NCBI RefSeq assembly: GCF_003008575.1
Contig: NZ_CP027667.1
Span: forward strand, 996,501-1,060,500
Direction: 5' to 3'
From: Melaminivora suipulveris
GTDB taxonomy: Bacteria; Pseudomonadota; Gammaproteobacteria; Burkholderiales; Burkholderiaceae_C
Length of the DNA stretch: 64,000 nt
Below are positions 1-64,000 of this stretch, piece by piece (positions within the stretch are counted from its first letter, which is position 1; every line of letters begins with the position of its first letter). The position numbers and the translations under genes were made by a program. Below the pieces are notes generated by a model. It ran no database searches, was not told the DNA's origin, and saw only the letters and a program-made list of their open reading frames with translations.

Positions 1-680
1 AACACACTGCCCGCGGCGGTGACGGCAGCCCCCGGTTGGGCGGCTGCGATGGCACCGCCATTGGTGCCGGCCGTATTGCCGGCGAACGTGCTGTGCGCGG
101 CAAGCACCGTCCCACTGCTCTGCGTCCCGCCCACGGTGGCGAGCATGGCGCCGAACGCCCGGCACGCCTGCTGAGTGCTGGCGGGCTTCGCATCGACCCC
201 TGCCAGGACTGCCACCATGGCCTCGGCGTCGAAATGCGCCGAGTCGACGCCAGGTGCTGCAGCGCCCGATGTGAAACGCCGCGCCGCCGCCAGGCGCTGA
301 TTCAGAACCTGCGCGTCTTCATTGAGCGCGCCGCCCATCACGTCCAGCGCGATGTTTTGCAAACTGCGCTGGCCCGAGGTGAGGAGCTTCGTGTAGTAAT
401 CCAGCCCGGCGGGATCGGGTGAGCGGCCGAACAGCTGCTGGAACAGGCCGGTGATCAGCTGGGCGGGGGTGAGCTTGCCGTAGCGCTCGGTGAACTCGGG
501 GGATTTGCCGAAAGCGTCGATGATGCTGTCGAGCTTGCCGCCTTCATGCTCCAGGCGGTCGGCCCACCAGACCAGGCCTTCGTAATCCGCCGGTCGGCCG
601 TAGTAGGAGACGTAGGCGCGCAAGACGTTTTCCTGCGCTCCGGACAACCGGGTGGTGCCGCAATCCGCGCCCTGCCTCAT
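1..680 (-). CDS. DUF4214-domain surface protein, N-terminal part (cut by window edge)
   Basis: An open frame runs leftward from ATG at 680 to the window edge with no stop, giving about 226 residues. It contains two DUF4214-like units: YYGRPADYEGLVWWADRL at about residues 25-42, and LFGRSPDPAGLDYYTKLL at about residues 74-91. These match in style the N-terminus of the large RTX protein at 11440-14898. The last visible part is Ala/Gly/Thr-rich and low in complexity, as in secreted surface proteins. DUF4214 is known mainly from S-layer-like or type I-secreted proteins; its biochemical role is unclear. No signal peptide is visible, which fits type I secretion. The C-terminus, where RTX repeats or a secretion signal would lie, is outside the window. 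Confidence 0.75.
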   Translation of the reverse strand, partial: MRQGADCGTTRLSGAQENVLRAYVSYYGRPADYEGLVWWADRLEHEGGKLDSIIDAFGKSPEFTERYGKLTPAQLITGLFQQLFGRSPDPAGLDYYTKLLTSGQRSLQNIALDVMGGALNEDAQVLNQRLAAARRFTSGAAAPGVDSAHFDAEAMVAVLAGVDAKPASTQQACRAFGAMLATVGGTQSSGTVLAAHSTFAGNTAGTNGGAIAAAQPGAAVTAAGSV

Positions 681-849
681 ACAATCACCGCCCACTACCG
701 GCCTGGTGACAGCGCTGGGAAAGTCGTCCAGCACGTCCAGCGCGGCCCCGGTGACGGGCTGCGCACGCCAAGGCACAGGCCCGGCCGTCCACTAGGCGGT
801 CGGCGGTTCGCTCCCCTTCCTTCCTCCTCCATTCCAAGGCTGCCCCACG

Positions 850-2811
850 ATGCGCCACATCCAGGGAATCGACGGCTTGCGCGCGTTCGCCGTGCTGTCG
901 GTGATCGTCTTTCACCTGCACAACGAACTGCTGCCCGGCGGTTTCGCCGGGGTCGACGTGTTCTTCGTGATCTCGGGCTATGTCGTGAGCAAGTCCGCAG
1001 CCGAGCGCTACCCGGCGCCCTTCTGGAGCTTTCTGATCGCCTTTTATCAGCGCCGGGTGCAGCGCATCTTCCCCGCTCTGCTGGTGTGCCTGCTGGTCAC
1101 CGCGCTTGCGTCGGCGCTGTTCATTCCCGAATCGTGGCTGAGCCAGGCATCGGAAAAAACCGGGCTGATGGCCTTCTTCGGGCTGGGCAACTTCGCCCTG
1201 GTGATGTTCAACGACGGATATTTCTCCCCGCGGATCGACTTCAACCCCTTCATGCACACCTGGTCGCTGGGGGTGGAGGAGCAGTTCTACTTCCTGTTTC
1301 CGCCGCTGTTTTTTTTCTGGCTGGCAGGGCGCACAACCATGGGCGCCAGGGCCATCCTGCCCGGCGCTGCGCTGACCGCCGCCTCGCTGTGGTGCGCCTG
1401 GTACTGGAGCGGAAGCCAAAGCGTGTGGGCCTACTACCTGCTGCCCAGCCGGTTCTGGGAGCTGAGCGCGGGCGCCTTGTTGTACCAGTGGCATGCGCAC
1501 CGCACGCCGCAGCGCGCCCCTGCGCTGCTGTCGTGGCTGGGGCTGGGCCTGCTGCTCGGCGGCTTCTGGGTCGTCGATGCGGCGCGCTTTCCGTGGCCCT
1601 GGGCGCTGGTGCCGGTGGTGGCCAGCATCCTGCTCATCCACGCGGTCGTCGCGGCGCAAGGGGACGACGCCGGCGCCGTGCAGCGCCTGTTGCGCTCGCG
1701 CCCCCTGGTGCTTGTCGGAAAGATTTCCTATTCGCTCTACCTGTGGCACTGGCCGATTTTTGTCTTGATGCGCTGGACCATCGGCCTGGACAGCCTCTGG
1801 AGCATGGCGCTGGCGCTACTGCTCACCGCCCTGGCGGCAACGGCTTCGTTCCGCCTGGTGGAGACGCCCCTGCGCCGCGCCGCGTGGCTGCGCCGGGCCG
1901 CACCCGCCGGCGTGGTGGTCGGTGCGGTGCTGGTGGCGGCGCTCACCGGCTACGGCAGCACGCAGCTTTTCGCCCAGCGAAAAGCCATCAGCCAGAGCGT
2001 CACGGCCGACGCGCAGCTGTGGTACCCCTATGCGGCAGCCGCCAGCGCCGCGCCCTCCCGGAGCGGGCCGCTGCGAGGCGTTCGCCTGTTCGCGGTCGGG
2101 GATTCGCATGTCGGGGCCTACGCGCGGATGCTGGACCGTGCGCAGCAGGAGCTGGGCCTGCAATACGTGGCCTATCGCACCCAAGGCTGTCCCATCGGCA
2201 ACCTGCTTCACCCTCTGTCCACCGTGCCGGGCTGCGGCGAAGAAATCAAGGAGTTTCGCCACTGGATCAAGTTGCAGGCAAAGCGGGGAGACATCGTCTT
2301 TTTCGCATCCTTGCGCATGCATCGCTTCTCGGACCAATGGGTCCGGTACGACACGGCGGATGTGCTGCAACATGTCCAGCGTGCGCAAGACCCGCTGGTG
2401 CGCCAGCAGGTTCTGGCGGATCACGCCGAGTTGTTTTCAGAGTTGCGCGCCCTTGGCGTACAGGTGTTGATCGATGCGCCCAAACCGGTGTTTTCGGCGC
2501 CGCCATTTCGCTGCAGCGATGGGTTCAACAGGATCAGCCGATTCTGCGAAGGCGGCTTCGGCATCCCGCGCGAGACACTGCTGAAAGCGCGTGCGCCGGC
2601 CATGCACAGTCTGCAAGAGGTGAGCGCGCGGTTCGACAACGTGTCTGTCTGGGACCCCTTCCCCATTCTTTGCCCGCCGGAAAACTCGACCTGCACCCCC
2701 TTCGATGAAACCGCCCGCCCGCTGTTCTTTGACAGCGACCATTTGAGCGGGCACGGCAACGATGTTCTCTACCCTTATTTCTCCAGGTTTTTGCTGGGGT
2801 TGCGCACGTAG
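850..2811 (+). CDS. OafA/YrhL-type acyltransferase with C-terminal SGNH domain
   Basis: A 653-residue inner-membrane protein. Residues 1-370 are the acyltransferase-3 domain: GLRAFAVLSV near residue 9, H22 in FHLHN, the GVDVFFVISGY segment near 35-45, and a SLGVEEQFYF motif near 137-147, with about ten hydrophobic helices. A periplasmic SGNH-like domain follows, with a GDSH block (D418, S419, H420) and a DSDHLS block (D630, H631) that would complete the catalytic triad. Known members O-acetylate O-antigen or other surface glycans. It lies divergently from the DUF4214 gene and 12 kb from a glycan export cluster, so surface glycan modification is the likely role; the substrate is unknown. Confidence 0.9.
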   Translation: MRHIQGIDGLRAFAVLSVIVFHLHNELLPGGFAGVDVFFVISGYVVSKSAAERYPAPFWSFLIAFYQRRVQRIFPALLVCLLVTALASALFIPESWLSQASEKTGLMAFFGLGNFALVMFNDGYFSPRIDFNPFMHTWSLGVEEQFYFLFPPLFFFWLAGRTTMGARAILPGAALTAASLWCAWYWSGSQSVWAYYLLPSRFWELSAGALLYQWHAHRTPQRAPALLSWLGLGLLLGGFWVVDAARFPWPWALVPVVASILLIHAVVAAQGDDAGAVQRLLRSRPLVLVGKISYSLYLWHWPIFVLMRWTIGLDSLWSMALALLLTALAATASFRLVETPLRRAAWLRRAAPAGVVVGAVLVAALTGYGSTQLFAQRKAISQSVTADAQLWYPYAAAASAAPSRSGPLRGVRLFAVGDSHVGAYARMLDRAQQELGLQYVAYRTQGCPIGNLLHPLSTVPGCGEEIKEFRHWIKLQAKRGDIVFFASLRMHRFSDQWVRYDTADVLQHVQRAQDPLVRQQVLADHAELFSELRALGVQVLIDAPKPVFSAPPFRCSDGFNRISRFCEGGFGIPRETLLKARAPAMHSLQEVSARFDNVSVWDPFPILCPPENSTCTPFDETARPLFFDSDHLSGHGNDVLYPYFSRFLLGLRT

Positions 2812-3242
2812 TCGAGAGGGCTTGTCGCGGAGGTGGTCGCGGCATAACTTCCCGCACGTCGCGCGGCTGCACGGTCTGGTAGCGTTCAGAGACCACCGAC
2901 AGGGACGCAAGAGTACCGGAGCAATACAGCACCTTGTGGCCGGCGAACCCATGGCCCACTGCGCCCGCTGCGCTGCCGGCAGCGCTGCCGGCAGCGCCGC
3001 CGATCAGCCCACCCAGCAGCGCACCGGCCAAGCAAACGAGGACATACAAGCAACTCCATGCGCGCCACGCAGACGCAAAAAAGCCCGCAGCGCAACCGCA
3101 GCACGCTGCACAAGGCAAGCGCTGCAAGAGCACAGGCTATATGTGTGACTGAAGGCGGTTCAGATGCAGGGTGGAGCTATGCGCGTTCACTGGAAATTCG
3201 GCACTATCAGCTGCGCCCATCAATACCACTTACGGTATATTC
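2812..3242. other. Intergenic stretch with a doubtful glycine-zipper frame
   Basis: No convincing gene. The minus strand has an open frame (about 3133 down to 2534) whose middle reads like a membrane glycine-zipper segment (GALLGGLIGGAAG) followed by a hydrophilic tail. It overlaps the last 270 bases of the acyltransferase gene and has no clear ribosome site, so I do not call it a CDS. The Gly/Ala run is encoded by a 12-base unit, cgctgccggcag, repeated twice at 2971-2994; the unit is nearly palindromic and could also form a hairpin at the end of the acyltransferase transcript. Confidence 0.4.
3237..3242 (+). promoter_or_regulatory. Possible -10 element just before the HigB start
   Basis: The hexamer TATATT lies directly before the ATG at 3243 and 7 bases before the ATG at 3249. 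If it is a -10 box, transcription would begin at about 3249, giving a leaderless toxin mRNA starting on the second ATG. No good -35 match was found, so this is weak. Confidence 0.25.
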
Positions 3243-3626
3243 ATGGTCATGGGGGCCTCCCTCCGACAGGAAAAACCGTTGTACTGGGTAGCATCGTCCA
3301 AGCGCGATCTACTCGACTTCCCCGAAGAGGTTGTTGATGATTTCGGCTATGGCTTGAGCGTCGTGCAGCTAGGGGGCCATCCGCCTTGCGCCAAGGCCTG
3401 GAAAGGCGAAGGGCCGGGGGTGTTCGAGTTGGTAGAGGACTTCAGAGGCGATACCTACCGTGTGGCGTACACCGTGCGCTTTGCTCGGGCGATCTATGTG
3501 CTGCACTGCTTCCAGAAAAAATCGCCCTCCGGCATCCGTACAGCCAAGGCTGATGTCGATCTGATCCACGAGCGTCTGCGCCAGGCGCGCAACCACCATG
3601 AGGAGCAATATGGCCAGGACAACTGA
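3243..3626 (+). CDS. higB: HigB/RelE-family toxin (Gp49-like)
   Basis: A 127-residue protein of the phage-derived Gp49-like/HigB toxin family, typically ribosome-dependent mRNA interferases. The family signature is clear: WVASSKRDLLDFPEEV near the N-terminus, then FELVEDFRGDTYRVAYTVRF and the strand YVLHCFQKKSPSG, which is nearly invariant in the family. Two ATGs (3243, 3249) compete for the start; the frame is open back to 3171, but the extra residues have no family likeness. The 3' end overlaps the antitoxin gene by 17 bases, the usual toxin-first HigBA order. The last 84 bases are duplicated at 4572. Confidence 0.85.
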   Translation: MVMGASLRQEKPLYWVASSKRDLLDFPEEVVDDFGYGLSVVQLGGHPPCAKAWKGEGPGVFELVEDFRGDTYRVAYTVRFARAIYVLHCFQKKSPSGIRTAKADVDLIHERLRQARNHHEEQYGQDN

Positions 3627-3817
3627 CAACGTGGAAATGGGCACGGGCGATGTGTTCAAGGATCTGGGTCTGGAGGACGCCCAGGAGCGCCGCCTGCGCA
3701 CGCAGCTGGCCATGCGCGTGAACGATCTGCTGGCCGCTCGCAAGCTGTCCCAATCGGCAGCCGCACGCATCCTGGGCATTGCCCAGCCGCATGTCTCCGA
3801 GCTGCACAACTACAAGC
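3543..3817 (+). repeat. 275-bp direct repeat, copy 1 (end of higB plus most of higA)
   Basis: Nearly identical to 4572-4846, offset 1029 bases. It carries the last codons of the toxin and the first two thirds of the antitoxin. The boundaries fall inside coding sequence, so this is a duplicated gene fragment rather than an insertion sequence. Confidence 0.9.
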
Positions 3818-3945
3818 TGCGCCGCTTCTCCTCGGAGCGGCTGCTGCAATTCATCACCCTGCTGGACCGGGATGTGGAAATCATCATCCGCCCCAAGACC
3901 TCCTTGCAGTCCGGCGGCATGGTCTCGGTCTTGATGGCCGTCTGA
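3610..3945 (+). CDS. higA: HigA-like XRE antitoxin
   Basis: A 111-residue partner of the upstream HigB. The helix-turn-helix spans about residues 46-69 (LSQSAAARILGIAQPHVSEL), followed by a short C-terminal section ending DVEIIIRPK, typical of the HigA-type, HTH_37-like antitoxins encoded after Gp49-like toxins. The ATG at 3610 is chosen over the in-frame ATG at 3598 because AGGAG sits five bases before it. Such antitoxins neutralise the toxin and repress their own promoter; no operator is obvious upstream. It appears intact, unlike its copy at 4639. Confidence 0.85.
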   Translation: MARTTDNVEMGTGDVFKDLGLEDAQERRLRTQLAMRVNDLLAARKLSQSAAARILGIAQPHVSELHNYKLRRFSSERLLQFITLLDRDVEIIIRPKTSLQSGGMVSVLMAV

Positions 3946-3947
3946 GG

Positions 3948-4100
3948 CATGGCCGGCAGGAGTTCTCCCGGCGCATTCCTGTCTCCATCGACACCATCCG
4001 CAACTGGGAGCAGGGCAAGCGCAGCCGGACCGGCGCAGCCAAGGCGCTGCCCATGGTGCTGGACAAGGCACCGGAGCTGGCGCTGACGGCCTTGCGTTGA
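3948..4100 (+). pseudogene. C-terminal fragment of an XRE/HigA2-type antitoxin
   Basis: The frame reads RQEFSRRIPVSIDTIRNWEQ, continues through a GKRSRTGAAKAL segment, and stops at 4098-4100. This is the second half of a helix-turn-helix antitoxin in which the recognition helix is followed by a conserved NWEQGKR…P.G.A..L motif. No start or N-terminal helices remain; it abuts the stop of the intact higA. It is a remnant of another TA module whose toxin is gone. Confidence 0.65.
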
Positions 4101-4170
4101 GCATGCTTCTGATCATTGAAGGCACCGAAGAGCGTCCTGAACAGGACTGGCTGGGCATGAAGGACTGCAC

Positions 4171-4543
4171 ATGAGCCAATTCACGATCACCACCAGCACC
4201 GAGCAAGCGTTCTTTCAACGCGGGCGCAAGTTAGCGCGCTGTTGATGGGGGCGAGAGGTTGGCAGCTGAGCGCATCCTGAGCTTCGAAGACCCGGCGGAG
4301 ATGATGAAACTCATCAGCGCTGCACGCCTGGCATTGTTTCGTGCTGTTCGGCAGGCGCCCGGCTCCATTACCGACAGTGCCACACGGCTGCAGCGCGACC
4401 GCAGCGCCGTCAAGCGTGACCTGGATGCGTTGGAGCGTGCCGGCCTGGTCACTATCGTGGAGACCACGCTACCCGGCCATGGTCGCATGAAGCAGGTGCG
4501 CGCCAGCGCCACGCGTCTGACACTGGTGGCGCAGCTAGGCTGA
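4171..4543 (+). pseudogene. Frameshifted winged-helix antitoxin-like gene (HVO_A0114/MarR type)
   Basis: ATG at 4171 opens MSQFTITTSTEQAFFQRGRK and soon meets TGA at 4243. The rest of the same family continues in the +1 frame from about 4235 to 4543: AAERILSFEDPAEMMKL, then a winged helix with ITDSATRLQRDRSAVKRDLD and a wing GHGRMKQVRA. Together they make one ~123-residue protein of the HVO_A0114-like putative DNA-binding family, known as the antitoxin partner in TumE/DUF6516-type TA pairs. The single shift lies between 4225 and 4244. No matching toxin is present. A TTG at 4259 could in principle restart translation of the DNA-binding part. Confidence 0.65.
4383..4541 (+). repeat. 159-bp repeat, copy 1 (winged-helix half)
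   Basis: The DNA-binding half of the frameshifted antitoxin recurs at 8961-9119 with scattered base differences, mostly at third codon positions. It marks a recombination partner used to build the chimera at 8671-9148. Confidence 0.8.
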
Positions 4544-4571
4544 CAGCGACAGGCAGCAGCGTCAGCGCCGG

Positions 4572-4846
4572 GCCAAGGCTGATGTCGATCTGATCCACGA
4601 GCGTCTGCGCCAGGCGCGCAACCACCATGAGGAGCAATATGGCCAAGGCAACTGACACCGTGGAGATGGGCACGGGCGATGTGTTCAAGGATCTGGGTCT
4701 GGAGGACGCCCAGGAGCGCCGTCTGCGCACGCAGCTGGCCATGCGCGTGAACGATCTGCTGGCCGCTCGCAAGCTGTCCCAATCGGCAGCCGCACGCATC
4801 CTGGGCATTGCCCGGCCGCATGTCTCCGAGCTGCACAACTACAAGC
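4572..4846 (+). repeat. 275-bp direct repeat, copy 2
   Basis: Second copy of 3543-3817 with a handful of substitutions. It breaks off after the codons for LHNYK, and unrelated sequence carrying the promoter of the next TA pair follows. Confidence 0.9.
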
Positions 4847-4911
4847 AAAGCCCTTTAGTGCCGCACGAAATTTATAATAGCGTGCATAGTTGCCAAGAGG
4901 CCTTGTTATGA
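4639..4911 (+). pseudogene. Truncated second copy of the HigA antitoxin
   Basis: Starts like the higA at 3610 (ARTTDNVEM there, AKATDTVEM here) and keeps the helix-turn-helix. It loses the C-terminal third after LHNYK and instead reads 20-odd unrelated codons through the promoter of the following operon to a TGA at 4909-4911. The repressor-like DNA-binding part is complete, so a short product could still bind the higBA operator, but toxin contact residues are missing. It overlaps the next start codon. Confidence 0.65.
4863..4885 (+). promoter_or_regulatory. Promoter with flanking inverted repeat for the AbrB/RelE-like pair
   Basis: A perfect TATAAT (4873-4878) lies between the arms GCACG (4863-4867) and CGTGC (4881-4885). 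The start codon follows 30 bases after the -10 box. The symmetry placed around the -10 box is what one expects of an operator for self-repression by the antitoxin. No strong -35 is seen. Confidence 0.6.
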
Positions 4912-5189
4912 CCATCACAGCACACTCTTCCACCGTCAAGGTCGTTGGCGCCAACGGCCAGATTTCGCTGGGCAAACAATACGCGGGCCGCCAGGTGTTG
5001 GTGGAAGAGCACGAACCCGGCGTCTGGCTGGTGCGCACTGCCACGGTCGTACCCGACAACGAGCGCTGGCTGCATGCGTCCCAAGCAGCGGCCGATCTGC
5101 AAACGGCCATGGCCTGGTCTGTCGCCCATGCCGCTTCGGATGCCGATACCGAAGACACCCTCAAGCGCCTCGGTCATGGCGAGCAGTGA
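4908..5189 (+). CDS. AbrB/MazE-like antitoxin
   Basis: A 93-residue protein. Residues 8-45 (TVKVVGANGQISLGKQYAGR, then VLVEEHEPG) have the swapped-hairpin AbrB/SpoVT pattern of DNA-binding antitoxins. The C-terminal helix-rich part (AADLQTAMAW, then DTEDTLKRLG) would wrap the toxin. The ATG at 4908 is preferred to an upstream in-frame start because the promoter at 4873 leaves only ~24 bases of leader. The gene overlaps the next one by 14 bases, which implies translational coupling. Confidence 0.7.
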   Translation: MTITAHSSTVKVVGANGQISLGKQYAGRQVLVEEHEPGVWLVRTATVVPDNERWLHASQAAADLQTAMAWSVAHAASDADTEDTLKRLGHGEQ

Positions 5190-5496
5190 AGCCAAGGTCA
5201 GGCTCGACCTCAACAATCCGGTGTTTCAGGACCACCTGCTCACACTGCAAAAGCCCGAGCGCCACGCAGCCCTGGATACGCTGCAAAAAATCCGCCAACT
5301 GACCTGGAACCAGCTGTACCGCGACCTGGGCCTGAAGTGGGAGAAGATCACCAGCGTCAGGCCACCCCAGGGGATCGATGCGATCTACTCCCTGCGCATC
5401 ACCCAAGCACGCCGGGCGACGGCGCACCGTGACGGGGATTTCATCCGCCTGCTCACCATCGCGCCCGATCACGATGCCACCTATGGCAAAAAATGA
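5176..5496 (+). CDS. Putative RelE-like toxin paired with the AbrB-type antitoxin
   Basis: A 106-residue protein starting MASSEAKVRLDLNNPVFQDH and ending RDGDFIRLLTIAPDHDATYG. The pattern SLRITQARRATAHRDGDFIRLL resembles the central strands of RelE/ParE-fold toxins, with conserved Arg and a C-terminal His/Asp cluster. Its coupling to an AbrB antitoxin supports a toxin role. No catalytic residue has been shown for this subgroup, so the activity (mRNA cleavage or otherwise) is inferred from the fold alone. Confidence 0.6.
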   Translation: MASSEAKVRLDLNNPVFQDHLLTLQKPERHAALDTLQKIRQLTWNQLYRDLGLKWEKITSVRPPQGIDAIYSLRITQARRATAHRDGDFIRLLTIAPDHDATYGKK

Positions 5497-5528
5497 GCCG
5501 CAGCGCTGGTGCTCATCCAAGCGGGGAT

Positions 5529-5550
5529 GAAAGTGGGTGTCCTTTTATTC
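5529..5550 (+). repeat. Cassette-tail motif, copy 1
   Basis: Contains aagtgggtgtccttttattc, which recurs at 9189-9208 and, with a few changes, at 8009-8028. Each copy follows a TA unit or fragment and precedes the next one. It has no coding content. Confidence 0.6.
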
Positions 5551-5575
5551 CCCGCCTTTTTGTTGAGGGGATAAG

Positions 5576-5833
5576 ATGCAACCATTGCACCAACACCCTC
5601 CCATGCCTGTTCTTCAGCGCTTTGCCAACTGCCGCGTTCGGATGTATGTCAAAGACCATCCGCCGCCCCACTTCCACGTTCAACTCAATGATGGCCGGGA
5701 AGCCTGGGTCAGCATCCGGCCCCTGCAAATCATCCACGGCAGGGTGGCTGCACGCGAGATCGCTGAAGTGCTCGCCTGGGCAAGTGAGCGCCAGGACTGG
5801 CTGAGGGATACCTTCGAGGAGTTGCAACGATGA
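5576..5833 (+). CDS. DUF4160 protein
   Basis: An 85-residue protein with the DUF4160 core: VRMYVKDHPPPHFHV (the PPHFH histidine motif) and a C-terminal WASERQDWL…FEELQ helix. DUF4160 genes are commonly found immediately upstream of DUF2442 genes and have been suggested to form TA-like pairs; I know of no established reaction. A GAGGGG stretch precedes the ATG at 5576; a second in-frame ATG at 5603 is possible. The stop overlaps the next start in an ATGA. Its C-terminus is copied as a remnant at 8613-8674. Confidence 0.75.
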   Translation: MQPLHQHPPMPVLQRFANCRVRMYVKDHPPPHFHVQLNDGREAWVSIRPLQIIHGRVAAREIAEVLAWASERQDWLRDTFEELQR

Positions 5834-6330
5834 GCAGTAAAGACCACTTCACCCTCACCGCAGTGCAAGCCCGGCGCGGGCATTGCCTGCATCTGACCTA
5901 TGCCGATGGGCAGTCGTTCGATGTTGACCTGAGCGACTGGATCGGCTCCAGCAAAGTCTTGGCTCCGCTACGAGACAGCAGCCTGTTCGCCCAGGCCCGA
6001 AGGGGATTCCGGGGGCGCACCGTGGACTGGATCGAGGACGAACTCGACCTGGCCGCCGACAACCTGCGCAATCTGGCTATCGAGCAGTCTGGCGGCATTG
6101 GCCATGAGCGCATCTGGACGTGGCTGCATGACACCGGCCTGACGCTGGAGCAGGCCGCGCAGGCGCTGGGTATCTCCCGGCGCATGCTGATCTACTACCG
6201 CGATGGCGAGAAGCCCATCCCGCGCACCGTGTGGCTGGCCTGCCTGGGCTGGGAGGCGGTGCGCCCGCAAGGCCGGACATTGCCCATGCGCGTGCCGACG
6301 GGGATGAACTGGGCTGTGCCGCAGGGTTGA
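5830..6330 (+). CDS. DUF2442 protein with C-terminal helix-turn-helix
   Basis: A 166-residue protein. Residues 20-95 are DUF2442 (LTYADGQSFDVDLSDWI … LDLAADNLR). Residues 100-140 look like a small DNA-binding helix-turn-helix (LTLEQAAQALGISRRMLIYY), then a tail with PIPRTVWLACLGWEA. A DUF2442 domain joined to an HTH suggests an antitoxin/repressor partner of the DUF4160 protein, with which it overlaps by four bases. It is the only complete copy here; partial or deleted copies lie at 7233, 8671 and 9277. Confidence 0.75.
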   Translation: MSSKDHFTLTAVQARRGHCLHLTYADGQSFDVDLSDWIGSSKVLAPLRDSSLFAQARRGFRGRTVDWIEDELDLAADNLRNLAIEQSGGIGHERIWTWLHDTGLTLEQAAQALGISRRMLIYYRDGEKPIPRTVWLACLGWEAVRPQGRTLPMRVPTGMNWAVPQG

Positions 6331-6459
6331 CGCATCTCAAGCCACCGCTCGGCCCTTGCCGCTGTCCGGCTGCTGCTAGAGCACCCGCCGCGCCAGCGCC
6401 ATGCCGCGCAGCGCCCGGCATTGGCGCGCCGCCGCCAGTTGCACCAGGCTGTCCGGCGT
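6178..6459 (+). repeat. ~280-bp repeat, copy 1 (HTH end of DUF2442 gene plus flank)
   Basis: Matches 7347-7631 with small indels. The first half is the end of the DUF2442 gene. The second half, after the stop, has no gene on this strand; on the minus strand it keeps an open frame reading …SLVQLAAARQCRALRG…, a possible remnant of an unidentified gene. Confidence 0.75.
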
Positions 6460-6530
6460 CCCCTCAGTCTGGATAGCCGGCCGGGCTACTTGACGCGCTT
6501 CGTTTTAAAACGAACAATCGCTGCCTGGCC

Positions 6531-6848
6531 ATGTATGAAGTTCGCCACTATCTCACGCCTGAGGGCACAGACCTCACCCAGAACTGGCTGAGCGGCCTGC
6601 GCGACCTTGTGGCGAAGGTTGCCCTCGTCAAGCGGCTCAACCGTTTGGAGCAGGGCAATTTTGGCGACCACAAGTACTGCCGCGACGGGGTGTGGGAATT
6701 GCGTGTGGATGTAGGGCCGGGCTATCGGGTCTATTACGCCCAGGCTGGCAAGCGGCTGGTGTTGCTGTTGTGCGGCGGTAACAAGAGCTCGCAGCAAGCA
6801 GATATCAATCGCGCCTGCGAGTTATGGCAGGACTGGAAAAGCCGCTGA
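6531..6848 (+). CDS. RelE/ParE-family toxin (addiction module killer type)
   Basis: A 105-residue toxin of the HigB-like 'addiction module killer protein' subgroup. It opens YEVRHYLTPEGTDLTQNWL, with the family hallmarks KRLNRLEQGNFGDHKYC, GVWELRVDVGPGYRVYY and LLLCGGNKSSQQADI. All conserved blocks are present and the length is normal. The paired antitoxin follows 21 bases downstream. Members act as mRNA endonucleases on the ribosome or are inferred to; the target has not been determined for this one. Confidence 0.88.
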   Translation: MYEVRHYLTPEGTDLTQNWLSGLRDLVAKVALVKRLNRLEQGNFGDHKYCRDGVWELRVDVGPGYRVYYAQAGKRLVLLLCGGNKSSQQADINRACELWQDWKSR

Positions 6849-6869
6849 AGCAGCAAGGAGTTGACGACG

Positions 6870-7175
6870 ATGCAAAAAGACCGTTCGCACGATGATGCCA
6901 TGGCGGAGCTGTTCGCCCAGGATCCCGCTTTTGCCACGGCTTATCTGAATGATGTCCTGACCGAGGGTGAGCCAGCCGATTTGATGGTGGCCCTGCGACA
7001 GCTCGCACAAGCGCGAGGCGGCGTGCCGGCGTTGGCGGATAAAGCGCACCTGAACCCCACGCAGCTGTACCGCACCTTGTCGCCAACGGGCAACCCGGAG
7101 CTACGCAGCCTGACGGCTATCTTGGCGGCCTTGGGCCTGCGCTTGGCAGTGCAGCCAGTAGCGCCTGCTGCCTGA
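6870..7175 (+). CDS. HigA-like addiction-module antidote
   Basis: A 101-residue antitoxin of the putative addiction module antidote family. It has an N-terminal toxin-binding section (FATAYLNDVLTEGEPADLMVAL) and a helix-turn-helix with GVPALADKAHLNPTQLYRTL and SPTGNPELRSLTAIL, ending with LGLRLAVQPV. The ATG at 6870 is selected because AAGGAG lies 9 bases upstream; the TTG at 6861 directly abuts that site. It follows its toxin in the usual toxin-first order. Confidence 0.87.
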   Translation: MQKDRSHDDAMAELFAQDPAFATAYLNDVLTEGEPADLMVALRQLAQARGGVPALADKAHLNPTQLYRTLSPTGNPELRSLTAILAALGLRLAVQPVAPAA

Positions 7176-7440
7176 GCCCTGGCTGGGGTTTTGTGCGCCC
7201 TGGCCGACGAAGTGCTTACTTGGGCAGGCCCGGTCTGGGCAGCGGCTGCATCTGACCTATGCCGATGGCCAGTCGTTCGACGTTGACCTGAGCGACTGGA
7301 TCGGCTCCAGCAAAGTGTTGGCTCTTCTGCAGGACAGCAGCCTTCGCGGCGCATGCTGATCTACTACCGCGATGGCGCAAAACCCATCCCGCGCACCGTG
7401 TGGCTGGCCTGCCTGGGCTGGGAGGCTGTGCGCCTGCAAG
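7170..7440 (+). repeat. 271-bp direct repeat, copy 1
   Basis: Nearly identical to 9211-9480 (offset 2041). It starts in the last codons of the antidote gene, crosses ~60 noncoding bases, then holds a DUF2442 gene with an internal deletion. Both copies share the same deletion junction, so the deletion came before the duplication. Confidence 0.88.
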
Positions 7441-7496
7441 GCCGGACATTGCCCATGCGCGTGCCGACGGGGATGAACTGGGCTGTGCCGCAGGGT
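7233..7496 (+). pseudogene. DUF2442 gene with internal deletion, copy 1
   Basis: The reading begins mid-gene at LHLTYADGQSFDVDLSDWIG and stops at LRGAC, because about 165 bases between 'DSSL' and the HTH are missing and the junction shifts the frame. The remaining HTH end (RRMLIYYRDGAKPIPRTVW) continues in another frame to a stop near 7499. It lacks both a start and the domain core. Confidence 0.8.
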
Positions 7497-7631
7497 TGAC
7501 GCATCTCAAGCCACCGCCCTGCCCTTGCCGCTGTCCGGCTGCTTGTGCTGCAGCACCCGCCGCGCCAGCGCCATGCCGCGCAGCGCCCGGCATTGGCGCG
7601 CCGCCGCCAGTTGCACCAAGCTGTCCGGCGT
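7347..7631 (+). repeat. ~280-bp repeat, copy 2
   Basis: Counterpart of 6178-6459. It overlaps the end of the 7170-7440 repeat, showing that this segment was built from at least two recombination events. Confidence 0.75.
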
Positions 7632-7734
7632 GCCCACGGCGTGGGCGAAGGTGCGAAAAAACGTATCCGCGAAGGCAATGAAGGCTTCAGCGTCCATGCC
7701 CAGGCGCTGCAGGATGGGCGGCGATTGCACGCCG

Positions 7735-7941
7735 ATGGCGCCGCGCCTGGCTGCTCTGCTGCAGGCCCGCAGCGAAGCGAGCCTGACCCAGGAGGAAGTG
7801 GCCGTACGCATGGGCACCACCAAGAGCGCAGTCTCGCGCTTGGAAGCCTCCCTGCGCAGCCCGACGCATTCGCCCTCGTTTGCCACCTTGCGCAAGTACG
7901 CCCATGCTTGCGGCAAGCAGCTGGTCATCACGATGGTCTGA
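7735..7941 (+). pseudogene. 5'-truncated XRE antitoxin
   Basis: The frame to 7941 encodes a HigA-type helix-turn-helix: LLQARSEASLTQEEVAVRMG, TTKSAVSRLEASL, and a C-terminus FATLRKYAHACGKQLVITMV typical of antitoxins of this group. Full-length homologues have about 25-30 more N-terminal residues; here unrelated sequence shared with 6340-6459 replaces them. An ATG at 7735 would give a 68-residue protein that still has the whole HTH, so residual DNA binding is possible. The toxin gene that should precede it is missing. Confidence 0.65.
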
Positions 7942-8006
7942 CCTTGCCCACTGCCTCCGCTCCAAACGACAAGACCGCTCCAATGAACGGCCTTTTTGCT
8001 GAGGAT

Positions 8007-8028
8007 GGAAGTGGGTGTCCTATTTTTC
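8007..8028 (+). repeat. Cassette-tail motif, copy 2
   Basis: aagtgggtgtcctatttttc, a variant of the motif at 5531 and 9189. As at 9121-9188, it is preceded by a ccgctccaaaYgacaag stretch and a cctttttg run, so the shared unit is about 85 bases. Confidence 0.55.
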
Positions 8029-8053
8029 TCCAAGGCCTGCGCCAGAGCGACGA

Positions 8054-8065
8054 TGTAGCTACAAT
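8054..8065 (+). promoter_or_regulatory. Promoter/operator of relB-yafQ
   Basis: The perfect palindrome TGTAGCTACA (8054-8063) overlaps the -10-like TACAAT (8060-8065); RelB's start lies 26 bases downstream. RelB-type antitoxins are ribbon-helix-helix repressors that bind short palindromes at their own promoter, so this is a good operator candidate. The -35 region is weak. Confidence 0.6.
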
Positions 8066-8091
8066 GCAGGCCCTTGAATCAAGGAGTTGCC

Positions 8092-8325
8092 ATGTTGACT
8101 GCTGACGTTCGCTCCCGCGTGGAGCCCGAGCTCAAGCGCGAGGCGGCGGCTGTGCTCAAGGCTTCTGGCCTGGACCTGAGCACCGCCATCCGTCTTTTTT
8201 TGCGCAGCGTCGTGGAGCAAGGCGGCCTGCCCATGGAGATGCCTCGCCCCAACGCTGACACCTTGGCGGCCATTCGCGAAGCCAAGGAGGGCCGGGCGAC
8301 GCCTGTCCCCCTGGCGGACTTTTGA
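8092..8325 (+). CDS. RelB/DinJ-family antitoxin
   Basis: A 77-residue antitoxin. The N-terminus (VRSRVEPELKREAAAVLKAS followed by GLDLSTAIRLFL) is the ribbon-helix-helix DNA-binding region of RelB/DinJ proteins, and the C-terminus (TLAAIREAKEG) is the toxin-binding tail. AAGGAG sits five bases before the ATG at 8092, which settles the start against an upstream in-frame ATG at 8074. It is followed almost directly by the YafQ toxin gene, as in dinJ-yafQ of E. coli. Confidence 0.88.
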   Translation: MLTADVRSRVEPELKREAAAVLKASGLDLSTAIRLFLRSVVEQGGLPMEMPRPNADTLAAIREAKEGRATPVPLADF

Positions 8326-8327
8326 GC

Positions 8328-8612
8328 GTGACCCGTACCCTGGAAGAAACCAGCCAGTTCAAGCGCGATAAAAAACGTATCAAAGGCTCGGGGCGCCACG
8401 ACTGGGGCAAGATCCGGGCTGTCGTTGTAGAACTGATGAACGACCGGCCCCTGGCGCCGAAACATCGTGACCACGATTTGGTGGGCGACTACGTCGGAGT
8501 GCGTGAGTGCCACGTCACGCCTGATTGGCTGCTCATCTATGACAAGGAGGGGCCGCTCGCCACGGGTTCGCTCAAGCTCATCCGCACCGGCTCGCACAGC
8601 GAACTATTTTGA
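8328..8612 (+). CDS. yafQ: YafQ-family mRNA interferase toxin
   Basis: A 94-residue toxin of the YafQ branch of RelE-fold ribonucleases, which cleave mRNA on the translating ribosome. Conserved blocks are present: TSQFKRDKKRIKGSGRHDW, LAPKHRDHDLVGDYVGVREC, HVTPDWLLIYD and the C-terminal RTGSHSELF. The His, Asp-Trp and C-terminal His positions match the catalytic residues described for E. coli YafQ. Start: GTG at 8328 just after the RelB stop, or TTG at 8322 overlapping it. Together with RelB it appears to be an intact, functional TA pair. Confidence 0.88.
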   Translation: MTRTLEETSQFKRDKKRIKGSGRHDWGKIRAVVVELMNDRPLAPKHRDHDLVGDYVGVRECHVTPDWLLIYDKEGPLATGSLKLIRTGSHSELF

Positions 8613-8674
8613 CGATGCGGGGCAGGCCAGCGCCAGGACTGGTGATGGAAACGCTTGAGAGGCTACAACGATGA
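8613..8674 (+). pseudogene. Remnant of a DUF4160 gene 3' end
   Basis: About 60 bases correspond to the last ~20 codons of the DUF4160 gene at 5576 (the AS-ERQDW and LQR region) with a stop and indels. They lie directly before the DUF2442-like frame at 8671, keeping the original DUF4160-DUF2442 junction. Confidence 0.55.
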
Positions 8675-8997
8675 GCAAGGATCACTTCACCCTCACCGCA
8701 GTGCACGCCCGGCCTGTGCAGCGCCTGCATCTGACTTACGCCGACTGCCGATCGTCCGACGTTGACCTGAGCGACTGGATCGGCTCCAGCAAAGCCTTGG
8801 CGCCCTTGCAAGACAGCAGCCTGTTCGCCCAGGCCCAGGTGGGATTCCAGGGCCGCACGGTGGACTGGATCGAGGACGAACTCGACCTGGCCGCCGACAA
8901 CCTGCGCAACCTCGCCACCGAGCAGGCCGACGGTATCGGCCACGAGCGCATCTGGACGTGCACGGCTGCAGCGCGACCGCAGCGCCGTCAAGCGTGA
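8671..8997 (+). CDS. C-terminally truncated DUF2442 protein (recombinant end)
   Basis: A 108-residue frame. Residues 1-97 match the intact DUF2442 protein at 5830 at about 85-90% by eye (LTYAD, DLSDWIGSSKALAPL, LDLAADNLR, GHERIWT). Right after GHERIWT the sequence switches into the fragment of the winged-helix antitoxin gene, read in a foreign frame (CTAAARPQRRQA), so the HTH of the parent is lost. The DUF2442 domain itself is complete, so a protein may be made, but it can no longer bind DNA through the HTH. Its DUF4160 partner is reduced to a remnant. Confidence 0.55.
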   Translation: MSKDHFTLTAVHARPVQRLHLTYADCRSSDVDLSDWIGSSKALAPLQDSSLFAQAQVGFQGRTVDWIEDELDLAADNLRNLATEQADGIGHERIWTCTAAARPQRRQA

Positions 8998-9148
8998 CCT
9001 GGATGCGCTGGAGCATGCCGGTCTGGTCACCATCGTGGAGACCACCCTGCCCGGCCATGGTCGCATGAAAGAGGTGCGCGCCAGCGCCACGCGCCTGACG
9101 CTGATGGCCGAGGTAGGTCAATCACCCCCACTGCCCCGCTCCAAATGA
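8963..9148 (+). pseudogene. 3' fragment of a winged-helix antitoxin gene, copy 2
   Basis: An open frame without start encodes RLQRDRSAVKRDLDALEHAG, a wing GHGRMKEVRAS and a short divergent tail to a stop at 9146-9148. It duplicates 4383-4541 and begins at the recombination junction inside the DUF2442 frame. Confidence 0.75.
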
Positions 9149-9150
9149 CA

Positions 9151-9177
9151 AGGCCGCTCACAGGAGCAGCCTTTTTG
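9151..9177 (+). terminator. Rho-independent terminator at the end of the TA array
   Basis: GGCCGCT and AGCAGCC form a stem with one mismatch, a six-base loop and a following T run (about 9172-9176). It would end transcripts coming through the relB-yafQ/DUF2442 segment. Confidence 0.5.
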
Positions 9178-9186
9178 TTGGGAAAT

Positions 9187-9208
9187 AAAAGTGGGTGTCC
9201 TTTTATTC
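9187..9208 (+). repeat. Cassette-tail motif, copy 3
   Basis: aagtgggtgtccttttattc, identical over 20 bases to the copy at 5531-5550. It immediately precedes the second 271-bp repeat. Confidence 0.6.
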
Positions 9209-9210
9209 TG

Positions 9211-9480
9211 GCCTGAGCCCTGGCTGGGGTTTTGTGCGCCCTGGCCGACGAAGTGCTTACTTGGGCAGGCCCGTTCTGGGCAGCGGCTGCATCTGACCTA
9301 TGCCGATGGCCAGTCGTTCGACGTTGACCTGAGCGACTGGATTGGCTCCAGCAAAGTGTTGGCTCTTCTGCAGGACAGCAGCCTTCGCGGCGCATGCTGA
9401 TCTACTACCGCGATGGCGCGAAACCCATCCCGCGCACCGTGTGGCTGGCCTGCCTGGGTTGTGAGGCGGTGCGCCTGCAG
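9211..9480 (+). repeat. 271-bp direct repeat, copy 2
   Basis: Second copy of 7170-7440. It diverges after the codons for WLACLG, where the downstream sequence changes to a different gene end. Confidence 0.88.
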
Positions 9481-9531
9481 GGGCGGGAGTTGCCCGTGCG
9501 GGTGGCGGCACCGGTGTTGATGGCTGTCTGA
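9277..9531 (+). pseudogene. DUF2442 gene with internal deletion, copy 2
   Basis: Same structure as at 7233: LHLTYADGQSFDVDLSDWIG…LRGAC and a stop, then an out-of-frame HTH end (RRMLIYYRDGAKPIPRTVW) running to TGA at 9529-9531 with a different tail (LPVRVAAPVLMAV). The tail shows that the donor was a distinct DUF2442-HTH gene, not the one at 5830. Confidence 0.8.
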
Positions 9532-9619
9532 AGGCAGCGCCCATGTGCAAAGGGTTTCACCAAGAGCCGTCGTCTGGCTCCTGGCGGTTCACTCGCGCAG
9601 CCGGGCACCTCAGCTCATC

Positions 9620-11176
9620 TCAAGCCACCTGCAGCACCTTGAACACCGGCAGGTGCTGCTGCGCAAACGCCTGGGCCAGCCGGGTGAGCTCCTCCAGGTT
9701 CTCCTGCGGCGTCTGCAAAGCCTGACCCTCCTTGAGCAACCTCTCGTTTTGCACCGCCAGTTGCTGCCAGGCAAACTGCGCCCACTCCTGGGGTTGCTTT
9801 TTGCCCAGCTCGCGAGCGAGCAAGAACAACTGATGAAAGCGACCGACGCTGACGCCGCCGCCGGTGAGCGGGCTGGCCAGTGACGTGATCTCGCTGCCGT
9901 AGCGGGCGCGCTCGCACAGCTGGCGGTTCAGCTGCCGGCAGCGCGTACGCACGCTGCGCTCGACCTCTTCGCTGTGGCAGGGCGCCACCACGCCCATGCC
10001 GGACAGCACCAGCAATACCTGCTGCACCTGCGCCCAGGATACTGCCTCGCCCAACCGTGGAATGAGCTGGCGCAGTGTCTTGGGGCTTTGCCCGTCCTCG
10101 GCCAGCGCAGCGATGAAGGGGCGGTAGGCCTGCTCGCTGAGCGAGCCCTCGCCCAGCGCGCCGGTGACTTTCATGGAAATGTCCGCTGCGGCGCGCGTGA
10201 GCACCAGTCGCGTGCTCAGCAGCCGTTCGCGGTGCTCACCCACGCGCAGGCGCACCGCACCGCGCACGAACAGGTCTTTTCTGAACTGGCGGTTGACGAA
10301 GTAGTCGCGCGCCTGCTCGCGCAAGATGGGGTGCTGCACGCCCTTGAGAAAACTCTGCGCCTCAGGCTTGAGGTTGATGGCATCCAGGCCATCGAGCAGC
10401 GTGGCGCTGCACGCCCAGTCCAGCTTGGCACCCGCCAGGGCATCGACCACCTCGTGGAAGTACAGGCAGTTCCATTGGCGGTTGAAGTACTCGTGCGCCA
10501 GGTAATTCTTGTTCTGCTTGGCGATCTCATCCAGGCGGGCACTGAGCTGGGGGACGGAGCGCAGGTACGCGGGCTGCGCGCCCAGCAGTTGCTGGGCGAA
10601 CTGCACGGCCGCGTCCACACGCTGTTCCACGCTCGGGCCACTGACGCTGGCGTAGTGGTCGTGCAGGGCAAACAGTTGGCGCAGCGGCGAAGCAGGCGCC
10701 CAGCCGGGCAGGCAGTTGTAGCTGATGTACAGCACGCCGCCGGGCTTGAGTTGGCGGCGTGCCAACTCGGTGATGGCATCGCGGTTGGCCGGGCTCACCC
10801 AGCTCCAGATGCCGTGCAGGCTGAGGCTGTCGAACGGCGCCAGCTCAGGCCGCGCCAGCAGCTGTTCGAAGCTGTCGTCGAGCACCTGCGCGCCACTGCC
10901 CGAGGCGTGCGCCAGCGCCTGCGCGTGCTGGGCATGGGCGGGGTTGAAGTCGGTGGCGGTGTAGTGGCCAGGGTTGGCCGCGGCGTGGATGGCCAGCGAA
11001 ATGCCCTGGCCAAAGCCGAGCTCGCAGTGGCGGGCACTCGCGGGCTGCTGCGCGGCCGGCAGCGCCCAGCCCTGCAGCTCCAGTGTGAAGCGCTGCAGAA
11101 CCGGGTTGAGATCGGGGTAGTAGCCATGGGTGTAGGCAGCGTCGGTGAAGTAGCCTTGGTTCCAGGTCTGGCTCAT
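9620..11176 (-). CDS. Class I methyltransferase with PKMT-like regulatory domain
   Basis: A 518-residue protein starting MSQTWNQGYFTDAAYTHGYY. The SAM-binding motif ELGFGQG is at residues 52-58, with an acidic TDFNP end of strand two and a post-I segment SLHGIWSWVSP; a LKPGGVLYISYNCLPGW block follows near residue 150. The rest resembles the methyltransferase regulatory domain (PF10119 type), found in rickettsial protein-lysine methyltransferases that modify OmpB. I infer, but cannot show, that it methylates the adjacent RTX surface protein. An open extension upstream of the ATG at 11176 is not used because the family begins with this motif. It is downstream of the RTX gene on the same strand, beyond a terminator. 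Confidence 0.8.
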   Translation of the reverse strand: MSQTWNQGYFTDAAYTHGYYPDLNPVLQRFTLELQGWALPAAQQPASARHCELGFGQGISLAIHAAANPGHYTATDFNPAHAQHAQALAHASGSGAQVLDDSFEQLLARPELAPFDSLSLHGIWSWVSPANRDAITELARRQLKPGGVLYISYNCLPGWAPASPLRQLFALHDHYASVSGPSVEQRVDAAVQFAQQLLGAQPAYLRSVPQLSARLDEIAKQNKNYLAHEYFNRQWNCLYFHEVVDALAGAKLDWACSATLLDGLDAINLKPEAQSFLKGVQHPILREQARDYFVNRQFRKDLFVRGAVRLRVGEHRERLLSTRLVLTRAAADISMKVTGALGEGSLSEQAYRPFIAALAEDGQSPKTLRQLIPRLGEAVSWAQVQQVLLVLSGMGVVAPCHSEEVERSVRTRCRQLNRQLCERARYGSEITSLASPLTGGGVSVGRFHQLFLLARELGKKQPQEWAQFAWQQLAVQNERLLKEGQALQTPQENLEELTRLAQAFAQQHLPVFKVLQVA

Positions 11177-11326
11177 GGTGCAGGGGGTGCAAAGGCCGGC
11201 GGGCGGCCAGGTGGATGGGGGGAGGTGGCAAAGGCGCAGGCGGCAGGCAGCGAAAGGCCATGCACCCGGGCGCTGAGGCACGCGCAGCAGCGCCAACGCG
11301 TCGCTGGCCCACAGGGCTGCAAGCGT

Positions 11327-11361
11327 AAAAAAACCCCGCCTTCTTGCGAAGAACGGGGTTG
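11327..11361 (-). terminator. Terminator after the RTX gene
   Basis: AACCCCG and CGGGGTT stems flank a 15-base loop, followed on the minus strand by seven T residues. It lies 80 bases beyond the RTX stop and before the methyltransferase start, so the two minus-strand genes are probably separate transcripts or only partly coupled. Confidence 0.75.
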
Positions 11362-11439
11362 GCCTTGAGCGGCTTCAGGCACCAGGCCCGTCGCGCAGGC
11401 TCCCCCAACCGGTGAAGGTGGGGCAGCCTTGGCTCATGC

Positions 11440-14400
11440 TCAGACGATCACGAGGTCCGACAGGTCCAGCGTGCCGGTCACGCCCGTGACCTTGATCACG
11501 ATGTCGTTGGCATCCAGGCCCGCCGCGCCGTTGGCAGCGATCAGGTAGGTGTCAGCACCGTAGGTGAACAGGCCCACGTTGTTGGTTGCACCGGCCAGCG
11601 CGCCACCGGCGTTGAACAGGCCTTGCAGCGCTGCGCTGAACGACGGGCCGGTGATGGCCACTGCGCCGCCGGCATTCACCAGGCTGCTGGCACCGAAGGC
11701 GCCATAACCCAACACAGCCGAGCTCAGCTGGATGGTGTCCACACTGGTCGCACCCGAGGCGCCGCCCAGGTTCAGGTCCGTGATGGTGTCCATGTTGGTC
11801 AGCGCTGCGCCGTTCCAGCCGCCCGTCTGACCGACGAAGACAAACAGGTCGTTGCCGCCGTCGCCGGTCAGCGTGTCGGAGTTGGGCGTGCCGCCCAGCA
11901 CCGGGTCCGTCGTCTGGGTGACGGTAGGCAGTGTCTGCCCGGTGGCACCTGCACCGTGACCGTTGACCGTTACCGGGTTACCCACGGAATTGTTGGTCAC
12001 CACGATACCGGTAGTCGTCGAGCCCGGGGTCGCCGTGCCAGCACCTGCCTTGACGATGCTCACGCCCAGATCGTTGCCTTGCGCATCCGTGATGGTGGTG
12101 ACGCCCGCTGCATGCGTAGCGGTCACGCCTGCCGCCGTCAGTGCACCGTTGGTGTTGATGAGATTAGCCAGGGTGGTGGCATCGTTTGCAACGGTGGCAT
12201 CCGACACGATCGGCGTCAACTGCACACCTTGCACCGTGACGGTATATACGTCACCCGCAGCCGAACTAGCGAATGTCACCGTCTCGACGTCAGCAGTTGC
12301 AGCCGCATTGGTCACCGTTGGGTTGCCGGCGGGAAAAGCAGCGCCGCTGGCATTGCCAGTCACCACCACCTTGCTGCCCGTGATGACGGCCGTGATGCCG
12401 GCTGCAGCAAGTGCAGCGTTGGCGTTGACCGCATTGGCGAACGCCGCAGCGGCGCCCACGGCGGAAGTAGCAGCAGCCAAAGCGCCTGTGGTGATGGGCT
12501 GCCCACCGATGGAGGCGGCGATGGAGTCGCCGGCATCGAAAGCCACGGTACCAAAGTCATACGACGATGTTTGCGCCGTCGGGGCAGCATTTGTGGAGGC
12601 CACGTTCGCTACCGTGAAGGCCATGCCATTGGCGTTGCCGGTCAGGACCAGATTGCCGCCAGACACGCTTGCCGACACGCCGCTGCCACTGATGATGGCG
12701 TTACCGTTCACGGCAGCGGCAAGACCCGCAACCACGTTCGCTTGCGTCGCAGCCGTAGCGGTGTAGGACACCGTTTGGCCGTTGATGGTGAAACTGTAGG
12801 TATCCCCGATATCCACAGTCCCGAAGCTGGACAGTCTCGTGACCTGCGCAGTACCCGCGCTGGCATCGCCTTGGATGACGTCATTGCCCGCGCCGCCGAC
12901 GATGATGTCCTTGCCATCGCCGCCACGCAGGATACTGGCTTGCGCGCCACCCTTGATGGTCACGCCATTGGTCGGGTTGCCTGCGGCAATCGACACGTTG
13001 GTGCTACCCATGGAAGCCGAACCATCCACGGTGCGGATCGTGTTGACCAAACCGTTGAAGTTGACCGTATTGCCAGCATTGCCAGCAAGGGTCAGGTTGG
13101 TCACATCGATGACGCCATCGGTGTCGAAGAAGTTGACCGTTGTCACACGGCCGGTGTTAGCAGTGACGTTGTCGGTATAGGCAATGTTCTCCACACCGCC
13201 TGCCATCACGTTCACCGAGCCATTGGCGGTCAAGCCGGTCTTCAGGTTCAGCGTATCGTTGGTGCCAGCCACCTGGGCGTTGACCAGGTTCAGCGTAGCG
13301 GTGCCGGCTGCGTTGGTCACAAAGGTGCTGTTGCTGGTCAGGCCGTTGACGACGCCATTGGTGAGCGTATTGGTCACGCGCACTTCGTCCACGCCAGCGA
13401 TCAGGGCAGCGTTGAGGGTGCCGTTGAGCGTGTTCAGCTCAAGCACTTCCACGTTGGACACTTGCAGACCGGGCTGAATCTGAGCTTGGCTGTTCACAGC
13501 CAAGATGTCACGGCCAGCGCCGCCGTCCACCTTGTCCTGCAGGTTCAGCGTATTGCCGAAGTTGATGCGGTCGTTGCCGTCGCCGCCCGTGAAGGTGACG
13601 TTGCCGGTGTTGTTGGCGATGTTGAAGTTCACACCGCCCTTGTTGGCCGAGGCGTCGATGGTGCGCACGGTGGCTTCCAGGTTGCCCACCACGCGCACGG
13701 AACCTTCACCCGTGATGGTGACCTTATTCAGCGCAGCGCCTGCGTCCAGGTTGCCGCGAATGACGCTGTTGCCAGTGGCATCGATCGTGGTGGAGGCATA
13801 GCCGGCGCGCGCAGCCGTGCCGTCATTGACAGTCACGTTGAGCACATCAGCGCCGTCCAGGGCCACGGCCAGATCACCGATGCGCGCAGCAGCGGCAGCT
13901 TCCACGGTGTAATTGTTGGCGCCGTTGCCGCCGCGTACGCCGATCGTGGCCTTTTCTTGCAGGTTGGTGATCCTGACGTTAGCGGTGGAGTTATCGTTCC
14001 ACAGCTCTTGCGCGCCAGTGGTGTTGATCATGTTCACCGTGGTCGTGCCAGCGCCCACGGCCTGCACGAACACTTGCTCCACGCTGGTCATGCGCGGCAC
14101 GAGGTTTTCACCCAGCAGACCTGCTTGCGAGGTGATGATGATCTTGTCGGTGCCTGCGCCGCCGTTGATCACGTCGGAGGCACCCAGCGTGTGCACGCCG
14201 CCAGCCGAGCCGGGGCCAGCGATGACGGTGTCGTCGCCAGACGTGCCCTGGATGTTGTCCACATTCGCAGTGAGCGTGAAAGTCTGGCCGCTGGACTGGT
14301 TCAGGATCGGATCGCCCGCATCGGCGATGTCGCTCTTGATGGCGTCCGCGACTTGAGAGGGATTGAGCACCGTAGCGGGGTTGGAGGTGACAGCCTTCAG

Positions 14401-14898
14401 GATGTCACGCGCAGCGGCGGCATCGGCATCGCCGGCATAGGTAGCATCAAAGCTGGTGCCCGTACCGAACAGAGGGTCGGCCATGTCACGGCCGTCCACC
14501 TGCTCGGTGAAGTCGTTGGCCACGGTCAGCTTGTTGGCGATGGCGACTGCGTCGTCATCACGGGCGCCAGCCAGCACGTCCAGGGCGATGGTGCCCGCGC
14601 CCTTGCGGCCGGCGTTGAATTCGTCGATGTAGAACTGCTTGCCAGCCGCGTCGGGTGCGCGGTTGAACAGCGCCATGTACAACGCGTCGATCACGTTGCC
14701 GATGGTGGTGGAGTTGATCGGGCCGTACAGCGCAGTCGCCTCGGGCGAGTTGGCGAACTCAGCGATCACGGCGCTGGCGTCACCGCCGGCGACGTCGATG
14801 CGGCTGGCCCAGTATGTCAGGCCAGCCGGATCTGCGGGGCGCTGGTAGAAGGCAATGTAGATCTTCTGAACGGTGTCGAAGTAATTGGCTGCAGCCAT
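11440..14898 (-). CDS. Large DUF4214/RTX surface protein, type I-secreted (S-layer-like)
   Basis: 1152 residues, Ala/Gly/Thr/Val/Asn-rich and acidic, with no cysteine that I can see. Residues 5-130 are DUF4214 units (IYIAFYQRPADPAGLTYWAS, LFNRAPDAAGKQFYI). Calcium-binding RTX motifs occur near 435 (GGDGNDRI), 655-675 (GGDGKDIIVGGAGNDVI) and about 1005 (GDGGNDLFVF). Between 690 and 970 are three ~90-residue repeats, each beginning GD(T/S/V) with a β-rich G-x-V pattern and an AAL…AAG(I/V)TA helix. The C-terminal ~120 residues end in TLDLSDLVIV, like a type I secretion signal. There is no signal peptide. GGAGAA precedes the ATG. The architecture resembles Caulobacter RsaA-like surface-layer proteins; the transporter genes are not in the window. 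Confidence 0.85.
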   Translation of the reverse strand: MAAANYFDTVQKIYIAFYQRPADPAGLTYWASRIDVAGGDASAVIAEFANSPEATALYGPINSTTIGNVIDALYMALFNRAPDAAGKQFYIDEFNAGRKGAGTIALDVLAGARDDDAVAIANKLTVANDFTEQVDGRDMADPLFGTGTSFDATYAGDADAAAARDILKAVTSNPATVLNPSQVADAIKSDIADAGDPILNQSSGQTFTLTANVDNIQGTSGDDTVIAGPGSAGGVHTLGASDVINGGAGTDKIIITSQAGLLGENLVPRMTSVEQVFVQAVGAGTTTVNMINTTGAQELWNDNSTANVRITNLQEKATIGVRGGNGANNYTVEAAAAARIGDLAVALDGADVLNVTVNDGTAARAGYASTTIDATGNSVIRGNLDAGAALNKVTITGEGSVRVVGNLEATVRTIDASANKGGVNFNIANNTGNVTFTGGDGNDRINFGNTLNLQDKVDGGAGRDILAVNSQAQIQPGLQVSNVEVLELNTLNGTLNAALIAGVDEVRVTNTLTNGVVNGLTSNSTFVTNAAGTATLNLVNAQVAGTNDTLNLKTGLTANGSVNVMAGGVENIAYTDNVTANTGRVTTVNFFDTDGVIDVTNLTLAGNAGNTVNFNGLVNTIRTVDGSASMGSTNVSIAAGNPTNGVTIKGGAQASILRGGDGKDIIVGGAGNDVIQGDASAGTAQVTRLSSFGTVDIGDTYSFTINGQTVSYTATAATQANVVAGLAAAVNGNAIISGSGVSASVSGGNLVLTGNANGMAFTVANVASTNAAPTAQTSSYDFGTVAFDAGDSIAASIGGQPITTGALAAATSAVGAAAAFANAVNANAALAAAGITAVITGSKVVVTGNASGAAFPAGNPTVTNAAATADVETVTFASSAAGDVYTVTVQGVQLTPIVSDATVANDATTLANLINTNGALTAAGVTATHAAGVTTITDAQGNDLGVSIVKAGAGTATPGSTTTGIVVTNNSVGNPVTVNGHGAGATGQTLPTVTQTTDPVLGGTPNSDTLTGDGGNDLFVFVGQTGGWNGAALTNMDTITDLNLGGASGATSVDTIQLSSAVLGYGAFGASSLVNAGGAVAITGPSFSAALQGLFNAGGALAGATNNVGLFTYGADTYLIAANGAAGLDANDIVIKVTGVTGTLDLSDLVIV

Positions 14899-15450
14899 GG
14901 AAATTTCTCCGGTGAAAGTGGAAACTGCCCCCCGCTTGCTGAGGAGTGCCGACGGAAGATATCACAAGGGTCCGACACGCCCAACACAAAGTTGCCCGGC
15001 CTTTGGTAAAAACTGACGCCTTGGCGTTGGCAAGCCATTAACCGCTTGCAAGCCTGGTCAAAGGGCAGGTTGGTCGTTGTGTTTGCGCGACATTCAAGAG
15101 CGCCGCGGCTTTGTCCGGCCGGCGCCTGGCCGTGGTGGCGGCTCGCGCGGGCCGAGGCCATTGTGCCGCCCAGGCGCGTGAATGCAAGCTCTCGGCCGCA
15201 GCGGCCGCCCCGCTTTGGTTCGGTACACTTGCCGCCCCGTGTGCGGGCTGGCCTCAAAAAGGTTCTGCGTCCCTCATGCCCGCGTCCATGTCCATGTCTA
15301 TATCGCGTCCATGTTTATATAGGCAGGTTTTTTATGGGGCCGGTGGGTGGCGCGGGCACCGTGTTTTCCTTCGTCCGTCACTTTTTCCACGTCGCTGACT
15401 GGCAGGGCCCGCGCCGACGCTGGCGCTGCCGCGCCTCACCCCGCTCGACC
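14899..15450. other. Divergent intergenic region between RTX gene and glycan cluster
   Basis: 550 bases without a supported gene. The RTX side holds a plausible minus-strand promoter with an extended -10-like TGTGATAT about 55-65 bases before the RTX start and no clear -35. The cluster side holds a short cgtccatgt repeat (around 15286-15328) and AT-richer words such as tctatatcgcg and tttatatagg, the only AT-rich spot nearby and so a possible promoter for the 15451 operon. A frame open upstream of 15451 is ignored because it shows no protein-like pattern. Confidence 0.45.
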
Positions 15451-16956
15451 ATGTCTGATTCTTCGCCCCCGCTGGACCTGGATACGCTGCTGCAACGCCT
15501 GCGCGAGGCCGCGGGCGACCATGCCGAGCCGGTGGCCGGGGAGGGTTGCGCGCCGGTGCGGGCGCGGCCGTGGGCGCCGCCAGGGGCCAGAGCCGCCGCG
15601 CCAGCGCTGCCGTGGGGCCTTTTGGCGCGGGCCGGCGCCTGGCGGCCCTACCTTCTCACGGACCCTGAAGAGTTCGTGCAGCTGGCCTACCACCGGTTGC
15701 TGGGCCGGGAGCCGGACAGCGGCGGCGCGGCCCACTGGGCGCAGCGGCTGAGCCAGCACGCGCCGCGCTTCGAGCTGCTGGCCGAGCTGGCGGTGTCGCC
15801 GGAGGCGCTGGCCATGCAGCCCGAAGGCGCGCGGGGCCGCCTGCGGCTGGCGCGGCTGCTGCTGCTGGCCACGCACCAGCGGCGCCTGCGCATCGACTGG
15901 CTGGCGCGGGGCATTCTGCGGCGCACCGAGCACTGGCTGACGCGGCGCGCGCAGCGCTCTGCGCTGGGCCTGGTGTGGCAGGGCGCGCGCATCCAGGCGC
16001 AGGCGCAGCAGGAGGCGCTGGCGGCGCTGCGGGATCAGTGGCACGGGCTGGAGCAGCGGCAGGCTGCGCACGAGCGCGGGCAGCAGCAACTGTCGAGCCA
16101 GCACGAAGCCCTGCAGCAGACCCTGGCCCAGGGGCAGACGGACTGGCGCCAGGGCGTGGCCGCCTTGCATGCGCGCCTGCAGGCGCTTGCCGCGTCTGCT
16201 GCGCCGGCCCAGGCGCGGCCGGCGGCCGAGGCGCAGGCGATGGCAGGCGCATCCGCATCGGCCGCATCTGCCGCGGGATCGGCCGAGGTGGACGCCTTCC
16301 TGGCCGCGCTGGAGGCGGCCTTTCGCGGGCCGGAGCAGGCGCTGCGCGAGCAATTGGCGCAGGACTATCTGCCGCGCATGCAGGCGCTGCGCGATGAGCT
16401 GGGCGATGGCCCCTGCCTGGACCTGGGCTGCGGGCGCGGCGTGTGGCTGCAGGTGCTGCGCGCGGCGGGTTTTGCCGACGTGCGCGGCGTGGACTTGAAT
16501 GCCGCCGCGGTGGCCGAGGCGCGCGCCGGCGGCCTGCAGGCCGCCCATGGCGATGCGCTGGCCTGGCTGCGCGGCCAGGCCGATGGATCGGTGCTGGCCG
16601 TCACGGCGTTTCACCTCATGGAGCATCTGCCCTTCGCCCTGCGCCTGGCGCTGGTGGGCGAGTGCGCGCGCGTGCTGCGCCCAGGCGGGCTGCTGATCCT
16701 GGAGACGCCCAACCCGGAAAACATCTGGGTGGCCACGCACACCTTTCACCACGACCCGACACACAGCCAGCCGCTCACGCCCGACAGCCTGGCGTTTCTG
16801 GCCACCTACTGCGGTCTGGCAGTGGAGGCCGTGCCGCGCCTGCACCCCTACCCGGCCGAGGCCGGCCTGCCTGGCGATACGCCGGTGGTGCGGCGCCTGA
16901 ACCACATGACCTGCGGCGGCCAGGATTTCGCGGTGCTGGCCCGCAAGCCGGCGTGA
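15451..16956 (+). CDS. DUF4214 domain-coiled coil-methyltransferase fusion
   Basis: A 501-residue protein. Residues 66-115 are a DUF4214 unit (FVQLAYHRLLGREPDSGGAA), about 180-245 a Gln/Ala-rich coiled coil, and 320-480 a class I methyltransferase with DLGCGRGVWL at about 324-333, VDLN, and LRPGGLLILETPNPENIW. The EALREQLAQDYLP…PCLDLGCGRG layout is that of methyltransferases found beside Wzm/Wzt transporters; by analogy with WbdD it could cap the glycan's non-reducing end and set chain length, with the coiled coil as a ruler. No kinase domain is visible. The ATG at 15451 is the first in a protein-like frame; the ribosome site is poor. Confidence 0.78.
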   Translation: MSDSSPPLDLDTLLQRLREAAGDHAEPVAGEGCAPVRARPWAPPGARAAAPALPWGLLARAGAWRPYLLTDPEEFVQLAYHRLLGREPDSGGAAHWAQRLSQHAPRFELLAELAVSPEALAMQPEGARGRLRLARLLLLATHQRRLRIDWLARGILRRTEHWLTRRAQRSALGLVWQGARIQAQAQQEALAALRDQWHGLEQRQAAHERGQQQLSSQHEALQQTLAQGQTDWRQGVAALHARLQALAASAAPAQARPAAEAQAMAGASASAASAAGSAEVDAFLAALEAAFRGPEQALREQLAQDYLPRMQALRDELGDGPCLDLGCGRGVWLQVLRAAGFADVRGVDLNAAAVAEARAGGLQAAHGDALAWLRGQADGSVLAVTAFHLMEHLPFALRLALVGECARVLRPGGLLILETPNPENIWVATHTFHHDPTHSQPLTPDSLAFLATYCGLAVEAVPRLHPYPAEAGLPGDTPVVRRLNHMTCGGQDFAVLARKPA

Positions 16957-16989
16957 GGCGCGGCGCGGGGTGTGGGCCGGCGTTTTTTG

Positions 16990-17041
16990 CTCAAATCGGC
17001 CTTCAGCCGGCGTGCAATATGAATTCTTTGCTATTTTTTTT
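16990..17041 (-). repeat. Dispersed ~55-bp repeat, copy 1
   Basis: tcaaatcggccttcagccgg, then cgt…tttgctatttt. Member of an eight-copy family (see 20187, 32778, 39075, 42202, 51687, 54961, 61746). The family consensus, in the opposite orientation, is roughly tAGCtgcTTGCGCTTattccACGCCGrCTGAggCCGGATTTG. It sits between two glycan genes, and its end supplies the ribosome-binding region (gaagtga) for the GTG start at 17053. Confidence 0.8.
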
Positions 17042-17052
17042 GAAGTGATTCC

Positions 17053-18078
17053 GTGCGCATCCTGTTGACTTCCAGCCAGGCGCCTTTTCTGCACGGCGGG
17101 GCCGAACTGCATGGCGACCACCTGGAGGCCGCCCTGTTGCGCGCCGGCCATGCGGTCGAGCGGCTGCGCCTGCCCTTCAAGTTCTCGCCCGAATCCGATA
17201 TCGAGCGTCTGATGGCGTTTTGCGAAGGCTACGAGCTGGCGGCGCCCAACGGCCAGAGCGTGGACCGGGTGATCAGCCTGCAGTTTCCGGGCTACGGCAT
17301 GGCGCACCCGCGGCACGTGGCCTGGGTGCTGCACCAGCACCGGGCGGTGTACGAGCTGTTCGACGCCGCCCAGGCTTCACCGGCGCTGGCGCGGCTGCGC
17401 CCGCAGGTGCAGGCGTTCGACGGCCGGGCGCTCGGGCGGCTGCACCGGCTGTTTGCCAATTCGCGCCGGGTGGCGCAGCGCATGCAGCAGTGCAACGGCG
17501 TGGCGGCGACGCCGCTGTACCACCCGCCGCCGGGCGCCGATGCGCTGCGCTGCGGCGACGAGTGGGGCTATGTGTTTTTCCCAAGCCGGCTGGAGTCGCT
17601 CAAGCGCCAGGATCTGCTGATCGAGGCGGCGCGGCATCTGCGCTGCCCGGTCAAGGTGCTGATCGGCGGCACGGGCGGGCAGCAGGCGCGCTACGCGGCG
17701 CTGATCGAGCGCCATGGCCTGCAGGAGCGGGTGCGGCTGATCGGCGCGTTCTCCGAGGCCGAGCGCGTGGCGCTGTACGCGCATGCGCTGGGCGTGGTGT
17801 TCGTGCCCTTCGACGAGGACCTGGGCTACATCACGCTGGAGGCGATGTACGCGGCCAAGCCGGTCATCACCTGCAGCGATTCGGGCGGGCCGCTGGAGTT
17901 CGTGGTGCCGGGCGAGACCGGCTGGGTGGTGGCGCCCGAGCCCGAGGCGCTGGCCGAGGCCATCGAACGGTTGTGGGCCGACAAGGCGGCGGCCCGCGCC
18001 ATGGGCGCGGCGGGACGCGCCCGCGTCGAGGCGCTGGGCCTGTCGTGGGACCGGGTGGTGGACGTTTTATGTCGATGA
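17053..18078 (+). CDS. GT4-type glycosyltransferase
   Basis: A 341-residue GT-B protein. The acceptor half opens RILLTSSQAPFLHGGAELHG. The donor half has PSRLESLKRQDLLIEAA, then the family-4 motif DEDLGYITLEAMYAAKPVIT around residues 254-273 with the conserved acidic pair. Members transfer sugars from nucleotide donors at the cytoplasmic membrane face. The start is a GTG, favoured because the motif begins right there. The 3' end overlaps wzm by ten bases, placing it in the export operon. Confidence 0.88.
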   Translation: MRILLTSSQAPFLHGGAELHGDHLEAALLRAGHAVERLRLPFKFSPESDIERLMAFCEGYELAAPNGQSVDRVISLQFPGYGMAHPRHVAWVLHQHRAVYELFDAAQASPALARLRPQVQAFDGRALGRLHRLFANSRRVAQRMQQCNGVAATPLYHPPPGADALRCGDEWGYVFFPSRLESLKRQDLLIEAARHLRCPVKVLIGGTGGQQARYAALIERHGLQERVRLIGAFSEAERVALYAHALGVVFVPFDEDLGYITLEAMYAAKPVITCSDSGGPLEFVVPGETGWVVAPEPEALAEAIERLWADKAAARAMGAAGRARVEALGLSWDRVVDVLCR

Positions 18079-18911
18079 ACTCCTTGCGTGACCCGTTGCG
18101 CTGGCCGCTGCCGGGCATCGTGCGCGATGTGCTGCGCTACCGCACGTTCATCGCCGGCAGCGTGCGCCGGGACATCGAGGCGCAGTTTCGCGGCTCGCTG
18201 CTGGGCGGGGCGTGGGTGCTGATACAGCCGCTGGCGATGATCTCGATCTACACGCTGGTGTTCGCCAACGTGATGCGCAACCGCCTGGCGGGGGTGGAAT
18301 CGACGTATGGCTACAGCATTTATCTGTGCGCCGGGCTGCTGGCGTGGACGTTCTTCGCGGACTCGCTGGCGCGGCTGCAGTCGGTGTTCGTGGCCAACGC
18401 CAACTTGCTGAAGAAGGCGACCTTTCCGCGCATCTGCCTGCCGCTGGTGGCGCTGGGGGTGACGTCCTTCAATTTCTGCGTGATCAGCGCGCTGTTCCTG
18501 CTGTTCCTGCTGGTCAGCGGCAACTGGCCGGGCTGGGTGATCGCGGGCGTGCTGCCGGCGCTGGCGGTGCAGGTGGTGTGGACGCTGGCGCTGGGCATGC
18601 TGGCAGCGACGTTGAACGTGTTCTTTCGCGATGTGGGGCAACTGGTGAACGTGGGTTTGCTGTTCTGGTTCTGGCTCACGCCCATCGTCTATCCGGCCAG
18701 CGTGCTGCCGGCGTGGGCGCAGGGCTGGGCGTGGCTGAATCCGTTCGCGCTGTTCGTGCACCACTACCAGCAGGTGTTCGTGTATGCGCAGCTGCCGGGG
18801 CGCCAGGCCTGGCTGGCGCTGGCGGTGCTGGCGGCGCTGGGGCTGGCGCTGCTGTGGCTGGGCTGGCGCGTGTACCAGCAGCGCGCCCCGGAAATGGCGG
18901 ACGAGCTGTGA
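18069..18911 (+). CDS. wzm: Polysaccharide ABC exporter permease
   Basis: A 280-residue inner-membrane permease of the ABC-2/Wzm type. It has an N-terminal amphipathic stretch, FRGSLLGGAWVLIQPLAMISIYTLVF, and six hydrophobic segments; the family signature GNWPG…LPALAVQ and the LFWFWLTPIVYP motif are present. With Wzt it exports completed lipid-linked glycan (O-antigen or capsule) to the periplasm. It overlaps the upstream glycosyltransferase by ten bases and Wzt by four. The length is normal. Confidence 0.92.
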   Translation: MSMNSLRDPLRWPLPGIVRDVLRYRTFIAGSVRRDIEAQFRGSLLGGAWVLIQPLAMISIYTLVFANVMRNRLAGVESTYGYSIYLCAGLLAWTFFADSLARLQSVFVANANLLKKATFPRICLPLVALGVTSFNFCVISALFLLFLLVSGNWPGWVIAGVLPALAVQVVWTLALGMLAATLNVFFRDVGQLVNVGLLFWFWLTPIVYPASVLPAWAQGWAWLNPFALFVHHYQQVFVYAQLPGRQAWLALAVLAALGLALLWLGWRVYQQRAPEMADEL

Positions 18912-20239
18912 GCGCGCCGGCACCGGGCAGCGCGCCCGACCGCGCCCCCGACGGCGCGCCCTGGGCCATCGCGCTGGACAACCTGGGCAAGGCCTACAAG
19001 CGCTATCCGTCGCGCTGGAGCCGGCTGGCCGAGTGGCTGCGCCCGGCCGCGCCGCCGCGCCACGAGCTGCTGTGGGTGCTGCGCGGGCTGGAGCTGCGCG
19101 TGCCGCAGGGCCAGGCGCTGGGCATCATCGGGCGCAATGGCGCGGGCAAGAGCACGCTGCTGAAGATGGTCACCGGCACCACCGTGCCGACCGAGGGCGC
19201 GGTGCGCATGCACGGCCGCGTGGCGGCGCTGCTGGAGCTGGGCATGGGCTTTCATGGCGACTTCACCGGGCGGCAGAACGCCTGGATCGCCGCGCAGCTG
19301 CTGGGCCTGACCGACCGGGAGATCGCCGCGGCCATGCCGGCGGTCGAGGCTTTTGCCGAAATCGGGCATTACCTGGACGAGCCGGTACGCACCTATTCCA
19401 GCGGCATGCAGGTGCGCCTGGCCTTCAGCGTGGCCACGGCCATGCGCCCGGACGTGCTGATCGTCGATGAGGCGCTGGCGGTGGGCGACGTGTATTTCCA
19501 GCACAAGTGCTATGCGCGCATCCGGGAGTTTCGCGCGCAGGGCACGACGCTGATGTTCGTCTCGCACGACCCCGGCGCCATCAAGAGCCTGTGCGACCGC
19601 GCCGTGCTGCTGGACGGCGGGCGCATCGTGGCCGACGACGTGCCCGACCAGGTGCTGGACTTGTACAACGCACTGGTGGCCGAGCGCGAGAACAGCACCT
19701 TCGAGGCCACCGCGGCACCGGTGGGCGAGCGCTCGGTGGGCGTGCGCTCGGGTGACGGCCGCGCGAAGCTGCTGTCGGTGCAGGTGCACAACGCGCAGGG
19801 CCCGGCGCAGGTGCTGCGTGTGGGCGAGGCGCTGGAGCTGCGCATAGGGCTGCGCAAGAGCGAGGCGCTGCCCGGCCTGACGGTCGGCTTCCTGCTGCGC
19901 GACCGGCTGGGCAACGACGTGTACGGCATCAATACCTGGCACGCCCCCACCACCGGCCTGGACGAGCTGGAGCCGGGCGTGGCGGCCACGCTGGTCTGGC
20001 GCATCCCGGCGCTGCAGCTGGGGCCGGGCAGCTACACCGTGTCGGTGGCGCTGCACGGCGACATGACGCACGTGGCCGACAGCTATGACTGGTGGGACAA
20101 GGCGGCGCTGATCACGGTGGTGCGCGGGCCGGAGCCGGCGTTCGAGGGCGTGTGCCACCTGCCGGGCGTGGCTGCGGAGCTGGAGATTTGCAGCCAAAAC
20201 AGCCTCCAGCCGGCGAATGATAACGATCTCTTGCTATGA
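18908..20239 (+). CDS. wzt: Polysaccharide ABC exporter ATPase with C-terminal glycan-binding domain
   Basis: A 443-residue protein. Walker A GRNGAGKST lies near residues 76-84, the signature YSSGMQ near 162, Walker B VLIVDEAL near 183, and SHDPGAIKSLCDRAV follows. Residues ~270-420 form a β-rich Wzt C-terminal domain that in O9a-type systems recognises the modified glycan end; this fits the upstream methyltransferase as terminator. It starts with GTG in a GTGA overlap with wzm. The last ~18 residues (LEICSQNSLQPANDNDLLL) are encoded by a dispersed repeat and are unlikely to be part of the fold. Confidence 0.92.
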   Translation: MSAPAPGSAPDRAPDGAPWAIALDNLGKAYKRYPSRWSRLAEWLRPAAPPRHELLWVLRGLELRVPQGQALGIIGRNGAGKSTLLKMVTGTTVPTEGAVRMHGRVAALLELGMGFHGDFTGRQNAWIAAQLLGLTDREIAAAMPAVEAFAEIGHYLDEPVRTYSSGMQVRLAFSVATAMRPDVLIVDEALAVGDVYFQHKCYARIREFRAQGTTLMFVSHDPGAIKSLCDRAVLLDGGRIVADDVPDQVLDLYNALVAERENSTFEATAAPVGERSVGVRSGDGRAKLLSVQVHNAQGPAQVLRVGEALELRIGLRKSEALPGLTVGFLLRDRLGNDVYGINTWHAPTTGLDELEPGVAATLVWRIPALQLGPGSYTVSVALHGDMTHVADSYDWWDKAALITVVRGPEPAFEGVCHLPGVAAELEICSQNSLQPANDNDLLL

Positions 20240-20240
20240 A
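20187..20240 (-). repeat. Dispersed ~55-bp repeat, copy 2
   Basis: cagccaaaacagcctccagc, then cggcgaatga…cttgctatga. It forms the C-terminus of Wzt and its last bases (ctATGAaaa) include the start codon of the next gene, as also happens at 39081. Confidence 0.7.
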
Positions 20241-22749
20241 AATCGCATTGATTGCCCCCAGCGGCGTGCCTTTCGTGGTGGGCGGCGCGGAAAAGCTCTG
20301 GTGGGGCCTGAGCGGGCATGTGAACCGGCACACGCCGCATGCCATGGAGCTGATCAAGCTGCCCTCGCCCGAGCACGATTTCTGGTCGATCGCCGAGAGC
20401 TATGAGCGCTGGAGCCTGCTCGACCTGGACCATTTCGACGCGGTCATCTCCACCAAGTACCCGGCGTGGCTGCTGCGCCACCCCAACCATGTGGTGTACC
20501 TGCAGCACACCCTGCGCGGGCTGTACGACACTTACCCGGCGCACCTGCCGGTGCAGCCGACCCGGCTGCCGGCGGTGGCGCAGAAGCTGTGGCGGCTGCT
20601 GGAAGGTGCGGGCAGCGAGCGTGCGCTGCTGCCCGAGATCTTCGCGCAGGTGCGCGCGCTGCGCCAGGGCGCGGGCCTGGCGCCCGAGGCGCTGGCGGCC
20701 CTGACCGCCCTGCCCGGCCCGCTGGTGCGCGCGCTGGTGCACCGGCTGGATGCGATCGCCCTGGCGCCGGGGGCCATCCGGTCGTATTTCGCGATCTCGG
20801 GGGTGGTGGCGCGGCGCGAGGGGTATTTTCCGAAAGGCGCGCAGGTGACGGTGCTGCCGCATCCGTCGAACCTGGAAGGCCTGCACGGCGGGCCGCAGGA
20901 ATTCGTCTTCACCGCCAGCCGGCTGGACGCGCCCAAACGGCTGGATCTGCTGGTGCGCGCCTACCGGCGCACGCGTGCTGCCATGCCGCTGCGCATTGCC
21001 GGCGACGGCCCCGAGCGCGAGCGGCTGCAGGCGCTGGCCGCAGGCGATGCGCGCATCCGCTTCACGGGACGGCTGAACGACGACGCGCTGGTGGAGCATT
21101 ACAGCCGCGCGGCGCTGGTGCCGTTCATCCCCTACGACGAGGACATGGGCCTGATCACGCTGGAGGCCATGGGCTCGGGCAAGCCGGTGCTGACGGTGAG
21201 CGACGCGGGCGGCGTGACCGAGTTCGTGCAGGACGGCGTGAACGGCCGGGTGGTGCCGCCCGACGAGGCGGCGCTGGCGCAGGCGCTGGACGAGATGCTG
21301 GCGCAGCCGGCGCGGCTGGCGCAGATGGGCCGGGCGGCGCAGGGCACGGCGGCGCAGGTGACCTGGGAGCGCACCGCGGCCGGGCTGCTGGATGCCGCTG
21401 CCGCAGGACTGCGACCTGCGCCCGCGGCGGCGGACGCCGCCGCGCCGGCGCCGCGCGCGCAGCCGCAGCGGCTGCGCCTGCTGGTGCTGAACACCTTCGG
21501 CGCCTATCCACCCGACAGCGGGGGCAGCAAGCGGCTGTTCTACCTGGCGCAAGGCCTGGCGCAATGGGCCGACGTGACGCTGCTGACGCTGGGCGCCGCC
21601 GGCGGCGCGGCGCAGCAGTGGCGCTTCGGCGGGCACTTCCGCGAGGTGCGCGTGCCGCCGTCGCCGCGCTTCGTGGAGCGCGAGCAGGCGCTGACGCGCG
21701 CCTTGCGCCAACCGGTGACCGACGTCGCCGCGCTGCTGTACCACGGCGAGCTGCGCGAGATGCGCCAGGCCTTCGGCGTGCTGTCAGCGCAGGCGGACGT
21801 GGTGGTGGCCGCGCACGTGTACCTGGCGCCTTTGGCATTCGCGCTGTGGCACGGGCCGGTCTGGTACGACGCGCACAACGTCGAGGCGGACATGAAGGCC
21901 ATGGTGCTGGCTGCGCCGCTGCTGGGGCCGGGCACGGCCCTGCCGGCGCCGGATCGACCGCTGGACCTGCGCGCCGGCGATGCGGCGCAGCAGGCGGTTG
22001 CGCGAGTGGCGGCGGCCGAGGCGCAACTGGTGCAGCGCGCCGAGCGGGTGTGGGCGGTGAGCGAGACCAATCGCACGCGGCTGGCGCAGCTCTACGGCCG
22101 CGCCGCCGAGCGCATCGAGGTGGTGCCCAACGGCACGCAGATCCCCGCCGATGCCTGGCTGGGGGCTGAGCGCCGCGCTGCCCTGAAGCAGCAACTGGGC
22201 TGGGGGGCGCGGCCACTGGCACTGTTCGTGGCCAGCTACCACGGGCCGAATCTTGTGGCGGCCGATGCGGTGCTGGCATTGGCCGGGCAGTGCCCGCAGT
22301 GGAATTTCGCGCTGGTGGGCAGTGTCTGCAACCATGTGCGGGGGCGTGCGCAGGCTGCCAATGTGCGCGCGCTGGGCGTGTTGCCCGAAGCGGGGCTGAC
22401 GGCGCTGCTGCGCGCCGCCGACGTCGGGCTCAACCCCATGGCCAGCGGCTCGGGCACGAACCTGAAGATGCTCGACTATGCCGGCCATGGCCTGCTGGCA
22501 TTGAGCACTGCGGTGGGCGCGCGCGGTCTTGCGCTGGAGGCTGGCCGGCACTTCGTGCAGTCCGAACTGGAGGATTTCACCGCGGCGCTGGCGCGCCTGG
22601 CGCCGCTCGCGCCCGCACCCGAACCAGAGCTGCGTGCCGCGGCGCGTGCGCTGGTGGAGCGCACCTACGCCTGGGGCGTGATCGCCCAGAGCCTGCAGCC
22701 GTCTGCTGCGGACGCCGGCACAGGCATGGCCCCGGCTGCGGCGGCATGA
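20236..22749 (+). CDS. Double GT-B glycosyltransferase
   Basis: An 837-residue protein with two complete glycosyltransferase modules. Residues 1-395 are a GT4 unit, with GGAEKLWWGL near the start, ASRLDAPKRLDLLVRAY, and DEDMGLITLEAMGSGKPV near 300-317. An Ala/Pro-rich linker of ~18 residues follows, then residues 415-825 hold a second unit with NTFGAYPPDSGGSKRLFYLA, WYDAHNVEADMK and MASGSGTNLKMLDYAGHGLL. Two fused transferases suggest addition of two sugars, or a disaccharide repeat, by one enzyme. ATGA overlap with wzt couples their translation. Confidence 0.85.
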   Translation: MKIALIAPSGVPFVVGGAEKLWWGLSGHVNRHTPHAMELIKLPSPEHDFWSIAESYERWSLLDLDHFDAVISTKYPAWLLRHPNHVVYLQHTLRGLYDTYPAHLPVQPTRLPAVAQKLWRLLEGAGSERALLPEIFAQVRALRQGAGLAPEALAALTALPGPLVRALVHRLDAIALAPGAIRSYFAISGVVARREGYFPKGAQVTVLPHPSNLEGLHGGPQEFVFTASRLDAPKRLDLLVRAYRRTRAAMPLRIAGDGPERERLQALAAGDARIRFTGRLNDDALVEHYSRAALVPFIPYDEDMGLITLEAMGSGKPVLTVSDAGGVTEFVQDGVNGRVVPPDEAALAQALDEMLAQPARLAQMGRAAQGTAAQVTWERTAAGLLDAAAAGLRPAPAAADAAAPAPRAQPQRLRLLVLNTFGAYPPDSGGSKRLFYLAQGLAQWADVTLLTLGAAGGAAQQWRFGGHFREVRVPPSPRFVEREQALTRALRQPVTDVAALLYHGELREMRQAFGVLSAQADVVVAAHVYLAPLAFALWHGPVWYDAHNVEADMKAMVLAAPLLGPGTALPAPDRPLDLRAGDAAQQAVARVAAAEAQLVQRAERVWAVSETNRTRLAQLYGRAAERIEVVPNGTQIPADAWLGAERRAALKQQLGWGARPLALFVASYHGPNLVAADAVLALAGQCPQWNFALVGSVCNHVRGRAQAANVRALGVLPEAGLTALLRAADVGLNPMASGSGTNLKMLDYAGHGLLALSTAVGARGLALEAGRHFVQSELEDFTAALARLAPLAPAPEPELRAAARALVERTYAWGVIAQSLQPSAADAGTGMAPAAAA

Positions 22750-22783
22750 GCGGAGCCGGGCGACGGCACGGGGCGAGCGAGTC

Positions 22784-23347
22784 ATGCCGCTACTGACGGA
22801 CAGTGTCGACGCATTGCTGGTGCTGGGCGGGGAAGACCGCGACCACTGGCCGCGCAGCCGCGCGGCGCTGCGCTGCTATCTGGCGTGCCAGGCGGCGGGC
22901 GCGCCGCTGCCGCGCCTGATCGTCAGCGGCGGGGCGCTGCTGCCCTGCGTGGGCGCGGACGGACGGGCGGTCGAGGCGACCGAGGCGGCCTGCATGATGC
23001 AGTTCCTGCAGGCGCAGGGCGTGCCCGCCGAGCATGTGCTGCAGGAGGCGCGCGCGCAGGATACGCTGGGCAACGTGGCCTGGGGCGGAGCGCTGGCGCG
23101 GCGGCACGGCCTGCGCCGGGTGGCGCTGGTGTCGGATGATTTTCATCTGTGGCGCAGCCGGCGGCTGTTCGAGCGCGTGTGGGGCCACCCGCCGACCGCC
23201 TGCGTGGGCAGCGGCCACCAGGGCTCGTGGCGGCTGCGGCTGCGCGAACCCCTTGTGCTGGCGCTGCAACTGGCGGTGCTGCGCCGCCGCGGCATCAGGC
23301 GGGCGGACAGCGCCGCGCACCTGGATTTTGTGGCCGCGCGCCCATGA
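22784..23347 (+). CDS. YdcF/ElyC-like DUF218 protein
   Basis: A 187-residue protein with the DUF218 fold: ALLVLGGEDRDHWPRSRAAL at 11-30, LIVSGGALLP, EARAQDTLGNVAWG near 85-98, and VALVSDDFHLWRSRRLF near 115-131. Family members (YdcF, SanA, ElyC) are linked to envelope integrity or lipid-carrier metabolism; the reaction is unsettled. Unlike ElyC it has no N-terminal membrane helix here. It lies 35 bases after the double transferase and 11 before an acyltransferase, in the same operon. Confidence 0.78.
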   Translation: MPLLTDSVDALLVLGGEDRDHWPRSRAALRCYLACQAAGAPLPRLIVSGGALLPCVGADGRAVEATEAACMMQFLQAQGVPAEHVLQEARAQDTLGNVAWGGALARRHGLRRVALVSDDFHLWRSRRLFERVWGHPPTACVGSGHQGSWRLRLREPLVLALQLAVLRRRGIRRADSAAHLDFVAARP

Positions 23348-23357
23348 GGATGACCAC

Positions 23358-24455
23358 ATGAAGAGCCTGAACATTGCCTATATGCCGGCGCTGGACCACC
23401 TGCGCCTGCTGGCGGCGCTGCTGGTGTTCGCCTTCCATCTGTTTCACTTCTACTACGGGCAATGGCAGCCCGCGCCCTATGCGGCAGCGTTCGGGCTGAT
23501 CACCGAGGGGCACACCGGCGTGGCGCTGTTCTTCGTGCTGTCGGGCTTTTTGTTCATGTGCATCGGTCTGCAGGCCGGCGAGATCCGCTACGCGGCGTTT
23601 GTGCGCAATCGCTTCCTGCGCATTTTTCCGCTGTTCCTGTTCTTCTTTTTCATCGCGATTTCAGTCGGGCGCGACGAGTTTCGCGCGGCCGACGTGCTGT
23701 ACGTCTTCTTTTCCAACCTGGGGCAGGCGCCGACGTCCGCCTCGTTCATCACCGGAGCGGCCTGGACGATCTCGGTGGAGTTCACCTTCTATTTGATCTT
23801 CCCGTTCCTGGCGCGCTTCGTGCGCGCGGAGGGCGCCGCGTACCTGTTGCGCCTGATCGCGCTGCTGGCCCTGGTCAAGCTGGCGGCCTACGGGGTGTCG
23901 GAGCGGCCGACCCACATGCTTTACTCGACCCTGGTGGGCCGGCTGGACCAGTTCCTGTGGGGCATGCTGGCGGCGGTGCTGTGGACGCAGCGGCGCGCGT
24001 GGTTCGAGCGGCATGGGCGCGTGCTGCTGGCGCTGGCGGTGCTGGCGGTCTGGGCCGCCACCACCTGGCAGGCACGATACGCGAGCTACTTCCTGCCCGA
24101 GCCACGCCAGCCGGCGTGGGTGGTCTGGGGCACGGTGGAGGCGCTCGCCTGGGCGGCACTGGTGCTGGGATACATCAGCGCGCGCATCGCCTGGCCGGCA
24201 CCGATGGCACGCGCGCTGGAGCACGCGGGGGCGTGGAGCTATTCGTTCTACCTCTGGCACGGGCTGCTGCTGTACACGGCGCAGCGCTTTGTGGGCGTGT
24301 GGACCCCGTTCGGATCGGTCATGGCGAATGCGCTGGCCAACTTCGCGCTGCTGCTGCCGGTGACGCTGGCGCTGGCAGGGCTGTCCTACGCGACCATCGA
24401 GCGGCCGTTTCTGCGGCTGCGCGGGCGCTACCAAGGCGCGAGCGCGCCGCGCTGA
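23358..24455 (+). CDS. Acyltransferase-3 family membrane protein
   Basis: A 365-residue polytopic protein. It has ALDHLRLLAALLVFAFHLFH with the R…H pair of acyltransferase-3, GHTGVALFFVLSGFLF near 52-67, RNRFLRIFPLF, AAWTISVEFTFYLIFPF near 136-152, and YSFYLWHGLLL near 300. About ten hydrophobic segments and no SGNH domain. It likely O-acetylates or succinylates the glycan made by this cluster. The ATG at 23358 overlaps none of the previous gene. It ends the plus-strand cluster, converging on the gene at 24494 with 38 bases between. Confidence 0.88.
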   Translation: MKSLNIAYMPALDHLRLLAALLVFAFHLFHFYYGQWQPAPYAAAFGLITEGHTGVALFFVLSGFLFMCIGLQAGEIRYAAFVRNRFLRIFPLFLFFFFIAISVGRDEFRAADVLYVFFSNLGQAPTSASFITGAAWTISVEFTFYLIFPFLARFVRAEGAAYLLRLIALLALVKLAAYGVSERPTHMLYSTLVGRLDQFLWGMLAAVLWTQRRAWFERHGRVLLALAVLAVWAATTWQARYASYFLPEPRQPAWVVWGTVEALAWAALVLGYISARIAWPAPMARALEHAGAWSYSFYLWHGLLLYTAQRFVGVWTPFGSVMANALANFALLLPVTLALAGLSYATIERPFLRLRGRYQGASAPR

Positions 24456-24493
24456 AGCCGCATCAGGATGGCCTGTCTGGCCGGCGGTGCCGG

Positions 24494-25657
24494 TCAGGCC
24501 GGCCCGCAGGCGACGCGCTCGTACACCTGCACCGTGGCCTGAATGCAGCGCGCCCAACTGAACTGGCTTGCACGCACCAGGCCGGCGCGGCGCGCCAGTT
24601 CGCGCCATTGCCGGTCTTGCAGGGCACGCGCCAGCACCTCGGCCAATGCTGCGCTGTCGTGGGGCTCGAACAAAAGTGCGGCGTCGCCCGCCACCTCCGG
24701 CAGCGACGAGGCATGGGAAGTGACGACCGGCGTTCCGGAGGCCATGGCTTCGAGGACCGGCAGGCCGAACCCTTCGTACAAAGAGGGGTAGACGAACAGC
24801 AGAGCGCCGGCGTAGAGCGCAGGCAGGTCGGCCTGCGGGACGTAGCGCAGGTAACGCAGCCACCCGGCGCTGGCGGCCTGCTGCATGCGCGCGTGGGTGT
24901 GCTCGGAATTCCAGCCAGGGCTGCCGGCCATGACCAGCGGGTGGTGGCGGCGCAACTGTTCAGGCAGCGCCGCATAGGCGTCGAGCAGACGGTCGAGGTT
25001 CTTGCGTGGCTCCACCGTGCCGACGTAGAGGCTGTAGCTGTGCGGTTTCAGCTCCAAGCGCTGGAGCACCGGCTCCAGTTCGGCTTTCTCGCGCGGACGA
25101 AATTGCGGATTCACCCCCAGCAAGGTGGCGGTGACGCGCTCAGGCGGATAACCCAGATGCGTGACGAGGTCGCGGCGCGCCGACTCGGAGACCGTGATGA
25201 CGTGCGTGGCGCGGCGCAGGCTGTCGGGGAGCATGCGACGCATGTAGTCGATGCGCGCGGGCGGGTGAAAATGCGGATGGATGTGGTGCGACAGGTCATG
25301 AACCGTGGTCACGCTGCGGCCGGCGAAAGGCGGCAGAAAAAAATTGGGCGAGTGGAACAGGGCGTCACTCTGCCCGCGCAGGCGCAGGCGCTCCAGCGCC
25401 GGCATGAGGACCCCATAGGCGCGCACGGCGAGGCGGCTGGCGGCCAGCGTGCTGCGCAGGTCGGGGCGGCCGTCGGGCACCACACGCTCGGCTCCCAGCA
25501 GCGACTCTCGCCCCAGCCAGCGACCGCGGGAAAAAAACCGCATCCGCCCGATGCCGGGGTGCTCTGGCAGCCCCCGTGCAAGCTCGTAGGCGTAGCGCCC
25601 GACTCCCGTGAGGGGCGCGGCGATGCTGTCCGCGCCCAGGATCAGATCGACGCCCAT
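24494..25657 (-). CDS. GT4-type glycosyltransferase
   Basis: A 387-residue protein resembling the mannosyltransferase-like GT4 enzymes that open [20 protein letters not shown] and carry [53 protein letters not shown] and [21 protein letters not shown] with the catalytic-site E…E pair. It is the last gene of the minus-strand group with manC, which points to GDP-mannose as donor; this is inference from context. Confidence 0.88.
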
Positions 25658-25666
25658 TCAGCGCGC

Positions 25667-27127
25667 TCAGATGGCGGTTGCTGCTGCGCGGCCGTAGGTA
25701 TCTTCGAAGCGCACGATGTCGTCCTCGCCCAGGTAGCTGCCGGATTGCACTTCGATGATCTCCAGCGGCACCTTGCCCGGATTGGCCAGGCGATGCACGT
25801 GCCCCAGCGGGATGTAAGTGGACTCGTTCTCGCCCAGCAGGAAGGTGCGTTCGCCGTTGGTGACCTGTGCCGTGCCGCGGACCACGATCCAGTGCTCTGC
25901 CCGGTGATGGTGCATCTGCAGGCTGAGCGAAGCCCCCGGATGGACGACGATGCGCTTGACCTGAAAGCGCTCGCCCTGATCGATGCTGTCGTACCAGCCC
26001 CAGGGACGATGCACCTTGCGGTGCGTCGACGCCAGGCTGCGCTGCTGGGCCTTGAGCTCGGCGACGATTTTCTTGACGTCCTGCGTTCTGCGCTTGTCGG
26101 CCACCAGCACCGCATCGGGTGTCTGGACCACGACGATGTTGTCCACGCCGACGGTGGCCACCAGACAGCTCTCCGAAAACAGCAGACTGTCGTGCGTATC
26201 CACGGCCAGCGTCTGCCCGGTGTGTGCATTGCCGTCCTGGTCGCGCGGCAGCACGTCCCACAGGGCATCCCAGGCGCCCAGGTCGGACCAGCCGGCGTCC
26301 AGCGGCACCACGCGGGCGGGAATGCCCAGCGATTCGTTGCCCGGCAGATGCTCCATGACTGCATAGTCGATCGAATCGGCCGGGCACGCGGCGAACGATT
26401 CGCCATGCGGGCGGATGAAATCCAGGTCGCGGTCGCTGTGCTCGACGGCGGCCTGGCACGCTTGCAGCATGGCCGGCTGCAGCGCGGCCATGGCCTTGAG
26501 CCACTGGTCCGCACGCACCATGAACAGCCCGCTGTTCCACAGATGGGCACCCCCTTCGAGGTAGCTGCGGGCCAGTTCCAGGCTGGGTTTTTCGGCGAAG
26601 CTGCGGATGGCGAAGGCGGCGCCGCCGGCGACGGGCTCGGCCTTCTGGATGTAGCCATAACCCGTCTCGGGGCGATCGGCGACGATGCCGAAGGTCACCA
26701 TGGCGCCCTCGCCGGCCAGCCGCCAGGCGACCTCCGCCGCCGCGTGCAGGCGAGCGGGCTGGTTCATCACATGGTCGGCCGGCATGGCCAGCAGCACGGA
26801 CTGTGGATCGGCGGCCAGCGCGGCAAGGGTCAACGCGGGCGCCGTGTTGCGCCCCACCGGCTCCAGAATCAGACGCGCGTCGGCGATGCCAGCCTCGCGC
26901 AGTTGCTGCGCTGCAAGAAAGCGATGCTCATGGTTGCATACCACGATGGGCGCAGCCCGCGGAATGTGCGCGGCCATGCCGTCCAGGCGCCGTGCGGTGT
27001 CCTGGAGCATGGAAACGCCGTCGCCGCCCAGCGCCAGAAACTGCTTGGGGTAGGTTTCGCGCGACAGCGGCCATAGCCGCGTGCCCGAGCCGCCGCACAA
27101 GATCACGGGAAGCAATGCAGACATCAT
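25667..27127 (-). CDS. manC: Mannose-1-phosphate guanylyltransferase / mannose-6-phosphate isomerase
   Basis: A 486-residue bifunctional type II enzyme (ManC/AlgA/CpsB). The N-terminal nucleotidyltransferase has ILCGGSGTRLWPLSR at 9-23, YPKQFL, the MPADHV motif, and FAEKPSLELA. The C-terminal cupin (about 370-475) has RPWGWYDSID, VHPGASLSLQMHHHRAEHWI and NESTYIPLGHVHRL with metal-binding His and Glu. It makes GDP-mannose and interconverts fructose-6-P and mannose-6-P, supplying donors to the glycan cluster. It starts in an ATGA overlap with the DUF2304 gene. Confidence 0.95.
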   Translation of the reverse strand: MMSALLPVILCGGSGTRLWPLSRETYPKQFLALGGDGVSMLQDTARRLDGMAAHIPRAAPIVVCNHEHRFLAAQQLREAGIADARLILEPVGRNTAPALTLAALAADPQSVLLAMPADHVMNQPARLHAAAEVAWRLAGEGAMVTFGIVADRPETGYGYIQKAEPVAGGAAFAIRSFAEKPSLELARSYLEGGAHLWNSGLFMVRADQWLKAMAALQPAMLQACQAAVEHSDRDLDFIRPHGESFAACPADSIDYAVMEHLPGNESLGIPARVVPLDAGWSDLGAWDALWDVLPRDQDGNAHTGQTLAVDTHDSLLFSESCLVATVGVDNIVVVQTPDAVLVADKRRTQDVKKIVAELKAQQRSLASTHRKVHRPWGWYDSIDQGERFQVKRIVVHPGASLSLQMHHHRAEHWIVVRGTAQVTNGERTFLLGENESTYIPLGHVHRLANPGKVPLEIIEVQSGSYLGEDDIVRFEDTYGRAAATAI

Positions 27128-27492
27128 GAAGAAGGGAAATCAGGGGCGCCCGCGCGCAGGCTTTCGCAGTCGGCCTCGAGCATTGCAAGACGCTGGTTCA
27201 GACGGCGCACGTCGCGCTCGATGCGTGTGTTGACCATGTCGGCGTGCAGTGCCTTGACGACCAGCACCATGCAGGCCAGCAACAGCAGCAGGGCGGGTGG
27301 ATAGCCGAAGCCCGTCCAGCGCGCCAGGAGGTCGATCAGCCCTGGCCAAAGCCCCAGTACAGCGGCTGCGCAGGCCACGAGTACCCAGAACAGCCCGTGC
27401 ATCAGGTACAGATGGTCGCGCCGGATCAGGTACAGGATCAGCAACGCCAGCCCGATACCGAGCAAGGTCGTGGTGGTTTGCAGCGAAGCCAT
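27124..27492 (-). CDS. DUF2304 membrane protein
   Basis: A 122-residue protein with three hydrophobic helices (LLGIGLALLILYLI, LFWVLVACAAAVLGLW, ALLLLLACMVLVVKALHAD) and a C-terminal coiled coil (IERDVRRLNQRLAMLEADCE). DUF2304 proteins are small membrane partners often encoded beside polyprenyl-linked glycosyltransferases; function unknown. The frame is open further upstream, but the protein-like pattern begins at the ATG at 27492. The stop overlaps the manC start. Confidence 0.78.
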   Translation of the reverse strand: MASLQTTTTLLGIGLALLILYLIRRDHLYLMHGLFWVLVACAAAVLGLWPGLIDLLARWTGFGYPPALLLLLACMVLVVKALHADMVNTRIERDVRRLNQRLAMLEADCESLRAGAPDFPSS

Positions 27493-27707
27493 CGGCGCTT
27501 GTGCCAGTCGAAAGGTGGAGCAGGAGGATGCGGGACAAGCACAGCGCGCAGCGCCGTCCAGAGACAAAAAACGGAAGGGAGAGACGAGGCAGTCGGCGTT
27601 CAGCCGAATTCCTGCCACGGCTTCGCTGCGGATTGTAAGACGCTGCATTGACGACAAGACCGGGGAGCGGACTGCGTGGCGCCGGAGGGTCGCCCGTTCG
27701 TGCAGCC
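27493..27707. other. Spacer between two minus-strand membrane protein genes
   Basis: 215 bases with no frame of protein-like quality, no clear terminator and no strong promoter. The genes on either side may still be on one transcript. Confidence 0.4.
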
Positions 27708-29057
27708 TCAGCACCCGAGCAAAGCCGGCGGCCGCACCACCGACAGCACACTCACGATGGTCGCCAGACCGACCCCCGTCCATGCCGCCCACGCGGGACG
27801 CAGCCACTGCAGCGCACGAACCAGCCCGACACCCGCCACGGGCGCCGCAAACAGGACGCCATAGTTCACCAGGCGCAAGAACCAGTTCGTATCCAGTGCC
27901 CAGAACGATCCGGCGAGTGCCGCCACGGCCATGGATGCAACGGCAGCCAAGGCCTGGGCCAGAAAGGACCATGCCGGAGGAGCCTGAGCGCGGCGCTGCG
28001 CATCGCGCAGCAACTGCACGGAACCCGCAATGAACAGGGCCATGAACAGTACGTTGCCCCCCTGAAACAAAGCGAAGCGCCAGACCGACCCACCATAAGG
28101 CTGCCAAGCCGCCGGGGGCAACAACCATGCCTGCACGGCAAGAGCCACGCACGCTCCAGACATCAGCCCCAAGCCCGCGGCTCGCCCGTGGCGACGCAAT
28201 TGCCGAGCCGCAGTCCGAAGACGGGCGGGGCCCGGATATCGTCTGCGCCAGAGCATCGTCAATATCGCGCCTGCCGACAGCGATGCGGCGACCCAGTAGG
28301 GCGCCAGCGCCAACAGTTGCGGCAGGTGGTTGTCGCGCAGATCGACCAGCATCCGCTGGTAGGGGCCGCCAGGCCATGCGTAAGGACCCAGCGAAGCCAC
28401 CAGAGCGGCCAGCACCGCGGCGGAGCGCCTCGACCAGGGCCGGCCTTCGACCCGGCTGGCCAGTACAAGAAAGGCGCAGATGTACAGCAGGATGAAATGG
28501 CTCAGGATGTGCGTGAACGCCGCCATGGCCAGGAGGGCGAAGAAGGCCCATCCGCCCTGCCCCCGCAGCCAAAGCCAGCAGGACAGCGCTCCGGCGAACA
28601 CCAGCAGCTGCCCCCATTGCTGGGGCCGGGCTTCCAGCAGGGGGGCCCAGAAATAGCTGGTCAGTGCCAGGGCCGCCCATGTCGACGCCGACGTCCGCAG
28701 TCCCATGCGCCGATAGCCCCACAGCAGAACCTGGACCGCCACAAAGACTCCGGCCACGCCCATCCATTCAAGGGCCTGTGGGTATGTCGCTTGTGTCTGC
28801 AACGCTACTGCGCGCAAGGTGTGGACGAAGGCCGGGCCTGACACCGGCCAGTCCACCCCTTGGTCGATCTGCCGGGCGATGGCGCTCCAGTTCAACTCAT
28901 CGTTCTGGCACCGGGGATAGCCTGCAGCCCGGCGCAGCGCCAGCGCGAGCAACGCCAGCAGGAACGCGAACCCCATGCGCGCACCGGCACCCGACAGCAG
29001 TGCAGAACTTCCCAGCCGTTCGCGCATTTCCATGATTGCTCTTGGCGGCTTGCTCAT
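27708..29057 (-). CDS. Polytopic membrane protein, GT-C-like (possible glycosyltransferase)
   Basis: About 449 residues and roughly twelve hydrophobic segments. Near the N-terminus is a loop with YPRCQNDELNWSAIARQID, an acidic D-E pair in the first periplasmic loop as in GT-C (ArnT/PMT-like) transferases. Other recognisable pieces are TSYFWAPLLEARPQQWGQ and AFTHILSHFILLYI. I do not recognise the exact family. Start candidates are ATG at 29057 or 29033, the former with a modest AAGAG upstream. Its place with DUF2304 and manC suggests a sugar transferase using a polyprenyl-phosphate-sugar donor. Confidence 0.65.
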   Translation of the reverse strand: MSKPPRAIMEMRERLGSSALLSGAGARMGFAFLLALLALALRRAAGYPRCQNDELNWSAIARQIDQGVDWPVSGPAFVHTLRAVALQTQATYPQALEWMGVAGVFVAVQVLLWGYRRMGLRTSASTWAALALTSYFWAPLLEARPQQWGQLLVFAGALSCWLWLRGQGGWAFFALLAMAAFTHILSHFILLYICAFLVLASRVEGRPWSRRSAAVLAALVASLGPYAWPGGPYQRMLVDLRDNHLPQLLALAPYWVAASLSAGAILTMLWRRRYPGPARLRTAARQLRRHGRAAGLGLMSGACVALAVQAWLLPPAAWQPYGGSVWRFALFQGGNVLFMALFIAGSVQLLRDAQRRAQAPPAWSFLAQALAAVASMAVAALAGSFWALDTNWFLRLVNYGVLFAAPVAGVGLVRALQWLRPAWAAWTGVGLATIVSVLSVVRPPALLGC

Positions 29058-29183
29058 TCTCGACAGCTCTTGCAGGCCATTCGCGATTACACCATCACGA
29101 ACGCGGCGCGGCGAAGCACGCAAGAGCTCTGCTTCGTACGGCTCCGAGGCGCAGCACCGGACCCGGAAGCTCCAGGCAGCGGC

Positions 29184-29212
29184 CTTGAAAACTCCGTGAA
29201 TGCCCTTATCAT
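29184..29212 (+). promoter_or_regulatory. groESL promoter (sigma-32/sigma-70 like)
   Basis: CTTGAAA (29184-29190) is the heat-shock -35 consensus; TATCAT (29207-29212) is a -10-like hexamer 16 bases further on. The 3' end of the promoter touches the CIRCE operator. Confidence 0.65.
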
Positions 29213-29238
29213 TAGCACTCGAAGCAGATGAGTGCTAA
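29212..29238 (+). promoter_or_regulatory. CIRCE operator (HrcA binding site)
   Basis: TTAGCACTC, nine bases, GAGTGCTAA: a perfect match to the CIRCE inverted repeat. HrcA represses chaperonin operons through this site and is itself folded by GroEL. With a sigma-32-like -35 just upstream, groESL is probably under both controls, as known in other betaproteobacteria. hrcA is not in the window. Confidence 0.96.
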
Positions 29239-29334
29239 CAACACCGCCTGCCGAAACCCAAAGCGCCCGCCTTTCGTAGCGGGCGCCTTGTTTGACCCGC
29301 ACCGCAACCCTTTTTTTGTTCACAGGAGAGAGCC

Positions 29335-29625
29335 ATGAATCTTCGCCCCCTGCACGATCGCGTGATCGTCAAGCGTATCGAGAGCGAGACCACCACCGCT
29401 TCGGGCATCGTGATCCCCGACAACGCTGCCGAGAAGCCCGATCAGGGTGAAGTGATTGCCGTCGGCCCCGGCAAGTTCGACGAGGACGGCGACCGCATGG
29501 ACATGAGCGTCAAGGTCGGCGACCGCGTGCTGTTTGGCAAGTACAGCGGCCAGACCGTCAAGGTCAATGGCGACGAGCTGCTGGTCATGAAGGAAGACGA
29601 CCTGTTCGCAGTCGTCGAGAAGTAA
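29335..29625 (+). CDS. groES: Co-chaperonin GroES
   Basis: A 96-residue protein, normal length, that caps the GroEL ring. It opens [20 protein letters not shown], with the mobile loop [11 protein letters not shown] around 22-34 and the C-terminal [23 protein letters not shown] precedes the ATG. It lies 95 bases after the CIRCE element and 125 before groEL, in the standard order. Confidence 0.98.
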
Positions 29626-29714
29626 GGATTCCTGCGGCTGGAGCGTTCGGCGCGTGGCGCCGGGCGCAAGAGCTGAAACCCAGATTCTTGTCGAGCCGGT
29701 CCCGTTCATGCTGA

Positions 29715-31397
<1,683 letters not shown>

Positions 31398-31448
31398 TGT
31401 CCTGACGAGTGGCCCGCACGGGCCGCTCGCCCTGCTCCATCCGGGCAC

Positions 31449-31488
31449 AAAAAAACCCCGCGCGTCGCAAGACCCGCGGGGTTTTTTC
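31449..31488 (+). terminator. Bidirectional terminator between groEL and pgi
   Basis: CCCCGCG and CGCGGGG stems, with an A run to the left and six T residues to the right. It serves groEL (+) and, from the other side, pgi (-). Confidence 0.88.
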
Positions 31489-31563
31489 TTGCTCCCTCTC
31501 CCGCCTGCAGGAGTGGATCGGGATGAGGGCAGCTGCTGCGCGCGCTGCGCCCGCTCTGCCCTC

Positions 31564-33189
31564 TCAGCGCAACTGTGCCAGTAACCCCGCCGTCGAGGCA
31601 TCCAGCCCTGTGCAATCGCCGCTGGCCAGGCGCGACTCCAGGCCCTGTGCCAGCACCTTGCCCAGTTCCACGCCCCACTGGTCGAAACTGTTGATGCCCC
31701 AGATTGCGCCGCATACGAACACCCGGTGCTCGTACAGCGCGATCAGCGCGCCCAGGGCTTCCGGCGTCAAGGCGTCCAGCAGCAGAAAGGTGCTCGGCCG
31801 GTTGCCGGCGAAGGCGCGGTGCGGGTTGTCCGGCGACGCCCTGCCCTGCATCAAGGCCTGCGCCTGCGCCAGCGCGTTGGCCAGCAGCCGCGGGTGCTGG
31901 CCGGGCAGGTCGCGCCCAGGGCGGCGCAGCGCGATGAACTCCACCGGAATCACATCCGGCCCCTGGTGGATCATCTGGAAGAAGGCATGTTGGCCGTTGG
32001 TGCCGGGCTCGCCCCAGACCACCGGAGCCGTGGCATAGGGCAGCGGCTCGCCGCTCGCGTCCACGCCCTTGCCGTTGCTCTCCATCTCCAGCTGCTGCAA
32101 ATACGCCGGCAGCCGGCGCAGGCCATGGCTGTAGGGCGCCACGCAACGGCTGGCAAAGCCGTGGAAGTTGCGGTACCACACGTCCAGAAGCGCCAGGCGC
32201 ACGGGCAGGTTGCGTTCAAGCGGCGCGCTGCGAAAGTGCTCGTCCATGGCGTGCGCGCCGGCCAGCAGCGCGCGAAAATTCTCCGCGCCGACGGCGATCG
32301 CGATCGGCAGGCCAATGGCCGACCACAGCGAGTAGCGCCCGCCCACCCAGTCCCAAAAGCCCAGCGTGGTCGTGATGCCGAATTGCGCGGCCGCCTCCAG
32401 GTTGGTCGTCAGCGCCCAGAAGTGGCGCGCCAGATCCTGCTGGCGGCCGCCCTGCGCCAGGAACCACGCACGCGCGGCCTGCGCGTTGGTCATGGTCTCG
32501 GCGGTGGTGAAGGTCTTGGAGGCGATCAGGAACAGCGTGTTTTCAGGTTGCAGCGTGCGCAGCAGGCTGCCCAGTTCCATGCCGTCGACGTTGCTGACGA
32601 AGTGCAGGCGTTTCGCGTGGAGGCGCAAATCGTCCAGCGCCTTCACCGCCATGGACGGGCCCAGGTCCGAGCCGCCGATGCCGATGTTGACGATGTCGGT
32701 GATGGCATCGTCCTGGCGCACCTGCTCGGCCAGGCCCAGCATGGCGTCCAGCGTGGCGTGCACTTCGCCTGCTGCTTGTACTATGAAATTTGTAGCTACC
32801 TGCGCTTGCTCCACGCCGACTGAGGCCGGATTTCGCAGCAACCAGTGCATGACCGCCCGCTGCTCGGTGTGGTTGATGGGCTGGCCGGCGAACAGCGCGT
32901 CGCGATGCGCCTCCACGCCGCATTCGCGCGCCAGTTGCAGCAGCAGGGCCTCGACATGCGCGTCGATCAGGCTCCTGGACAGATCGGCGTACACATGCGG
33001 CGCCTGCTGGCTGAAGTGCGCCACGCGCGCGGCGCCGCCGTCCTGGCCGGCAAAGGCGGCGCGCAGATCGAATGCGCAGCCCGCCTGGCGATGCTGCGCG
33101 ACCAGCAGGCCCCAGGCGCGCGTGCGGTCGCAGCGGGTGCGCGCATCGCGCCAGGGGCCGGGCGCGGGCGAGGCGTCCGGCCGGCTCAT
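31564..33189 (-). CDS. pgi: Glucose-6-phosphate isomerase
   Basis: A 541-residue enzyme interconverting glucose-6-P and fructose-6-P. Signature blocks: [62 protein letters not shown] with the catalytic Glu/His, and [13 protein letters not shown] with the catalytic Lys. Near residues 119-138 an unusual section ([20 protein letters not shown]) is encoded by a dispersed repeat lying in frame just before the conserved EVHATLD. Four-base overlap with tal upstream means translation is coupled. Confidence 0.96.
32778..32836 (+). repeat. Dispersed ~55-bp repeat, copy 3, inside pgi
   Basis: tgtagctacctgcgcttgct, then ccacgccgactgaggccgga. It is read antisense by pgi and stays in frame with no stop, adding about 20 residues at a surface position before a conserved helix. 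Confidence 0.8.
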
Positions 33190-34151
33190 GCCGCGGCCTG
33201 GGCCTGCATGAGCTGCTCCAGCTTGGCCGCATCGGCGGCGAAGGCGCGGATGCCCTCGGCCAGCTTCTCGGTGGCCATGGCGTCCTGGTTCAGCGCGTAG
33301 CGGAAGGTCGGCTCGTCGTAGCGCACGGGCTCCAGTTGCAGCGACTGGGCCGCCTCAGGGTCGAGCGCGCGCTCGATGGGCGCATCGCTGGCGGCCAGTT
33401 GCGCCAGCAGTTCGGGCGAGATGGTCAGCAGGTCGCAGCCGGCCAGGGCGATGATCTGGCCGACGTTGCGAAAGCTCGCGCCCATGACTTCCGTGGCGAT
33501 GCCGAAGTGCTTGTAGTGCTGGTAGATGGCGCGCACGCTTTGCACGCCTGGATCGTTGGCACCGGCCATGGCGGCCTCATCCCAATTGCTGCCGGCCTGG
33601 CGCTTGTACCAGTCGTAGATGCGACCGACGAAGGGCGAAATGAGCTGCACTCTGGCCTGCCCGCAGGCCACGGCCTGGGCGAACGAGAACAGCAGCGTCA
33701 GGTTGGTGCGGATGCCGCGCTCCTGCAGGATGCGCGCGGCCTCGATGCCCTCCCAGGTGGCGGCGATCTTGATCAGCACGCGCTCCGGGTCCTGCCCTTC
33801 GGCGCGGTACAGCTGCACGATGCGCTCGGCGCGCGCCACGGTGGCCTGGGTGTCGAACGACAGGCGCGCGTCGACCTCGGTGGACACGCGGCCGGGGATC
33901 AGTTGCAGGATCTCGCAGCCGAAGCGCACGATGAGGCGGTCCATCAGCGCGTCGACGTCCTGGCCGCGCCCTGCCGCCACGCACTCCTGCAGCAGCGGTG
34001 CGTACTCGGGCTTTTGCACGGCTTTCAGGATCAGCGACGGATTGGTCGTCGCGTCCTGCGGCTGGAACTGGGCAAGCTGGCGAAAGTCGCCGGTGTCGGC
34101 CACCACGGTGGTGTACTGGCGCAGGGCTTCGAGCTGGTTCATCTGGCACAT
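33186..34151 (-). CDS. tal: Transaldolase
   Basis: A 321-residue pentose phosphate pathway enzyme. It opens [19 protein letters not shown], with [12 protein letters not shown] near 31-42, the Schiff-base lysine in [14 protein letters not shown] near 128, [12 protein letters not shown], and the phosphate-site region [11 protein letters not shown]. Length normal for the TalB type. It is first of the tal-pgi pair and divergent from zwf, with ~130 bases between. Confidence 0.96.
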
Positions 34152-34284
34152 CCCTCAAGTGATCGCAGGGCCGCCGCGCAGGGCCGGCCCAAGCATGAAA
34201 AAACGAGCGCCAGCAGTGTATGCGGCCCGCCTTGCGCGGCGCTGTCGGCCGGTGCCGCGCATGAAACTGGATAACATTTGGCGC
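34152..34284. promoter_or_regulatory. Divergent promoter region tal/zwf
   Basis: 133 bases shared by the tal and zwf promoters. HexR would be expected to act here by analogy with other proteobacteria, but I find no clear match to a HexR palindrome. ATG at 34261 is in frame with zwf and may be an alternative start. No confident -10/-35 pair was found. Confidence 0.35.
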
Positions 34285-35766
34285 ATGAGCTTCGATCTGG
34301 TTCTCTTCGGCGGTACGGGCGATCTGGCCTGGCGCAAGCTGCTGCCCGCCCTGTTGCAGGCCCACCGGCACGGCTCGCTGCCCGCGGGCGGGCGCATCGT
34401 CGGCGTGGCGCGCGACGACCTGAGCGACGCGCAGTACCGCGACCTGATCCGCAGCCGCTTCGAAGGCGTGGAAGGCGACAAGCAACCCAGCGAGGACGAG
34501 TTCGCGCGCTTTGCCGAACTGCTGCACTACCAGCGCATGGACCTGACGCAGCCCGCCGACTACCAGCGCCTCAAGGACCGGCTGGCTGAGCGCAATGCCG
34601 ACGTGGTCGTCATGTACCTGGCGACCGCGCCGCAGCTGTTCACCGTGGCCTGCGAGCAGCTCGGCGCAGCGGGCCTCGCCACGCCGCACACCCGCGTGGT
34701 GCTGGAAAAGCCCCTGGGGCACGACCTGCAGTCCAACCGCGCCATCAACGCCGCCGTCCGCGGCGTGTGGGGTGAGCGGCAGATCTTTCGCATCGACCAC
34801 TACCTGGGCAAGCCCTCGGTGCAGAACCTGCTGGCGCTGCGCTTTGGCAACGCACTGTTCGAGCCCTGGTGGCGGCGCGAGACGATCGCCAGCATCGAGA
34901 TCACCATCGCCGAGCGGCTGGGCGTGGAAAAGCGCGGCGCCTTCTATGACCAGACCGGCGCCTTGCGCGACATGGTGCAAAACCACGCGCTGCAGCTGCT
35001 GTGCGCCATCGCCATGGAGCCGCCGATCAACGCCCACGCCGACGCCATCCGCGACGAAAAGCTCAAGGTGCTGCGCTCGCTCGTGCCCTGGACCGATGCG
35101 GCGCTGGCGCAGAACGTCGTGCGCGGCCAGTACGGCGCGGGCCAGCTGGCCGGCGAACCAGTGCGCGCATACCGCGCCGAGGACGGCGTGGCACCGGACA
35201 GCCATACCGAGACCTTTGTCGCCCTGCGCGCCGGCATCGCCAACTGGCGCTGGGCCGGCGTGCCGTTCTACATCCGCACCGGCAAGCGCCTGGCCGCGCA
35301 CGAGGCGCACATCGCCATCCACCTGCGCCCCACGCCGCACCCCATCTACCCCACGCCGCTGGTGTGCGGCACCAACCGCCTGGTCATCCACCTGCAGCCG
35401 CGCGACGGCCTGGCGCTGCACCTGCTGGCCGCCGCCAGCGAGACGCGCGGCGTGCGCGCCCTGGCCGAGGCACCCAGTCTGACCCCCGTGCAACTGGACC
35501 TGGATTTTCAGCAGCGTTTCGGCGCCGAACGCGTGGGCGCCTACGAGCGGCTGCTGCTGGACGTCATCGCCGGCCGGCTGAACCTGTTTGTCCGCGCCGA
35601 CGAGCAGGAGGCCGCGTGGCGCTGGGTCGAGCCCATCATGCAGCACTGGGACGCGCAGAACGCGCGTGGCGAAGGCCCCCGTCCCTACGCCGCCGGCACC
35701 TGGGGCCCCGGCGCGGCCAGCGCGCTGGTGGCGCGCGACGCCAACACCTGGCTGGAAGAATGCTAG
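34285..35766 (+). CDS. zwf: Glucose-6-phosphate 1-dehydrogenase
   Basis: A 493-residue enzyme producing 6-phosphogluconolactone and NADPH. The dinucleotide site [16 protein letters not shown] is at 7-22; the G6PD signature [14 protein letters not shown] lies near 169-182 with the substrate-binding Lys; EKPLGHDL and FYIRTGKRL follow. ATG at 34285 is taken because the family begins [10 protein letters not shown] here. Overlaps the regulator gene by seven bases, so they are co-transcribed. Confidence 0.96.
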
Positions 35767-36605
35767 AGCGCATCACGGCATCGCTTCCCAGCCTGGCGCC
35801 GGCCGAGCAGCGCGTGGCGCGCCTGGTGCTGCAGGATGCGCGCGCCTTTGCCCGCCTGCCGGTGCGCGAGCTGGCGGCACGCGCCCAGGTCAGCAAGCCC
35901 ACGGTGGTGCGCTTTTGCCGCAGCATGGGCTATGGGGGCCTGGCGGACTTCAAGCTCAAGCTGGCCGGCAGCGTCAGCGAGGGCGTGCCCTTCATCCACC
36001 GCAGCGTGGACGCCGATGACGGCACGCCCGAGGTGCTGGTCAAGGTGGTGGACAACGCCGTGGCGGCCTTTTTGCAGTACCGCAATGCCGCCAGCGTCCA
36101 GGCCCTGGACCGCGCCGCCGAGGCCATCGCCGCGACCTGGCAGACCGGGCGGCGCATCGAGTTCTACGGCGCGGGCAACTCCGGCATCGTGGCGCAGGAC
36201 GCGCAGCACAAGTTTTTTCGGCTGGGCATCACCAGCATCAGCACCAGCGACGGGCACATGCAGGTCATGAGCGCGACGCTTTTGCAGCCGGGCGACTGCG
36301 CCGTGATCGTCAGCAACTCCGGGCGCACGCGCGACCTGATGGACGCAGCCGACATCGCGCGCCGGCGCGGCGCGACGACGATTGCCATCACGGCCAGCGG
36401 CTCGCCCCTGGCGCACTCGTGCCAGATCCACCTGGCTGCCGACCACCCGGAAGGCTACGACCGTTACAGCCCCATGGTCTCGCGCCTGCTGCACCTGCTC
36501 ATCATCGACGTGCTGGCCACGCGCGTGGCGCTGCGCATCGGTGAGCCCTTGCAGCCGCTCTTGCAGCAGATGAAGAACAACCTGCGCGCCAAGCGGTATA
36601 CCTGA
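35760..36605 (+). CDS. hexR: HexR-like RpiR-family regulator
   Basis: A 281-residue regulator. N-terminal HTH (ELAARAQVSKPTVVRFCRSM at about 38-57) and C-terminal SIS domain (about 125-250) with YGAGNSGIVAQDAQHKF, IVSNSGRTRDLMD and AITASGSPLAHSC. HexR senses 2-keto-3-deoxy-6-phosphogluconate and controls sugar catabolism genes, often zwf. The placement directly after zwf supports the name; the inducer is inferred. Confidence 0.88.
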   Translation: MLERITASLPSLAPAEQRVARLVLQDARAFARLPVRELAARAQVSKPTVVRFCRSMGYGGLADFKLKLAGSVSEGVPFIHRSVDADDGTPEVLVKVVDNAVAAFLQYRNAASVQALDRAAEAIAATWQTGRRIEFYGAGNSGIVAQDAQHKFFRLGITSISTSDGHMQVMSATLLQPGDCAVIVSNSGRTRDLMDAADIARRRGATTIAITASGSPLAHSCQIHLAADHPEGYDRYSPMVSRLLHLLIIDVLATRVALRIGEPLQPLLQQMKNNLRAKRYT

Positions 36606-36619
36606 GCGGGCTTTTCTTT

Positions 36620-36645
36620 CTCCCTGCCCCGCTGGGGGGAGCAAT
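36620..36645. repeat. GC-rich inverted repeat
   Basis: ctccctgccccgctgggggg, then ag: a CTCCC/GGGGGAG palindrome between the convergent hexR and PEBP genes. Similar ctccc…ggggag elements occur at 31493, 40148-40255, 43598-43640 and 56405. It may act as a transcription end for both genes. Confidence 0.5.
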
Positions 36646-36648
36646 ACC

Positions 36649-37152
36649 TCAGGCCGCGCGGCCGTAGGTCGCGGTGAAGCTGGCCTTGGCCAGCGTGTTC
36701 ATGTTGACCATGAAGCCGGCCAGCGCCGCTGGCGCATCGTCTGGCACCTCGATGCGCTCCACCTTCAGCGCGTGTACGGTGAAGATGTAGCGGTGCGGCT
36801 TGTCGCCCGGCGGCGGGCACATGCCGCCCCAGGCGTACTGGCCGTAGTCGTTGCGGATGTGGCGCGCGCCTTTGGGCAGATTCGCGCCGCCCCTGGCGCC
36901 GGCGTCGGCGGCGAGCTCCTGCGTGCCGGCCGGCAGGTCGATCACGTACCAATGCCAGAAACCCGAGCCAGTCGGTGCGTCGGGGTCGTAGCAGGTGACG
37001 GCAAAGCTCTTCGTGCCTTCGGGCGCGCCGCGCCAAAGCAGCACGGGCGAGCGGTTCTCGCCGCCGCAGCCAAAGTCATTGAACTCGAAGCGCGCGTCGA
37101 TGCTGGCGCCCTCCTGGATGTCGGGGCTGCTCAGGCTGAAGTTCTGGCTCAT
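36649..37152 (-). CDS. YbhB/YbcL-type PEBP-like protein
   Basis: A 167-residue protein of the phosphatidylethanolamine-binding/Raf kinase inhibitor-like family. It has FGCGGENRSPVLLWRGAPEG, DPDAPTGSGFWHWYV (the ligand-site DPDxP and HW motifs), YAWGGMCPPPGDKPHRYIF and FTATYG. Bacterial members have no settled function. ATG at 37152 is chosen over 37173 because the family starts here. It lies 21 bases after the 5'-nucleotidase-like gene. Confidence 0.92.
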   Translation of the reverse strand: MSQNFSLSSPDIQEGASIDARFEFNDFGCGGENRSPVLLWRGAPEGTKSFAVTCYDPDAPTGSGFWHWYVIDLPAGTQELAADAGARGGANLPKGARHIRNDYGQYAWGGMCPPPGDKPHRYIFTVHALKVERIEVPDDAPAALAGFMVNMNTLAKASFTATYGRAA

Positions 37153-37173
37153 GGTCGGGTTCCTTTCGTGCAA

Positions 37174-39081
37174 TCAACGGTCGGTGAAGTGCTGCGTGCT
37201 GTAGCGGCCGTCGGGCAGGCGCGCCAGCAGCGGCAGGCCGGTGGCAGTATCGCGCGGCTGCAGCGCCATCCAGTCCAGCAGCAGGTCGGCGTCGAGCACG
37301 CCGATGTCCAGCCGGCGCTCGGGCGGCACGCCCGCCAGGGTCAGGTTGCGGTCGCCGCCGCGCGCGGTGTATTGCGGCACGAACAGGCGGTACATGCGCG
37401 AATCCTCCAGCGCGCTCCAGCGGCCGCTGGCCGGGTCGTGGATCTGCAGCGCGCTGATGCGCTCGCCGCGCGGGCGGCCCACGTCGACGGCAAAGCGCAG
37501 TCCGGCGGCATAGGGGTACGGTCCGCTGGAGCCGCCCGGCCCCCAGACGGCCTCGATGCCGTCTTCCAGCATGCCCTTGAGCTCGGCGCCGCTCACGGTG
37601 AGGCGCCACAGCGTGTTGCCAAAGGGCAGCACGCCGATGACCTGCTCGGCGGTCACCGTGCCGATGAGCGGCGTGCGCACGCCGCCGCCGTGCTGCAGCG
37701 CCACGTCGGCGCCGCCATAGCGCAGGCGCGCGACGTCCAGATAGGCCTGGGCGACCAGCTGCTGGATGTCGCCGCCGTGCCGATCGACGTGGCCCAGGGC
37801 GTTGCAGGCGGCGCTGGAGCGGCCATGGTCGATGCTGCCCGGCCCGCCCGGCACGCGGCGCGCGCACAGCTCTTCGGGTGCCACGGCGACCGGCGTGCGG
37901 GCAAAGTCGGCCACGCGCGCCTCGAAGGGCGCCAGCGCCGCCAGGGCGGCGGCGGACGGCCGGGTCACGCGCAGAAAGCCCGCAGCGGCGCGGCTGGCGG
38001 CCAGCTGCTGCGCCAGCGCGGGGGCGGGCGGCTGACCATCGACGCGCATGGCCTCGCCCACCAGCACATGCGCCGTGCCGCTGCAATCAAGCACGTTGCC
38101 GCGCGCATCGAAACGCACGCGCAGCTCGCCCAGCACCTGCGAGAACTCGGCCGCCTGCACCACGCAGACCGGCTGGCCGTCGGCATTGCGCGTGCGCACC
38201 GGGTAGTCCGCCGTGGGCGTGCCCAGGCCGGCCTGCGCCATGGCGGGTGGCCCCAGCAGGGTGTGCGAATCACCGCCGACGATGACGTCAACGCCGCGCA
38301 GGCGCTCGGCCAGGCGCCGCTCGGCCTCGTGGCCGACGTGGCTGAGCACGATGATCTTGTCGATGCCGCGCGCGCTGAGGCGGTCGATCTCGCGCTGCAC
38401 CGCCGTGGCCTCGTCCTCGAACTGCGTGCCGGGGTCGGGCGCGGAGGACACGCGGGTCTTGTAGGCCACGGTGACGCCGACGACGCCAATGTCCTGCCCG
38501 CTGCGGCGCAGCACCACCGAGGGCCGCACCATGCCCGGCGCGCGGCTTTCGTGCAGGGCCGACGCGGCGCCAAAGCGGGTGTTGGCGCTGAGCACCGGCA
38601 CCGGGCAGCGGCCCGCGGCCAGGCGATCCAGAAAGCCCTTGAGCACGCTGTCGCCCTTGTCGAACTCGTGGTTGCCCAGGGTGAAAGCGTCGAAGCAGGC
38701 CACATCCATGAGGACCGCGTCGGCCTCGCCGGCGCTGCCTGCGCGCTCGAAGTACAGCGTGCCGGTCAGCGCGTCGCCGGCGTGCAGCCTGAGCACGTTG
38801 GGGCCGGCCGCGGCGGCCAGCTCATCGAGCGCGCCGACCACGCGGGCGAAGCCCCCGACCTCCATGGCGACGGGCACGCGCCGGCCCGTGCCGTCATCGA
38901 GCTGCACCGTGGCGGCGCGCGGCTGCAGGTGCGAGTGGTGGTCGTTGATGTGCAGGACGGTGAGCTCGAACGCCGCGCCATCCGGTGCCTGCACCGGGCC
39001 GGAGCCGCCGCAGGCGGACAGCACCGCCGCCAGAGCGGGGCCGAGAAGGCGTCGCCACGCCGCACGCACATCAATTTTCAT
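37174..39081 (-). CDS. 5'-nucleotidase/UshA-like metallophosphatase lipoprotein
   Basis: A 635-residue exported protein. A lipobox LSAC places the lipidated Cys at 24. The metallophosphatase domain has LHINDHHSHL near 41-50, LHAGDALTGT, TLGNHEFDKGD, VLSHVGHEAE and GGDSHTLLG, the metal ligands of the UshA/NT5E family. The C-terminal 5'-nucleotidase domain follows (about 380-600: LQHGGGVRT, LPFGNTLWRLTVSG, QYTARGGDRN). It likely dephosphorylates nucleotides in the periplasm. The start codon lies inside a dispersed repeat, so the N-terminal MKID is repeat-derived. Confidence 0.88.
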   Translation of the reverse strand: MKIDVRAAWRRLLGPALAAVLSACGGSGPVQAPDGAAFELTVLHINDHHSHLQPRAATVQLDDGTGRRVPVAMEVGGFARVVGALDELAAAAGPNVLRLHAGDALTGTLYFERAGSAGEADAVLMDVACFDAFTLGNHEFDKGDSVLKGFLDRLAAGRCPVPVLSANTRFGAASALHESRAPGMVRPSVVLRRSGQDIGVVGVTVAYKTRVSSAPDPGTQFEDEATAVQREIDRLSARGIDKIIVLSHVGHEAERRLAERLRGVDVIVGGDSHTLLGPPAMAQAGLGTPTADYPVRTRNADGQPVCVVQAAEFSQVLGELRVRFDARGNVLDCSGTAHVLVGEAMRVDGQPPAPALAQQLAASRAAAGFLRVTRPSAAALAALAPFEARVADFARTPVAVAPEELCARRVPGGPGSIDHGRSSAACNALGHVDRHGGDIQQLVAQAYLDVARLRYGGADVALQHGGGVRTPLIGTVTAEQVIGVLPFGNTLWRLTVSGAELKGMLEDGIEAVWGPGGSSGPYPYAAGLRFAVDVGRPRGERISALQIHDPASGRWSALEDSRMYRLFVPQYTARGGDRNLTLAGVPPERRLDIGVLDADLLLDWMALQPRDTATGLPLLARLPDGRYSTQHFTDR

Positions 39082-39130
39082 AGCTGCTTGCGCTTATTCC
39101 ACGCCGACTGACGGCACTTTTTGCTTCAAA
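39075..39130 (+). repeat. Dispersed ~55-bp repeat, copy 4
   Basis: ttttcatagctgcttgcgct, then tattccacgccgactgacgg…gcttcaaa. On the minus strand its end reads gcAGCTATGAAAA and gives the ATG of the 5'-nucleotidase-like gene; its other end runs up to the 3' end of the ABC ATPase gene. Confidence 0.85.
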
Positions 39131-40277
39131 CCGGCACGATCGGGATGTCGATCCGCCCCTCCTGCACCGCATGGCAGGCCACGCGCGTGCCGTCGCCGGC
39201 ATCGAGCAGCTGCGGGCGCTCGGCGCGGCAGCGCTCGTTGGCCCAGGGGCAGCGCGGGTTGAAGGCGCAGCCGGACGGCGGGTTGAGCGGATTGGGCACC
39301 TCGCCCTGCACCGGCGTGCGCGCGCGGCCGGTGTCATGCATCTTGGGGATGGCGTCCAGCAGCATGCGCGTGTAGGGGTGGCGCGGCGCGGCGAAGAGCG
39401 TCTCCTTGCCCGCCAGCTCGACCAGCCGGCCCAGGTACATCACGCCGACCTGGTCGCTCACGTGGCGCACCACGGCCAGGTTGTGGCTGATGAACAGATA
39501 GGTCAGGCCCTGCTGGCGCTGCAGGTCCTTCATGATGTTGAGTACCTGCGCCTGCACCGAGACGTCCAGCGCGCTGGTCGGCTCGTCGCAGACCAAAAAT
39601 TCGGGCTGCGTGGCCAGCGCGCGCGCGATCGAGATGCGCTGGCGCTGCCCGCCGGAGAACTGGTGCGGGTACTTGGCGGCGTCCAGCGGCGACAGGCCCA
39701 CCGATTGCAGCAGCTCGCCCACGCGCTGGGCGAGTTGCGCCTTGTCGCTCAGGATGCCGTGCTCGCGCAGCGGCTCGGCAATGATGTCGCGGACCAGCCA
39801 GCGCGGGTTCAGGCTGGCATAGGGGTCCTGGAAAATCATCTGGATGCGCCGGCGCATGGCCTTGGCATCGCGGCCCTTGAAGGCCGCGTGCGCGTCCTGG
39901 CCATCGAAGGTGAAGCCACCGCGCGTGGGCGCGTACAGGCCCACCAGCAGGCGCGCCACGGTGCTCTTGCCGCAGCCCGATTCGCCCACCAGCGCCAGCG
40001 TCTTGCCGCGCTCTATGTCGAAGCTCACGCCGTCGACGGCGTGCAGCAGCAGGCGCGGCTTGCCCTCCAGCACGCGGTTGAGCCAGGGCGGCGAGACGTC
40101 GAAGTCGCGCGCCAGATCGCGCGCCTGCACCAGCGGCGCCGGTTTGGCTCCCTCCCCCCCTGGGGGAGGGTTGGGGTGGGGGCCAGCGCCGCCAGTACCG
40201 CTGTGTTCCATCAAACCGGCCCCCATCCCAGCCTTCCCCCAGAGGGGGAAGGAGTGAAATCCGTGCGATCCGTTCAT
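39126..40277 (-). CDS. Peptide-type ABC importer ATPase (DppF/OppF-like)
   Basis: A 383-residue ATPase: Walker A GESGCGKST near 98-106, signature FSGGQRQRISIARAL, Walker B FLVCDEPTSALD, and the oligopeptide-transporter C-terminal zone with a Cys cluster ([15 protein letters not shown]) that suggests an Fe-S site. Residues ~5-45 (PLWGKAGMGAG … PHPNPPPGGEG) are encoded by GC-rich repeats and are not part of the family. ATGA overlap with the preceding ATPase gene. Confidence 0.92.
   Translation of the reverse strand: MNGSHGFHSFPLWGKAGMGAGLMEHSGTGGAGPHPNPPPGGEGAKPAPLVQARDLARDFDVSPPWLNRVLEGKPRLLLHAVDGVSFDIERGKTLALVGESGCGKSTVARLLVGLYAPTRGGFTFDGQDAHAAFKGRDAKAMRRRIQMIFQDPYASLNPRWLVRDIIAEPLREHGILSDKAQLAQRVGELLQSVGLSPLDAAKYPHQFSGGQRQRISIARALATQPEFLVCDEPTSALDVSVQAQVLNIMKDLQRQQGLTYLFISHNLAVVRHVSDQVGVMYLGRLVELAGKETLFAAPRHPYTRMLLDAIPKMHDTGRARTPVQGEVPNPLNPPSGCAFNPRCPWANERCRAERPQLLDAGDGTRVACHAVQEGRIDIPIVPV
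40148..40255. repeat. GC-rich inverted repeat inside the DppF-like gene
   Basis: ctccctccccccctggggga with ggttggggtggggg on one side, and ccccatcccagccttccccc with agagggggaaggag on the other. These two arms of the same repeat face each other and are read through in frame as the N-terminal extension of the ATPase. Confidence 0.7.
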
Positions 40278-41251
40278 GCCGCCTCCTTGTGATCCGCGGC
40301 GTGCAGCCAGCACGCGGCTTGGGTGGCGCCGGCCGGCAGCAGGTCCGGCCGCTCGATGCGGCAGCGCCCGAACACCTGCGGGCAGCGCGGATTGAAGGCG
40401 CAGCCGCGCGGAATGGCGTTCAGCCGCGGCATGGCGCCGTCGATCTGGGCGAGGCGCTCGCGCTCGCTGTCCATGTCCGGGATCGATGCCATCAGGCCCA
40501 CCGTGTAGGGGTGCGCCGGGTGGTTGATGACCTCATGCACCGGGCCGATCTCGGCGATGCGCCCGGCGTACATGACGGCCACGCGGTCGCAGGTCTCGGC
40601 GATCACGCCCATGTCGTGCGTGATCAGCATGACGGCGGCGCCGCGCGTCTTGCAGATGGATTTGAGCAGTTGGATGATCTGCGCCTGAATGGATACGTCC
40701 AGCGCCGTGGTCGGCTCGTCGGCCACGATCAGCTGCGGCTCGGCCGCCAGGGCCAGGGCGATCACCACGCGCTGGCGCATGCCACCCGAGAACTGGTGCG
40801 GATAGTGGTCGATGCGCTGCTCGGCGGCCGGGATGCCGGTGTCCTTCAAGAGCTGCACGGCGCGCTCGCGCGCCTCGGCGGCGGAGACGGGCAGGTGCGT
40901 GCGGATGGTCTCGGTGAGCTGCTGGCCCACGGTGTACAGCGGATTGAGCGAGGTCAGCGGGTCCTGGAAGATGGCGCCGATGCGCCGCCCGCGGATGTGG
41001 CGCATCTGCTCGTGACCCAGGTGGTCGATGCGCTGGCCCTCCAGCACGATCTGCCCGCCGGCCACGCGCCCCGGCGGCTCCAGCAGCCCGATGATGGACG
41101 CGCCGGTGAGCGACTTGCCCGCGCCGGACTCGCCCACCACGCCCAGGATCTCGCCGGGGGCGATGGAAAAGCTCACGTCGTCCAGCGCGCGCAGCGTGCC
41201 GCGCCGGCCGGGGAATTCGACGATCAGGTTTTTGACTTCAAGTAAGGACAT
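40274..41251 (-). CDS. Peptide-type ABC importer ATPase (DppD/OppD-like)
   Basis: A 325-residue ATPase: Walker A GESGAGKS near 39-46, signature [15 protein letters not shown], Walker [13 protein letters not shown], switch His in LITHDMGV, and the C-terminal Cys motif [16 protein letters not shown]. It couples ATP hydrolysis to import with the DppF-like subunit and the two permeases. It follows the DppC-like gene by 18 bases. Confidence 0.93.
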
Positions 41252-41269
41252 ACAGCATTCACCCCGGTT

Positions 41270-42181
41270 TCAGCGCAGGCGGGGGTTGAGCGCGTCGCGC
41301 AGCCAGTCGCCCAGCAGGTTCACCGACAGCGCGATCAGGACCAGCATGACGCCGGGAAACACCGTGATCCACCACTCGCCCGAAAACAGATAGTCGTTGC
41401 CGATGCGGATCAAGGTGCCCAGCGACGGCGAGGTCGGCGGCGCGCCCACGCCCAGGAAGGACAGCGTGGCCTCGGTGATGATGGCCGTGGCCACCTGGAT
41501 GGTGGCCAGCACCATGACCGGGCCCAGCACGTTGGGCAGCACGTGCCGGCGCATGATGCGAAAGGCGGGCACGCCCGTGACGCGCGCGGCCTGCACGTAT
41601 TCCTTGCTGCGCTCGACCAGCGTGCTGCCGCGCACCGTGCGCGCGTACTGCACCCAGCCCGTGAGCGAGATCGACAGGATCAGCACGCCGAAGGCCAGCG
41701 ATTCGGGCGCGTTGGGGAACACCGCGCGGCCCACGCCGGCGATCAAGAGCGCGATCAGGATGGCCGGGAACGACAGCATCACGTCGCACAGGCGCATCAG
41801 CACCGCATCGACCCAGCCGCCGGCAAAACCGGCCCACAGGCCCAGCGCCACGCCCACGACCACCGAGATCGCCACCGAGGCCAGGCCGACGATGAGCGAG
41901 ATGCGCGCGCCGTAGATCAGCGCCGAGAGGATGTCGCGCCCCTGGTCGTCGGTGCCCAGCAGGTACTTGGTGCTGCCGCCCTCGATCCAGGCGGGGGGCA
42001 ATCGCGCGTCGCCCAGCTCCAGCGTGGACAGATCGAACGGGTTGTGCGGCGCCACCCAGCCGGCGAACAGCGCGCAGACCACGCAGACCAGTGCGATCAG
42101 CGCGGCCAGCATGGCCACGGGGGACGAGCGGAAGCTGTAGGCGACATCGCTGTCGTACCAGCGCGAGAGGGTGTGGATCAT
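41270..42181 (-). CDS. Peptide-type ABC importer permease (DppC/OppC-like)
   Basis: A 303-residue inner-membrane permease with an N-terminal cytoplasmic stretch and six hydrophobic segments. A typical opening HNPFDLSTLELGDARLPPAW and LGTDDQGRDILSALIYGARI block (about 60-90), and the EAA coupling motif RVTGVPAFRIMRRHVLPNV near 195-213. A dispersed repeat separates it from the amidohydrolase upstream. Confidence 0.93.
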   Translation of the reverse strand: MIHTLSRWYDSDVAYSFRSSPVAMLAALIALVCVVCALFAGWVAPHNPFDLSTLELGDARLPPAWIEGGSTKYLLGTDDQGRDILSALIYGARISLIVGLASVAISVVVGVALGLWAGFAGGWVDAVLMRLCDVMLSFPAILIALLIAGVGRAVFPNAPESLAFGVLILSISLTGWVQYARTVRGSTLVERSKEYVQAARVTGVPAFRIMRRHVLPNVLGPVMVLATIQVATAIITEATLSFLGVGAPPTSPSLGTLIRIGNDYLFSGEWWITVFPGVMLVLIALSVNLLGDWLRDALNPRLR

Positions 42182-42201
42182 GGCGAGCGAGGGGAATATT
42201 C

Positions 42202-42254
42202 GGTCAAATCGGCCTTGAGTCGGCGTCGATCAATAACAGTGTGCTATTAATAAA
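42202..42254 (-). repeat. Dispersed ~55-bp repeat, copy 5
   Basis: tcaaatcggccttgagtcgg, then cgtcgatcaataacagtgtgctattaata. It lies between the amidohydrolase and the DppC-like gene, interrupting an otherwise close operon. Confidence 0.8.
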
Positions 42255-42269
42255 GGAGCAAACCGACGT

Positions 42270-43496
42270 CTACATGCCTGCCGCCAGCGGCATGCCCTGC
42301 TCCACCAGCCCGGCCAGCAGCGCCGCGCCCAGGGGCAGCACCTCGTCGTTGAAGTCATAGCGGCTGTTGTGCAGCGTGCTGTGGCCGGCGCCCATGCCCT
42401 GGCCCAGGCGCAGGTAGGCGCCGGGCCTGGCCTGCAGCATGAAGGAGAAATCCTCCGCGCCCATGCTGGGCTCCAGGTCGCGCTCGACGTTGTGCTCGCC
42501 CACCAGGCTGGCCGCCACGTCGCCGGCAAAGCGCGCCTCGGCAGGCGTGTTGATGGTGGCCGGGTAGATGCGCTCGTAGCGCACGCTGGCGCTGGCGCCA
42601 AAGCCCAGGGCGACGGCGCTGCACACCTCCTGGATGCGCTGCGCTACCATGTTCTGCACGGCCGGATCGAACGCGCGCACCGTGCCCACCAGCGTCGCCG
42701 TGCCCGGCAGCACGCTGAAGGCGCCCAGGTCGCCCGCCTGCACCGCGCAGACGCTGACCACGGCGCTGTCGATGGGCCGCACGTTGCGCGCGACGATGCT
42801 TTGCAGCGCGGTGACGATGTGCGCCGCCACCAGCACCACGTCCACGGTCTGGTAGGGGTGCGCGCCGTGGCCGCCGCGGCCGCTGATGTCGATGGTGATG
42901 CGGTCGGCGGCGGCCATCATGGCGCCGTCGTTCAGGCCCACGGTGCCGGGCTTCATGGCCGGCCAGTTGTGCATGGCGTACACCGCCTGCACCGGCCAGC
43001 GCTCGAACAGGCCGTCCTCGATCATCACGCGCGCGCCCCCCAGGCCTTCCTCGCCCGGCTGGAAGATCAGCACCGCCGTGCCGTCGAAATCGCGCGTGGC
43101 CGCAAGATACCGCGCCGCGCCGACCAGCATGGTGGTGTGGCCGTCGTGCCCGCAGCCGTGCATCAGGCCGCTCTTGGCCGAGCGCCAGGCGAACTCGTTG
43201 TGCTCGGTCATGGGCAGCGCGTCCATGTCGGCGCGCAGACCGATCAGCGCGCCGCTGCCGCGCCCGCGGCCATGGATGACGCCCACCAGTCCCGTCCGGC
43301 CGATGCACTCGTGGATTTCGTCGACGCCGCAGGCGCGCAGCGCCTCGCGCACGCGTGCGCCGGTATAGACCTCCTCGAAGCCGATTTCGGGATGCGCGTG
43401 CAGGTCGCGGCGCAGCGCGGTCAGCTCGGGGTGGAACTGGGCGATCTGCGCGAACGCGCGGCCGGTGGCTTGATAACGTGGGGTCGCTGTGAGCAT
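42270..43496 (-). CDS. M20-family amidohydrolase (hippurate hydrolase-like)
   Basis: A 408-residue M20D metallohydrolase. Motifs: LRRDLHAHPEIGFEE, LIGLRADMDALPM, GLMHGCGHDGHTTML (metal ligands), FQPGEEGLGGARVMIEDGLF, GRGGHGAHPYQTVD in the dimerisation domain, and SMGAEDFSFMLQ near the C-terminus. Relatives release amino acids from N-acyl amino acids or hippurate. It sits between the two permease genes of the importer, so the transporter probably brings in its substrate. ATG 43496 has GGTGA upstream; a frame open to 43571 allows longer forms. Confidence 0.92.
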   Translation of the reverse strand: MLTATPRYQATGRAFAQIAQFHPELTALRRDLHAHPEIGFEEVYTGARVREALRACGVDEIHECIGRTGLVGVIHGRGRGSGALIGLRADMDALPMTEHNEFAWRSAKSGLMHGCGHDGHTTMLVGAARYLAATRDFDGTAVLIFQPGEEGLGGARVMIEDGLFERWPVQAVYAMHNWPAMKPGTVGLNDGAMMAAADRITIDISGRGGHGAHPYQTVDVVLVAAHIVTALQSIVARNVRPIDSAVVSVCAVQAGDLGAFSVLPGTATLVGTVRAFDPAVQNMVAQRIQEVCSAVALGFGASASVRYERIYPATINTPAEARFAGDVAASLVGEHNVERDLEPSMGAEDFSFMLQARPGAYLRLGQGMGAGHSTLHNSRYDFNDEVLPLGAALLAGLVEQGMPLAAGM

Positions 43497-43597
43497 CTCA
43501 GTCACCCATGGCGCTGGGCGCCGCTCGTACTGCATGAAACGGGCGCGGCCCATGCGCGGGCAGCCGCGCAAGGGCCGCCCCGCCGCGCTGGCTGCGT

Positions 43598-43640
43598 CCC
43601 CCTCCCACGCGCAGCGTGAGAGAGGGGGAAGGCGCGAAGC
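43598..43640. repeat. GC-rich inverted repeat downstream of DppB-like gene
   Basis: ccccctcccacgcgcagcgt, then gagagagggggaagg: imperfect CCCCCTC…GAGGGGG arms. Related to the elements at 31493, 36620 and 40148. It lies between two operon genes and could trim or stabilise the mRNA. Confidence 0.5.
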
Positions 43641-43660
43641 GACTCAGGGGGAGCCCCATC

Positions 43661-44638
43661 TCAATGCCCCTTGCCCGACACACGCAGGCGCGGATCGACG
43701 GCGAAATACAGCAGATCGACCACCAGATTGATGACCACGAAGATCAGCGCGATCAGGCACAGGTAGGCGGCCATGACCGGGATGTCGGCGAACGTCACCG
43801 CCTGGATGAACAGCAGGCCCATGCCGGGCCACTGGAACACGGTCTCGGTGATGATGGCAAAGGCGATCAGGCCGCCGATCTGCAGGCCGGTAATGGTCAT
43901 CACGGGCACCAGCGTGTTCTTCAGCGCATGGCCGAAGTGGATCGCCCGGTCCGACAGGCCGCGCGCACGCGCGAACTTGATGTAGTCGGTGCGCAGCACC
44001 TCCAGCATCTCGGCGCGCACCAGCCGCATGATCAGCGTGAGCTGGAAGATCGCCAGGGTGATGGCCGGCAGGACCAGGTGGTGCCAGCCCTTGGGGCTCA
44101 AAAGGCCGGTGCTCCACCAGCCGATCTGCGTGGTCGGCCCGCGCCCGTAGCTGGGGAACCAGCCCAGCGTTACCGAGAACACCAGGATCAGCAGGATGCC
44201 GATCAGGAACGTCGGCAGCGACACGCCCAGCAGCGACAGCGTCATGAAGACCTGGCTCAGGAAGGTGCCGCGCTTGAGCGCCGCATACACACCCATGGGC
44301 ACTCCCACCAGCAGCGCCAGCGCGGCGGCGGCCAGGGCCAGCTCCAGCGTCGCCGGAAACCGCTCGCCGATCAGGCGCGAGACCTTGGCGCCCTGGCGCA
44401 GCGACAGACCGAATTCGCCCTGCGCGGCGTTTACCAGGAAGTGCCAGAACTGCACGATGAAGGGCTTGTCCAGGCCCAGCGAGGCGCGCATCTCGGCGAC
44501 CTGCTCGGGCGTGGCGTCCTGCCCCAGCAGGAAGACCACCGGGTCGCCCACGAACTGGAACAGCATGAAGGAGATGAAGGCCACGGTGACCATGACGATC
44601 ACGGCCTGCGCGAGGCGGCGGAGGATGAAGGCAAGCAT
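43661..44638 (-). CDS. Peptide-type ABC importer permease (DppB/OppB-like)
   Basis: A 325-residue permease with the family start FILRRLAQAVIVMVTVAFIS, six hydrophobic segments, DPVVFLLGQDATPEQVAEMR, and the EAA region ARARGLSDRAIHFGHALKN near 240. It pairs with the DppC-like subunit. 128 bases separate it from the binding-protein gene. Confidence 0.93.
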   Translation of the reverse strand: MLAFILRRLAQAVIVMVTVAFISFMLFQFVGDPVVFLLGQDATPEQVAEMRASLGLDKPFIVQFWHFLVNAAQGEFGLSLRQGAKVSRLIGERFPATLELALAAAALALLVGVPMGVYAALKRGTFLSQVFMTLSLLGVSLPTFLIGILLILVFSVTLGWFPSYGRGPTTQIGWWSTGLLSPKGWHHLVLPAITLAIFQLTLIMRLVRAEMLEVLRTDYIKFARARGLSDRAIHFGHALKNTLVPVMTITGLQIGGLIAFAIITETVFQWPGMGLLFIQAVTFADIPVMAAYLCLIALIFVVINLVVDLLYFAVDPRLRVSGKGH

Positions 44639-44766
44639 GGGTCGGTCAGGTGCCTCGAAAAAGGTGGCGCATGCTAGCAGGCGGGTGTGCCGGGGGATTC
44701 ATGCGCGACGCGGCCGGTGCATGTGCCGCACCGGCCGCGCAGGAGGGCGAAGATGCCCTCAGCCGA

Positions 44767-46347
44767 TCAGTTGATCTTCACGGTGCGGATGTCCACGCGG
44801 TTGTCCGCGCGGTGCACCAGTTCGACGTTCTTCTTCATCGCCCAGGGGATGACCTGGTCGTACAGCGGAATGTGCGAGACGGTGTCGTTGGACAGCTGCA
44901 GGGCTTCGGTCATCATGCGCGAGCGCACCGGCGCGTCGGTCTCGACCTTCACGCGGTCGACCAGGTAGTCCATGCGCTCGTTGCTGTAGCGGCCGACGTT
45001 GTAGTTGCCGTCGCCGCCCGTGCCCACGCTGCGCACCAGCGACTGCAGGCTGTACAGGCCGTCGAAGGTCGGCACGCCCCAGCCCAGCATGTAAATGCTG
45101 GCCTCGCTGCGCTGGATCATGGGGAAGTAGGTCGCCACGGGCAGCGTGCGCAGCTTGGCCTTCACGCCCACGCGCGCCCACATTGCCGTGATGGCCTGAC
45201 AGATGGCTTCGTCGTTGATGTAGCGGTTGTTCGGGCAGGCGAAGTCGACCTCGAAGCCGTCGCCATAGCCGGCCTCGGCCAGCAGCTTCTTGGACGCTTC
45301 CACGTCGTAGGGGAAGCGCTTGCCGACGGCTTCGGTCCAGCCCGCCACCTGGGGCGCGACCAGCGTGCCGGCCGGCTTGCCCAGGCCGCGCAGGATGTTG
45401 CGTGTGAGCGTGTTGACGTCGATGGCCTGGTACAGGGCCTTGCGCACGCGCACGTCCTTGAGCGGGTTCTTGCCCTTGACGCTTGAGCCCACCAACTCAT
45501 CGCGGAACTGGTCCATGCCCAGGAACAGCGTGCGGTTTTCCAGGCCGTCGATGACCTTCAGCTCGCCATTGGAGCGCAGGCGCGGCAGGTCCTGAGGCGC
45601 AGGGTCGAGCACCATGTCGACTTCGCCCGACAGCAGCGCGGCGATGCGCGTGGCGCCGGACTTGATCGGCGTGTAGACGATCTCGGTCACGTTGCCGTCC
45701 ATCTTGCCCCACCAGTTGGGGTTGCGCTTGAGGACCATGCGCACGTCGGGCTGCCACGATTCGAGCGTGAAGGGGCCGGTGCCCATGGCGTTGCGGTGCG
45801 CGAAGTTCTCGTCCGTGCCCTTGATGTCCTTGGGCTCGACCGAACGGTTCTTCTCGGCCCAGGCCTTGCTCATCATGCGCAGCTCGGTCATCTGGCGCAA
45901 CAGCACCGGGTTGGGCGCCTTCAGGAACACGTCGATGGTGTTGGCGTCCACCTTGGCCACGCGCTCGATACCCTGCACATAGGGGCCGTAGTTGGACGTC
46001 TTGGCCATGGCGCGCTGGATGGAATACGCCGCGTCATCGGCTGTGAAAGCCGAGCCGTCGTGGAACTTCACGCCCTGGCGCAGCGTGAAGCGCACCTGCG
46101 TCGGGCTGACTTCGCGCCAGGCGGTGGCCAGCTGGGGCTCGACCTCGAAGGTCTTGCTGTTGTAGTAGACCAGGCTTTCGTACACATAGGCGTGGATGCC
46201 GTTTTGCAGCGCGTTGTTCTGCGAATGGATGTCCCAGGTGGAAATCTCGCCCTGGCTGGCCCATTTGAAGGCCTTGGCATGGACGGCGGGCACGGCGACA
46301 AAAGCGGACGCGGCCAGCATGGACAAAAGCAACTTTGTGGGTCGCAT
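44767..46347 (-). CDS. ABC importer substrate-binding protein (SBP family 5)
   Basis: A 526-residue periplasmic protein with a signal peptide (LLLSMLAASAFVAVPAVHA, cleavage near 24). Family 5 blocks are present: HSQNNALQNGIHAYVYESL, FTLRQGVKFHDGSAFTADD, MGTGPFTLESW, RKALYQAIDVNTL and HIPLYDQVIPWAMKK. First gene of the importer operon; the promoter should lie in 46348-46480. The substrate is unknown, but an N-acylated amino acid or peptide fits the M20 enzyme in the operon. Confidence 0.93.
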   Translation of the reverse strand: MRPTKLLLSMLAASAFVAVPAVHAKAFKWASQGEISTWDIHSQNNALQNGIHAYVYESLVYYNSKTFEVEPQLATAWREVSPTQVRFTLRQGVKFHDGSAFTADDAAYSIQRAMAKTSNYGPYVQGIERVAKVDANTIDVFLKAPNPVLLRQMTELRMMSKAWAEKNRSVEPKDIKGTDENFAHRNAMGTGPFTLESWQPDVRMVLKRNPNWWGKMDGNVTEIVYTPIKSGATRIAALLSGEVDMVLDPAPQDLPRLRSNGELKVIDGLENRTLFLGMDQFRDELVGSSVKGKNPLKDVRVRKALYQAIDVNTLTRNILRGLGKPAGTLVAPQVAGWTEAVGKRFPYDVEASKKLLAEAGYGDGFEVDFACPNNRYINDEAICQAITAMWARVGVKAKLRTLPVATYFPMIQRSEASIYMLGWGVPTFDGLYSLQSLVRSVGTGGDGNYNVGRYSNERMDYLVDRVKVETDAPVRSRMMTEALQLSNDTVSHIPLYDQVIPWAMKKNVELVHRADNRVDIRTVKIN

Positions 46348-46493
46348 GAAATACCCCTTGTATGGTGTGTCGGTGAAACCCCGCGACTATGCCGCAGCGG
46401 CGGCGCATTCCGGCCATAGGGAAAGCACCGTTCGGCGGTGCACTGGTTCCGTGCTTGTGCCTTGTCTGCGCCGGGTGGCATCGGAGCGGGCAT

Positions 46494-46522
46494 GAAAAAA
46501 CCCCCGAAACGGGGGCCTGGCA
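46494..46522 (-). terminator. Terminator downstream of porin 1
   Basis: CCCCCG/CGGGGG stem with a short loop and a T run on the minus strand, about 50 bases beyond the porin stop. It separates the porin from the importer operon. Confidence 0.78.
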
Positions 46523-46569
46523 CTGCCGCGCCGACCGGGCACGAGGCCCGGCCGGTGTCTGGCGGTCTA

Positions 46570-47760
46570 TCAGAAGCGGTGGCGCATGCCGACAGTGAAG
46601 CCGGTGCGGTTGCGCGCCCCGTTGGCATCGATGGCCATGCCGGAGCCGCCGCTCACGCGGGTGTGATCCACGGCGACATAGGCGTCGGTGCGCTTGGAGA
46701 ACGCGTAGTCCACCACGCCCACCAGGAAGTTGGCCTTGCCGTTGAAGGCGCCCGAGGCCGAGCCGGACTGGCGCGCGTGGTAGTAGTGCAGGCCGGCGTT
46801 CATCTGCGGCGTGACCTGGTAGCCAAAGCCAACCTTGTACATCTGGCGCTTGTCGGCGTGGTTCAGCAAATTGGCGAACGAGGCGGGGTTGGTCGCCACG
46901 GCGCCGTAGCCCGGCAGGAAGCCGCCGTTGGACGAACCGGACCAGTAGGCCGCCATCAGGCCGCTGTCGATCAGGCCGGCGGCGCCCAGCACATAGGCGT
47001 CCTTGCGCTTGTTCAGGCCGTAGCCGGCGTTCACGTAGATGGGGCCACTGCGCCAGGAGCCACCCAGGGTCCAGGCATCGACCTTGGTGCCCCCCGGCAG
47101 CGTGGTGCGCTGGAAACCGCCGCCGGCAGCGATGCCGCCCGCGCCGTAGCGCAGGTAGCCACCAGCCGTCTTGATGGCGCCGCCCGCGCTGACGCCGGCC
47201 GCGCCGACGTTGTTGACGGTGTTGTTCTCATCGAAGGAGTACTGCAGGGAGCCGCGGATGGCGCCGAACTCCGCCGTGTACTTGATCATGTTGCTGGCGC
47301 GCGCGCCCATGGACAGACCGATCTCGGGCTTGTAGGCGTCCATGTAAGGGGAGTACGGGAAGGACGCGTAGGTCGTGGTCACCACGTCGAACAGCACGTT
47401 GTACTGGCGACCCAGGGTCACGCGGCCGAAACCGCCCTGCAGGGCCACCCAGGACTGCTGGAAGTAGGGGTTGAGCGCCGTGCCGTCGTCGGCGGTGAAG
47501 CGGTTCTCCAGGTTCACCAGCGCCTTCATGCCGCCACCCAGATCCTCGGTCACATTGATGCCCCAGCGGCTTTGCGACATGCCGCCGCCGATCATCCGCG
47601 TGGCCGAGTCGCTACCCGTCGCGCCCTCGTGGTTGGTGTGGCGGATGGCCGCATCCACGATGCCATACAACTGGACGCTGCTGGTGGCCTGGGCGAACAG
47701 CAGGGGAGAGGCGGCCGCCAGGGCAGCCAGGACGGCGGTTTTCTTGACGAGGGAGCGCAT
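46570..47760 (-). CDS. Outer-membrane porin 1
   Basis: A 396-residue Burkholderiales-type porin: a signal peptide ending PLLFAQ (near 24), first strand SSVQLYGIVDAAI, SRWGINVTEDLGGGMKALVNLE, FGRVTLGRQYN in the constriction loop region, and a C-terminal strand ending in Phe (GFTVGMRHRF) as needed for Bam assembly. It likely forms a trimeric β-barrel for small solutes. Own terminator below; about 200 bases above to the second porin's terminator. Confidence 0.93.
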   Translation of the reverse strand: MRSLVKKTAVLAALAAASPLLFAQATSSVQLYGIVDAAIRHTNHEGATGSDSATRMIGGGMSQSRWGINVTEDLGGGMKALVNLENRFTADDGTALNPYFQQSWVALQGGFGRVTLGRQYNVLFDVVTTTYASFPYSPYMDAYKPEIGLSMGARASNMIKYTAEFGAIRGSLQYSFDENNTVNNVGAAGVSAGGAIKTAGGYLRYGAGGIAAGGGFQRTTLPGGTKVDAWTLGGSWRSGPIYVNAGYGLNKRKDAYVLGAAGLIDSGLMAAYWSGSSNGGFLPGYGAVATNPASFANLLNHADKRQMYKVGFGYQVTPQMNAGLHYYHARQSGSASGAFNGKANFLVGVVDYAFSKRTDAYVAVDHTRVSGGSGMAIDANGARNRTGFTVGMRHRF

Positions 47761-47891
47761 GATCTTTGTGACTTTCTGTGGAGGATGGGGGGAAGCTCGA
47801 TTTTAGAAACACCCCCCCGGGCAGCAAGACGACATCGCATTTCTGCCACAGGCGTTTACCCTAGATTGGTTACATCCCAGGCAAGCGGGCA

Positions 47892-47930
47892 ACAAAAAAG
47901 CCGCTACCCGAAGGCAGCGGCTTTTTGCCG
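47892..47930 (-). terminator. Terminator downstream of porin 2
   Basis: AAGCCGCT…AGCGGCTT stem with a TTCGGG-like loop and T runs on both sides, so it could act in both directions. It lies about 40 bases past the porin 2 stop. Confidence 0.85.
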
Positions 47931-47966
47931 TTGTCAGCACGAGCTGGCAAGCCAGCTCGGTGTTGA

Positions 47967-49049
47967 TCAGAACGAGTGACGCACGCCCAGGGACAGGCCG
48001 GTCTGGTTCTCGCCCATGCCAGGTGCGCCGTTGCCGATGCCGCCGCCGCCCAGGCCCAGGTTGGACGCATCCTTGTTGCGCATGTGCGCCAGCGTGCCGT
48101 ACACGGCGGTGCGCTTGGACAGGTTGTGCACATAGCCCAGGCTCAGCTGGTGAGCCTTGGAGGAGATGGCCTTCTGGTCGTACAGGGCGTACTGGACGCG
48201 CACTTGGCCGGCACCCACGGGGGCGGTCACGCCGAACGAGTAGGCGTTGAACTTGTCGGAGCCCGACAGGCCGTCGGCCTTGTAGCGGCTTTGCTGCACG
48301 ATGGCGTTCAGCTTGACCACGCTCAGGTCATACGCACCACCCAGGGTGACCATGTCTTTCTTGCCGGTGAAGGGCACACCCACAACCGGGAAGGCGATGT
48401 CGCGGCGGTCCAGCGCCAAGGTCACGCTCAGGGGGCCATTGTCGAAGGCAGCGAAACCGCCCATGTAGCGACCGTTCTTGCCGCTCACCTGCTCATCGAA
48501 GCCATAGCCCAGGCCAGCGCTGAAGCCGCCGAAGTTGGGCGTGTAGTAGGCCAGCATGTTGTTCTGGCGATAGCCGTCGGAGTCGGTCGTGGTGGCACCC
48601 TCCCAGTTCTTCCAGCCCTGGAAGGAACCGAAGCCGACCTGGCCGAACACGTCATACGAGCTGACCTTGGTGTAGGAGGGCACCAGATCGCGGCCCAGAC
48701 GCACTTCACCGAAGCCGCCCATCAGGCTGACCGTGGAGCGGCGCTTGAACATCAGACCGGAACCGGCCGGTGCGCCACCCGAAGCGCCATCACCGGCGTC
48801 GGGGTTGTGACCAGCTTCGAGCCAGAAACCGGCCTTCAGGCCGCCGCCCAGGTCTTCCACACCGCGGAAGCCGATACGGCTGGTGGCGTTGCCGTTGATG
48901 CCCACGCCAGTCAGGCTGTCGCCGGCGCCGTTGGCGTGGTTCACGTGGCTGATGTTGGTATCCACGATACCGAACAGCGTCACGGAAGATTGGGCCATCG
49001 CGGTACCGGAAGCGGCCAGCACTGCCAGGGCAATCAGGGATTTCTTCAT
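47967..49049 (-). CDS. Outer-membrane porin 2
   Basis: A 360-residue porin of the same family, with signal peptide KKSLIALAVLAASGTAMAQ (cleavage near 20), first strand SSVTLFGIVDTNI, SRIGFRGVEDLGGGLKAGFWLE, FGEVRLGRDLVPSY, and C-terminal TGLSLGVRHSF. GGAGAAATTCGCA gives a good ribosome site before ATG 49049, settling the start against a longer frame. It is not closely similar to porin 1, so the pair is an old duplication or independent. Tandem porins with separate terminators suggest separate regulation. Confidence 0.93.
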   Translation of the reverse strand: MKKSLIALAVLAASGTAMAQSSVTLFGIVDTNISHVNHANGAGDSLTGVGINGNATSRIGFRGVEDLGGGLKAGFWLEAGHNPDAGDGASGGAPAGSGLMFKRRSTVSLMGGFGEVRLGRDLVPSYTKVSSYDVFGQVGFGSFQGWKNWEGATTTDSDGYRQNNMLAYYTPNFGGFSAGLGYGFDEQVSGKNGRYMGGFAAFDNGPLSVTLALDRRDIAFPVVGVPFTGKKDMVTLGGAYDLSVVKLNAIVQQSRYKADGLSGSDKFNAYSFGVTAPVGAGQVRVQYALYDQKAISSKAHQLSLGYVHNLSKRTAVYGTLAHMRNKDASNLGLGGGGIGNGAPGMGENQTGLSLGVRHSF

Positions 49050-49387
49050 TGCGAATTTCTCCAAGGTTAAACAGAGGGCCCCGGTTCGTGGGGGCTCATG
49101 GATGGAAGTCTCATGCATGGCCCCGCAGGTACTCCGGGCCAACCTCCTGGTGCGGAAGTTGGTCCTATTGCAACAGACCAGGGGAGGATACGCAAAGGAA
49201 ATCCCCTGGCGAAACGGTCAACGGCGCTTTTTCGTTGCACCTGTGCAACAGGCCTGGGCCGGGCGCCCGGTATCGGCGGACAGGAAGTGGCCCAAAACGG
49301 CGCCGATGCTGCCAGATACATGGGCGAATGGAAGCATTTGCAGCATTTTGGCAACGCCTGGATCGCAAAAGAATGTCCTTTCGCACG
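49050..49387. other. Long 5' region of porin 2
   Basis: 338 bases without a supported gene. It holds an 8-base inverted repeat CCAGGGGA (49178-49185) / TCCCCTGG (49202-49209), which could be an operator or the base of an mRNA hairpin in the porin leader. Frames here in either direction lack protein-like content. A regulated porin promoter is expected but I cannot place it. Confidence 0.45.
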
Positions 49388-49837
49388 TCACGCTTCGACC
49401 AGTTCCAGCCCGGTGGTGATCTGCGCGGTATGCCCCAGCATGATGCTGGCCGAGCAATATTTTTCGTGGCTGAGGGCGATGGCGCGCTCCACCGCCTCGC
49501 GCGCCAGGCCGCGCCCGGTGACGGTGAAGTGCATGTGGATGCGGGTGAAGACCTTGGGATCGGTCTCGGCGCGCTCGGCGCTCAAGGACACGCTGCAGCC
49601 GCGCACGTCGTGTCGGCCGCGCTTCAGGATCAGCACCACGTCATAGGCCGTGCAGCCGCCGGTGCCGGCCAGCACCGTCTCCATGGGGCGCGGCGCCAGG
49701 TTCTGGCCGCCGTTGTCCGGCCGTGCGGCATCGATGGCGCCGTCCATGACCAGGGTGTGGCCGCTGCCGGTCTCGGCCACGAAACCCATGCCCGAGCGTG
49801 TACCCGCAGCGCCGGTCCAACTCACGGTGCATTCCAT
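49388..49837 (-). CDS. OsmC/Ohr-family protein
   Basis: A 149-residue protein with RPMETVLAGTGGCTAYDVVL (first redox Cys in the GGCTA motif), HMHFTVTGRGLAREAVERAI, and LSHEKYCSASIMLG (second Cys). This two-cysteine layout is that of OsmC-type hydroperoxide reductases. ATG 49837 with AGGA eight bases upstream is chosen; a longer frame upstream has no family match. Divergent from ilvA. Confidence 0.9.
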   Translation of the reverse strand: MECTVSWTGAAGTRSGMGFVAETGSGHTLVMDGAIDAARPDNGGQNLAPRPMETVLAGTGGCTAYDVVLILKRGRHDVRGCSVSLSAERAETDPKVFTRIHMHFTVTGRGLAREAVERAIALSHEKYCSASIMLGHTAQITTGLELVEA

Positions 49838-49942
49838 GCAGAGGTCCTTCCTGAAGAAAATTTGACGCAGATCGAAAACCGACCCGCTTTGCACGGGATT
49901 TTGCTGCATTGCAGCACGCGCTGCGCTAACATTCCGCCATCG

Positions 49943-50074
49943 ATGACCCGCGCTGCCGCAGCGCAGCCGGGCGGGCCATCGGCCGATTGTCTCCTCCATC
50001 TCCTCAAAGGATGGATTGGGCCTCTGGCGCCATGCGCCAGGGGCCTTTTTTTGTCGCCCGCGCGCCCTCTATGA
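49943..50074 (+). other. Candidate leader peptide of ilvA
   Basis: A 43-codon open frame starts at ATG 49943. Its middle is CLLHLLKGWIGPLAP, with four CTC leucine codons in five, directly before the terminator hairpin at 50018. Leu/Ile/Val-rich leader peptides control branched-chain amino acid operons by attenuation. A TCCATC/GATGGA hairpin pairs within the Leu codon region and could be the alternative structure. No strong ribosome site is seen before the ATG. Confidence 0.4.
50018..50052 (+). terminator. Strong intrinsic terminator in the ilvA leader (possible attenuator)
   Basis: GGCCTCTGGCGC, loop CAT, GCGCCAGGGGCC: a 12-bp stem followed by seven T residues, 70 bases before the ilvA start. 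The gene upstream runs the other way, so this terminator can only act on a transcript that begins in the osmC-ilvA gap: either attenuation of ilvA or the end of a small RNA. Confidence 0.75.
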
Positions 50075-50123
50075 TGGGCGCCCTCGCGCTGCCTCGCTGC
50101 GGCGCAGCATCCAGCCAGCGCCG

Positions 50124-51686
50124 ATGACCCAGCCTCTCACCCCTTTCGACTACCTGAAGAAGATCCTCACGGCGCGCGTCTACGACGTGGCGGTGGAGTC
50201 GGACCTGCAGCCCGCGCGCAACCTCTCGCGGCGCCTGCACAACAAGGTGCTGCTCAAGCGCGAGGATCAGCAGCCGGTGTTCAGCTTCAAGCTGCGCGGC
50301 GCCTACAACAAGATGGCGCAGTTGCCACCCGAGCAGCTGGCGCGCGGCGTGATCTGCGCCTCGGCCGGCAACCACGCGCAGGGCGTGGCCATGAGCGCCG
50401 CCCGGCTGGGCACGCGCGCCGTGGTGGTCATGCCCACTACCACGCCGCAGGTCAAGATCGACGCCGTGAAAACCCTGGGTGGACAGGTCGTGCTGCATGG
50501 CGACAGCTACTCCGACGCCTACGCCCACGCCGTGCAGCTGCAGGCCGAGCAGGGCCTGACCTTCGTCCACCCCTTCGACGACCCCGACGTGATCGCCGGC
50601 CAGGGCACCATCGCCATGGAGATGCTGCGCCAGGTGCAGCAGCTGGGCAGCGGGCTGGACGCGGTGTTCGTCGGCATCGGCGGCGGCGGGCTGATCGCTG
50701 GCGTGGCCAGCTACATCAAGGCGGTGCGCCCGGACATCCGCGTGATAGGCGTGCAGACGCAGGACTCGGACGCCATGGCGCGCTCGGCGCGCCAGCACCG
50801 GCGCGTGCAGCTCGACGACGTGGGGCTGTTTTCCGACGGCACGGCGGTGAAGCTGGTAGGCGAGGAGACCTTCCGCGTGGCGCACGACCTGGTGGACGAC
50901 TACGTGCTGGTCGACACCGACGCCGTGTGCGCCGCCATCAAGGACATCTTCGTCGACACGCGCAGCATCGTCGAGCCGGCCGGCGCGCTGGCCGTGGCCG
51001 CCATCAAGCAGTACGTGGCGCAGCACAAGACGCGCGGACAGACCTATGCGGCGATCCTGTCCGGCGCGAACATGAACTTCGACCGCCTGCGCTTCGTCGC
51101 CGAGCGCGCCGAGATGGGCGAGGAGCGCGAAGCCCTGTTCGCCGTGACCATCCCCGAGGAGCGTGGCAGCTTCAAACGCTTTTGCGAGGTCGTCGGCGCC
51201 CTGCCCGGTGGCCCGCGCAACGTGACCGAGTTCAACTACCGCATCAGCCACCAGCAGCGCGCGCATGTTTTTGTCGGCCTGTCCACGCACGGCAAGGGCG
51301 AGTCGGAAAAGCTCACCCGTAGCTTCCAGAAAGCCGGTTTCGCCGCGCTGGACCTGACGCATGACGAACTGGCCAAGGAGCACCTGCGCCACCTGGTCGG
51401 CGGCCATGCCGAGCTGGCGCGCGACGAGCGGCTGATGCGCTTCACCTTCCCCGAGCGGCCCGGCGCCTTGTTCAAATTCCTGAGCCTGATGCAGCCGACC
51501 TGGAACATCTCGCTGTTCCACTACCGCAACCAGGGCGCGGACTATGGCCGCATCCTCGTCGGCATGCAGGTGCCCGCGGGCGACGCGGCTGCGTTCGACG
51601 CCTTTTTGCACGCGCTGGACTACCCCTGGGTCGAGGAGACGGGCAACCCGGCGTACCGCATGTTCCTGCAGGCCAATGGCGCCTGA
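50124..51686 (+). CDS. ilvA: Threonine ammonia-lyase (biosynthetic threonine deaminase)
   Basis: A 520-residue PLP enzyme that converts threonine to 2-oxobutanoate for isoleucine synthesis. K56 in FSFKLRGAYNK is the Schiff-base lysine; SAGNHAQGVA and the GIGGGGLIAGVAS phosphate loop follow. Residues ~340-515 are two ACT-like regulatory domains (FAVTIPEERGSFKRFC, FTFPERPGALFKFL), the isoleucine/valine-sensing biosynthetic form. ATG 50124 matches the family start MTQPLTPFDYLKKIL. Confidence 0.96.
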   Translation: MTQPLTPFDYLKKILTARVYDVAVESDLQPARNLSRRLHNKVLLKREDQQPVFSFKLRGAYNKMAQLPPEQLARGVICASAGNHAQGVAMSAARLGTRAVVVMPTTTPQVKIDAVKTLGGQVVLHGDSYSDAYAHAVQLQAEQGLTFVHPFDDPDVIAGQGTIAMEMLRQVQQLGSGLDAVFVGIGGGGLIAGVASYIKAVRPDIRVIGVQTQDSDAMARSARQHRRVQLDDVGLFSDGTAVKLVGEETFRVAHDLVDDYVLVDTDAVCAAIKDIFVDTRSIVEPAGALAVAAIKQYVAQHKTRGQTYAAILSGANMNFDRLRFVAERAEMGEEREALFAVTIPEERGSFKRFCEVVGALPGGPRNVTEFNYRISHQQRAHVFVGLSTHGKGESEKLTRSFQKAGFAALDLTHDELAKEHLRHLVGGHAELARDERLMRFTFPERPGALFKFLSLMQPTWNISLFHYRNQGADYGRILVGMQVPAGDAAAFDAFLHALDYPWVEETGNPAYRMFLQANGA

Positions 51687-51751
51687 TTTCAAGCCAGATC
51701 GGGCTTCAGCCGGCGTGTATCAATCGCCTGTAGCTATTATTTTAATAGCTT
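51687..51751 (-). repeat. Dispersed ~55-bp repeat, copy 6
   Basis: tttcaagccagatcgggctt, then cagccggcgtgtatcaatcg and tagctattattttaatagct. It fills the whole gap between ilvA and cobS and ends with an AGCTATTA/TTTAATAGCT palindrome. Confidence 0.8.
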
Positions 51752-51757
51752 AACAGC

Positions 51758-52564
51758 ATGCAGGCAGTGCGCCACTACCTGCTGGCGGTGCAGTTCTTCA
51801 CGCGAGTGCCCATCACCGGCCGGCTGGCCGAGTGGGTCGGCTACAGCCCGGCCATGCTGCGCGCGGCGGGCGGGCACTTTCCCGGCGTGGGCTGGCTGGT
51901 GGCGGCGCTGGCGGTGCTGGTCTACGCCGCGCTGTACCGGGGCCTTGCCGGCGGCGCGCTGGCGGCGCTGGTGGCGGCGGCGTTGTCCACGGCCGCCACG
52001 GTGCTGATGACCGGGGGTTTCCATGAGGACGGCCTGGCCGACGTGGCCGACGGCCTGGGCGGCGCCAGCACGCCCGAGCGTGCGATGGAGATCATGAAGG
52101 ACTCGCGCCTCGGGGCGTTTGGTGCCATGGCGCTGCTGCTGGCGCTGCTCACCAAGGTCGCCCTCTTGGCGCAACTGTCCCCACACGGCATGGCAGCGCC
52201 GCTGCTCGCGCTGGCCGGCGCGCATCCGCTGTCGCGCCTGTGGCCGCTCATCACCATCCGGCTGCTGCCGCACGTGGGCGACAGCGCCACGTCCAAGAGC
52301 AAGCCGCTGGCCGACCGCATCTCCGCGCGTTCGCTGCTGAGCGCGCTGGCCTGGTGCCTGCCGCCCTCGATCCTGGTGGCCAGCGCCCTGGGAGTGGGCG
52401 CGCTGGCGGCTGCGGTGGTGGTCAGCGCCGCCGGCGCCGCCTGGATGCACTGGCGCTACGCGCGGCGCTTGCAAGGCTTCACCGGCGACTGCCTGGGCGG
52501 CACGCAGCAGGTGGCCGAGCTGGGCTTCTACCTGGGCCTGGCGCTGGCCCTGGCGCGCGGCTGA
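51758..52564 (+). CDS. cobS: Adenosylcobinamide-GDP ribazoletransferase
   Basis: A 268-residue membrane enzyme that joins adenosylcobinamide-GDP with alpha-ribazole at the end of B12 synthesis. It has VQFFTRVPI, the metal-binding GGFHEDGLADVADGLGG at about 86-102, MEIMKDSRLGAFGAMAL, and several hydrophobic helices; FTGDCLGGTQQVAEL near the C-terminus is typical. The start lies seven bases after a dispersed repeat and has no clear ribosome site. Confidence 0.94.
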   Translation: MQAVRHYLLAVQFFTRVPITGRLAEWVGYSPAMLRAAGGHFPGVGWLVAALAVLVYAALYRGLAGGALAALVAAALSTAATVLMTGGFHEDGLADVADGLGGASTPERAMEIMKDSRLGAFGAMALLLALLTKVALLAQLSPHGMAAPLLALAGAHPLSRLWPLITIRLLPHVGDSATSKSKPLADRISARSLLSALAWCLPPSILVASALGVGALAAAVVVSAAGAAWMHWRYARRLQGFTGDCLGGTQQVAELGFYLGLALALARG

Positions 52565-52707
52565 AGCGCAAAAGCACCCCGGCGCGCGTTTGCGGCGTAT
52601 GCTGCCCAGCGCCGCCCGCGGCGCCCGCAGCGCCTGCGGTGCCCGCACGGCCCGCAAGCTCCGCCCCAGGCGCGCACTTCCCAGCCTTCCTTTCAGGAGA
52701 TCCACCC

Positions 52708-54708
52708 ATGGCGAACGTGCTTTTGCTCTCCCCTGATTCCGCCTGGCGCCCCCTGTGGCGCATCGGCGCCCTGACGGGCGCGGCGGCGCTGGTGCTGACG
52801 GCCTGCGGCGGCAGCGGCGGTCTGGACGAGGCCGCGCAGGCCGAGGCCTGCGCCGTCGTCAACGAGACCGGCTCGGTCATCGTCGGCTCCGGCCTGCCGG
52901 GCGACCCGGCCGCGCCCGAGCCGGCTTCGGGTTACCGCCTGGGCAAGAAGGCGGTGCATGCCAAGAGCTACATGGTCGCCAGCGCCAACCCGCTGGCCTC
53001 GCGCGCCGGCTGCGATGTGCTCAAGGCCGGCGGATCGGCCACCGATGCGGCGGTGGCCGTGCAGGCCGTGCTGGGCCTGGTCGAGCCGCAATCCTCCGGC
53101 CTGGGCGGCGGCGCCTTCATGCTGCACTACGACGCGGCAACCAAAAAGGTCGAGGCTTACGACGGCCGCGAGACCGCCCCCGCCGCCGCCACCGAGAACT
53201 ACCTGCGCTGGGTCAGCGACAGCGACCAAAGCGCGCCGCAGCCCGGCGGCGCGCGCGCCAGCGGCCGCTCCATCGGCACGCCCGGCGTCGTGCGCATGCT
53301 GTCGATGGCGCACCAGGACCACGGCAAGCTGGCCTGGAGCGGCCTGTTCGACTCCGCCGGCCAGCTCGCCACCGACGGCTTTCGCGTCAGCGGGCGCATG
53401 GCCGCCGCCATCGCCGGCACGGCCAGCAGCCTGGCGCGCGACAGCGAAGCCGCGGCCTACTTCCTGAACGCCGACGGCTCGCCCAAGGCGCTGGGCACGG
53501 TCGTCAAGAACCCGGCCTACGCCAGCACGTTGCGCACCATCGCCACCGGCGGCGCCGACGCCTTCTACAGCGGCCCGGTGGCCCAGGGCATCGTCGACAA
53601 GATCAAGGCCACCAGCGGCGGCAACCCGGCCGTGGCCATCACCCCCGGCCTGACGGAGATGAGCGACCTGGCGGGCTACCAGGCCAAGCGCCGCGTGCCG
53701 GTGTGCACCAGCTACCGCGCCTACTGGGTCTGCGGCATGCCGCCGCCATCGTCGGGCGGCATCGCCGTGGCCTCGGCGCTGGGCATCCTGGAGAACTTCA
53801 ACCTGGCCGCCTACGGCCCGACGAAGATCGATCTGGAAGGCGGCAAGCCCTCGGTCATGGGCGTGCACCTGGTCAGCGAGGCCGAGCGCCTGGCCTATGC
53901 CGACCGCGACAAGTACGTCGCCGATGCCGACTTCGTGCCGCTGCCCGGAGGCTCGACGGCGATGCTGCTGGACAAGAGCTACCTGCGCAGCCGCGCCTCG
54001 CTGATCAGCATGACGCGCAGCATGGGCACGGCCAGCGCCGGCGTATTCGGCAGCGCGCCGGCCGGTGTGGTCAAGGTCGAGGAGCGCGGCACGACGCACT
54101 TTTCCATCGTCGACCGGCAGGGCAACGCGGTGGTCATGACGACCACGGTGGAGTCCAGCATGGGCTCGTACCACATGACGCAGGGCTTTTTGCTGAACAA
54201 CCAGCTCACCGACTTCGCCTCCACGCCCACGGACGCCAGCGGCGCGCCGGTGGCCAACCGCGTGCAGCCGGGCAAGCGCCCGCGCAGCTCCATGGCGCCC
54301 ACGCTGGTGTTCAAGAAGAGCGCCGATGGCGGCATGGGCGACTTCTACATGGGCACCGGCTCGCCCGGCGGCAGCACCATCATCCAGTACGTGGTCAAGA
54401 CGCTGGTCGGCGCGCTGGACTGGGGGCTCAACGCGCAGCAGGCCACGTCCATGATCGACTTCGGTGCCAGCAACAGCCCGACGACCTCGCTGGGCGGCGA
54501 GCACCCGCACCTGGACCTGAGCAACGGCGGCGCGGGCGACCCCCTGATCACCGGCCTGCGCGACCTGGGGCATACGGTGTCGACCTCGGCGCAGTCCAGC
54601 GGCATCAGCACCATCATGCGCGTGCAGCGCAACGGCCAGAGCATGCTGGAGGGCGGCGCCGACCCGCGCCGCGAAGGCCTGGTGCTGGGCGATACCTTCA
54701 AACCCTGA
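52708..54708 (+). CDS. ggt: Gamma-glutamyltransferase lipoprotein
   Basis: A 666-residue Ntn-hydrolase. A lipobox LTAC places the lipidated Cys at 33, so it is predicted to be membrane-anchored in the periplasm. Large-subunit blocks: ANPLASRAGCDVLKAGGSAT, EPQSSGLGGGAFMLHYD, YDGRETAP, GRSIGTPGVVRML. The autocleavage and catalytic Thr is T462 in RGTTHFSIVDRQGNAV, followed by PGKRPRSSMAPT and TGSPGGSTI. It hydrolyses glutathione or transfers its glutamyl group. A lipoprotein GGT is less usual than one with a cleaved signal. It ends at a strong terminator. Confidence 0.94.
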   Translation: MANVLLLSPDSAWRPLWRIGALTGAAALVLTACGGSGGLDEAAQAEACAVVNETGSVIVGSGLPGDPAAPEPASGYRLGKKAVHAKSYMVASANPLASRAGCDVLKAGGSATDAAVAVQAVLGLVEPQSSGLGGGAFMLHYDAATKKVEAYDGRETAPAAATENYLRWVSDSDQSAPQPGGARASGRSIGTPGVVRMLSMAHQDHGKLAWSGLFDSAGQLATDGFRVSGRMAAAIAGTASSLARDSEAAAYFLNADGSPKALGTVVKNPAYASTLRTIATGGADAFYSGPVAQGIVDKIKATSGGNPAVAITPGLTEMSDLAGYQAKRRVPVCTSYRAYWVCGMPPPSSGGIAVASALGILENFNLAAYGPTKIDLEGGKPSVMGVHLVSEAERLAYADRDKYVADADFVPLPGGSTAMLLDKSYLRSRASLISMTRSMGTASAGVFGSAPAGVVKVEERGTTHFSIVDRQGNAVVMTTTVESSMGSYHMTQGFLLNNQLTDFASTPTDASGAPVANRVQPGKRPRSSMAPTLVFKKSADGGMGDFYMGTGSPGGSTIIQYVVKTLVGALDWGLNAQQATSMIDFGASNSPTTSLGGEHPHLDLSNGGAGDPLITGLRDLGHTVSTSAQSSGISTIMRVQRNGQSMLEGGADPRREGLVLGDTFKP

Positions 54709-54723
54709 TGCGTTGATCTGAAG

Positions 54724-54767
54724 CGCCCCGGCGCCGTGCCTGCAGCGGCCGGCGCCGGGGCTTTTTG
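54724..54767 (+). terminator. Terminator after ggt
   Basis: CCCCGGCGCCG and CGGCGCCGGGG arms, then CTTTTTG. It lies only 7 bases before the start of the next gene, which must therefore have its own start point or rely on read-through. Confidence 0.85.
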
Positions 54768-54773
54768 TTGCCC

Positions 54774-55388
54774 ATGACGACCTTCGCCACCCCGCCGCCC
54801 CGCCTGTGGCTGGTGCGCCATGCGTGCCCCGACATCGCGCCGGGCATCTGCTATGGCCGGCTGGACGTTCCTGCCCTGCCCGCGGCCAGCCGCGCCGCCG
54901 CCCAGGCATTGGCGCACGCGCTGGCGCAGCGCATCGCTGCGGTGCGCCACTCTCCGCTACAAAGATGTGAGCTGCTGGCGCTTGATTTACGCCGGCTGAG
55001 GCCGGATTTGGCTCAAATTTCCCATCCAGATCCACGCCTGATCGAGCTGGACTTCGGTCATTGGGAGGGCTGCGCCTGGGAGGCGCTGCCGCGCGCCGAC
55101 ATCGATGCCTGGTCGGCCGACCTGCATTGCCATGCCCCCGGCGGCGGCGAAGCGCTGGCGGGCATGCTGGCGCGTGTGGCCCAAGCTCTGGATGATGCGG
55201 CGCGCGCCGGCTGGAAGACCGGGGGCGACGTGGTCTGGCTGACCCACGCCGGCGTGGCACGCTGCGTCGACTGGCTGTTGCGCCACGGGCCCGACGAGCC
55301 GGCCGACGCCGCGCGCTGGCCGCTGCACGCACCCGGCTATGGCGCGTGGACGACGGTGTCGCTGCCGCGCCCGGCCGCAGTGGCTTAA
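54774..55388 (+). CDS. cobC: CobC-like histidine phosphatase (alpha-ribazole phosphatase)
   Basis: A 204-residue phosphoglycerate mutase-like phosphatase. The catalytic histidine is in LVRHACPD (the usual RHG is RHA here); GICYGRLDVPAL is typical of CobC, then HSPLQRC, ELDFGHWEG and the second catalytic His in LTHAGVAR. It would dephosphorylate alpha-ribazole-5'-P in the same pathway as CobS. Residues ~64-82 (ELLALDLRRLRPDLAQIS) come from a dispersed repeat inserted in frame. Confidence 0.85.
   Translation: MTTFATPPPRLWLVRHACPDIAPGICYGRLDVPALPAASRAAAQALAHALAQRIAAVRHSPLQRCELLALDLRRLRPDLAQISHPDPRLIELDFGHWEGCAWEALPRADIDAWSADLHCHAPGGGEALAGMLARVAQALDDAARAGWKTGGDVVWLTHAGVARCVDWLLRHGPDEPADAARWPLHAPGYGAWTTVSLPRPAAVA
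54961..55020 (+). repeat. Dispersed ~55-bp repeat, copy 7, inside cobC
   Basis: gagctgctggcgcttgattt, then acgccggctgaggccggatt and tggctcaaat. Read in frame by the phosphatase gene between the RC of HSPLQRC and the DPRLIELDFG block. Confidence 0.85.
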
Positions 55389-55846
55389 CCGCCGGACGCG
55401 CCGGGTTTGTCGTCCGGCATGCTCAGCGTAACCGTGCTGGCCGCGCCCATCGCGCTGCCCAGGCGCACCTCGCGGCGCGACAGGGACTGCACGACCAGGC
55501 CCGGCTCCAGCGCGGCGCCGAGGCGGTAAGGCCTGGCGGGCTGACCGTCGATGGAAATCAGGGCGGCGCCGCCCCCGCTGCGGCTGCCGGCCAGCACGCC
55601 GTGCAGCACCAGCCGCGCAGGCCCGGACGGCACCGCAGCCTGGAGCGGCTGCGCGCCGGCGCCCAGCACGCGCGCGACGGCCTGGGTGTCGATGCGCAGC
55701 GCCGGCGCTGGCGCCACGGGGGCCGGGCCGCGCGCGGGCGCCGCCAGGGCCAGCGCCCAATACACCGCGCCCGCGCCCGCCAGCGCCCACAGCGCCAGGG
55801 TCGCCAGCCGCACGGGCCAGAGCCCAGAAGAAGCAGGTTTTGCCAT
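55385..55846 (-). CDS. gspC: Type II secretion protein GspC
   Basis: A 153-residue inner-membrane protein linking the platform to the secretin. One N-terminal membrane helix (PVRLATLALWALAGAGAVYW) is followed by a Pro/Ala linker and the homology region LHGVLAGSRSGGGAALISID. It is short: no PDZ or coiled-coil domain follows. ATG 55846 is used; ATG 55864 would add six residues and has an AGAGG upstream. It points away from gspG with only 24 (or 6) bases between the starts, and its end overlaps the cobC stop. Confidence 0.8.
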   Translation of the reverse strand: MAKPASSGLWPVRLATLALWALAGAGAVYWALALAAPARGPAPVAPAPALRIDTQAVARVLGAGAQPLQAAVPSGPARLVLHGVLAGSRSGGGAALISIDGQPARPYRLGAALEPGLVVQSLSRREVRLGSAMGAASTVTLSMPDDKPGASGG

Positions 55847-55870
55847 CGAAGGATTATTTATCATTGCCCG

Positions 55871-56317
55871 ATGACCTCTGCTCCCCTGCGCCGTCTCGTG
55901 CCCCGCCGCCTGGCGGCCGGCTTCACCCTGATCGAGCTGATGGTGGTGCTGGTCATCATCGGCGTGCTGGCCGCCCTGATCGTGCCCAACGTGCTGGACC
56001 GCGCCGACGACGCGCGCAGCACCGCGGCGCGCACCGACGTGGCCAACATCATGCAGGCGCTCAAGCTCTACCGGCTGGACAACCAGCGCTACCCCACGGC
56101 CGAGCAGGGCCTGCAGGCGCTGGTCGCCAAGCCCTCCTCCGGCCCTGCGCCCGGCAACTGGCGGCCCTACCTGGAAAAGCTGCCCAACGACCCCTGGGGC
56201 CGGCCCTACCAATACCTGAACCCCGGCATCAAGGGCGAGGTGGACGTGATGAGCTTCGGCGCCGACGGCCAGTCCGGCGGCGAGGGCAAGGATGCCGACA
56301 TCGGCAGTTGGCAGTAG
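55871..56317 (+). CDS. gspG: Major pseudopilin GspG
   Basis: A 148-residue pseudopilin. The prepilin site is AAG17|FTLIELMVVLVIIG with the conserved Glu at +5. The body has LDNQRYPTAEQGLQALV and NDPWGRPYQYLNPG, the calcium-site region, and ends FGADGQSGGEGKDADIGSW. It forms the pseudopilus shaft that pushes substrates through the secretin. First gene of the plus-strand gsp operon. Confidence 0.96.
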   Translation: MTSAPLRRLVPRRLAAGFTLIELMVVLVIIGVLAALIVPNVLDRADDARSTAARTDVANIMQALKLYRLDNQRYPTAEQGLQALVAKPSSGPAPGNWRPYLEKLPNDPWGRPYQYLNPGIKGEVDVMSFGADGQSGGEGKDADIGSWQ

Positions 56318-56347
56318 CGCGGCGACGCTCGCACATTTCGCTTGACC

Positions 56348-56866
56348 ATGAACCTGGCGCGCCCCAGGCCAGCGGACGCCGCGGATCTGGCTTCGCCAGG
56401 CCGCTGGCGTCGTCCCACCCCAGGGGGGAAGCCGCGCAGCGGCATAGGGGGGTTCACTCTTGTCGAACTGCTGGTGGTGCTGGCCATCATGGCCTTGGCC
56501 ACCGCCGGCGTGGGCCTGGCGCTGCGCGATAGCGGCGCGACGCTCTTGCAGCGCGAGGGCGAGCGCCTGGCGGCGCAGCTGGAGGTGGCGCGCGCACAGT
56601 CGCGCGCCAGCGGCGTGCCGGTGCGCTGGCGCAGCGACGCGGCCGGCGGCTTTCTGTTCGACGGCCTGCCCGGCGCCACCGGCGCGCGTCGTCCTTGGCT
56701 GGATGGCAGCACTGGCGTGCGCGGCGGCAGCGCCAGCCTGTGGCTGGGGCCGGAGCCGCTGATCGGCGCGCAGCAGGTGGTGCTGGTCAACCAGGGCCAG
56801 CCGGGGCGCGCCGTCGCCGTGGCCACCGATGGCCTGCGTCCGTTCGCCGTGCAGGCGCTGCCGTGA
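56348..56866 (+). CDS. gspH: Minor pseudopilin GspH with extended leader
   Basis: A 172-residue pseudopilin with cleavage at G35|FTLVELLVVLAIMAL. The leader before this site is 35 residues, much longer than the 6-15 usual; its part RRPTPGGKPRSGI is encoded by a GC-rich repeat (56405-56455). The body is GspH-like (GERLAAQLEVARAQSRASGV, then VRWRSD). GTGA overlap with gspI. Function as a pseudopilus tip component is by family. Confidence 0.88.
   Translation: MNLARPRPADAADLASPGRWRRPTPGGKPRSGIGGFTLVELLVVLAIMALATAGVGLALRDSGATLLQREGERLAAQLEVARAQSRASGVPVRWRSDAAGGFLFDGLPGATGARRPWLDGSTGVRGGSASLWLGPEPLIGAQQVVLVNQGQPGRAVAVATDGLRPFAVQALP
56405..56455 (+). repeat. GC-rich repeat in the gspH leader
   Basis: tggcgtcgtcccaccccagg, then ggggaagccgcgcagcggca and tagggggg, of the ccaccccagg…gggaagc type also seen near 31493-31520 and 43598-43660. 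It lies wholly in the leader peptide codons, upstream of the processing site. Confidence 0.55.
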
Positions 56867-57243
56867 GCCCGCGTACGCACGCCCGTTCCCAGCGCGGCTT
56901 CACGCTGGTCGAGGTGCTGGTGGCCCTGGCGATTACCGCCCTCGCCCTGCTGGCCGGCAGCCAGGCTACTTCCGCCCTGGTGCGCAACGCCGAGCGCGAG
57001 ACCGACGTGGTGCTGGCGCACATCTGCGCGGAAAACGAGCTGGTGCGCGTGCGCCTTTCGCAGCAGATGCCCTCCATCGGCGATGCGCAGGCCGCATGCG
57101 AACAGGCCGGGCGGCGCTACGCCGTCACCATCAGCACCACGCCGACGCCCAACCCGCAGTTCCGCCGCGTCGACGCGCAAGTTTTTGCAAACGAAGGCCG
57201 ACAGCCCGTGCTGCGCGTCTCGACCATCGTGGGCCGATATTGA
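56863..57243 (+). CDS. gspI: Minor pseudopilin GspI
   Basis: A 126-residue pseudopilin, with leader SPRTHARSQRG12|FTLVEVLVALAITAL, followed by AGSQATSALVRNAERETDVV and a body with ENELVRVRLSQQ. Starts with GTG inside a GTGA overlap with gspH. With GspJ and GspK it forms the pseudopilus tip. Leader length is normal, unlike its neighbours. Confidence 0.92.
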   Translation: MSPRTHARSQRGFTLVEVLVALAITALALLAGSQATSALVRNAERETDVVLAHICAENELVRVRLSQQMPSIGDAQAACEQAGRRYAVTISTTPTPNPQFRRVDAQVFANEGRQPVLRVSTIVGRY

Positions 57244-58040
57244 TGCGGGCACGGAGCATGTCGATGATCCCGGTGTCCCCTCCGCCCGCAGGCAGGGCAC
57301 GAGAGGTTGTGCGCTGTGCGTTCGGCGTTTGGCGCACAACGCACAACGCACAACGCACAACCTCCCCCACACGCGGCTTCACCCTGGTCGAGCTGCTGGT
57401 GGCGCTGGCGGTGATGGCGCTGCTGGCGCTGGTCAGCTGGCGCGGCATCGACGGCATGGTGCGCTCGCAGGAGCTGACGCGCCAGCGCGCCGACGAGCTG
57501 CTGACGCTGCAGACCGTGCTGGCGCAGTGGAGCGCCGATCTGGACGCGCTGCAGGCCATCGAGCACACCGAGCCCATCGCCTGGGACGGACAGGTGCTGC
57601 GCCTGACGCGGCGCAGCACGCGCACGCCCGAGGAGGGCGCTTTAGTGGTGGCCTGGGCGCGGCGCAACGTCGGCGGGGCGGCGCAATGGCTGCGCTGGCA
57701 ATCCGCGCCGGTGCGCACGCGCGAGCAGTGGCGGGGCGCCTGGCAGCAGGCCGCGCTGTGGGCGCGCACGCCCGGCGAGGCCGAGCGGCGCGGCGAGACG
57801 CAGCTGCTGCCGCTGGCCGACTGGCAGCTGTTTTACTTTCGCGGCGGTGCCTGGGCCAGCGCCTTGTCCACCGACGCCGCCACGCCCAGCGGGCCGCGCA
57901 GCATCGGGGGCCCCAGCGAAGCCGCCCTGCGCATCCCCGACGGCGTGCGCCTGACGATCACGCTGCCCGCCGGCGGCGCGCTGGCCGGCACGCTGACGCG
58001 CGACTGGGTCAATCCACTGGTGGGGGGCGGCAAGTCGTGA
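57243..58040 (+). CDS. gspJ: Minor pseudopilin GspJ with repeat-lengthened leader
   Basis: A 265-residue pseudopilin, processing site G45|FTLVELLVALAVMALLALVSW. The 45-residue leader (from ATG 57243; ATG 57258 or 57264 would give 40 or 38) includes EVVRCAFGVWRTTHNAQRTT, encoded by a cgcacaa-type repeat. The body has the GspJ pattern: SWRGIDGMVRSQ, LQTVLAQWSADLDAL, VVAWARRN, LTITLPAGGALAG. Overlaps gspK. Confidence 0.9.
   Translation: MRARSMSMIPVSPPPAGRAREVVRCAFGVWRTTHNAQRTTSPTRGFTLVELLVALAVMALLALVSWRGIDGMVRSQELTRQRADELLTLQTVLAQWSADLDALQAIEHTEPIAWDGQVLRLTRRSTRTPEEGALVVAWARRNVGGAAQWLRWQSAPVRTREQWRGAWQQAALWARTPGEAERRGETQLLPLADWQLFYFRGGAWASALSTDAATPSGPRSIGGPSEAALRIPDGVRLTITLPAGGALAGTLTRDWVNPLVGGGKS
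57305..57362 (+). repeat. Tandem/inverted repeat in the gspJ leader
   Basis: Four tandem copies of cgcacaa (57333-57360), preceded by inverted arms ggttgtgcg (57305-57313), whose complement cgcacaacc ends the unit (57354-57362). A hairpin of up to ~16 bp is possible. 58 bases, not a multiple of 3 in itself, yet the frame is kept. Confidence 0.8.
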
Positions 58041-59044
58041 TGCTCCCGCACACCAGGCAGGCAGGCGCTGCCCTGCTCGCCGCCATGCTCACCGTGGCGC
58101 TGGTCGCCACCTTCGCCGCCACCGCCCTGTGGCAGCAGTGGCGCGCCACCGAGATCGAGAGCGCCGAGCGCGCACGCATCCAGGCGGCGTGGATATTGGT
58201 CGGCGCGCTGGACTGGTCGCGCCTGATCCTGCGCGAGGACTCGCTGGCGCGCGCCGGCGACGGCACGGACAACCTGACCGAGCCCTGGTCCGTGCCGCTG
58301 GCCGAGGCGCGCCTGTCCACTTTCCTGGCCGCGCAGCGCGGCGTGGCGCAGGTGCCGGACGCCAGCACCGACACGGCGGACGCCTTCCTGTCCGGCCAGA
58401 TCACCGACCAGCAGGCTCTGCTGAACCTGCGCAACCTCGTGCAGGACGGCAAGCCCGACGCCACGGCGCAGCAGCAGTTCGCGCGCCTGTTCCAGTACCT
58501 CGGCCTGCCCGCGCAGGAGCTGGAGGCGCTCACCCAGCAGCTGCAGCAGGCCCTGGCCAGCGGGAGCCCGGCCAGCGCGCCGCTGCTGCCGCAAAGCCTG
58601 GCACAGCTCACCTGGTGGGGGCTACCCGCCGCCAGCGCCACGCGTCTGGCGCCCTACGCCACGCTGCTGCCGGCGCGCACGCCCGTCAACCTGAACACCG
58701 CCGGCGCCGTCGTGCTGTGGGCCAGCGCCACGGGGCTGTCGATGGCACAGGCGCAGCAGCTGGTCGACGCGCGCCAATCCCGGCACTTCAAGAACGAGGC
58801 CGAGGCCATCCGCCTGCTGGGCGATGGCGCCGGCAACGGCGGCATCACCAGTGCCACGCACGCCGTCTCGTCGCAGTATTTCGAGGTGCGCGGCCGCCTG
58901 CGGCTGGAGGGCAGCACGGTGGAGGAGCGCTCGCTGGTACACAAGCTGCGCGGCGAGGCACGCACGCTGTGGCGCGAGCGTGGCGCCCTGCCCGCGTTGG
59001 CGGAGGCCGCCCCCTACAATGCCGCGCCAAAGCGCGCCCCATGA
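58040..59044 (+). CDS. gspK: Minor pseudopilin GspK
   Basis: A 334-residue pseudopilin, the largest of the set. The processing site is QAG|AALLAAMLTVALVATFAA (after residue 9), without the +5 Glu, as usual in GspK. The helical domain has SGQITDQQALLNLRNLVQD, and LLPARTPVNLNTAGAVVLWA is the family's T/N-P-V-N-L-N motif. A GTG three bases earlier is in frame. ATGA overlap with gspL. Confidence 0.92.
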   Translation: MLPHTRQAGAALLAAMLTVALVATFAATALWQQWRATEIESAERARIQAAWILVGALDWSRLILREDSLARAGDGTDNLTEPWSVPLAEARLSTFLAAQRGVAQVPDASTDTADAFLSGQITDQQALLNLRNLVQDGKPDATAQQQFARLFQYLGLPAQELEALTQQLQQALASGSPASAPLLPQSLAQLTWWGLPAASATRLAPYATLLPARTPVNLNTAGAVVLWASATGLSMAQAQQLVDARQSRHFKNEAEAIRLLGDGAGNGGITSATHAVSSQYFEVRGRLRLEGSTVEERSLVHKLRGEARTLWRERGALPALAEAAPYNAAPKRAP

Positions 59045-60279
59045 GCACCCTCGTCATCACCCTGCCCGCCTCCGGGACCGCCGACAGCTACGACTACGTC
59101 CTGTCCTCCGACGGCCACAGCGCCACCCGCCACGCCAGCACCACCGCCGCCCTGCTGCCCAGCCCTGGGCGCGCCGGCGAGACCGTGGCGCTGGTGCCCG
59201 TGCGCGCGCTGTCGTGGCAGCGCGTGACGCTGCCGCCGGGCGCGCTGGCCCAGCCGGCGCGGCTGCGCGCGGTGCTGGAAGGCCTGCTGGAGGAGCACCT
59301 GCTGGACGAGCCCGCCGCGCTGCACTTCGCCCTGGCGCCCGGCGCGCAGGCCGGCAGTCCGGCGTGGGTGGCCGTGTGCGACCGCGCCTGGCTGCGCGCC
59401 GCCCTGCAGGCGCTGGAAGCCGCCGGCCACCCGGCCGACCGCGTGGTGCCCGAGTTCGCGCCCGGCCCCACCGCCAGCGGCCAGCCCGAGCTGACCGTGC
59501 TGGGCACGCCGCACGAGCCCTGGCTGGTGCTGGCCGGCGAGGGCAACGACCAGGCGCTGGCCGTCCTGCCGTTCACCCCCGCCGTTGCCAGCGCCCTGCC
59601 GCCGCCGGCAGAAGGCGCGCCTGCCGTGCGCGCCGAACCCGCCGTCGCCGCGCTGGCCGAGCGCCTGCTGGGCCGGCCCGCCCTCTTGCAGACGGCGCCC
59701 GAGCGCGCGCTGGCCGCCGCGCGCGGCGCCTGGGATCTGGCGCAACTGGACCTGTCCAGCAGCGGCGGCCGGCGCGCGCTGCGCAAGGCCGCCGGCGGCG
59801 CCAACAGTTTTCTGCGCGCGCCGCAGTGGCGCGCGGCGCGCTGGGGCCTGGGCCTGGCGCTGGCCGTGCACCTGGTGGGGCTGAACCTGTGGGCCTGGCA
59901 GGATCGCCAGCAGCTCGCCGCCAAGCAGGCCGGCGTGCGCAGCCTGCTCACCCAGACTTTTCCGCAGGTGCAGGTGGTCGTCGACGCGCCGGTGCAGATG
60001 CAGCGCGAACTGGCGCGCCTGCGCCAGGGCAGCGGCGGCGCCACGCCGGGCGATCTGGAGCCGCTGCTGGCAGCGGCCGCCGCGGCCCTGCCGGCCGGCC
60101 GCCAGCCCTCCGGTCTGGACTATGACAACGGCGAGCTGCGCCTGGCCGGCCTGCAACTGACGCCCGAGGAATTGACCGCCGCGCAGCAACGCGCGGCCGC
60201 GCACCAGGCGCAGGTCGACACGCAGGAGGGCGGCGCGCTGGTGCTGCGCGCGGCGCCCGCCGCGGGAGTCGCCCGATGA
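59041..60279 (+). CDS. gspL: Type II secretion protein GspL
   Basis: A 412-residue inner-membrane platform protein. The cytoplasmic actin-like domain (about 1-270) has LVPVRALSWQRVTLPPG and LEGLLEEHLLDEP; one membrane helix WGLGLALAVHLVGLNLWAW lies near 277-295; a periplasmic ferredoxin-like domain follows. It binds the GspE ATPase, whose gene is not in the window. Overlaps gspM by four bases. Confidence 0.9.
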   Translation: MSTLVITLPASGTADSYDYVLSSDGHSATRHASTTAALLPSPGRAGETVALVPVRALSWQRVTLPPGALAQPARLRAVLEGLLEEHLLDEPAALHFALAPGAQAGSPAWVAVCDRAWLRAALQALEAAGHPADRVVPEFAPGPTASGQPELTVLGTPHEPWLVLAGEGNDQALAVLPFTPAVASALPPPAEGAPAVRAEPAVAALAERLLGRPALLQTAPERALAAARGAWDLAQLDLSSSGGRRALRKAAGGANSFLRAPQWRAARWGLGLALAVHLVGLNLWAWQDRQQLAAKQAGVRSLLTQTFPQVQVVVDAPVQMQRELARLRQGSGGATPGDLEPLLAAAAAALPAGRQPSGLDYDNGELRLAGLQLTPEELTAAQQRAAAHQAQVDTQEGGALVLRAAPAAGVAR

Positions 60280-60803
60280 GCGCGGCCACCGCCCGCCCCT
60301 CCGCCGCAGCGCCGCGCGCGGCGCTGACGCCCTTGCGCGCACGCTGGCAACGCCTGGCCGCGCGCGAGCAGACGCTGGTGCTGCTGGCCGGCGCCGTGAT
60401 CGGCCTGGCGCTGCTGTGGTGGCTGCTGCTGGCGCCGGCGCTGCAGACATGGAAGACTTCCGCCGCGCGCCATGCCGCGGTCGACGCGCAGCTGCGCCAG
60501 ATGCAGCAATGGCAGGCCGAGGCGCAGCAGCTTCAGGACGCGCCGCGCGCCCAGGGCATGGACGCGCAGGCTGCCTTACGCGGCGGCACAAGCCAACTGC
60601 TGGGCGAGCGCGCGCAACTGGTGCTCGCTGGCGACCAGGCCACCGTGACCTTGAAGGCCGTGCCCGCCGAAGCGCTGGCTCAGTGGCTGGCGCAGATGCG
60701 CAGCAACGCCCAAGCGCTGCCGGTGAAAGCGCAACTCAAACGCAGCCCCGGCACTGCGCCGGCCTGGGATGGCACGCTGGTGCTGGCCCTGCCGCCGGGT
60801 TGA
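60276..60803 (+). CDS. gspM: Type II secretion protein GspM
   Basis: A 175-residue bitopic protein: cytoplasmic N-terminus with LRARWQRLAAREQTLVLLAG, one membrane helix (LLAGAVIGLALLWWLLLAPAL) and a periplasmic domain with coiled-coil segment RQMQQWQAEAQQLQ. Partner of GspL in the inner-membrane platform. Confidence 0.88.
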   Translation: MSAATARPSAAAPRAALTPLRARWQRLAAREQTLVLLAGAVIGLALLWWLLLAPALQTWKTSAARHAAVDAQLRQMQQWQAEAQQLQDAPRAQGMDAQAALRGGTSQLLGERAQLVLAGDQATVTLKAVPAEALAQWLAQMRSNAQALPVKAQLKRSPGTAPAWDGTLVLALPPG

Positions 60804-60864
60804 TCGACCACCCAACCCATCCTGCACCGTCCCCCATCCGCGCGCCCATCTCACAAAGCCCTTC

Positions 60865-61680
60865 GTGCCCCGCCCTCTTCGCACTACCCTGCCTCTATCC
60901 GCTCACAGCGCCACGCGCGCGCCGTGGTCCTGGGCGCTGGCGGGCGCCTGCCTGGGCGCGGCCGGTATCGCCCTGGCCGCTGCCCCAGCGCGCTGGCTGG
61001 CCGCAGGCGTGGAGCGCGCCAGCGGCGGCCAGGTGCTGCTGCACGACGCGCGCGGCACGCTGTGGAACGGCTCGGCGCAGCCGGTGCTCACCGGCGGCCC
61101 TGGCAGCCAGGACAGCGCCGCCCTGCCCGCGCGGCTGCACTGGCGGCTGCGCCCGGCCTGGGCGGGTGCGCGCGTGCAACTGAGTGCCGACTGCTGCACC
61201 AGCACGCCGCTGGCGCTGCACGCCACCGCGGGCTGGCGCGCGCTGCGGCTGCAGGTGGTCGATGGCCGCAGCCAGTGGCCGGCGGCCATCCTCGCCGGCC
61301 TGGGAACGCCCTGGAACACGGTGCAGCCGCAGGGTCAGCTGCAGGTCGAAACGCAGGGCCTGGAGCTGTCCTGGGCGCAGGGCCGCATGCAGGTGCAAGG
61401 CCGCGTGCAGCTCGATGCGCTGGCCATGTCGTCCCGTCTGTCCACGCTGCAGCCCATGGGCAGCTATCGCCTCACGGTGCTCGGCGGCGAGGCGCCGACG
61501 CTGCAACTCGCCACGCTGGACGGCGCGCTGCTGCTGTCGGGCAGCGGCCAGTGGGTCGGCCAGCGCCTGCGCTTTACCGGCGAGGCCAGCGCCGCGCCGG
61601 GGCGCGAGGCGGTGCTGGCCAATCTCTTGAACATCATCGGGCGACGCAGCGGCGCGCGCTCCATCATCACCGTGGGTTGA
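60865..61680 (+). CDS. gspN: Type II secretion protein GspN
   Basis: A 271-residue protein with one N-terminal membrane segment (WSWALAGACLGAAGIALAA) and a periplasmic β-rich domain: ASGGQVLLHDARGTLWNGSA, LPARLHWRLRPAW, RLTVLGGEAPTLQLATLDGAL. GspN is an accessory component present in some systems. The start is uncertain: GTG 60865 is the last good choice before the helix; the frame is open to 60769. Confidence 0.85.
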   Translation: MPRPLRTTLPLSAHSATRAPWSWALAGACLGAAGIALAAAPARWLAAGVERASGGQVLLHDARGTLWNGSAQPVLTGGPGSQDSAALPARLHWRLRPAWAGARVQLSADCCTSTPLALHATAGWRALRLQVVDGRSQWPAAILAGLGTPWNTVQPQGQLQVETQGLELSWAQGRMQVQGRVQLDALAMSSRLSTLQPMGSYRLTVLGGEAPTLQLATLDGALLLSGSGQWVGQRLRFTGEASAAPGREAVLANLLNIIGRRSGARSIITVG

Positions 61681-61688
61681 ACGCGCTC

Positions 61689-64000
61689 ATGACTTCCATG
61701 CCTTCCTTCACCACACCGCGCCGCTTCCCTCCGGCCATGCGACTTGCTATCCATTCGATAGCTGCATGCGCTTTATTGACGGCGACTGGCGGCCTCATTC
61801 ATGCCCAAACCGGCAGCGTGCGGCCGAACGAGCCGGTGACGCTGAACTTCACCGGCGCCGACATCGAGGCCGTGGCGCGCACCATGGCCACCATCACCGG
61901 GCGCAACGTGGTGGTCGATCCACGCGTCAAGGGCCAGCTGACCTTGCTGACCGAGCGCGCCGTGCCGCCGGCCAAGGCTTTCGAGCAATTCCTGGCGGCG
62001 TTGCGCCTGCAAGGCTTCACGGTGGTCGAGTCCGGCGGCCTGTACAAGGTCGTGCCCGAGGCCGATGCCAAGCTGCAGACCGGCACGGTGGCGGTCACTC
62101 AGGGCGCTTCGGGCCGGGCGCCTTCCGGCGGGCAGATCGTCACGCAGATCTTCAAGCTGAACTTCGAGAACGCGAACAACCTGGTGCCGGTGCTGCGCCC
62201 GCTCATCAGCCCGAACAACACCATCAACGTCAACCCCGGCAACAACTCACTGGTCATCACCGACTACGCCGACAACCTGCAGCGCCTGGCGCGCATCATC
62301 GCCGCCATGGACGTGTCCAACGCCAGCGACGTCGAGGTCATCCCGCTACAGCACGCCGTGGCGGCCGACCTGGCGCCGCTGGTGGCGCGGCTGATCGAGG
62401 GCGGCGGCACGGGCGCGGGCGGCCCGGCGGTGGCGCAGGGCCAGAGCGACACCTCCTTCAAGACCACGCTTTTGGCCGAGCCGCGCAGCAACGCGCTGAT
62501 CGTGCGCGCGGCCAATCCGGCGCGCGTGGCGCTGGTGCGCTCTCTCGTGGCCAAGCTGGACCAGCCAGCCGCCACGGGCGCTGGCGCGGCCAGTGGCAAC
62601 ATCCATGTGGTCTACCTGAAGAACGCCGATGCCGTGAAGCTGGCGACCACGCTGCGCGCGGCGCTGGGCGGCGCTGCCGGCAGCGGGGCTGGGGCGGATG
62701 CGGGCACGCCATCGACCTCGGCGCGCGGTGGCGGGCTGTCCGGCGGCGCGGGCGGCCTGACCAGCGGCGGGCTGGGCCAGCCAGCGGGCGGCGCGGGCAT
62801 GGGCACGGCGGGCGGCCTGGGCGCCAGCGCGCCGTCGCTGTCCGGCGGCGCGGGCGGCAGCGGCAGCCAGCCGTCGACGGGCGGCATCATCCAGGCCGAT
62901 CCGAGCACCAACTCGCTGATCATCAGCGCGCCGCCGCCGCTGTTCCGGCAGATCCGCGCCGTCATCGACAAGCTCGACGGCCGGCGCGCGCAGGTGCTGG
63001 TGGAGAGCCTGATCGTCGAGGTGCGCGCCAGCAAGGTCGCGGAGTTCGGCATCCAGTGGCAGGGCGTACTGGGCCACATGGGCGGCACTCTGGGCGTTTT
63101 GGGCACCAACTCGGGCATCTCCGGCACCAACATCCTGAACCTGGCGCTGGCCGCGGCGGGCGCGGCCAACGGCAACCTGACGGGCCTGGGCGCGGCCGGC
63201 GCCAAGCCGGCGCCGGGCATGAACATCGCCATCGCCCCGCGCATCGACGGCAAGTACTACCTGGGCGCGCTGGCCAATTTCCTGGACAACACCGGCGACG
63301 CCAACGTGCTGTCCACGCCCAATCTGATGACACTGGACAACGAGGAGGCGCAGATCGTCATCGGCGACAACGTGCCCTTCCCCACCGGCTCCTACGCCAA
63401 CACCGGCGGCATGGGCGGGGCCGTCAACCCCTTCACCACGGTGGAGCGCAAGGACGTCGGCCTGATGCTGCGCGTGCGCCCGACCATCAACGAAAACGGC
63501 ACCGTCAAGCTGTCGCTGTACCAGGAGGTCTCCAAGGTCGCCGCCAACACGCTGAACAACGTCAACGGGCCGACGACCAGCAAGCGCTCCATCGAATCCA
63601 CGGTGCTGGTCGAGGACGGCAGCGTGATCGTGCTGGGCGGCCTGCTGGAGGACAGCTACGGCCTGGCGCAGGACAAGGTACCGCTGGCCGGCGACCTGCC
63701 GCTGCTGGGCGGCTTGTTCAGGAGCGAAAAGCGCACGCGCGAGAAAACCAACCTGATGGTCTTCCTGCGCCCTGTCGTCATCCGCGACAGCGTCACCAGC
63801 GACGCGCTGATGGTCGACCGCTACGAGGCCATTCGCGCGCTGCAGGAGGTGAGCCAGCCGGCGCCGAGCCAGATGCTGCGCAGCGTGTCCGAGGCGCCCG
63901 TGCTGCCGGCGCTGCCGCCCACCGCGCCTGCGGTCAGGGCCACCGCGCCCGCGCCGCTGGCTCCGGTGCGGCCGACGCTGCGCCCGGCCCCGCCGGTGCA
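61689..64000 (+). CDS. gspD: Type II secretion secretin GspD (3' end outside window)
   Basis: 770 codons from ATG 61689 without stop. A signal peptide ends near LIHA39|QTGSV. N0 domain (VTLNFTGADIEAVARTMATI), N1-N3 repeats (YADNLQRLARIIAAMD, PLQHAVAADLAPLV, DPSTNSLIISAPP), with an insert of ~80 Gly/Ala/Ser-rich residues in N3 (about 325-400), then the secretin core: LVESLIVEVRASK, LSTPNLMTLDNEEAQIVIG, NVPFPTG, VLVEDGSVIVLGGLLED. It makes the outer-membrane channel. The signal peptide core is encoded by a dispersed repeat. Confidence 0.95.
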   Translation, partial: MTSMPSFTTPRRFPPAMRLAIHSIAACALLTATGGLIHAQTGSVRPNEPVTLNFTGADIEAVARTMATITGRNVVVDPRVKGQLTLLTERAVPPAKAFEQFLAALRLQGFTVVESGGLYKVVPEADAKLQTGTVAVTQGASGRAPSGGQIVTQIFKLNFENANNLVPVLRPLISPNNTINVNPGNNSLVITDYADNLQRLARIIAAMDVSNASDVEVIPLQHAVAADLAPLVARLIEGGGTGAGGPAVAQGQSDTSFKTTLLAEPRSNALIVRAANPARVALVRSLVAKLDQPAATGAGAASGNIHVVYLKNADAVKLATTLRAALGGAAGSGAGADAGTPSTSARGGGLSGGAGGLTSGGLGQPAGGAGMGTAGGLGASAPSLSGGAGGSGSQPSTGGIIQADPSTNSLIISAPPPLFRQIRAVIDKLDGRRAQVLVESLIVEVRASKVAEFGIQWQGVLGHMGGTLGVLGTNSGISGTNILNLALAAAGAANGNLTGLGAAGAKPAPGMNIAIAPRIDGKYYLGALANFLDNTGDANVLSTPNLMTLDNEEAQIVIGDNVPFPTGSYANTGGMGGAVNPFTTVERKDVGLMLRVRPTINENGTVKLSLYQEVSKVAANTLNNVNGPTTSKRSIESTVLVEDGSVIVLGGLLEDSYGLAQDKVPLAGDLPLLGGLFRSEKRTREKTNLMVFLRPVVIRDSVTSDALMVDRYEAIRALQEVSQPAPSQMLRSVSEAPVLPALPPTAPAVRATAPAPLAPVRPTLRPAPPV
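61746..61810 (+). repeat. Dispersed ~55-bp repeat, copy 8, in the gspD signal peptide
   Basis: gatagctgcatgcgctttat, then tgacggcgactggcggcctc and attcatgcccaaa. Same orientation as copies 4 and 7. It encodes about residues 21-41 of GspD, the hydrophobic and cleavage region of the signal peptide. Confidence 0.75.

What the first reader, a model, noticed from the sequence alone, without database searches (positions are those of the whole stretch)
16990..61810. A ~55-bp dispersed repeat that builds parts of genes
Eight copies (16990, 20187, 32778, 39075, 42202, 51687, 54961, 61746) share a core like GCTTGCGCTT…ACGCCGRCTGA…CCGGATTT. Three are purely intergenic. The other five shape genes: copies 2 and 4 supply the ATG of the next gene (ctATGAAAA), copy 2 also codes the Wzt C-terminus, copies 3 and 7 are read in frame inside pgi and cobC, and copy 8 codes the GspD signal peptide core. 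A repeat that is mostly stop-free and repeatedly domesticated into coding sequence is unusual and could be a route to new N-termini and linkers.
Basis: partly seen in the sequence, partly recalled or inferred. Interest (0 to 1): 0.72.

Follow-up and report, generated by a model that had tools for sequence, protein, structure and literature searches.

The report
Dispersed repeat with species-specific cores
A short DNA element sits between genes at hundreds of places in this bacterium, mostly at the same places as in a related species, yet the species spell its middle part differently, even in some of the few copies that lie inside genes.

Summary
All eight copies are real (E 3e-15 to 6e-11, next best E 4). 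They belong to a family of about 570 copies here (119 in 784 kb, reversed control 0), abundant in 28 of 80 genomes of the family. It avoids genes: 25 of 209 copies in stretches of five genomes lie inside one, against 84% for random placement. So 'builds parts of genes' describes exceptions, though real ones: a Pgi loop, a CobC segment, two start codons, probably the GspD signal peptide. The surprise is evolutionary. At 36 of 41 comparable sites Pulveribacter suum has the element in the same place and orientation, yet the 11-bp core resembles other copies of its own genome (0.80, 0.60) more than the orthologous copy (0.46); flanks do the opposite. Pgi copies of four species follow their own genome's core, one narrowly. 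I favour DNA recognition sites rewritten in place as a factor drifts. A Y1 (RAYT-like) protein is a candidate: copies lie within 200 bp of 6 of 8 such loci examined, but Y1 presence does not track the family (p 0.18).

The parts
16982..17040 (-). copy 1, intergenic, 12 nt before the gene called at 17053
   Evidence: 41.4 bits, E 5e-12; between two + genes
20185..20243 (-). copy 2, codes the Wzt C-terminus (aa 426-443) and supplies the ATG of the gene at 20236
   Evidence: 42.1 bits; gene calls
32786..32842 (+). copy 3, inside pgi (31564-33189 -), aa 116-135; the gene runs opposite to the element
   Evidence: 47.5 bits; Pgi alignment; same site in G001, G003, G004, element-like in G008 by eye
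39074..39132 (+). copy 4, between two - genes; supplies the ATG of 37174-39081
   Evidence: 49.6 bits
42195..42252 (-). copy 5, intergenic; the same spacer holds a copy in the same orientation in G001 and in the other orientation in G003 and G008; none seen in G004
   Evidence: 44.5 bits, by eye
51685..51743 (-). copy 6, between the gene 50124-51686 and cobS (51758-52564); same site and orientation in G001, G003, G004
   Evidence: 51.8 bits, best in window; CobS by Pfam, by eye
54962..55020 (+). copy 7, inside cobC (54774-55388 +), aa 63-83 QRCELLALDLRRLRPDLAQIS
   Evidence: 47.3 bits; same site in G001, G003, G008 and by eye in G004
61753..61810 (+). copy 8, at the gspD start; codes the hydrophobic core of the signal peptide if an upstream ATG is used
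   Evidence: 38.1 bits; translation; gene caller start 61818; same site in G001, G003, G004, G008 by eye

Best explanation
The copies belong to an old, largely vertically inherited, REP-like element family of Comamonadaceae. Anatomy: a fixed left foot GCTAT-N7-ATAGCT, a lineage-specific core (positions 7-36, in most species an inverted repeat) and an A/T-rich right end (ATTTgactcaAAA). Shown: about 570 copies in this genome, mostly in spacers and rarely in divergent ones; sites and orientations shared between species; cores that follow the genome while flanks follow the locus; very uneven conservation along the element. Inferred: the element is a recognition site in double-stranded DNA for a trans-acting factor whose specificity drifted in each lineage, and resident copies followed it by substitution in place (through selection or a copy-favouring drive) more than by fresh transposition. 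A single-copy Y1 (RAYT-like) protein is the only candidate factor found. Copies inside pgi and cobC are old captures that the proteins tolerate.
For: Same site and orientation in P. suum for 36 of 41 comparable sites, opposite 1, no hit 4. Core 22-32: orthologous identity 0.46 against 0.80 and 0.60 within genomes (0 of 500 label swaps reach the observed statistic); flanks 0.40-0.45 orthologous against 0.28-0.30 within; same sign for G000 against G004 (16 pairs), G001 (9) and G008 (8). G000-G003 pairs keep locus memory at ends and flanks (0.16-0.43) and little in the core (0.06-0.08). Pgi copies score best on their own species' core in 4 of 4 species scored, P. suum only narrowly (32.8 against 31.9). 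Among all 119 copies of this genome, core positions 22-27, 29 and 30 are 72-99% conserved while positions 10, 20 and 37-39 are at 29-47%. No pair of the 51 G000 copies is more alike than column shuffles allow (36 of 42; shuffled maximum 38), and no pair of positions more than 5 apart exceeds the shuffled linkage: no sign of recent copying here. Orientation against transcription is 70 to 69 in 139 co-directional spacers. ACGCCGRCTGA occurs 23 times in 424 kb, 23 in the element. Candidate factor: the hairpin is kept in G003, G001 and G008, which have the MARLPR-type Y1 gene, and weak or lost in G004 and G000, which do not (five genomes, noticed afterwards).
Against: No factor is proven; Y1_Tnp presence does not track the family (24 of 28 repeat-rich, 37 of 52 repeat-poor genomes, p 0.18). 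G003 against G008 shows no significant dialect difference (p 0.07), and G003 against G004 only a small one, with orthologous cores more alike (0.62) than within-genome cores (0.55). The five neighbouring positions 24-28 differ between the P. suum and G000 consensus, which is much to ask of site-by-site substitution at hundreds of loci. 20 of 119 copies here score best on another species' core. Some sites are occupied in one species and absent in the other. Pairwise-similarity variance exceeds column shuffles in three genomes (z 9-13) and P. suum and G004 have pairs 41-42 of 42 alike, which may mean copying there. Copies were found with models that include the core, so old-type copies are under-sampled; the flank comparison is ungapped and so underestimates orthologous identity. 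The G001 CobC copy scores best on the G000 core and G008's ties with G003.
Confidence: 0.46

Rival explanations
1. A classical REP/REPIN population: a RAYT transposase copies a master element at a low rate, so each species' population turns over and drifts with its own master.
For: High copy, extragenic, palindromic in most species, (A/G)TAG foot beside a hairpin; rare in divergent spacers (6 of 128) and common in convergent ones (39 of 131). Copies lie within 200 bp of 6 of 8 Y1-gene loci examined, against 21-31% of all genes in four genomes: MARLPR type in G001, G003 and G008 (one shared 3' site) and G022 (5' side), not G006; 366-aa type in G000 (about 50 bp from its 3' end) and G002 (about 175 bp upstream), not G001. 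Hairpin kept where the MARLPR type is present. Near-identical pairs exist in P. suum and G004.
Against: The 366-aa gene matches over its full length in 2 of 80 family genomes and is in fragments in P. suum. PF01797 does not track the family (p 0.18), and the complete repeat-rich genome G032 has no match. The MARLPR gene has another motif (TTGGAATCTGACCCC) in its flanks in G003 and G008. Turnover should lose shared sites; 36 of 41 are shared. No near-identical copies in G000.
Confidence: 0.26
2. Gene conversion between dispersed copies homogenises the core within each genome.
For: Explains same sites with genome-specific cores, also in genes; proposed for REPs (Higgins et al. 1988, seen only as a reference entry in PMC3116915). 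Linked changes are between neighbouring positions.
Against: A tract should also homogenise positions 17-21 and 33-35, which are at 37-82% among all 119 copies while 22-27, 29 and 30 are at 72-99%; loop positions 17-22 keep locus memory between G003 and G004 (0.29, 0 of 1000 permutations). Copies share only about 27 of 42 bp, little for recombination.
Confidence: 0.14
3. Independent insertions into the same preferred spacers in each lineage.
For: Spacers are a narrow niche; the copy-5 spacer holds copies in different orientations in different species; a Rhodoferax pgi loop holds an unrelated repeat-like peptide (L092).
Against: 36 of 37 occupied shared sites have the same orientation and share base-level variants at ends and flanks.
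Confidence: 0.07
4. An RNA-level element (terminator, attenuator or mRNA-stability hairpin).
For: Strong hairpin in P. suum (mean z -2.9) and G001 (-2.7, with a 13/27 G-C to C-G swap); position mostly downstream of genes.
Against: Hairpin lost in this genome (z -0.4, other strand -0.8); no covariation in 53 copies from other genera (69.1% paired, shuffled 69.0); no orientation preference.
Confidence: 0.07

Closest known systems
REP / BIME / REPIN elements
   Same: Hundreds of short, extragenic, palindromic copies, rare in divergent spacers, TAG foot beside the hairpin; copies near most of the Y1 genes examined
   Different: Y1 presence does not track the family; most sites shared between two species; hairpin lost in this genome while its core is conserved; foot is part of a GCTAT-N7-ATAGC palindrome; mostly ATAG, not GTAG
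DNA uptake sequence dialects of Neisseriaceae (PMC3630211, abstract and outline seen)
   Same: Many copies, species-specific spelling conserved within each species
   Different: DUS is a 12-mer that also lies in genes (recalled); here the core string occurs only inside a longer element (23 of 23) that avoids genes; uptake not testable
Rickettsia palindromic elements (recalled; search listing only)
   Same: Repeats read in frame inside proteins
   Different: RPEs are known for lying inside genes (recalled); this family is mostly extragenic and its compared genic copies are shared old sites
BRE, Betaproteobacterial repeat element (PMC3110155, passages seen)
   Same: Betaproteobacterial; some copies overlap gene ends or lie in genes; listed in Polaromonas, Delftia, Acidovorax
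   Different: BRE: 75-91 bp, 69% G+C, at most 29 copies, some in tandem; here 39-56% G+C in the window's copies and about 570 copies. BRE sequences were not fetched for comparison

Membership tests
REP | high copy, extragenic | tested here: met
   about 570 copies; 184 of 209 outside genes
REP | palindrome able to form a hairpin | tested here: inconclusive
   met in G003, G001, G008, weak in G004, lost in this genome; no covariation
REP | GTAG-type foot beside the hairpin | tested here: inconclusive
   mostly ATAGC, some GTAGC; AGC invariant in 53 copies. The GTAG rule is from a title and listing (PMC3733652) and recall
REP | cognate RAYT flanked by the element | tested here: inconclusive
   copy within 200 bp of 6 of 8 Y1 loci examined, three of them one shared site; background 21-31% of genes; PF01797 not associated with the family
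DNA uptake sequence | short motif abundant on its own | tested here: not met
   ACGCCGRCTGA 23 of 23 inside the element in 424 kb
DNA uptake sequence | biased uptake in transformation | not testable with these tools
   needs an experiment
MITE | terminal inverted repeats | tested here: inconclusive
   the two ends of the consensus look unrelated, judged by eye
MITE | target-site duplication | not tested
   -
BRE | G+C-rich, at most tens of copies | tested here: not met
   composition and number differ from the passages of PMC3110155

The most novel reading that the evidence does not exclude
Comamonadaceae carry a genome-wide marking system of a new kind: hundreds of fixed chromosomal sites whose recognition core is rewritten in concert, species by species and in place, strongly enough to change codons of a Pgi loop and of CobC, by co-evolution with (or drive from) a DNA-binding or DNA-processing factor, perhaps a domesticated Y1 protein.
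Probability: 0.3. Interest if true: 0.85.

Novelty: new variant of a known kind. Interest (0 to 1): 0.62.

Why it matters
Concerted change of dispersed copies that stay at their orthologous sites is hard to explain by simple transposition or by neutral decay. It makes an old question about REP-like elements testable: are they passengers, or sites kept in step with a host factor? Genic copies are a useful internal control, since protein selection and core selection act on the same bases. Several related genera with different cores are available for comparison.

Tried and rejected
Rfam: no family matches any of the eight copies; the one gathering-level hit, RF02278 at 49988-50052, is elsewhere. 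Y1/RAYT as the factor: pursued through PF01797, the MARLPR-type protein and the 366-aa protein; first set aside, then partly reinstated after one search showed copies beside 6 of 8 loci, for which I raised the REP/RAYT rival (0.20 to 0.26) and lowered the others slightly. DUS-like isolated motif: rejected. Regular spacing: not different from random choice of spacers (G000 CV 0.83 against 0.94 +- 0.13, p 0.2; G003 p 0.25). Hairpin covariation: none. Whole-copy subfamilies in G000: no long-range linkage; but pairwise-similarity variance is above column shuffles in three genomes, which I read as unequal decay, without proof. The near-identical pairs of P. suum and G004 were not traced. An earlier conservation figure used only 99 copies chosen by their core; I replaced it by all 119. 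Literature: eight searches listed no description of this element as far as titles and abstracts show; six exact core spellings gave 0 papers. PMC3733652 contains none of six Comamonadaceae/Burkholderiales words searched. PMC8049555, PMC3116915, PMC2267715 and PMC3110155 were seen as passages only, PMC3630211 as abstract and outline. Structure prediction was not used.
Full report
OBSERVATION. A sequence-only model of the eight copies finds these eight in the window at 38-52 bits; the ninth best is 3.7 bits. The repeat finder sees the same two strand groups without that model. In the genome (3,754,020 bp, one contig) 150 of 150 scored candidates have E <= 1.7e-8, with 1395 first-look candidates. 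An even 400-kb sample outside the window holds 58 matches at E <= 1, the weakest 0.04. With models from several species, 784 kb of this genome hold 119 merged copies and the reversed sequence none; that extrapolates to about 570.

WHO. The protein database names the contig of length 3,358,427 as Pulveribacter suum (= G003) and that of 3,842,277 as Oryzisolibacter sp. LB2S (= G008). G003 is labelled same genus as the window, so the window is probably a Pulveribacter species; that is an inference, as is Comamonadaceae for the family.

WHERE COPIES LIE. In the 464-kb sample 41 of 66 matches (weak ones included) are intergenic, 15 overlap a gene end or start and 10 are inside; random placement gives 8%, 8% and 84% (own gene caller, starts approximate). 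Over stretches of five genomes 209 copies fall as 139 in co-directional, 39 in convergent and 6 in divergent spacers and 25 inside genes, against 884, 131 and 128 spacers (p about 2e-4 for the convergent excess and the divergent deficit). Orientation against transcription is 70 same, 69 opposite.

SAME SITES, DIFFERENT CORES. Stretches of 424 kb (G000), 400 kb (G003), 240 kb (G004), 85 kb (G001) and 175 kb (G008) were compared; species-wise iterated searches gave 51, 81, 43, 15 and 19 merged copies, with no hit on reversed sequence. Consensus cores align without gaps over 42 columns and differ: G000 CACGCCGACTGA, G003 CAAGCGCTGGA, G004 CAAGGGTTTGA, G001 AAGGGCTGG. Of 51 G000 copies, 41 have a comparable P. 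suum site: 36 same orientation, 1 opposite, 4 without a hit. For those four two P. suum spacers are short (about 30 and 37 nt) and two are longer and unalike. Of five P. suum copies without a G000 hit, one is a G000 copy with an old-type core; the other four face unlike sequence of 50-133 nt. The other comparisons have fewer sites: G000 to G004 16 same, 1 opposite, 5 none; to G001 9, 0, 3; to G008 8, 2, 5.

STATISTICS. For 36 G000-G003 pairs the core (22-32) is 0.46 identical, against 0.80 within G000 and 0.60 within P. suum; flanks are 0.40-0.45 against 0.28-0.30. None of 500 label swaps reached the observed core statistic. G000 against G004, G001 and G008 agree; G003 against G001 too (p 0.002); G003 against G004 is small though significant; G003 against G008 is not significant (p 0.07). 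Leave-one-out assignment of copies to their own genome's core: G000 46 of 51, G003 59 of 81, G004 34 of 43, G001 14 of 15, G008 10 of 19. Locus memory in G000-G003 pairs is 0.16-0.43 at ends and flanks and 0.06-0.08 in positions 17-31, small but still above permutation (p 0.02 and 0.004); in G003-G004 pairs the loop keeps 0.29.

GENIC COPIES. The Pgi copies of G000, G003, G004 and G001 each score best on their own genome's core, G003 narrowly (32.8 against 31.9 for G008). The Pgi copy of G008 is visible by eye but was not picked up by the search and not scored. Of four CobC copies scored, G000 and G003 are best on their own, G008 ties with G003, and G001 is best on G000. CobC residues after LDL or VHL vary with the core (by eye), and the codons CTA, AGA and TTA look out of place in a 69% G+C genome (for G+C; judged by eye). 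Pgi loops with a detected repeat are 23 aa or longer in 15 of 15 loci; without, the median is 18.5 in 64; one of 80 was not parsed. Wzt of G004 carries a copy in mid-protein (35.5 bits), at another place than in G000: the one case that looks like an independent capture.

CONSTRAINT. Among all 119 copies of this genome AGC at 3-5 is 100%, core positions 22-27, 29 and 30 are 72-99%, and positions 10, 20 and 37-39 are 29-47%. Such unevenness is what a maintained recognition site gives; a burst followed by uniform decay, or one long conversion tract, would not. Detection by models that include the core favours this pattern somewhat. No position pair more than 5 apart exceeds shuffled linkage, in 99 or in 119 copies.

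STRUCTURE AND THE Y1 GENES. The hairpin is strong in P. suum, G001 and G008, weaker in G004, absent in this genome. In 53 copies from other genera pairs are kept only as often as in column shuffles. With the orientation balance this argues for a DNA-level role. On re-checking, family copies lie within 200 bp of 6 of 8 Y1-gene loci examined, against 79 of 373, 107 of 356, 57 of 201 and 23 of 73 genes in four genomes; three of the six are one shared site, so at most four are independent. The MARLPR-type gene is present in G001, G003 and G008 and has no match in G004; G000 has only the 366-aa type. That agrees with where the hairpin is kept, but rests on five genomes and was noticed afterwards.

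DISTRIBUTION. With a structured model from 53 copies of other genera, 28 of 80 genomes of the family (this one included) have 29 or more matches (scoring stopped at 64) and 52 have 0 to 6. Stricter filters were used and divergent cores may be missed. PF01797 is present in 24 of the 28 and 37 of the 52 (p 0.18). Pulveribacter-derived models gave 84 merged matches over the 80 Pgi loci (1.43 Mb), 15 of them in the Pgi loop; the reversed control gave 8 against 76 for one model and 0 against 29 for the other, so the weakest are doubtful.

VERDICT. A real, old, REP-like family, mostly outside genes. The surprise is genome-specific rewriting of the core at inherited sites, strongest for this genome against its relatives. 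The factor behind it is not established.

Noticed in passing
window 49988-50052 (+): Rfam RF02278, Betaproteobacteria toxic small RNA, 57 bits over a cut-off of 50; a weaker match (33.8 bits) elsewhere in the genome.
   Followed up: no
window 40145-40260: An inverted-repeat element (CCTCCCCC...GGGGGAGG): 1 match in 424 kb of G000 but 49 in 240 kb of G004.
   Followed up: partly
window 43494-43600 and 56351-56453: Two other G+C-rich dispersed repeats of about 100 bp: 4 and 2 matches in 424 kb of G000, 8 and 9 in 400 kb of G003; also in G001 and G008.
   Followed up: partly
window 7551-7748 (-), perhaps 6379-6462 (-): Fragments resembling the C-terminus of the 366-aa Y1-like protein (53% identity, E 8e-15; the second only E 0.03), in the 3.5-9.6 kb zone of long internal direct repeats.
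   Followed up: no
L092 (Rhodoferax MAG), pgi loop: The same Pgi loop holds a 55-aa segment with the peptide HCEERSDAAIA, known to me (recalled) from other dispersed repeats: the loop tolerates insertions.
   Followed up: no
L079 (Polaromonas MAG) 3581-3647, 10356-10422, 11673-11739, 18577-18643: Four matches (two of them weak, 16-17 bits), one in pgi, share AGGCAATA[AG]ATACG[AC]CGGCT, suggesting local cores in other genera too.
   Followed up: partly
G003 C1:3094129-3094830: Y1-transposase-like gene; PF01797 is found in 61 of 80 genomes of the family. In G003 and G008 its flanks carry TTGGAATCTGACCCC motifs and a weak copy of the present family at its 3' end (20.9 and 18.2 bits).
   Followed up: partly
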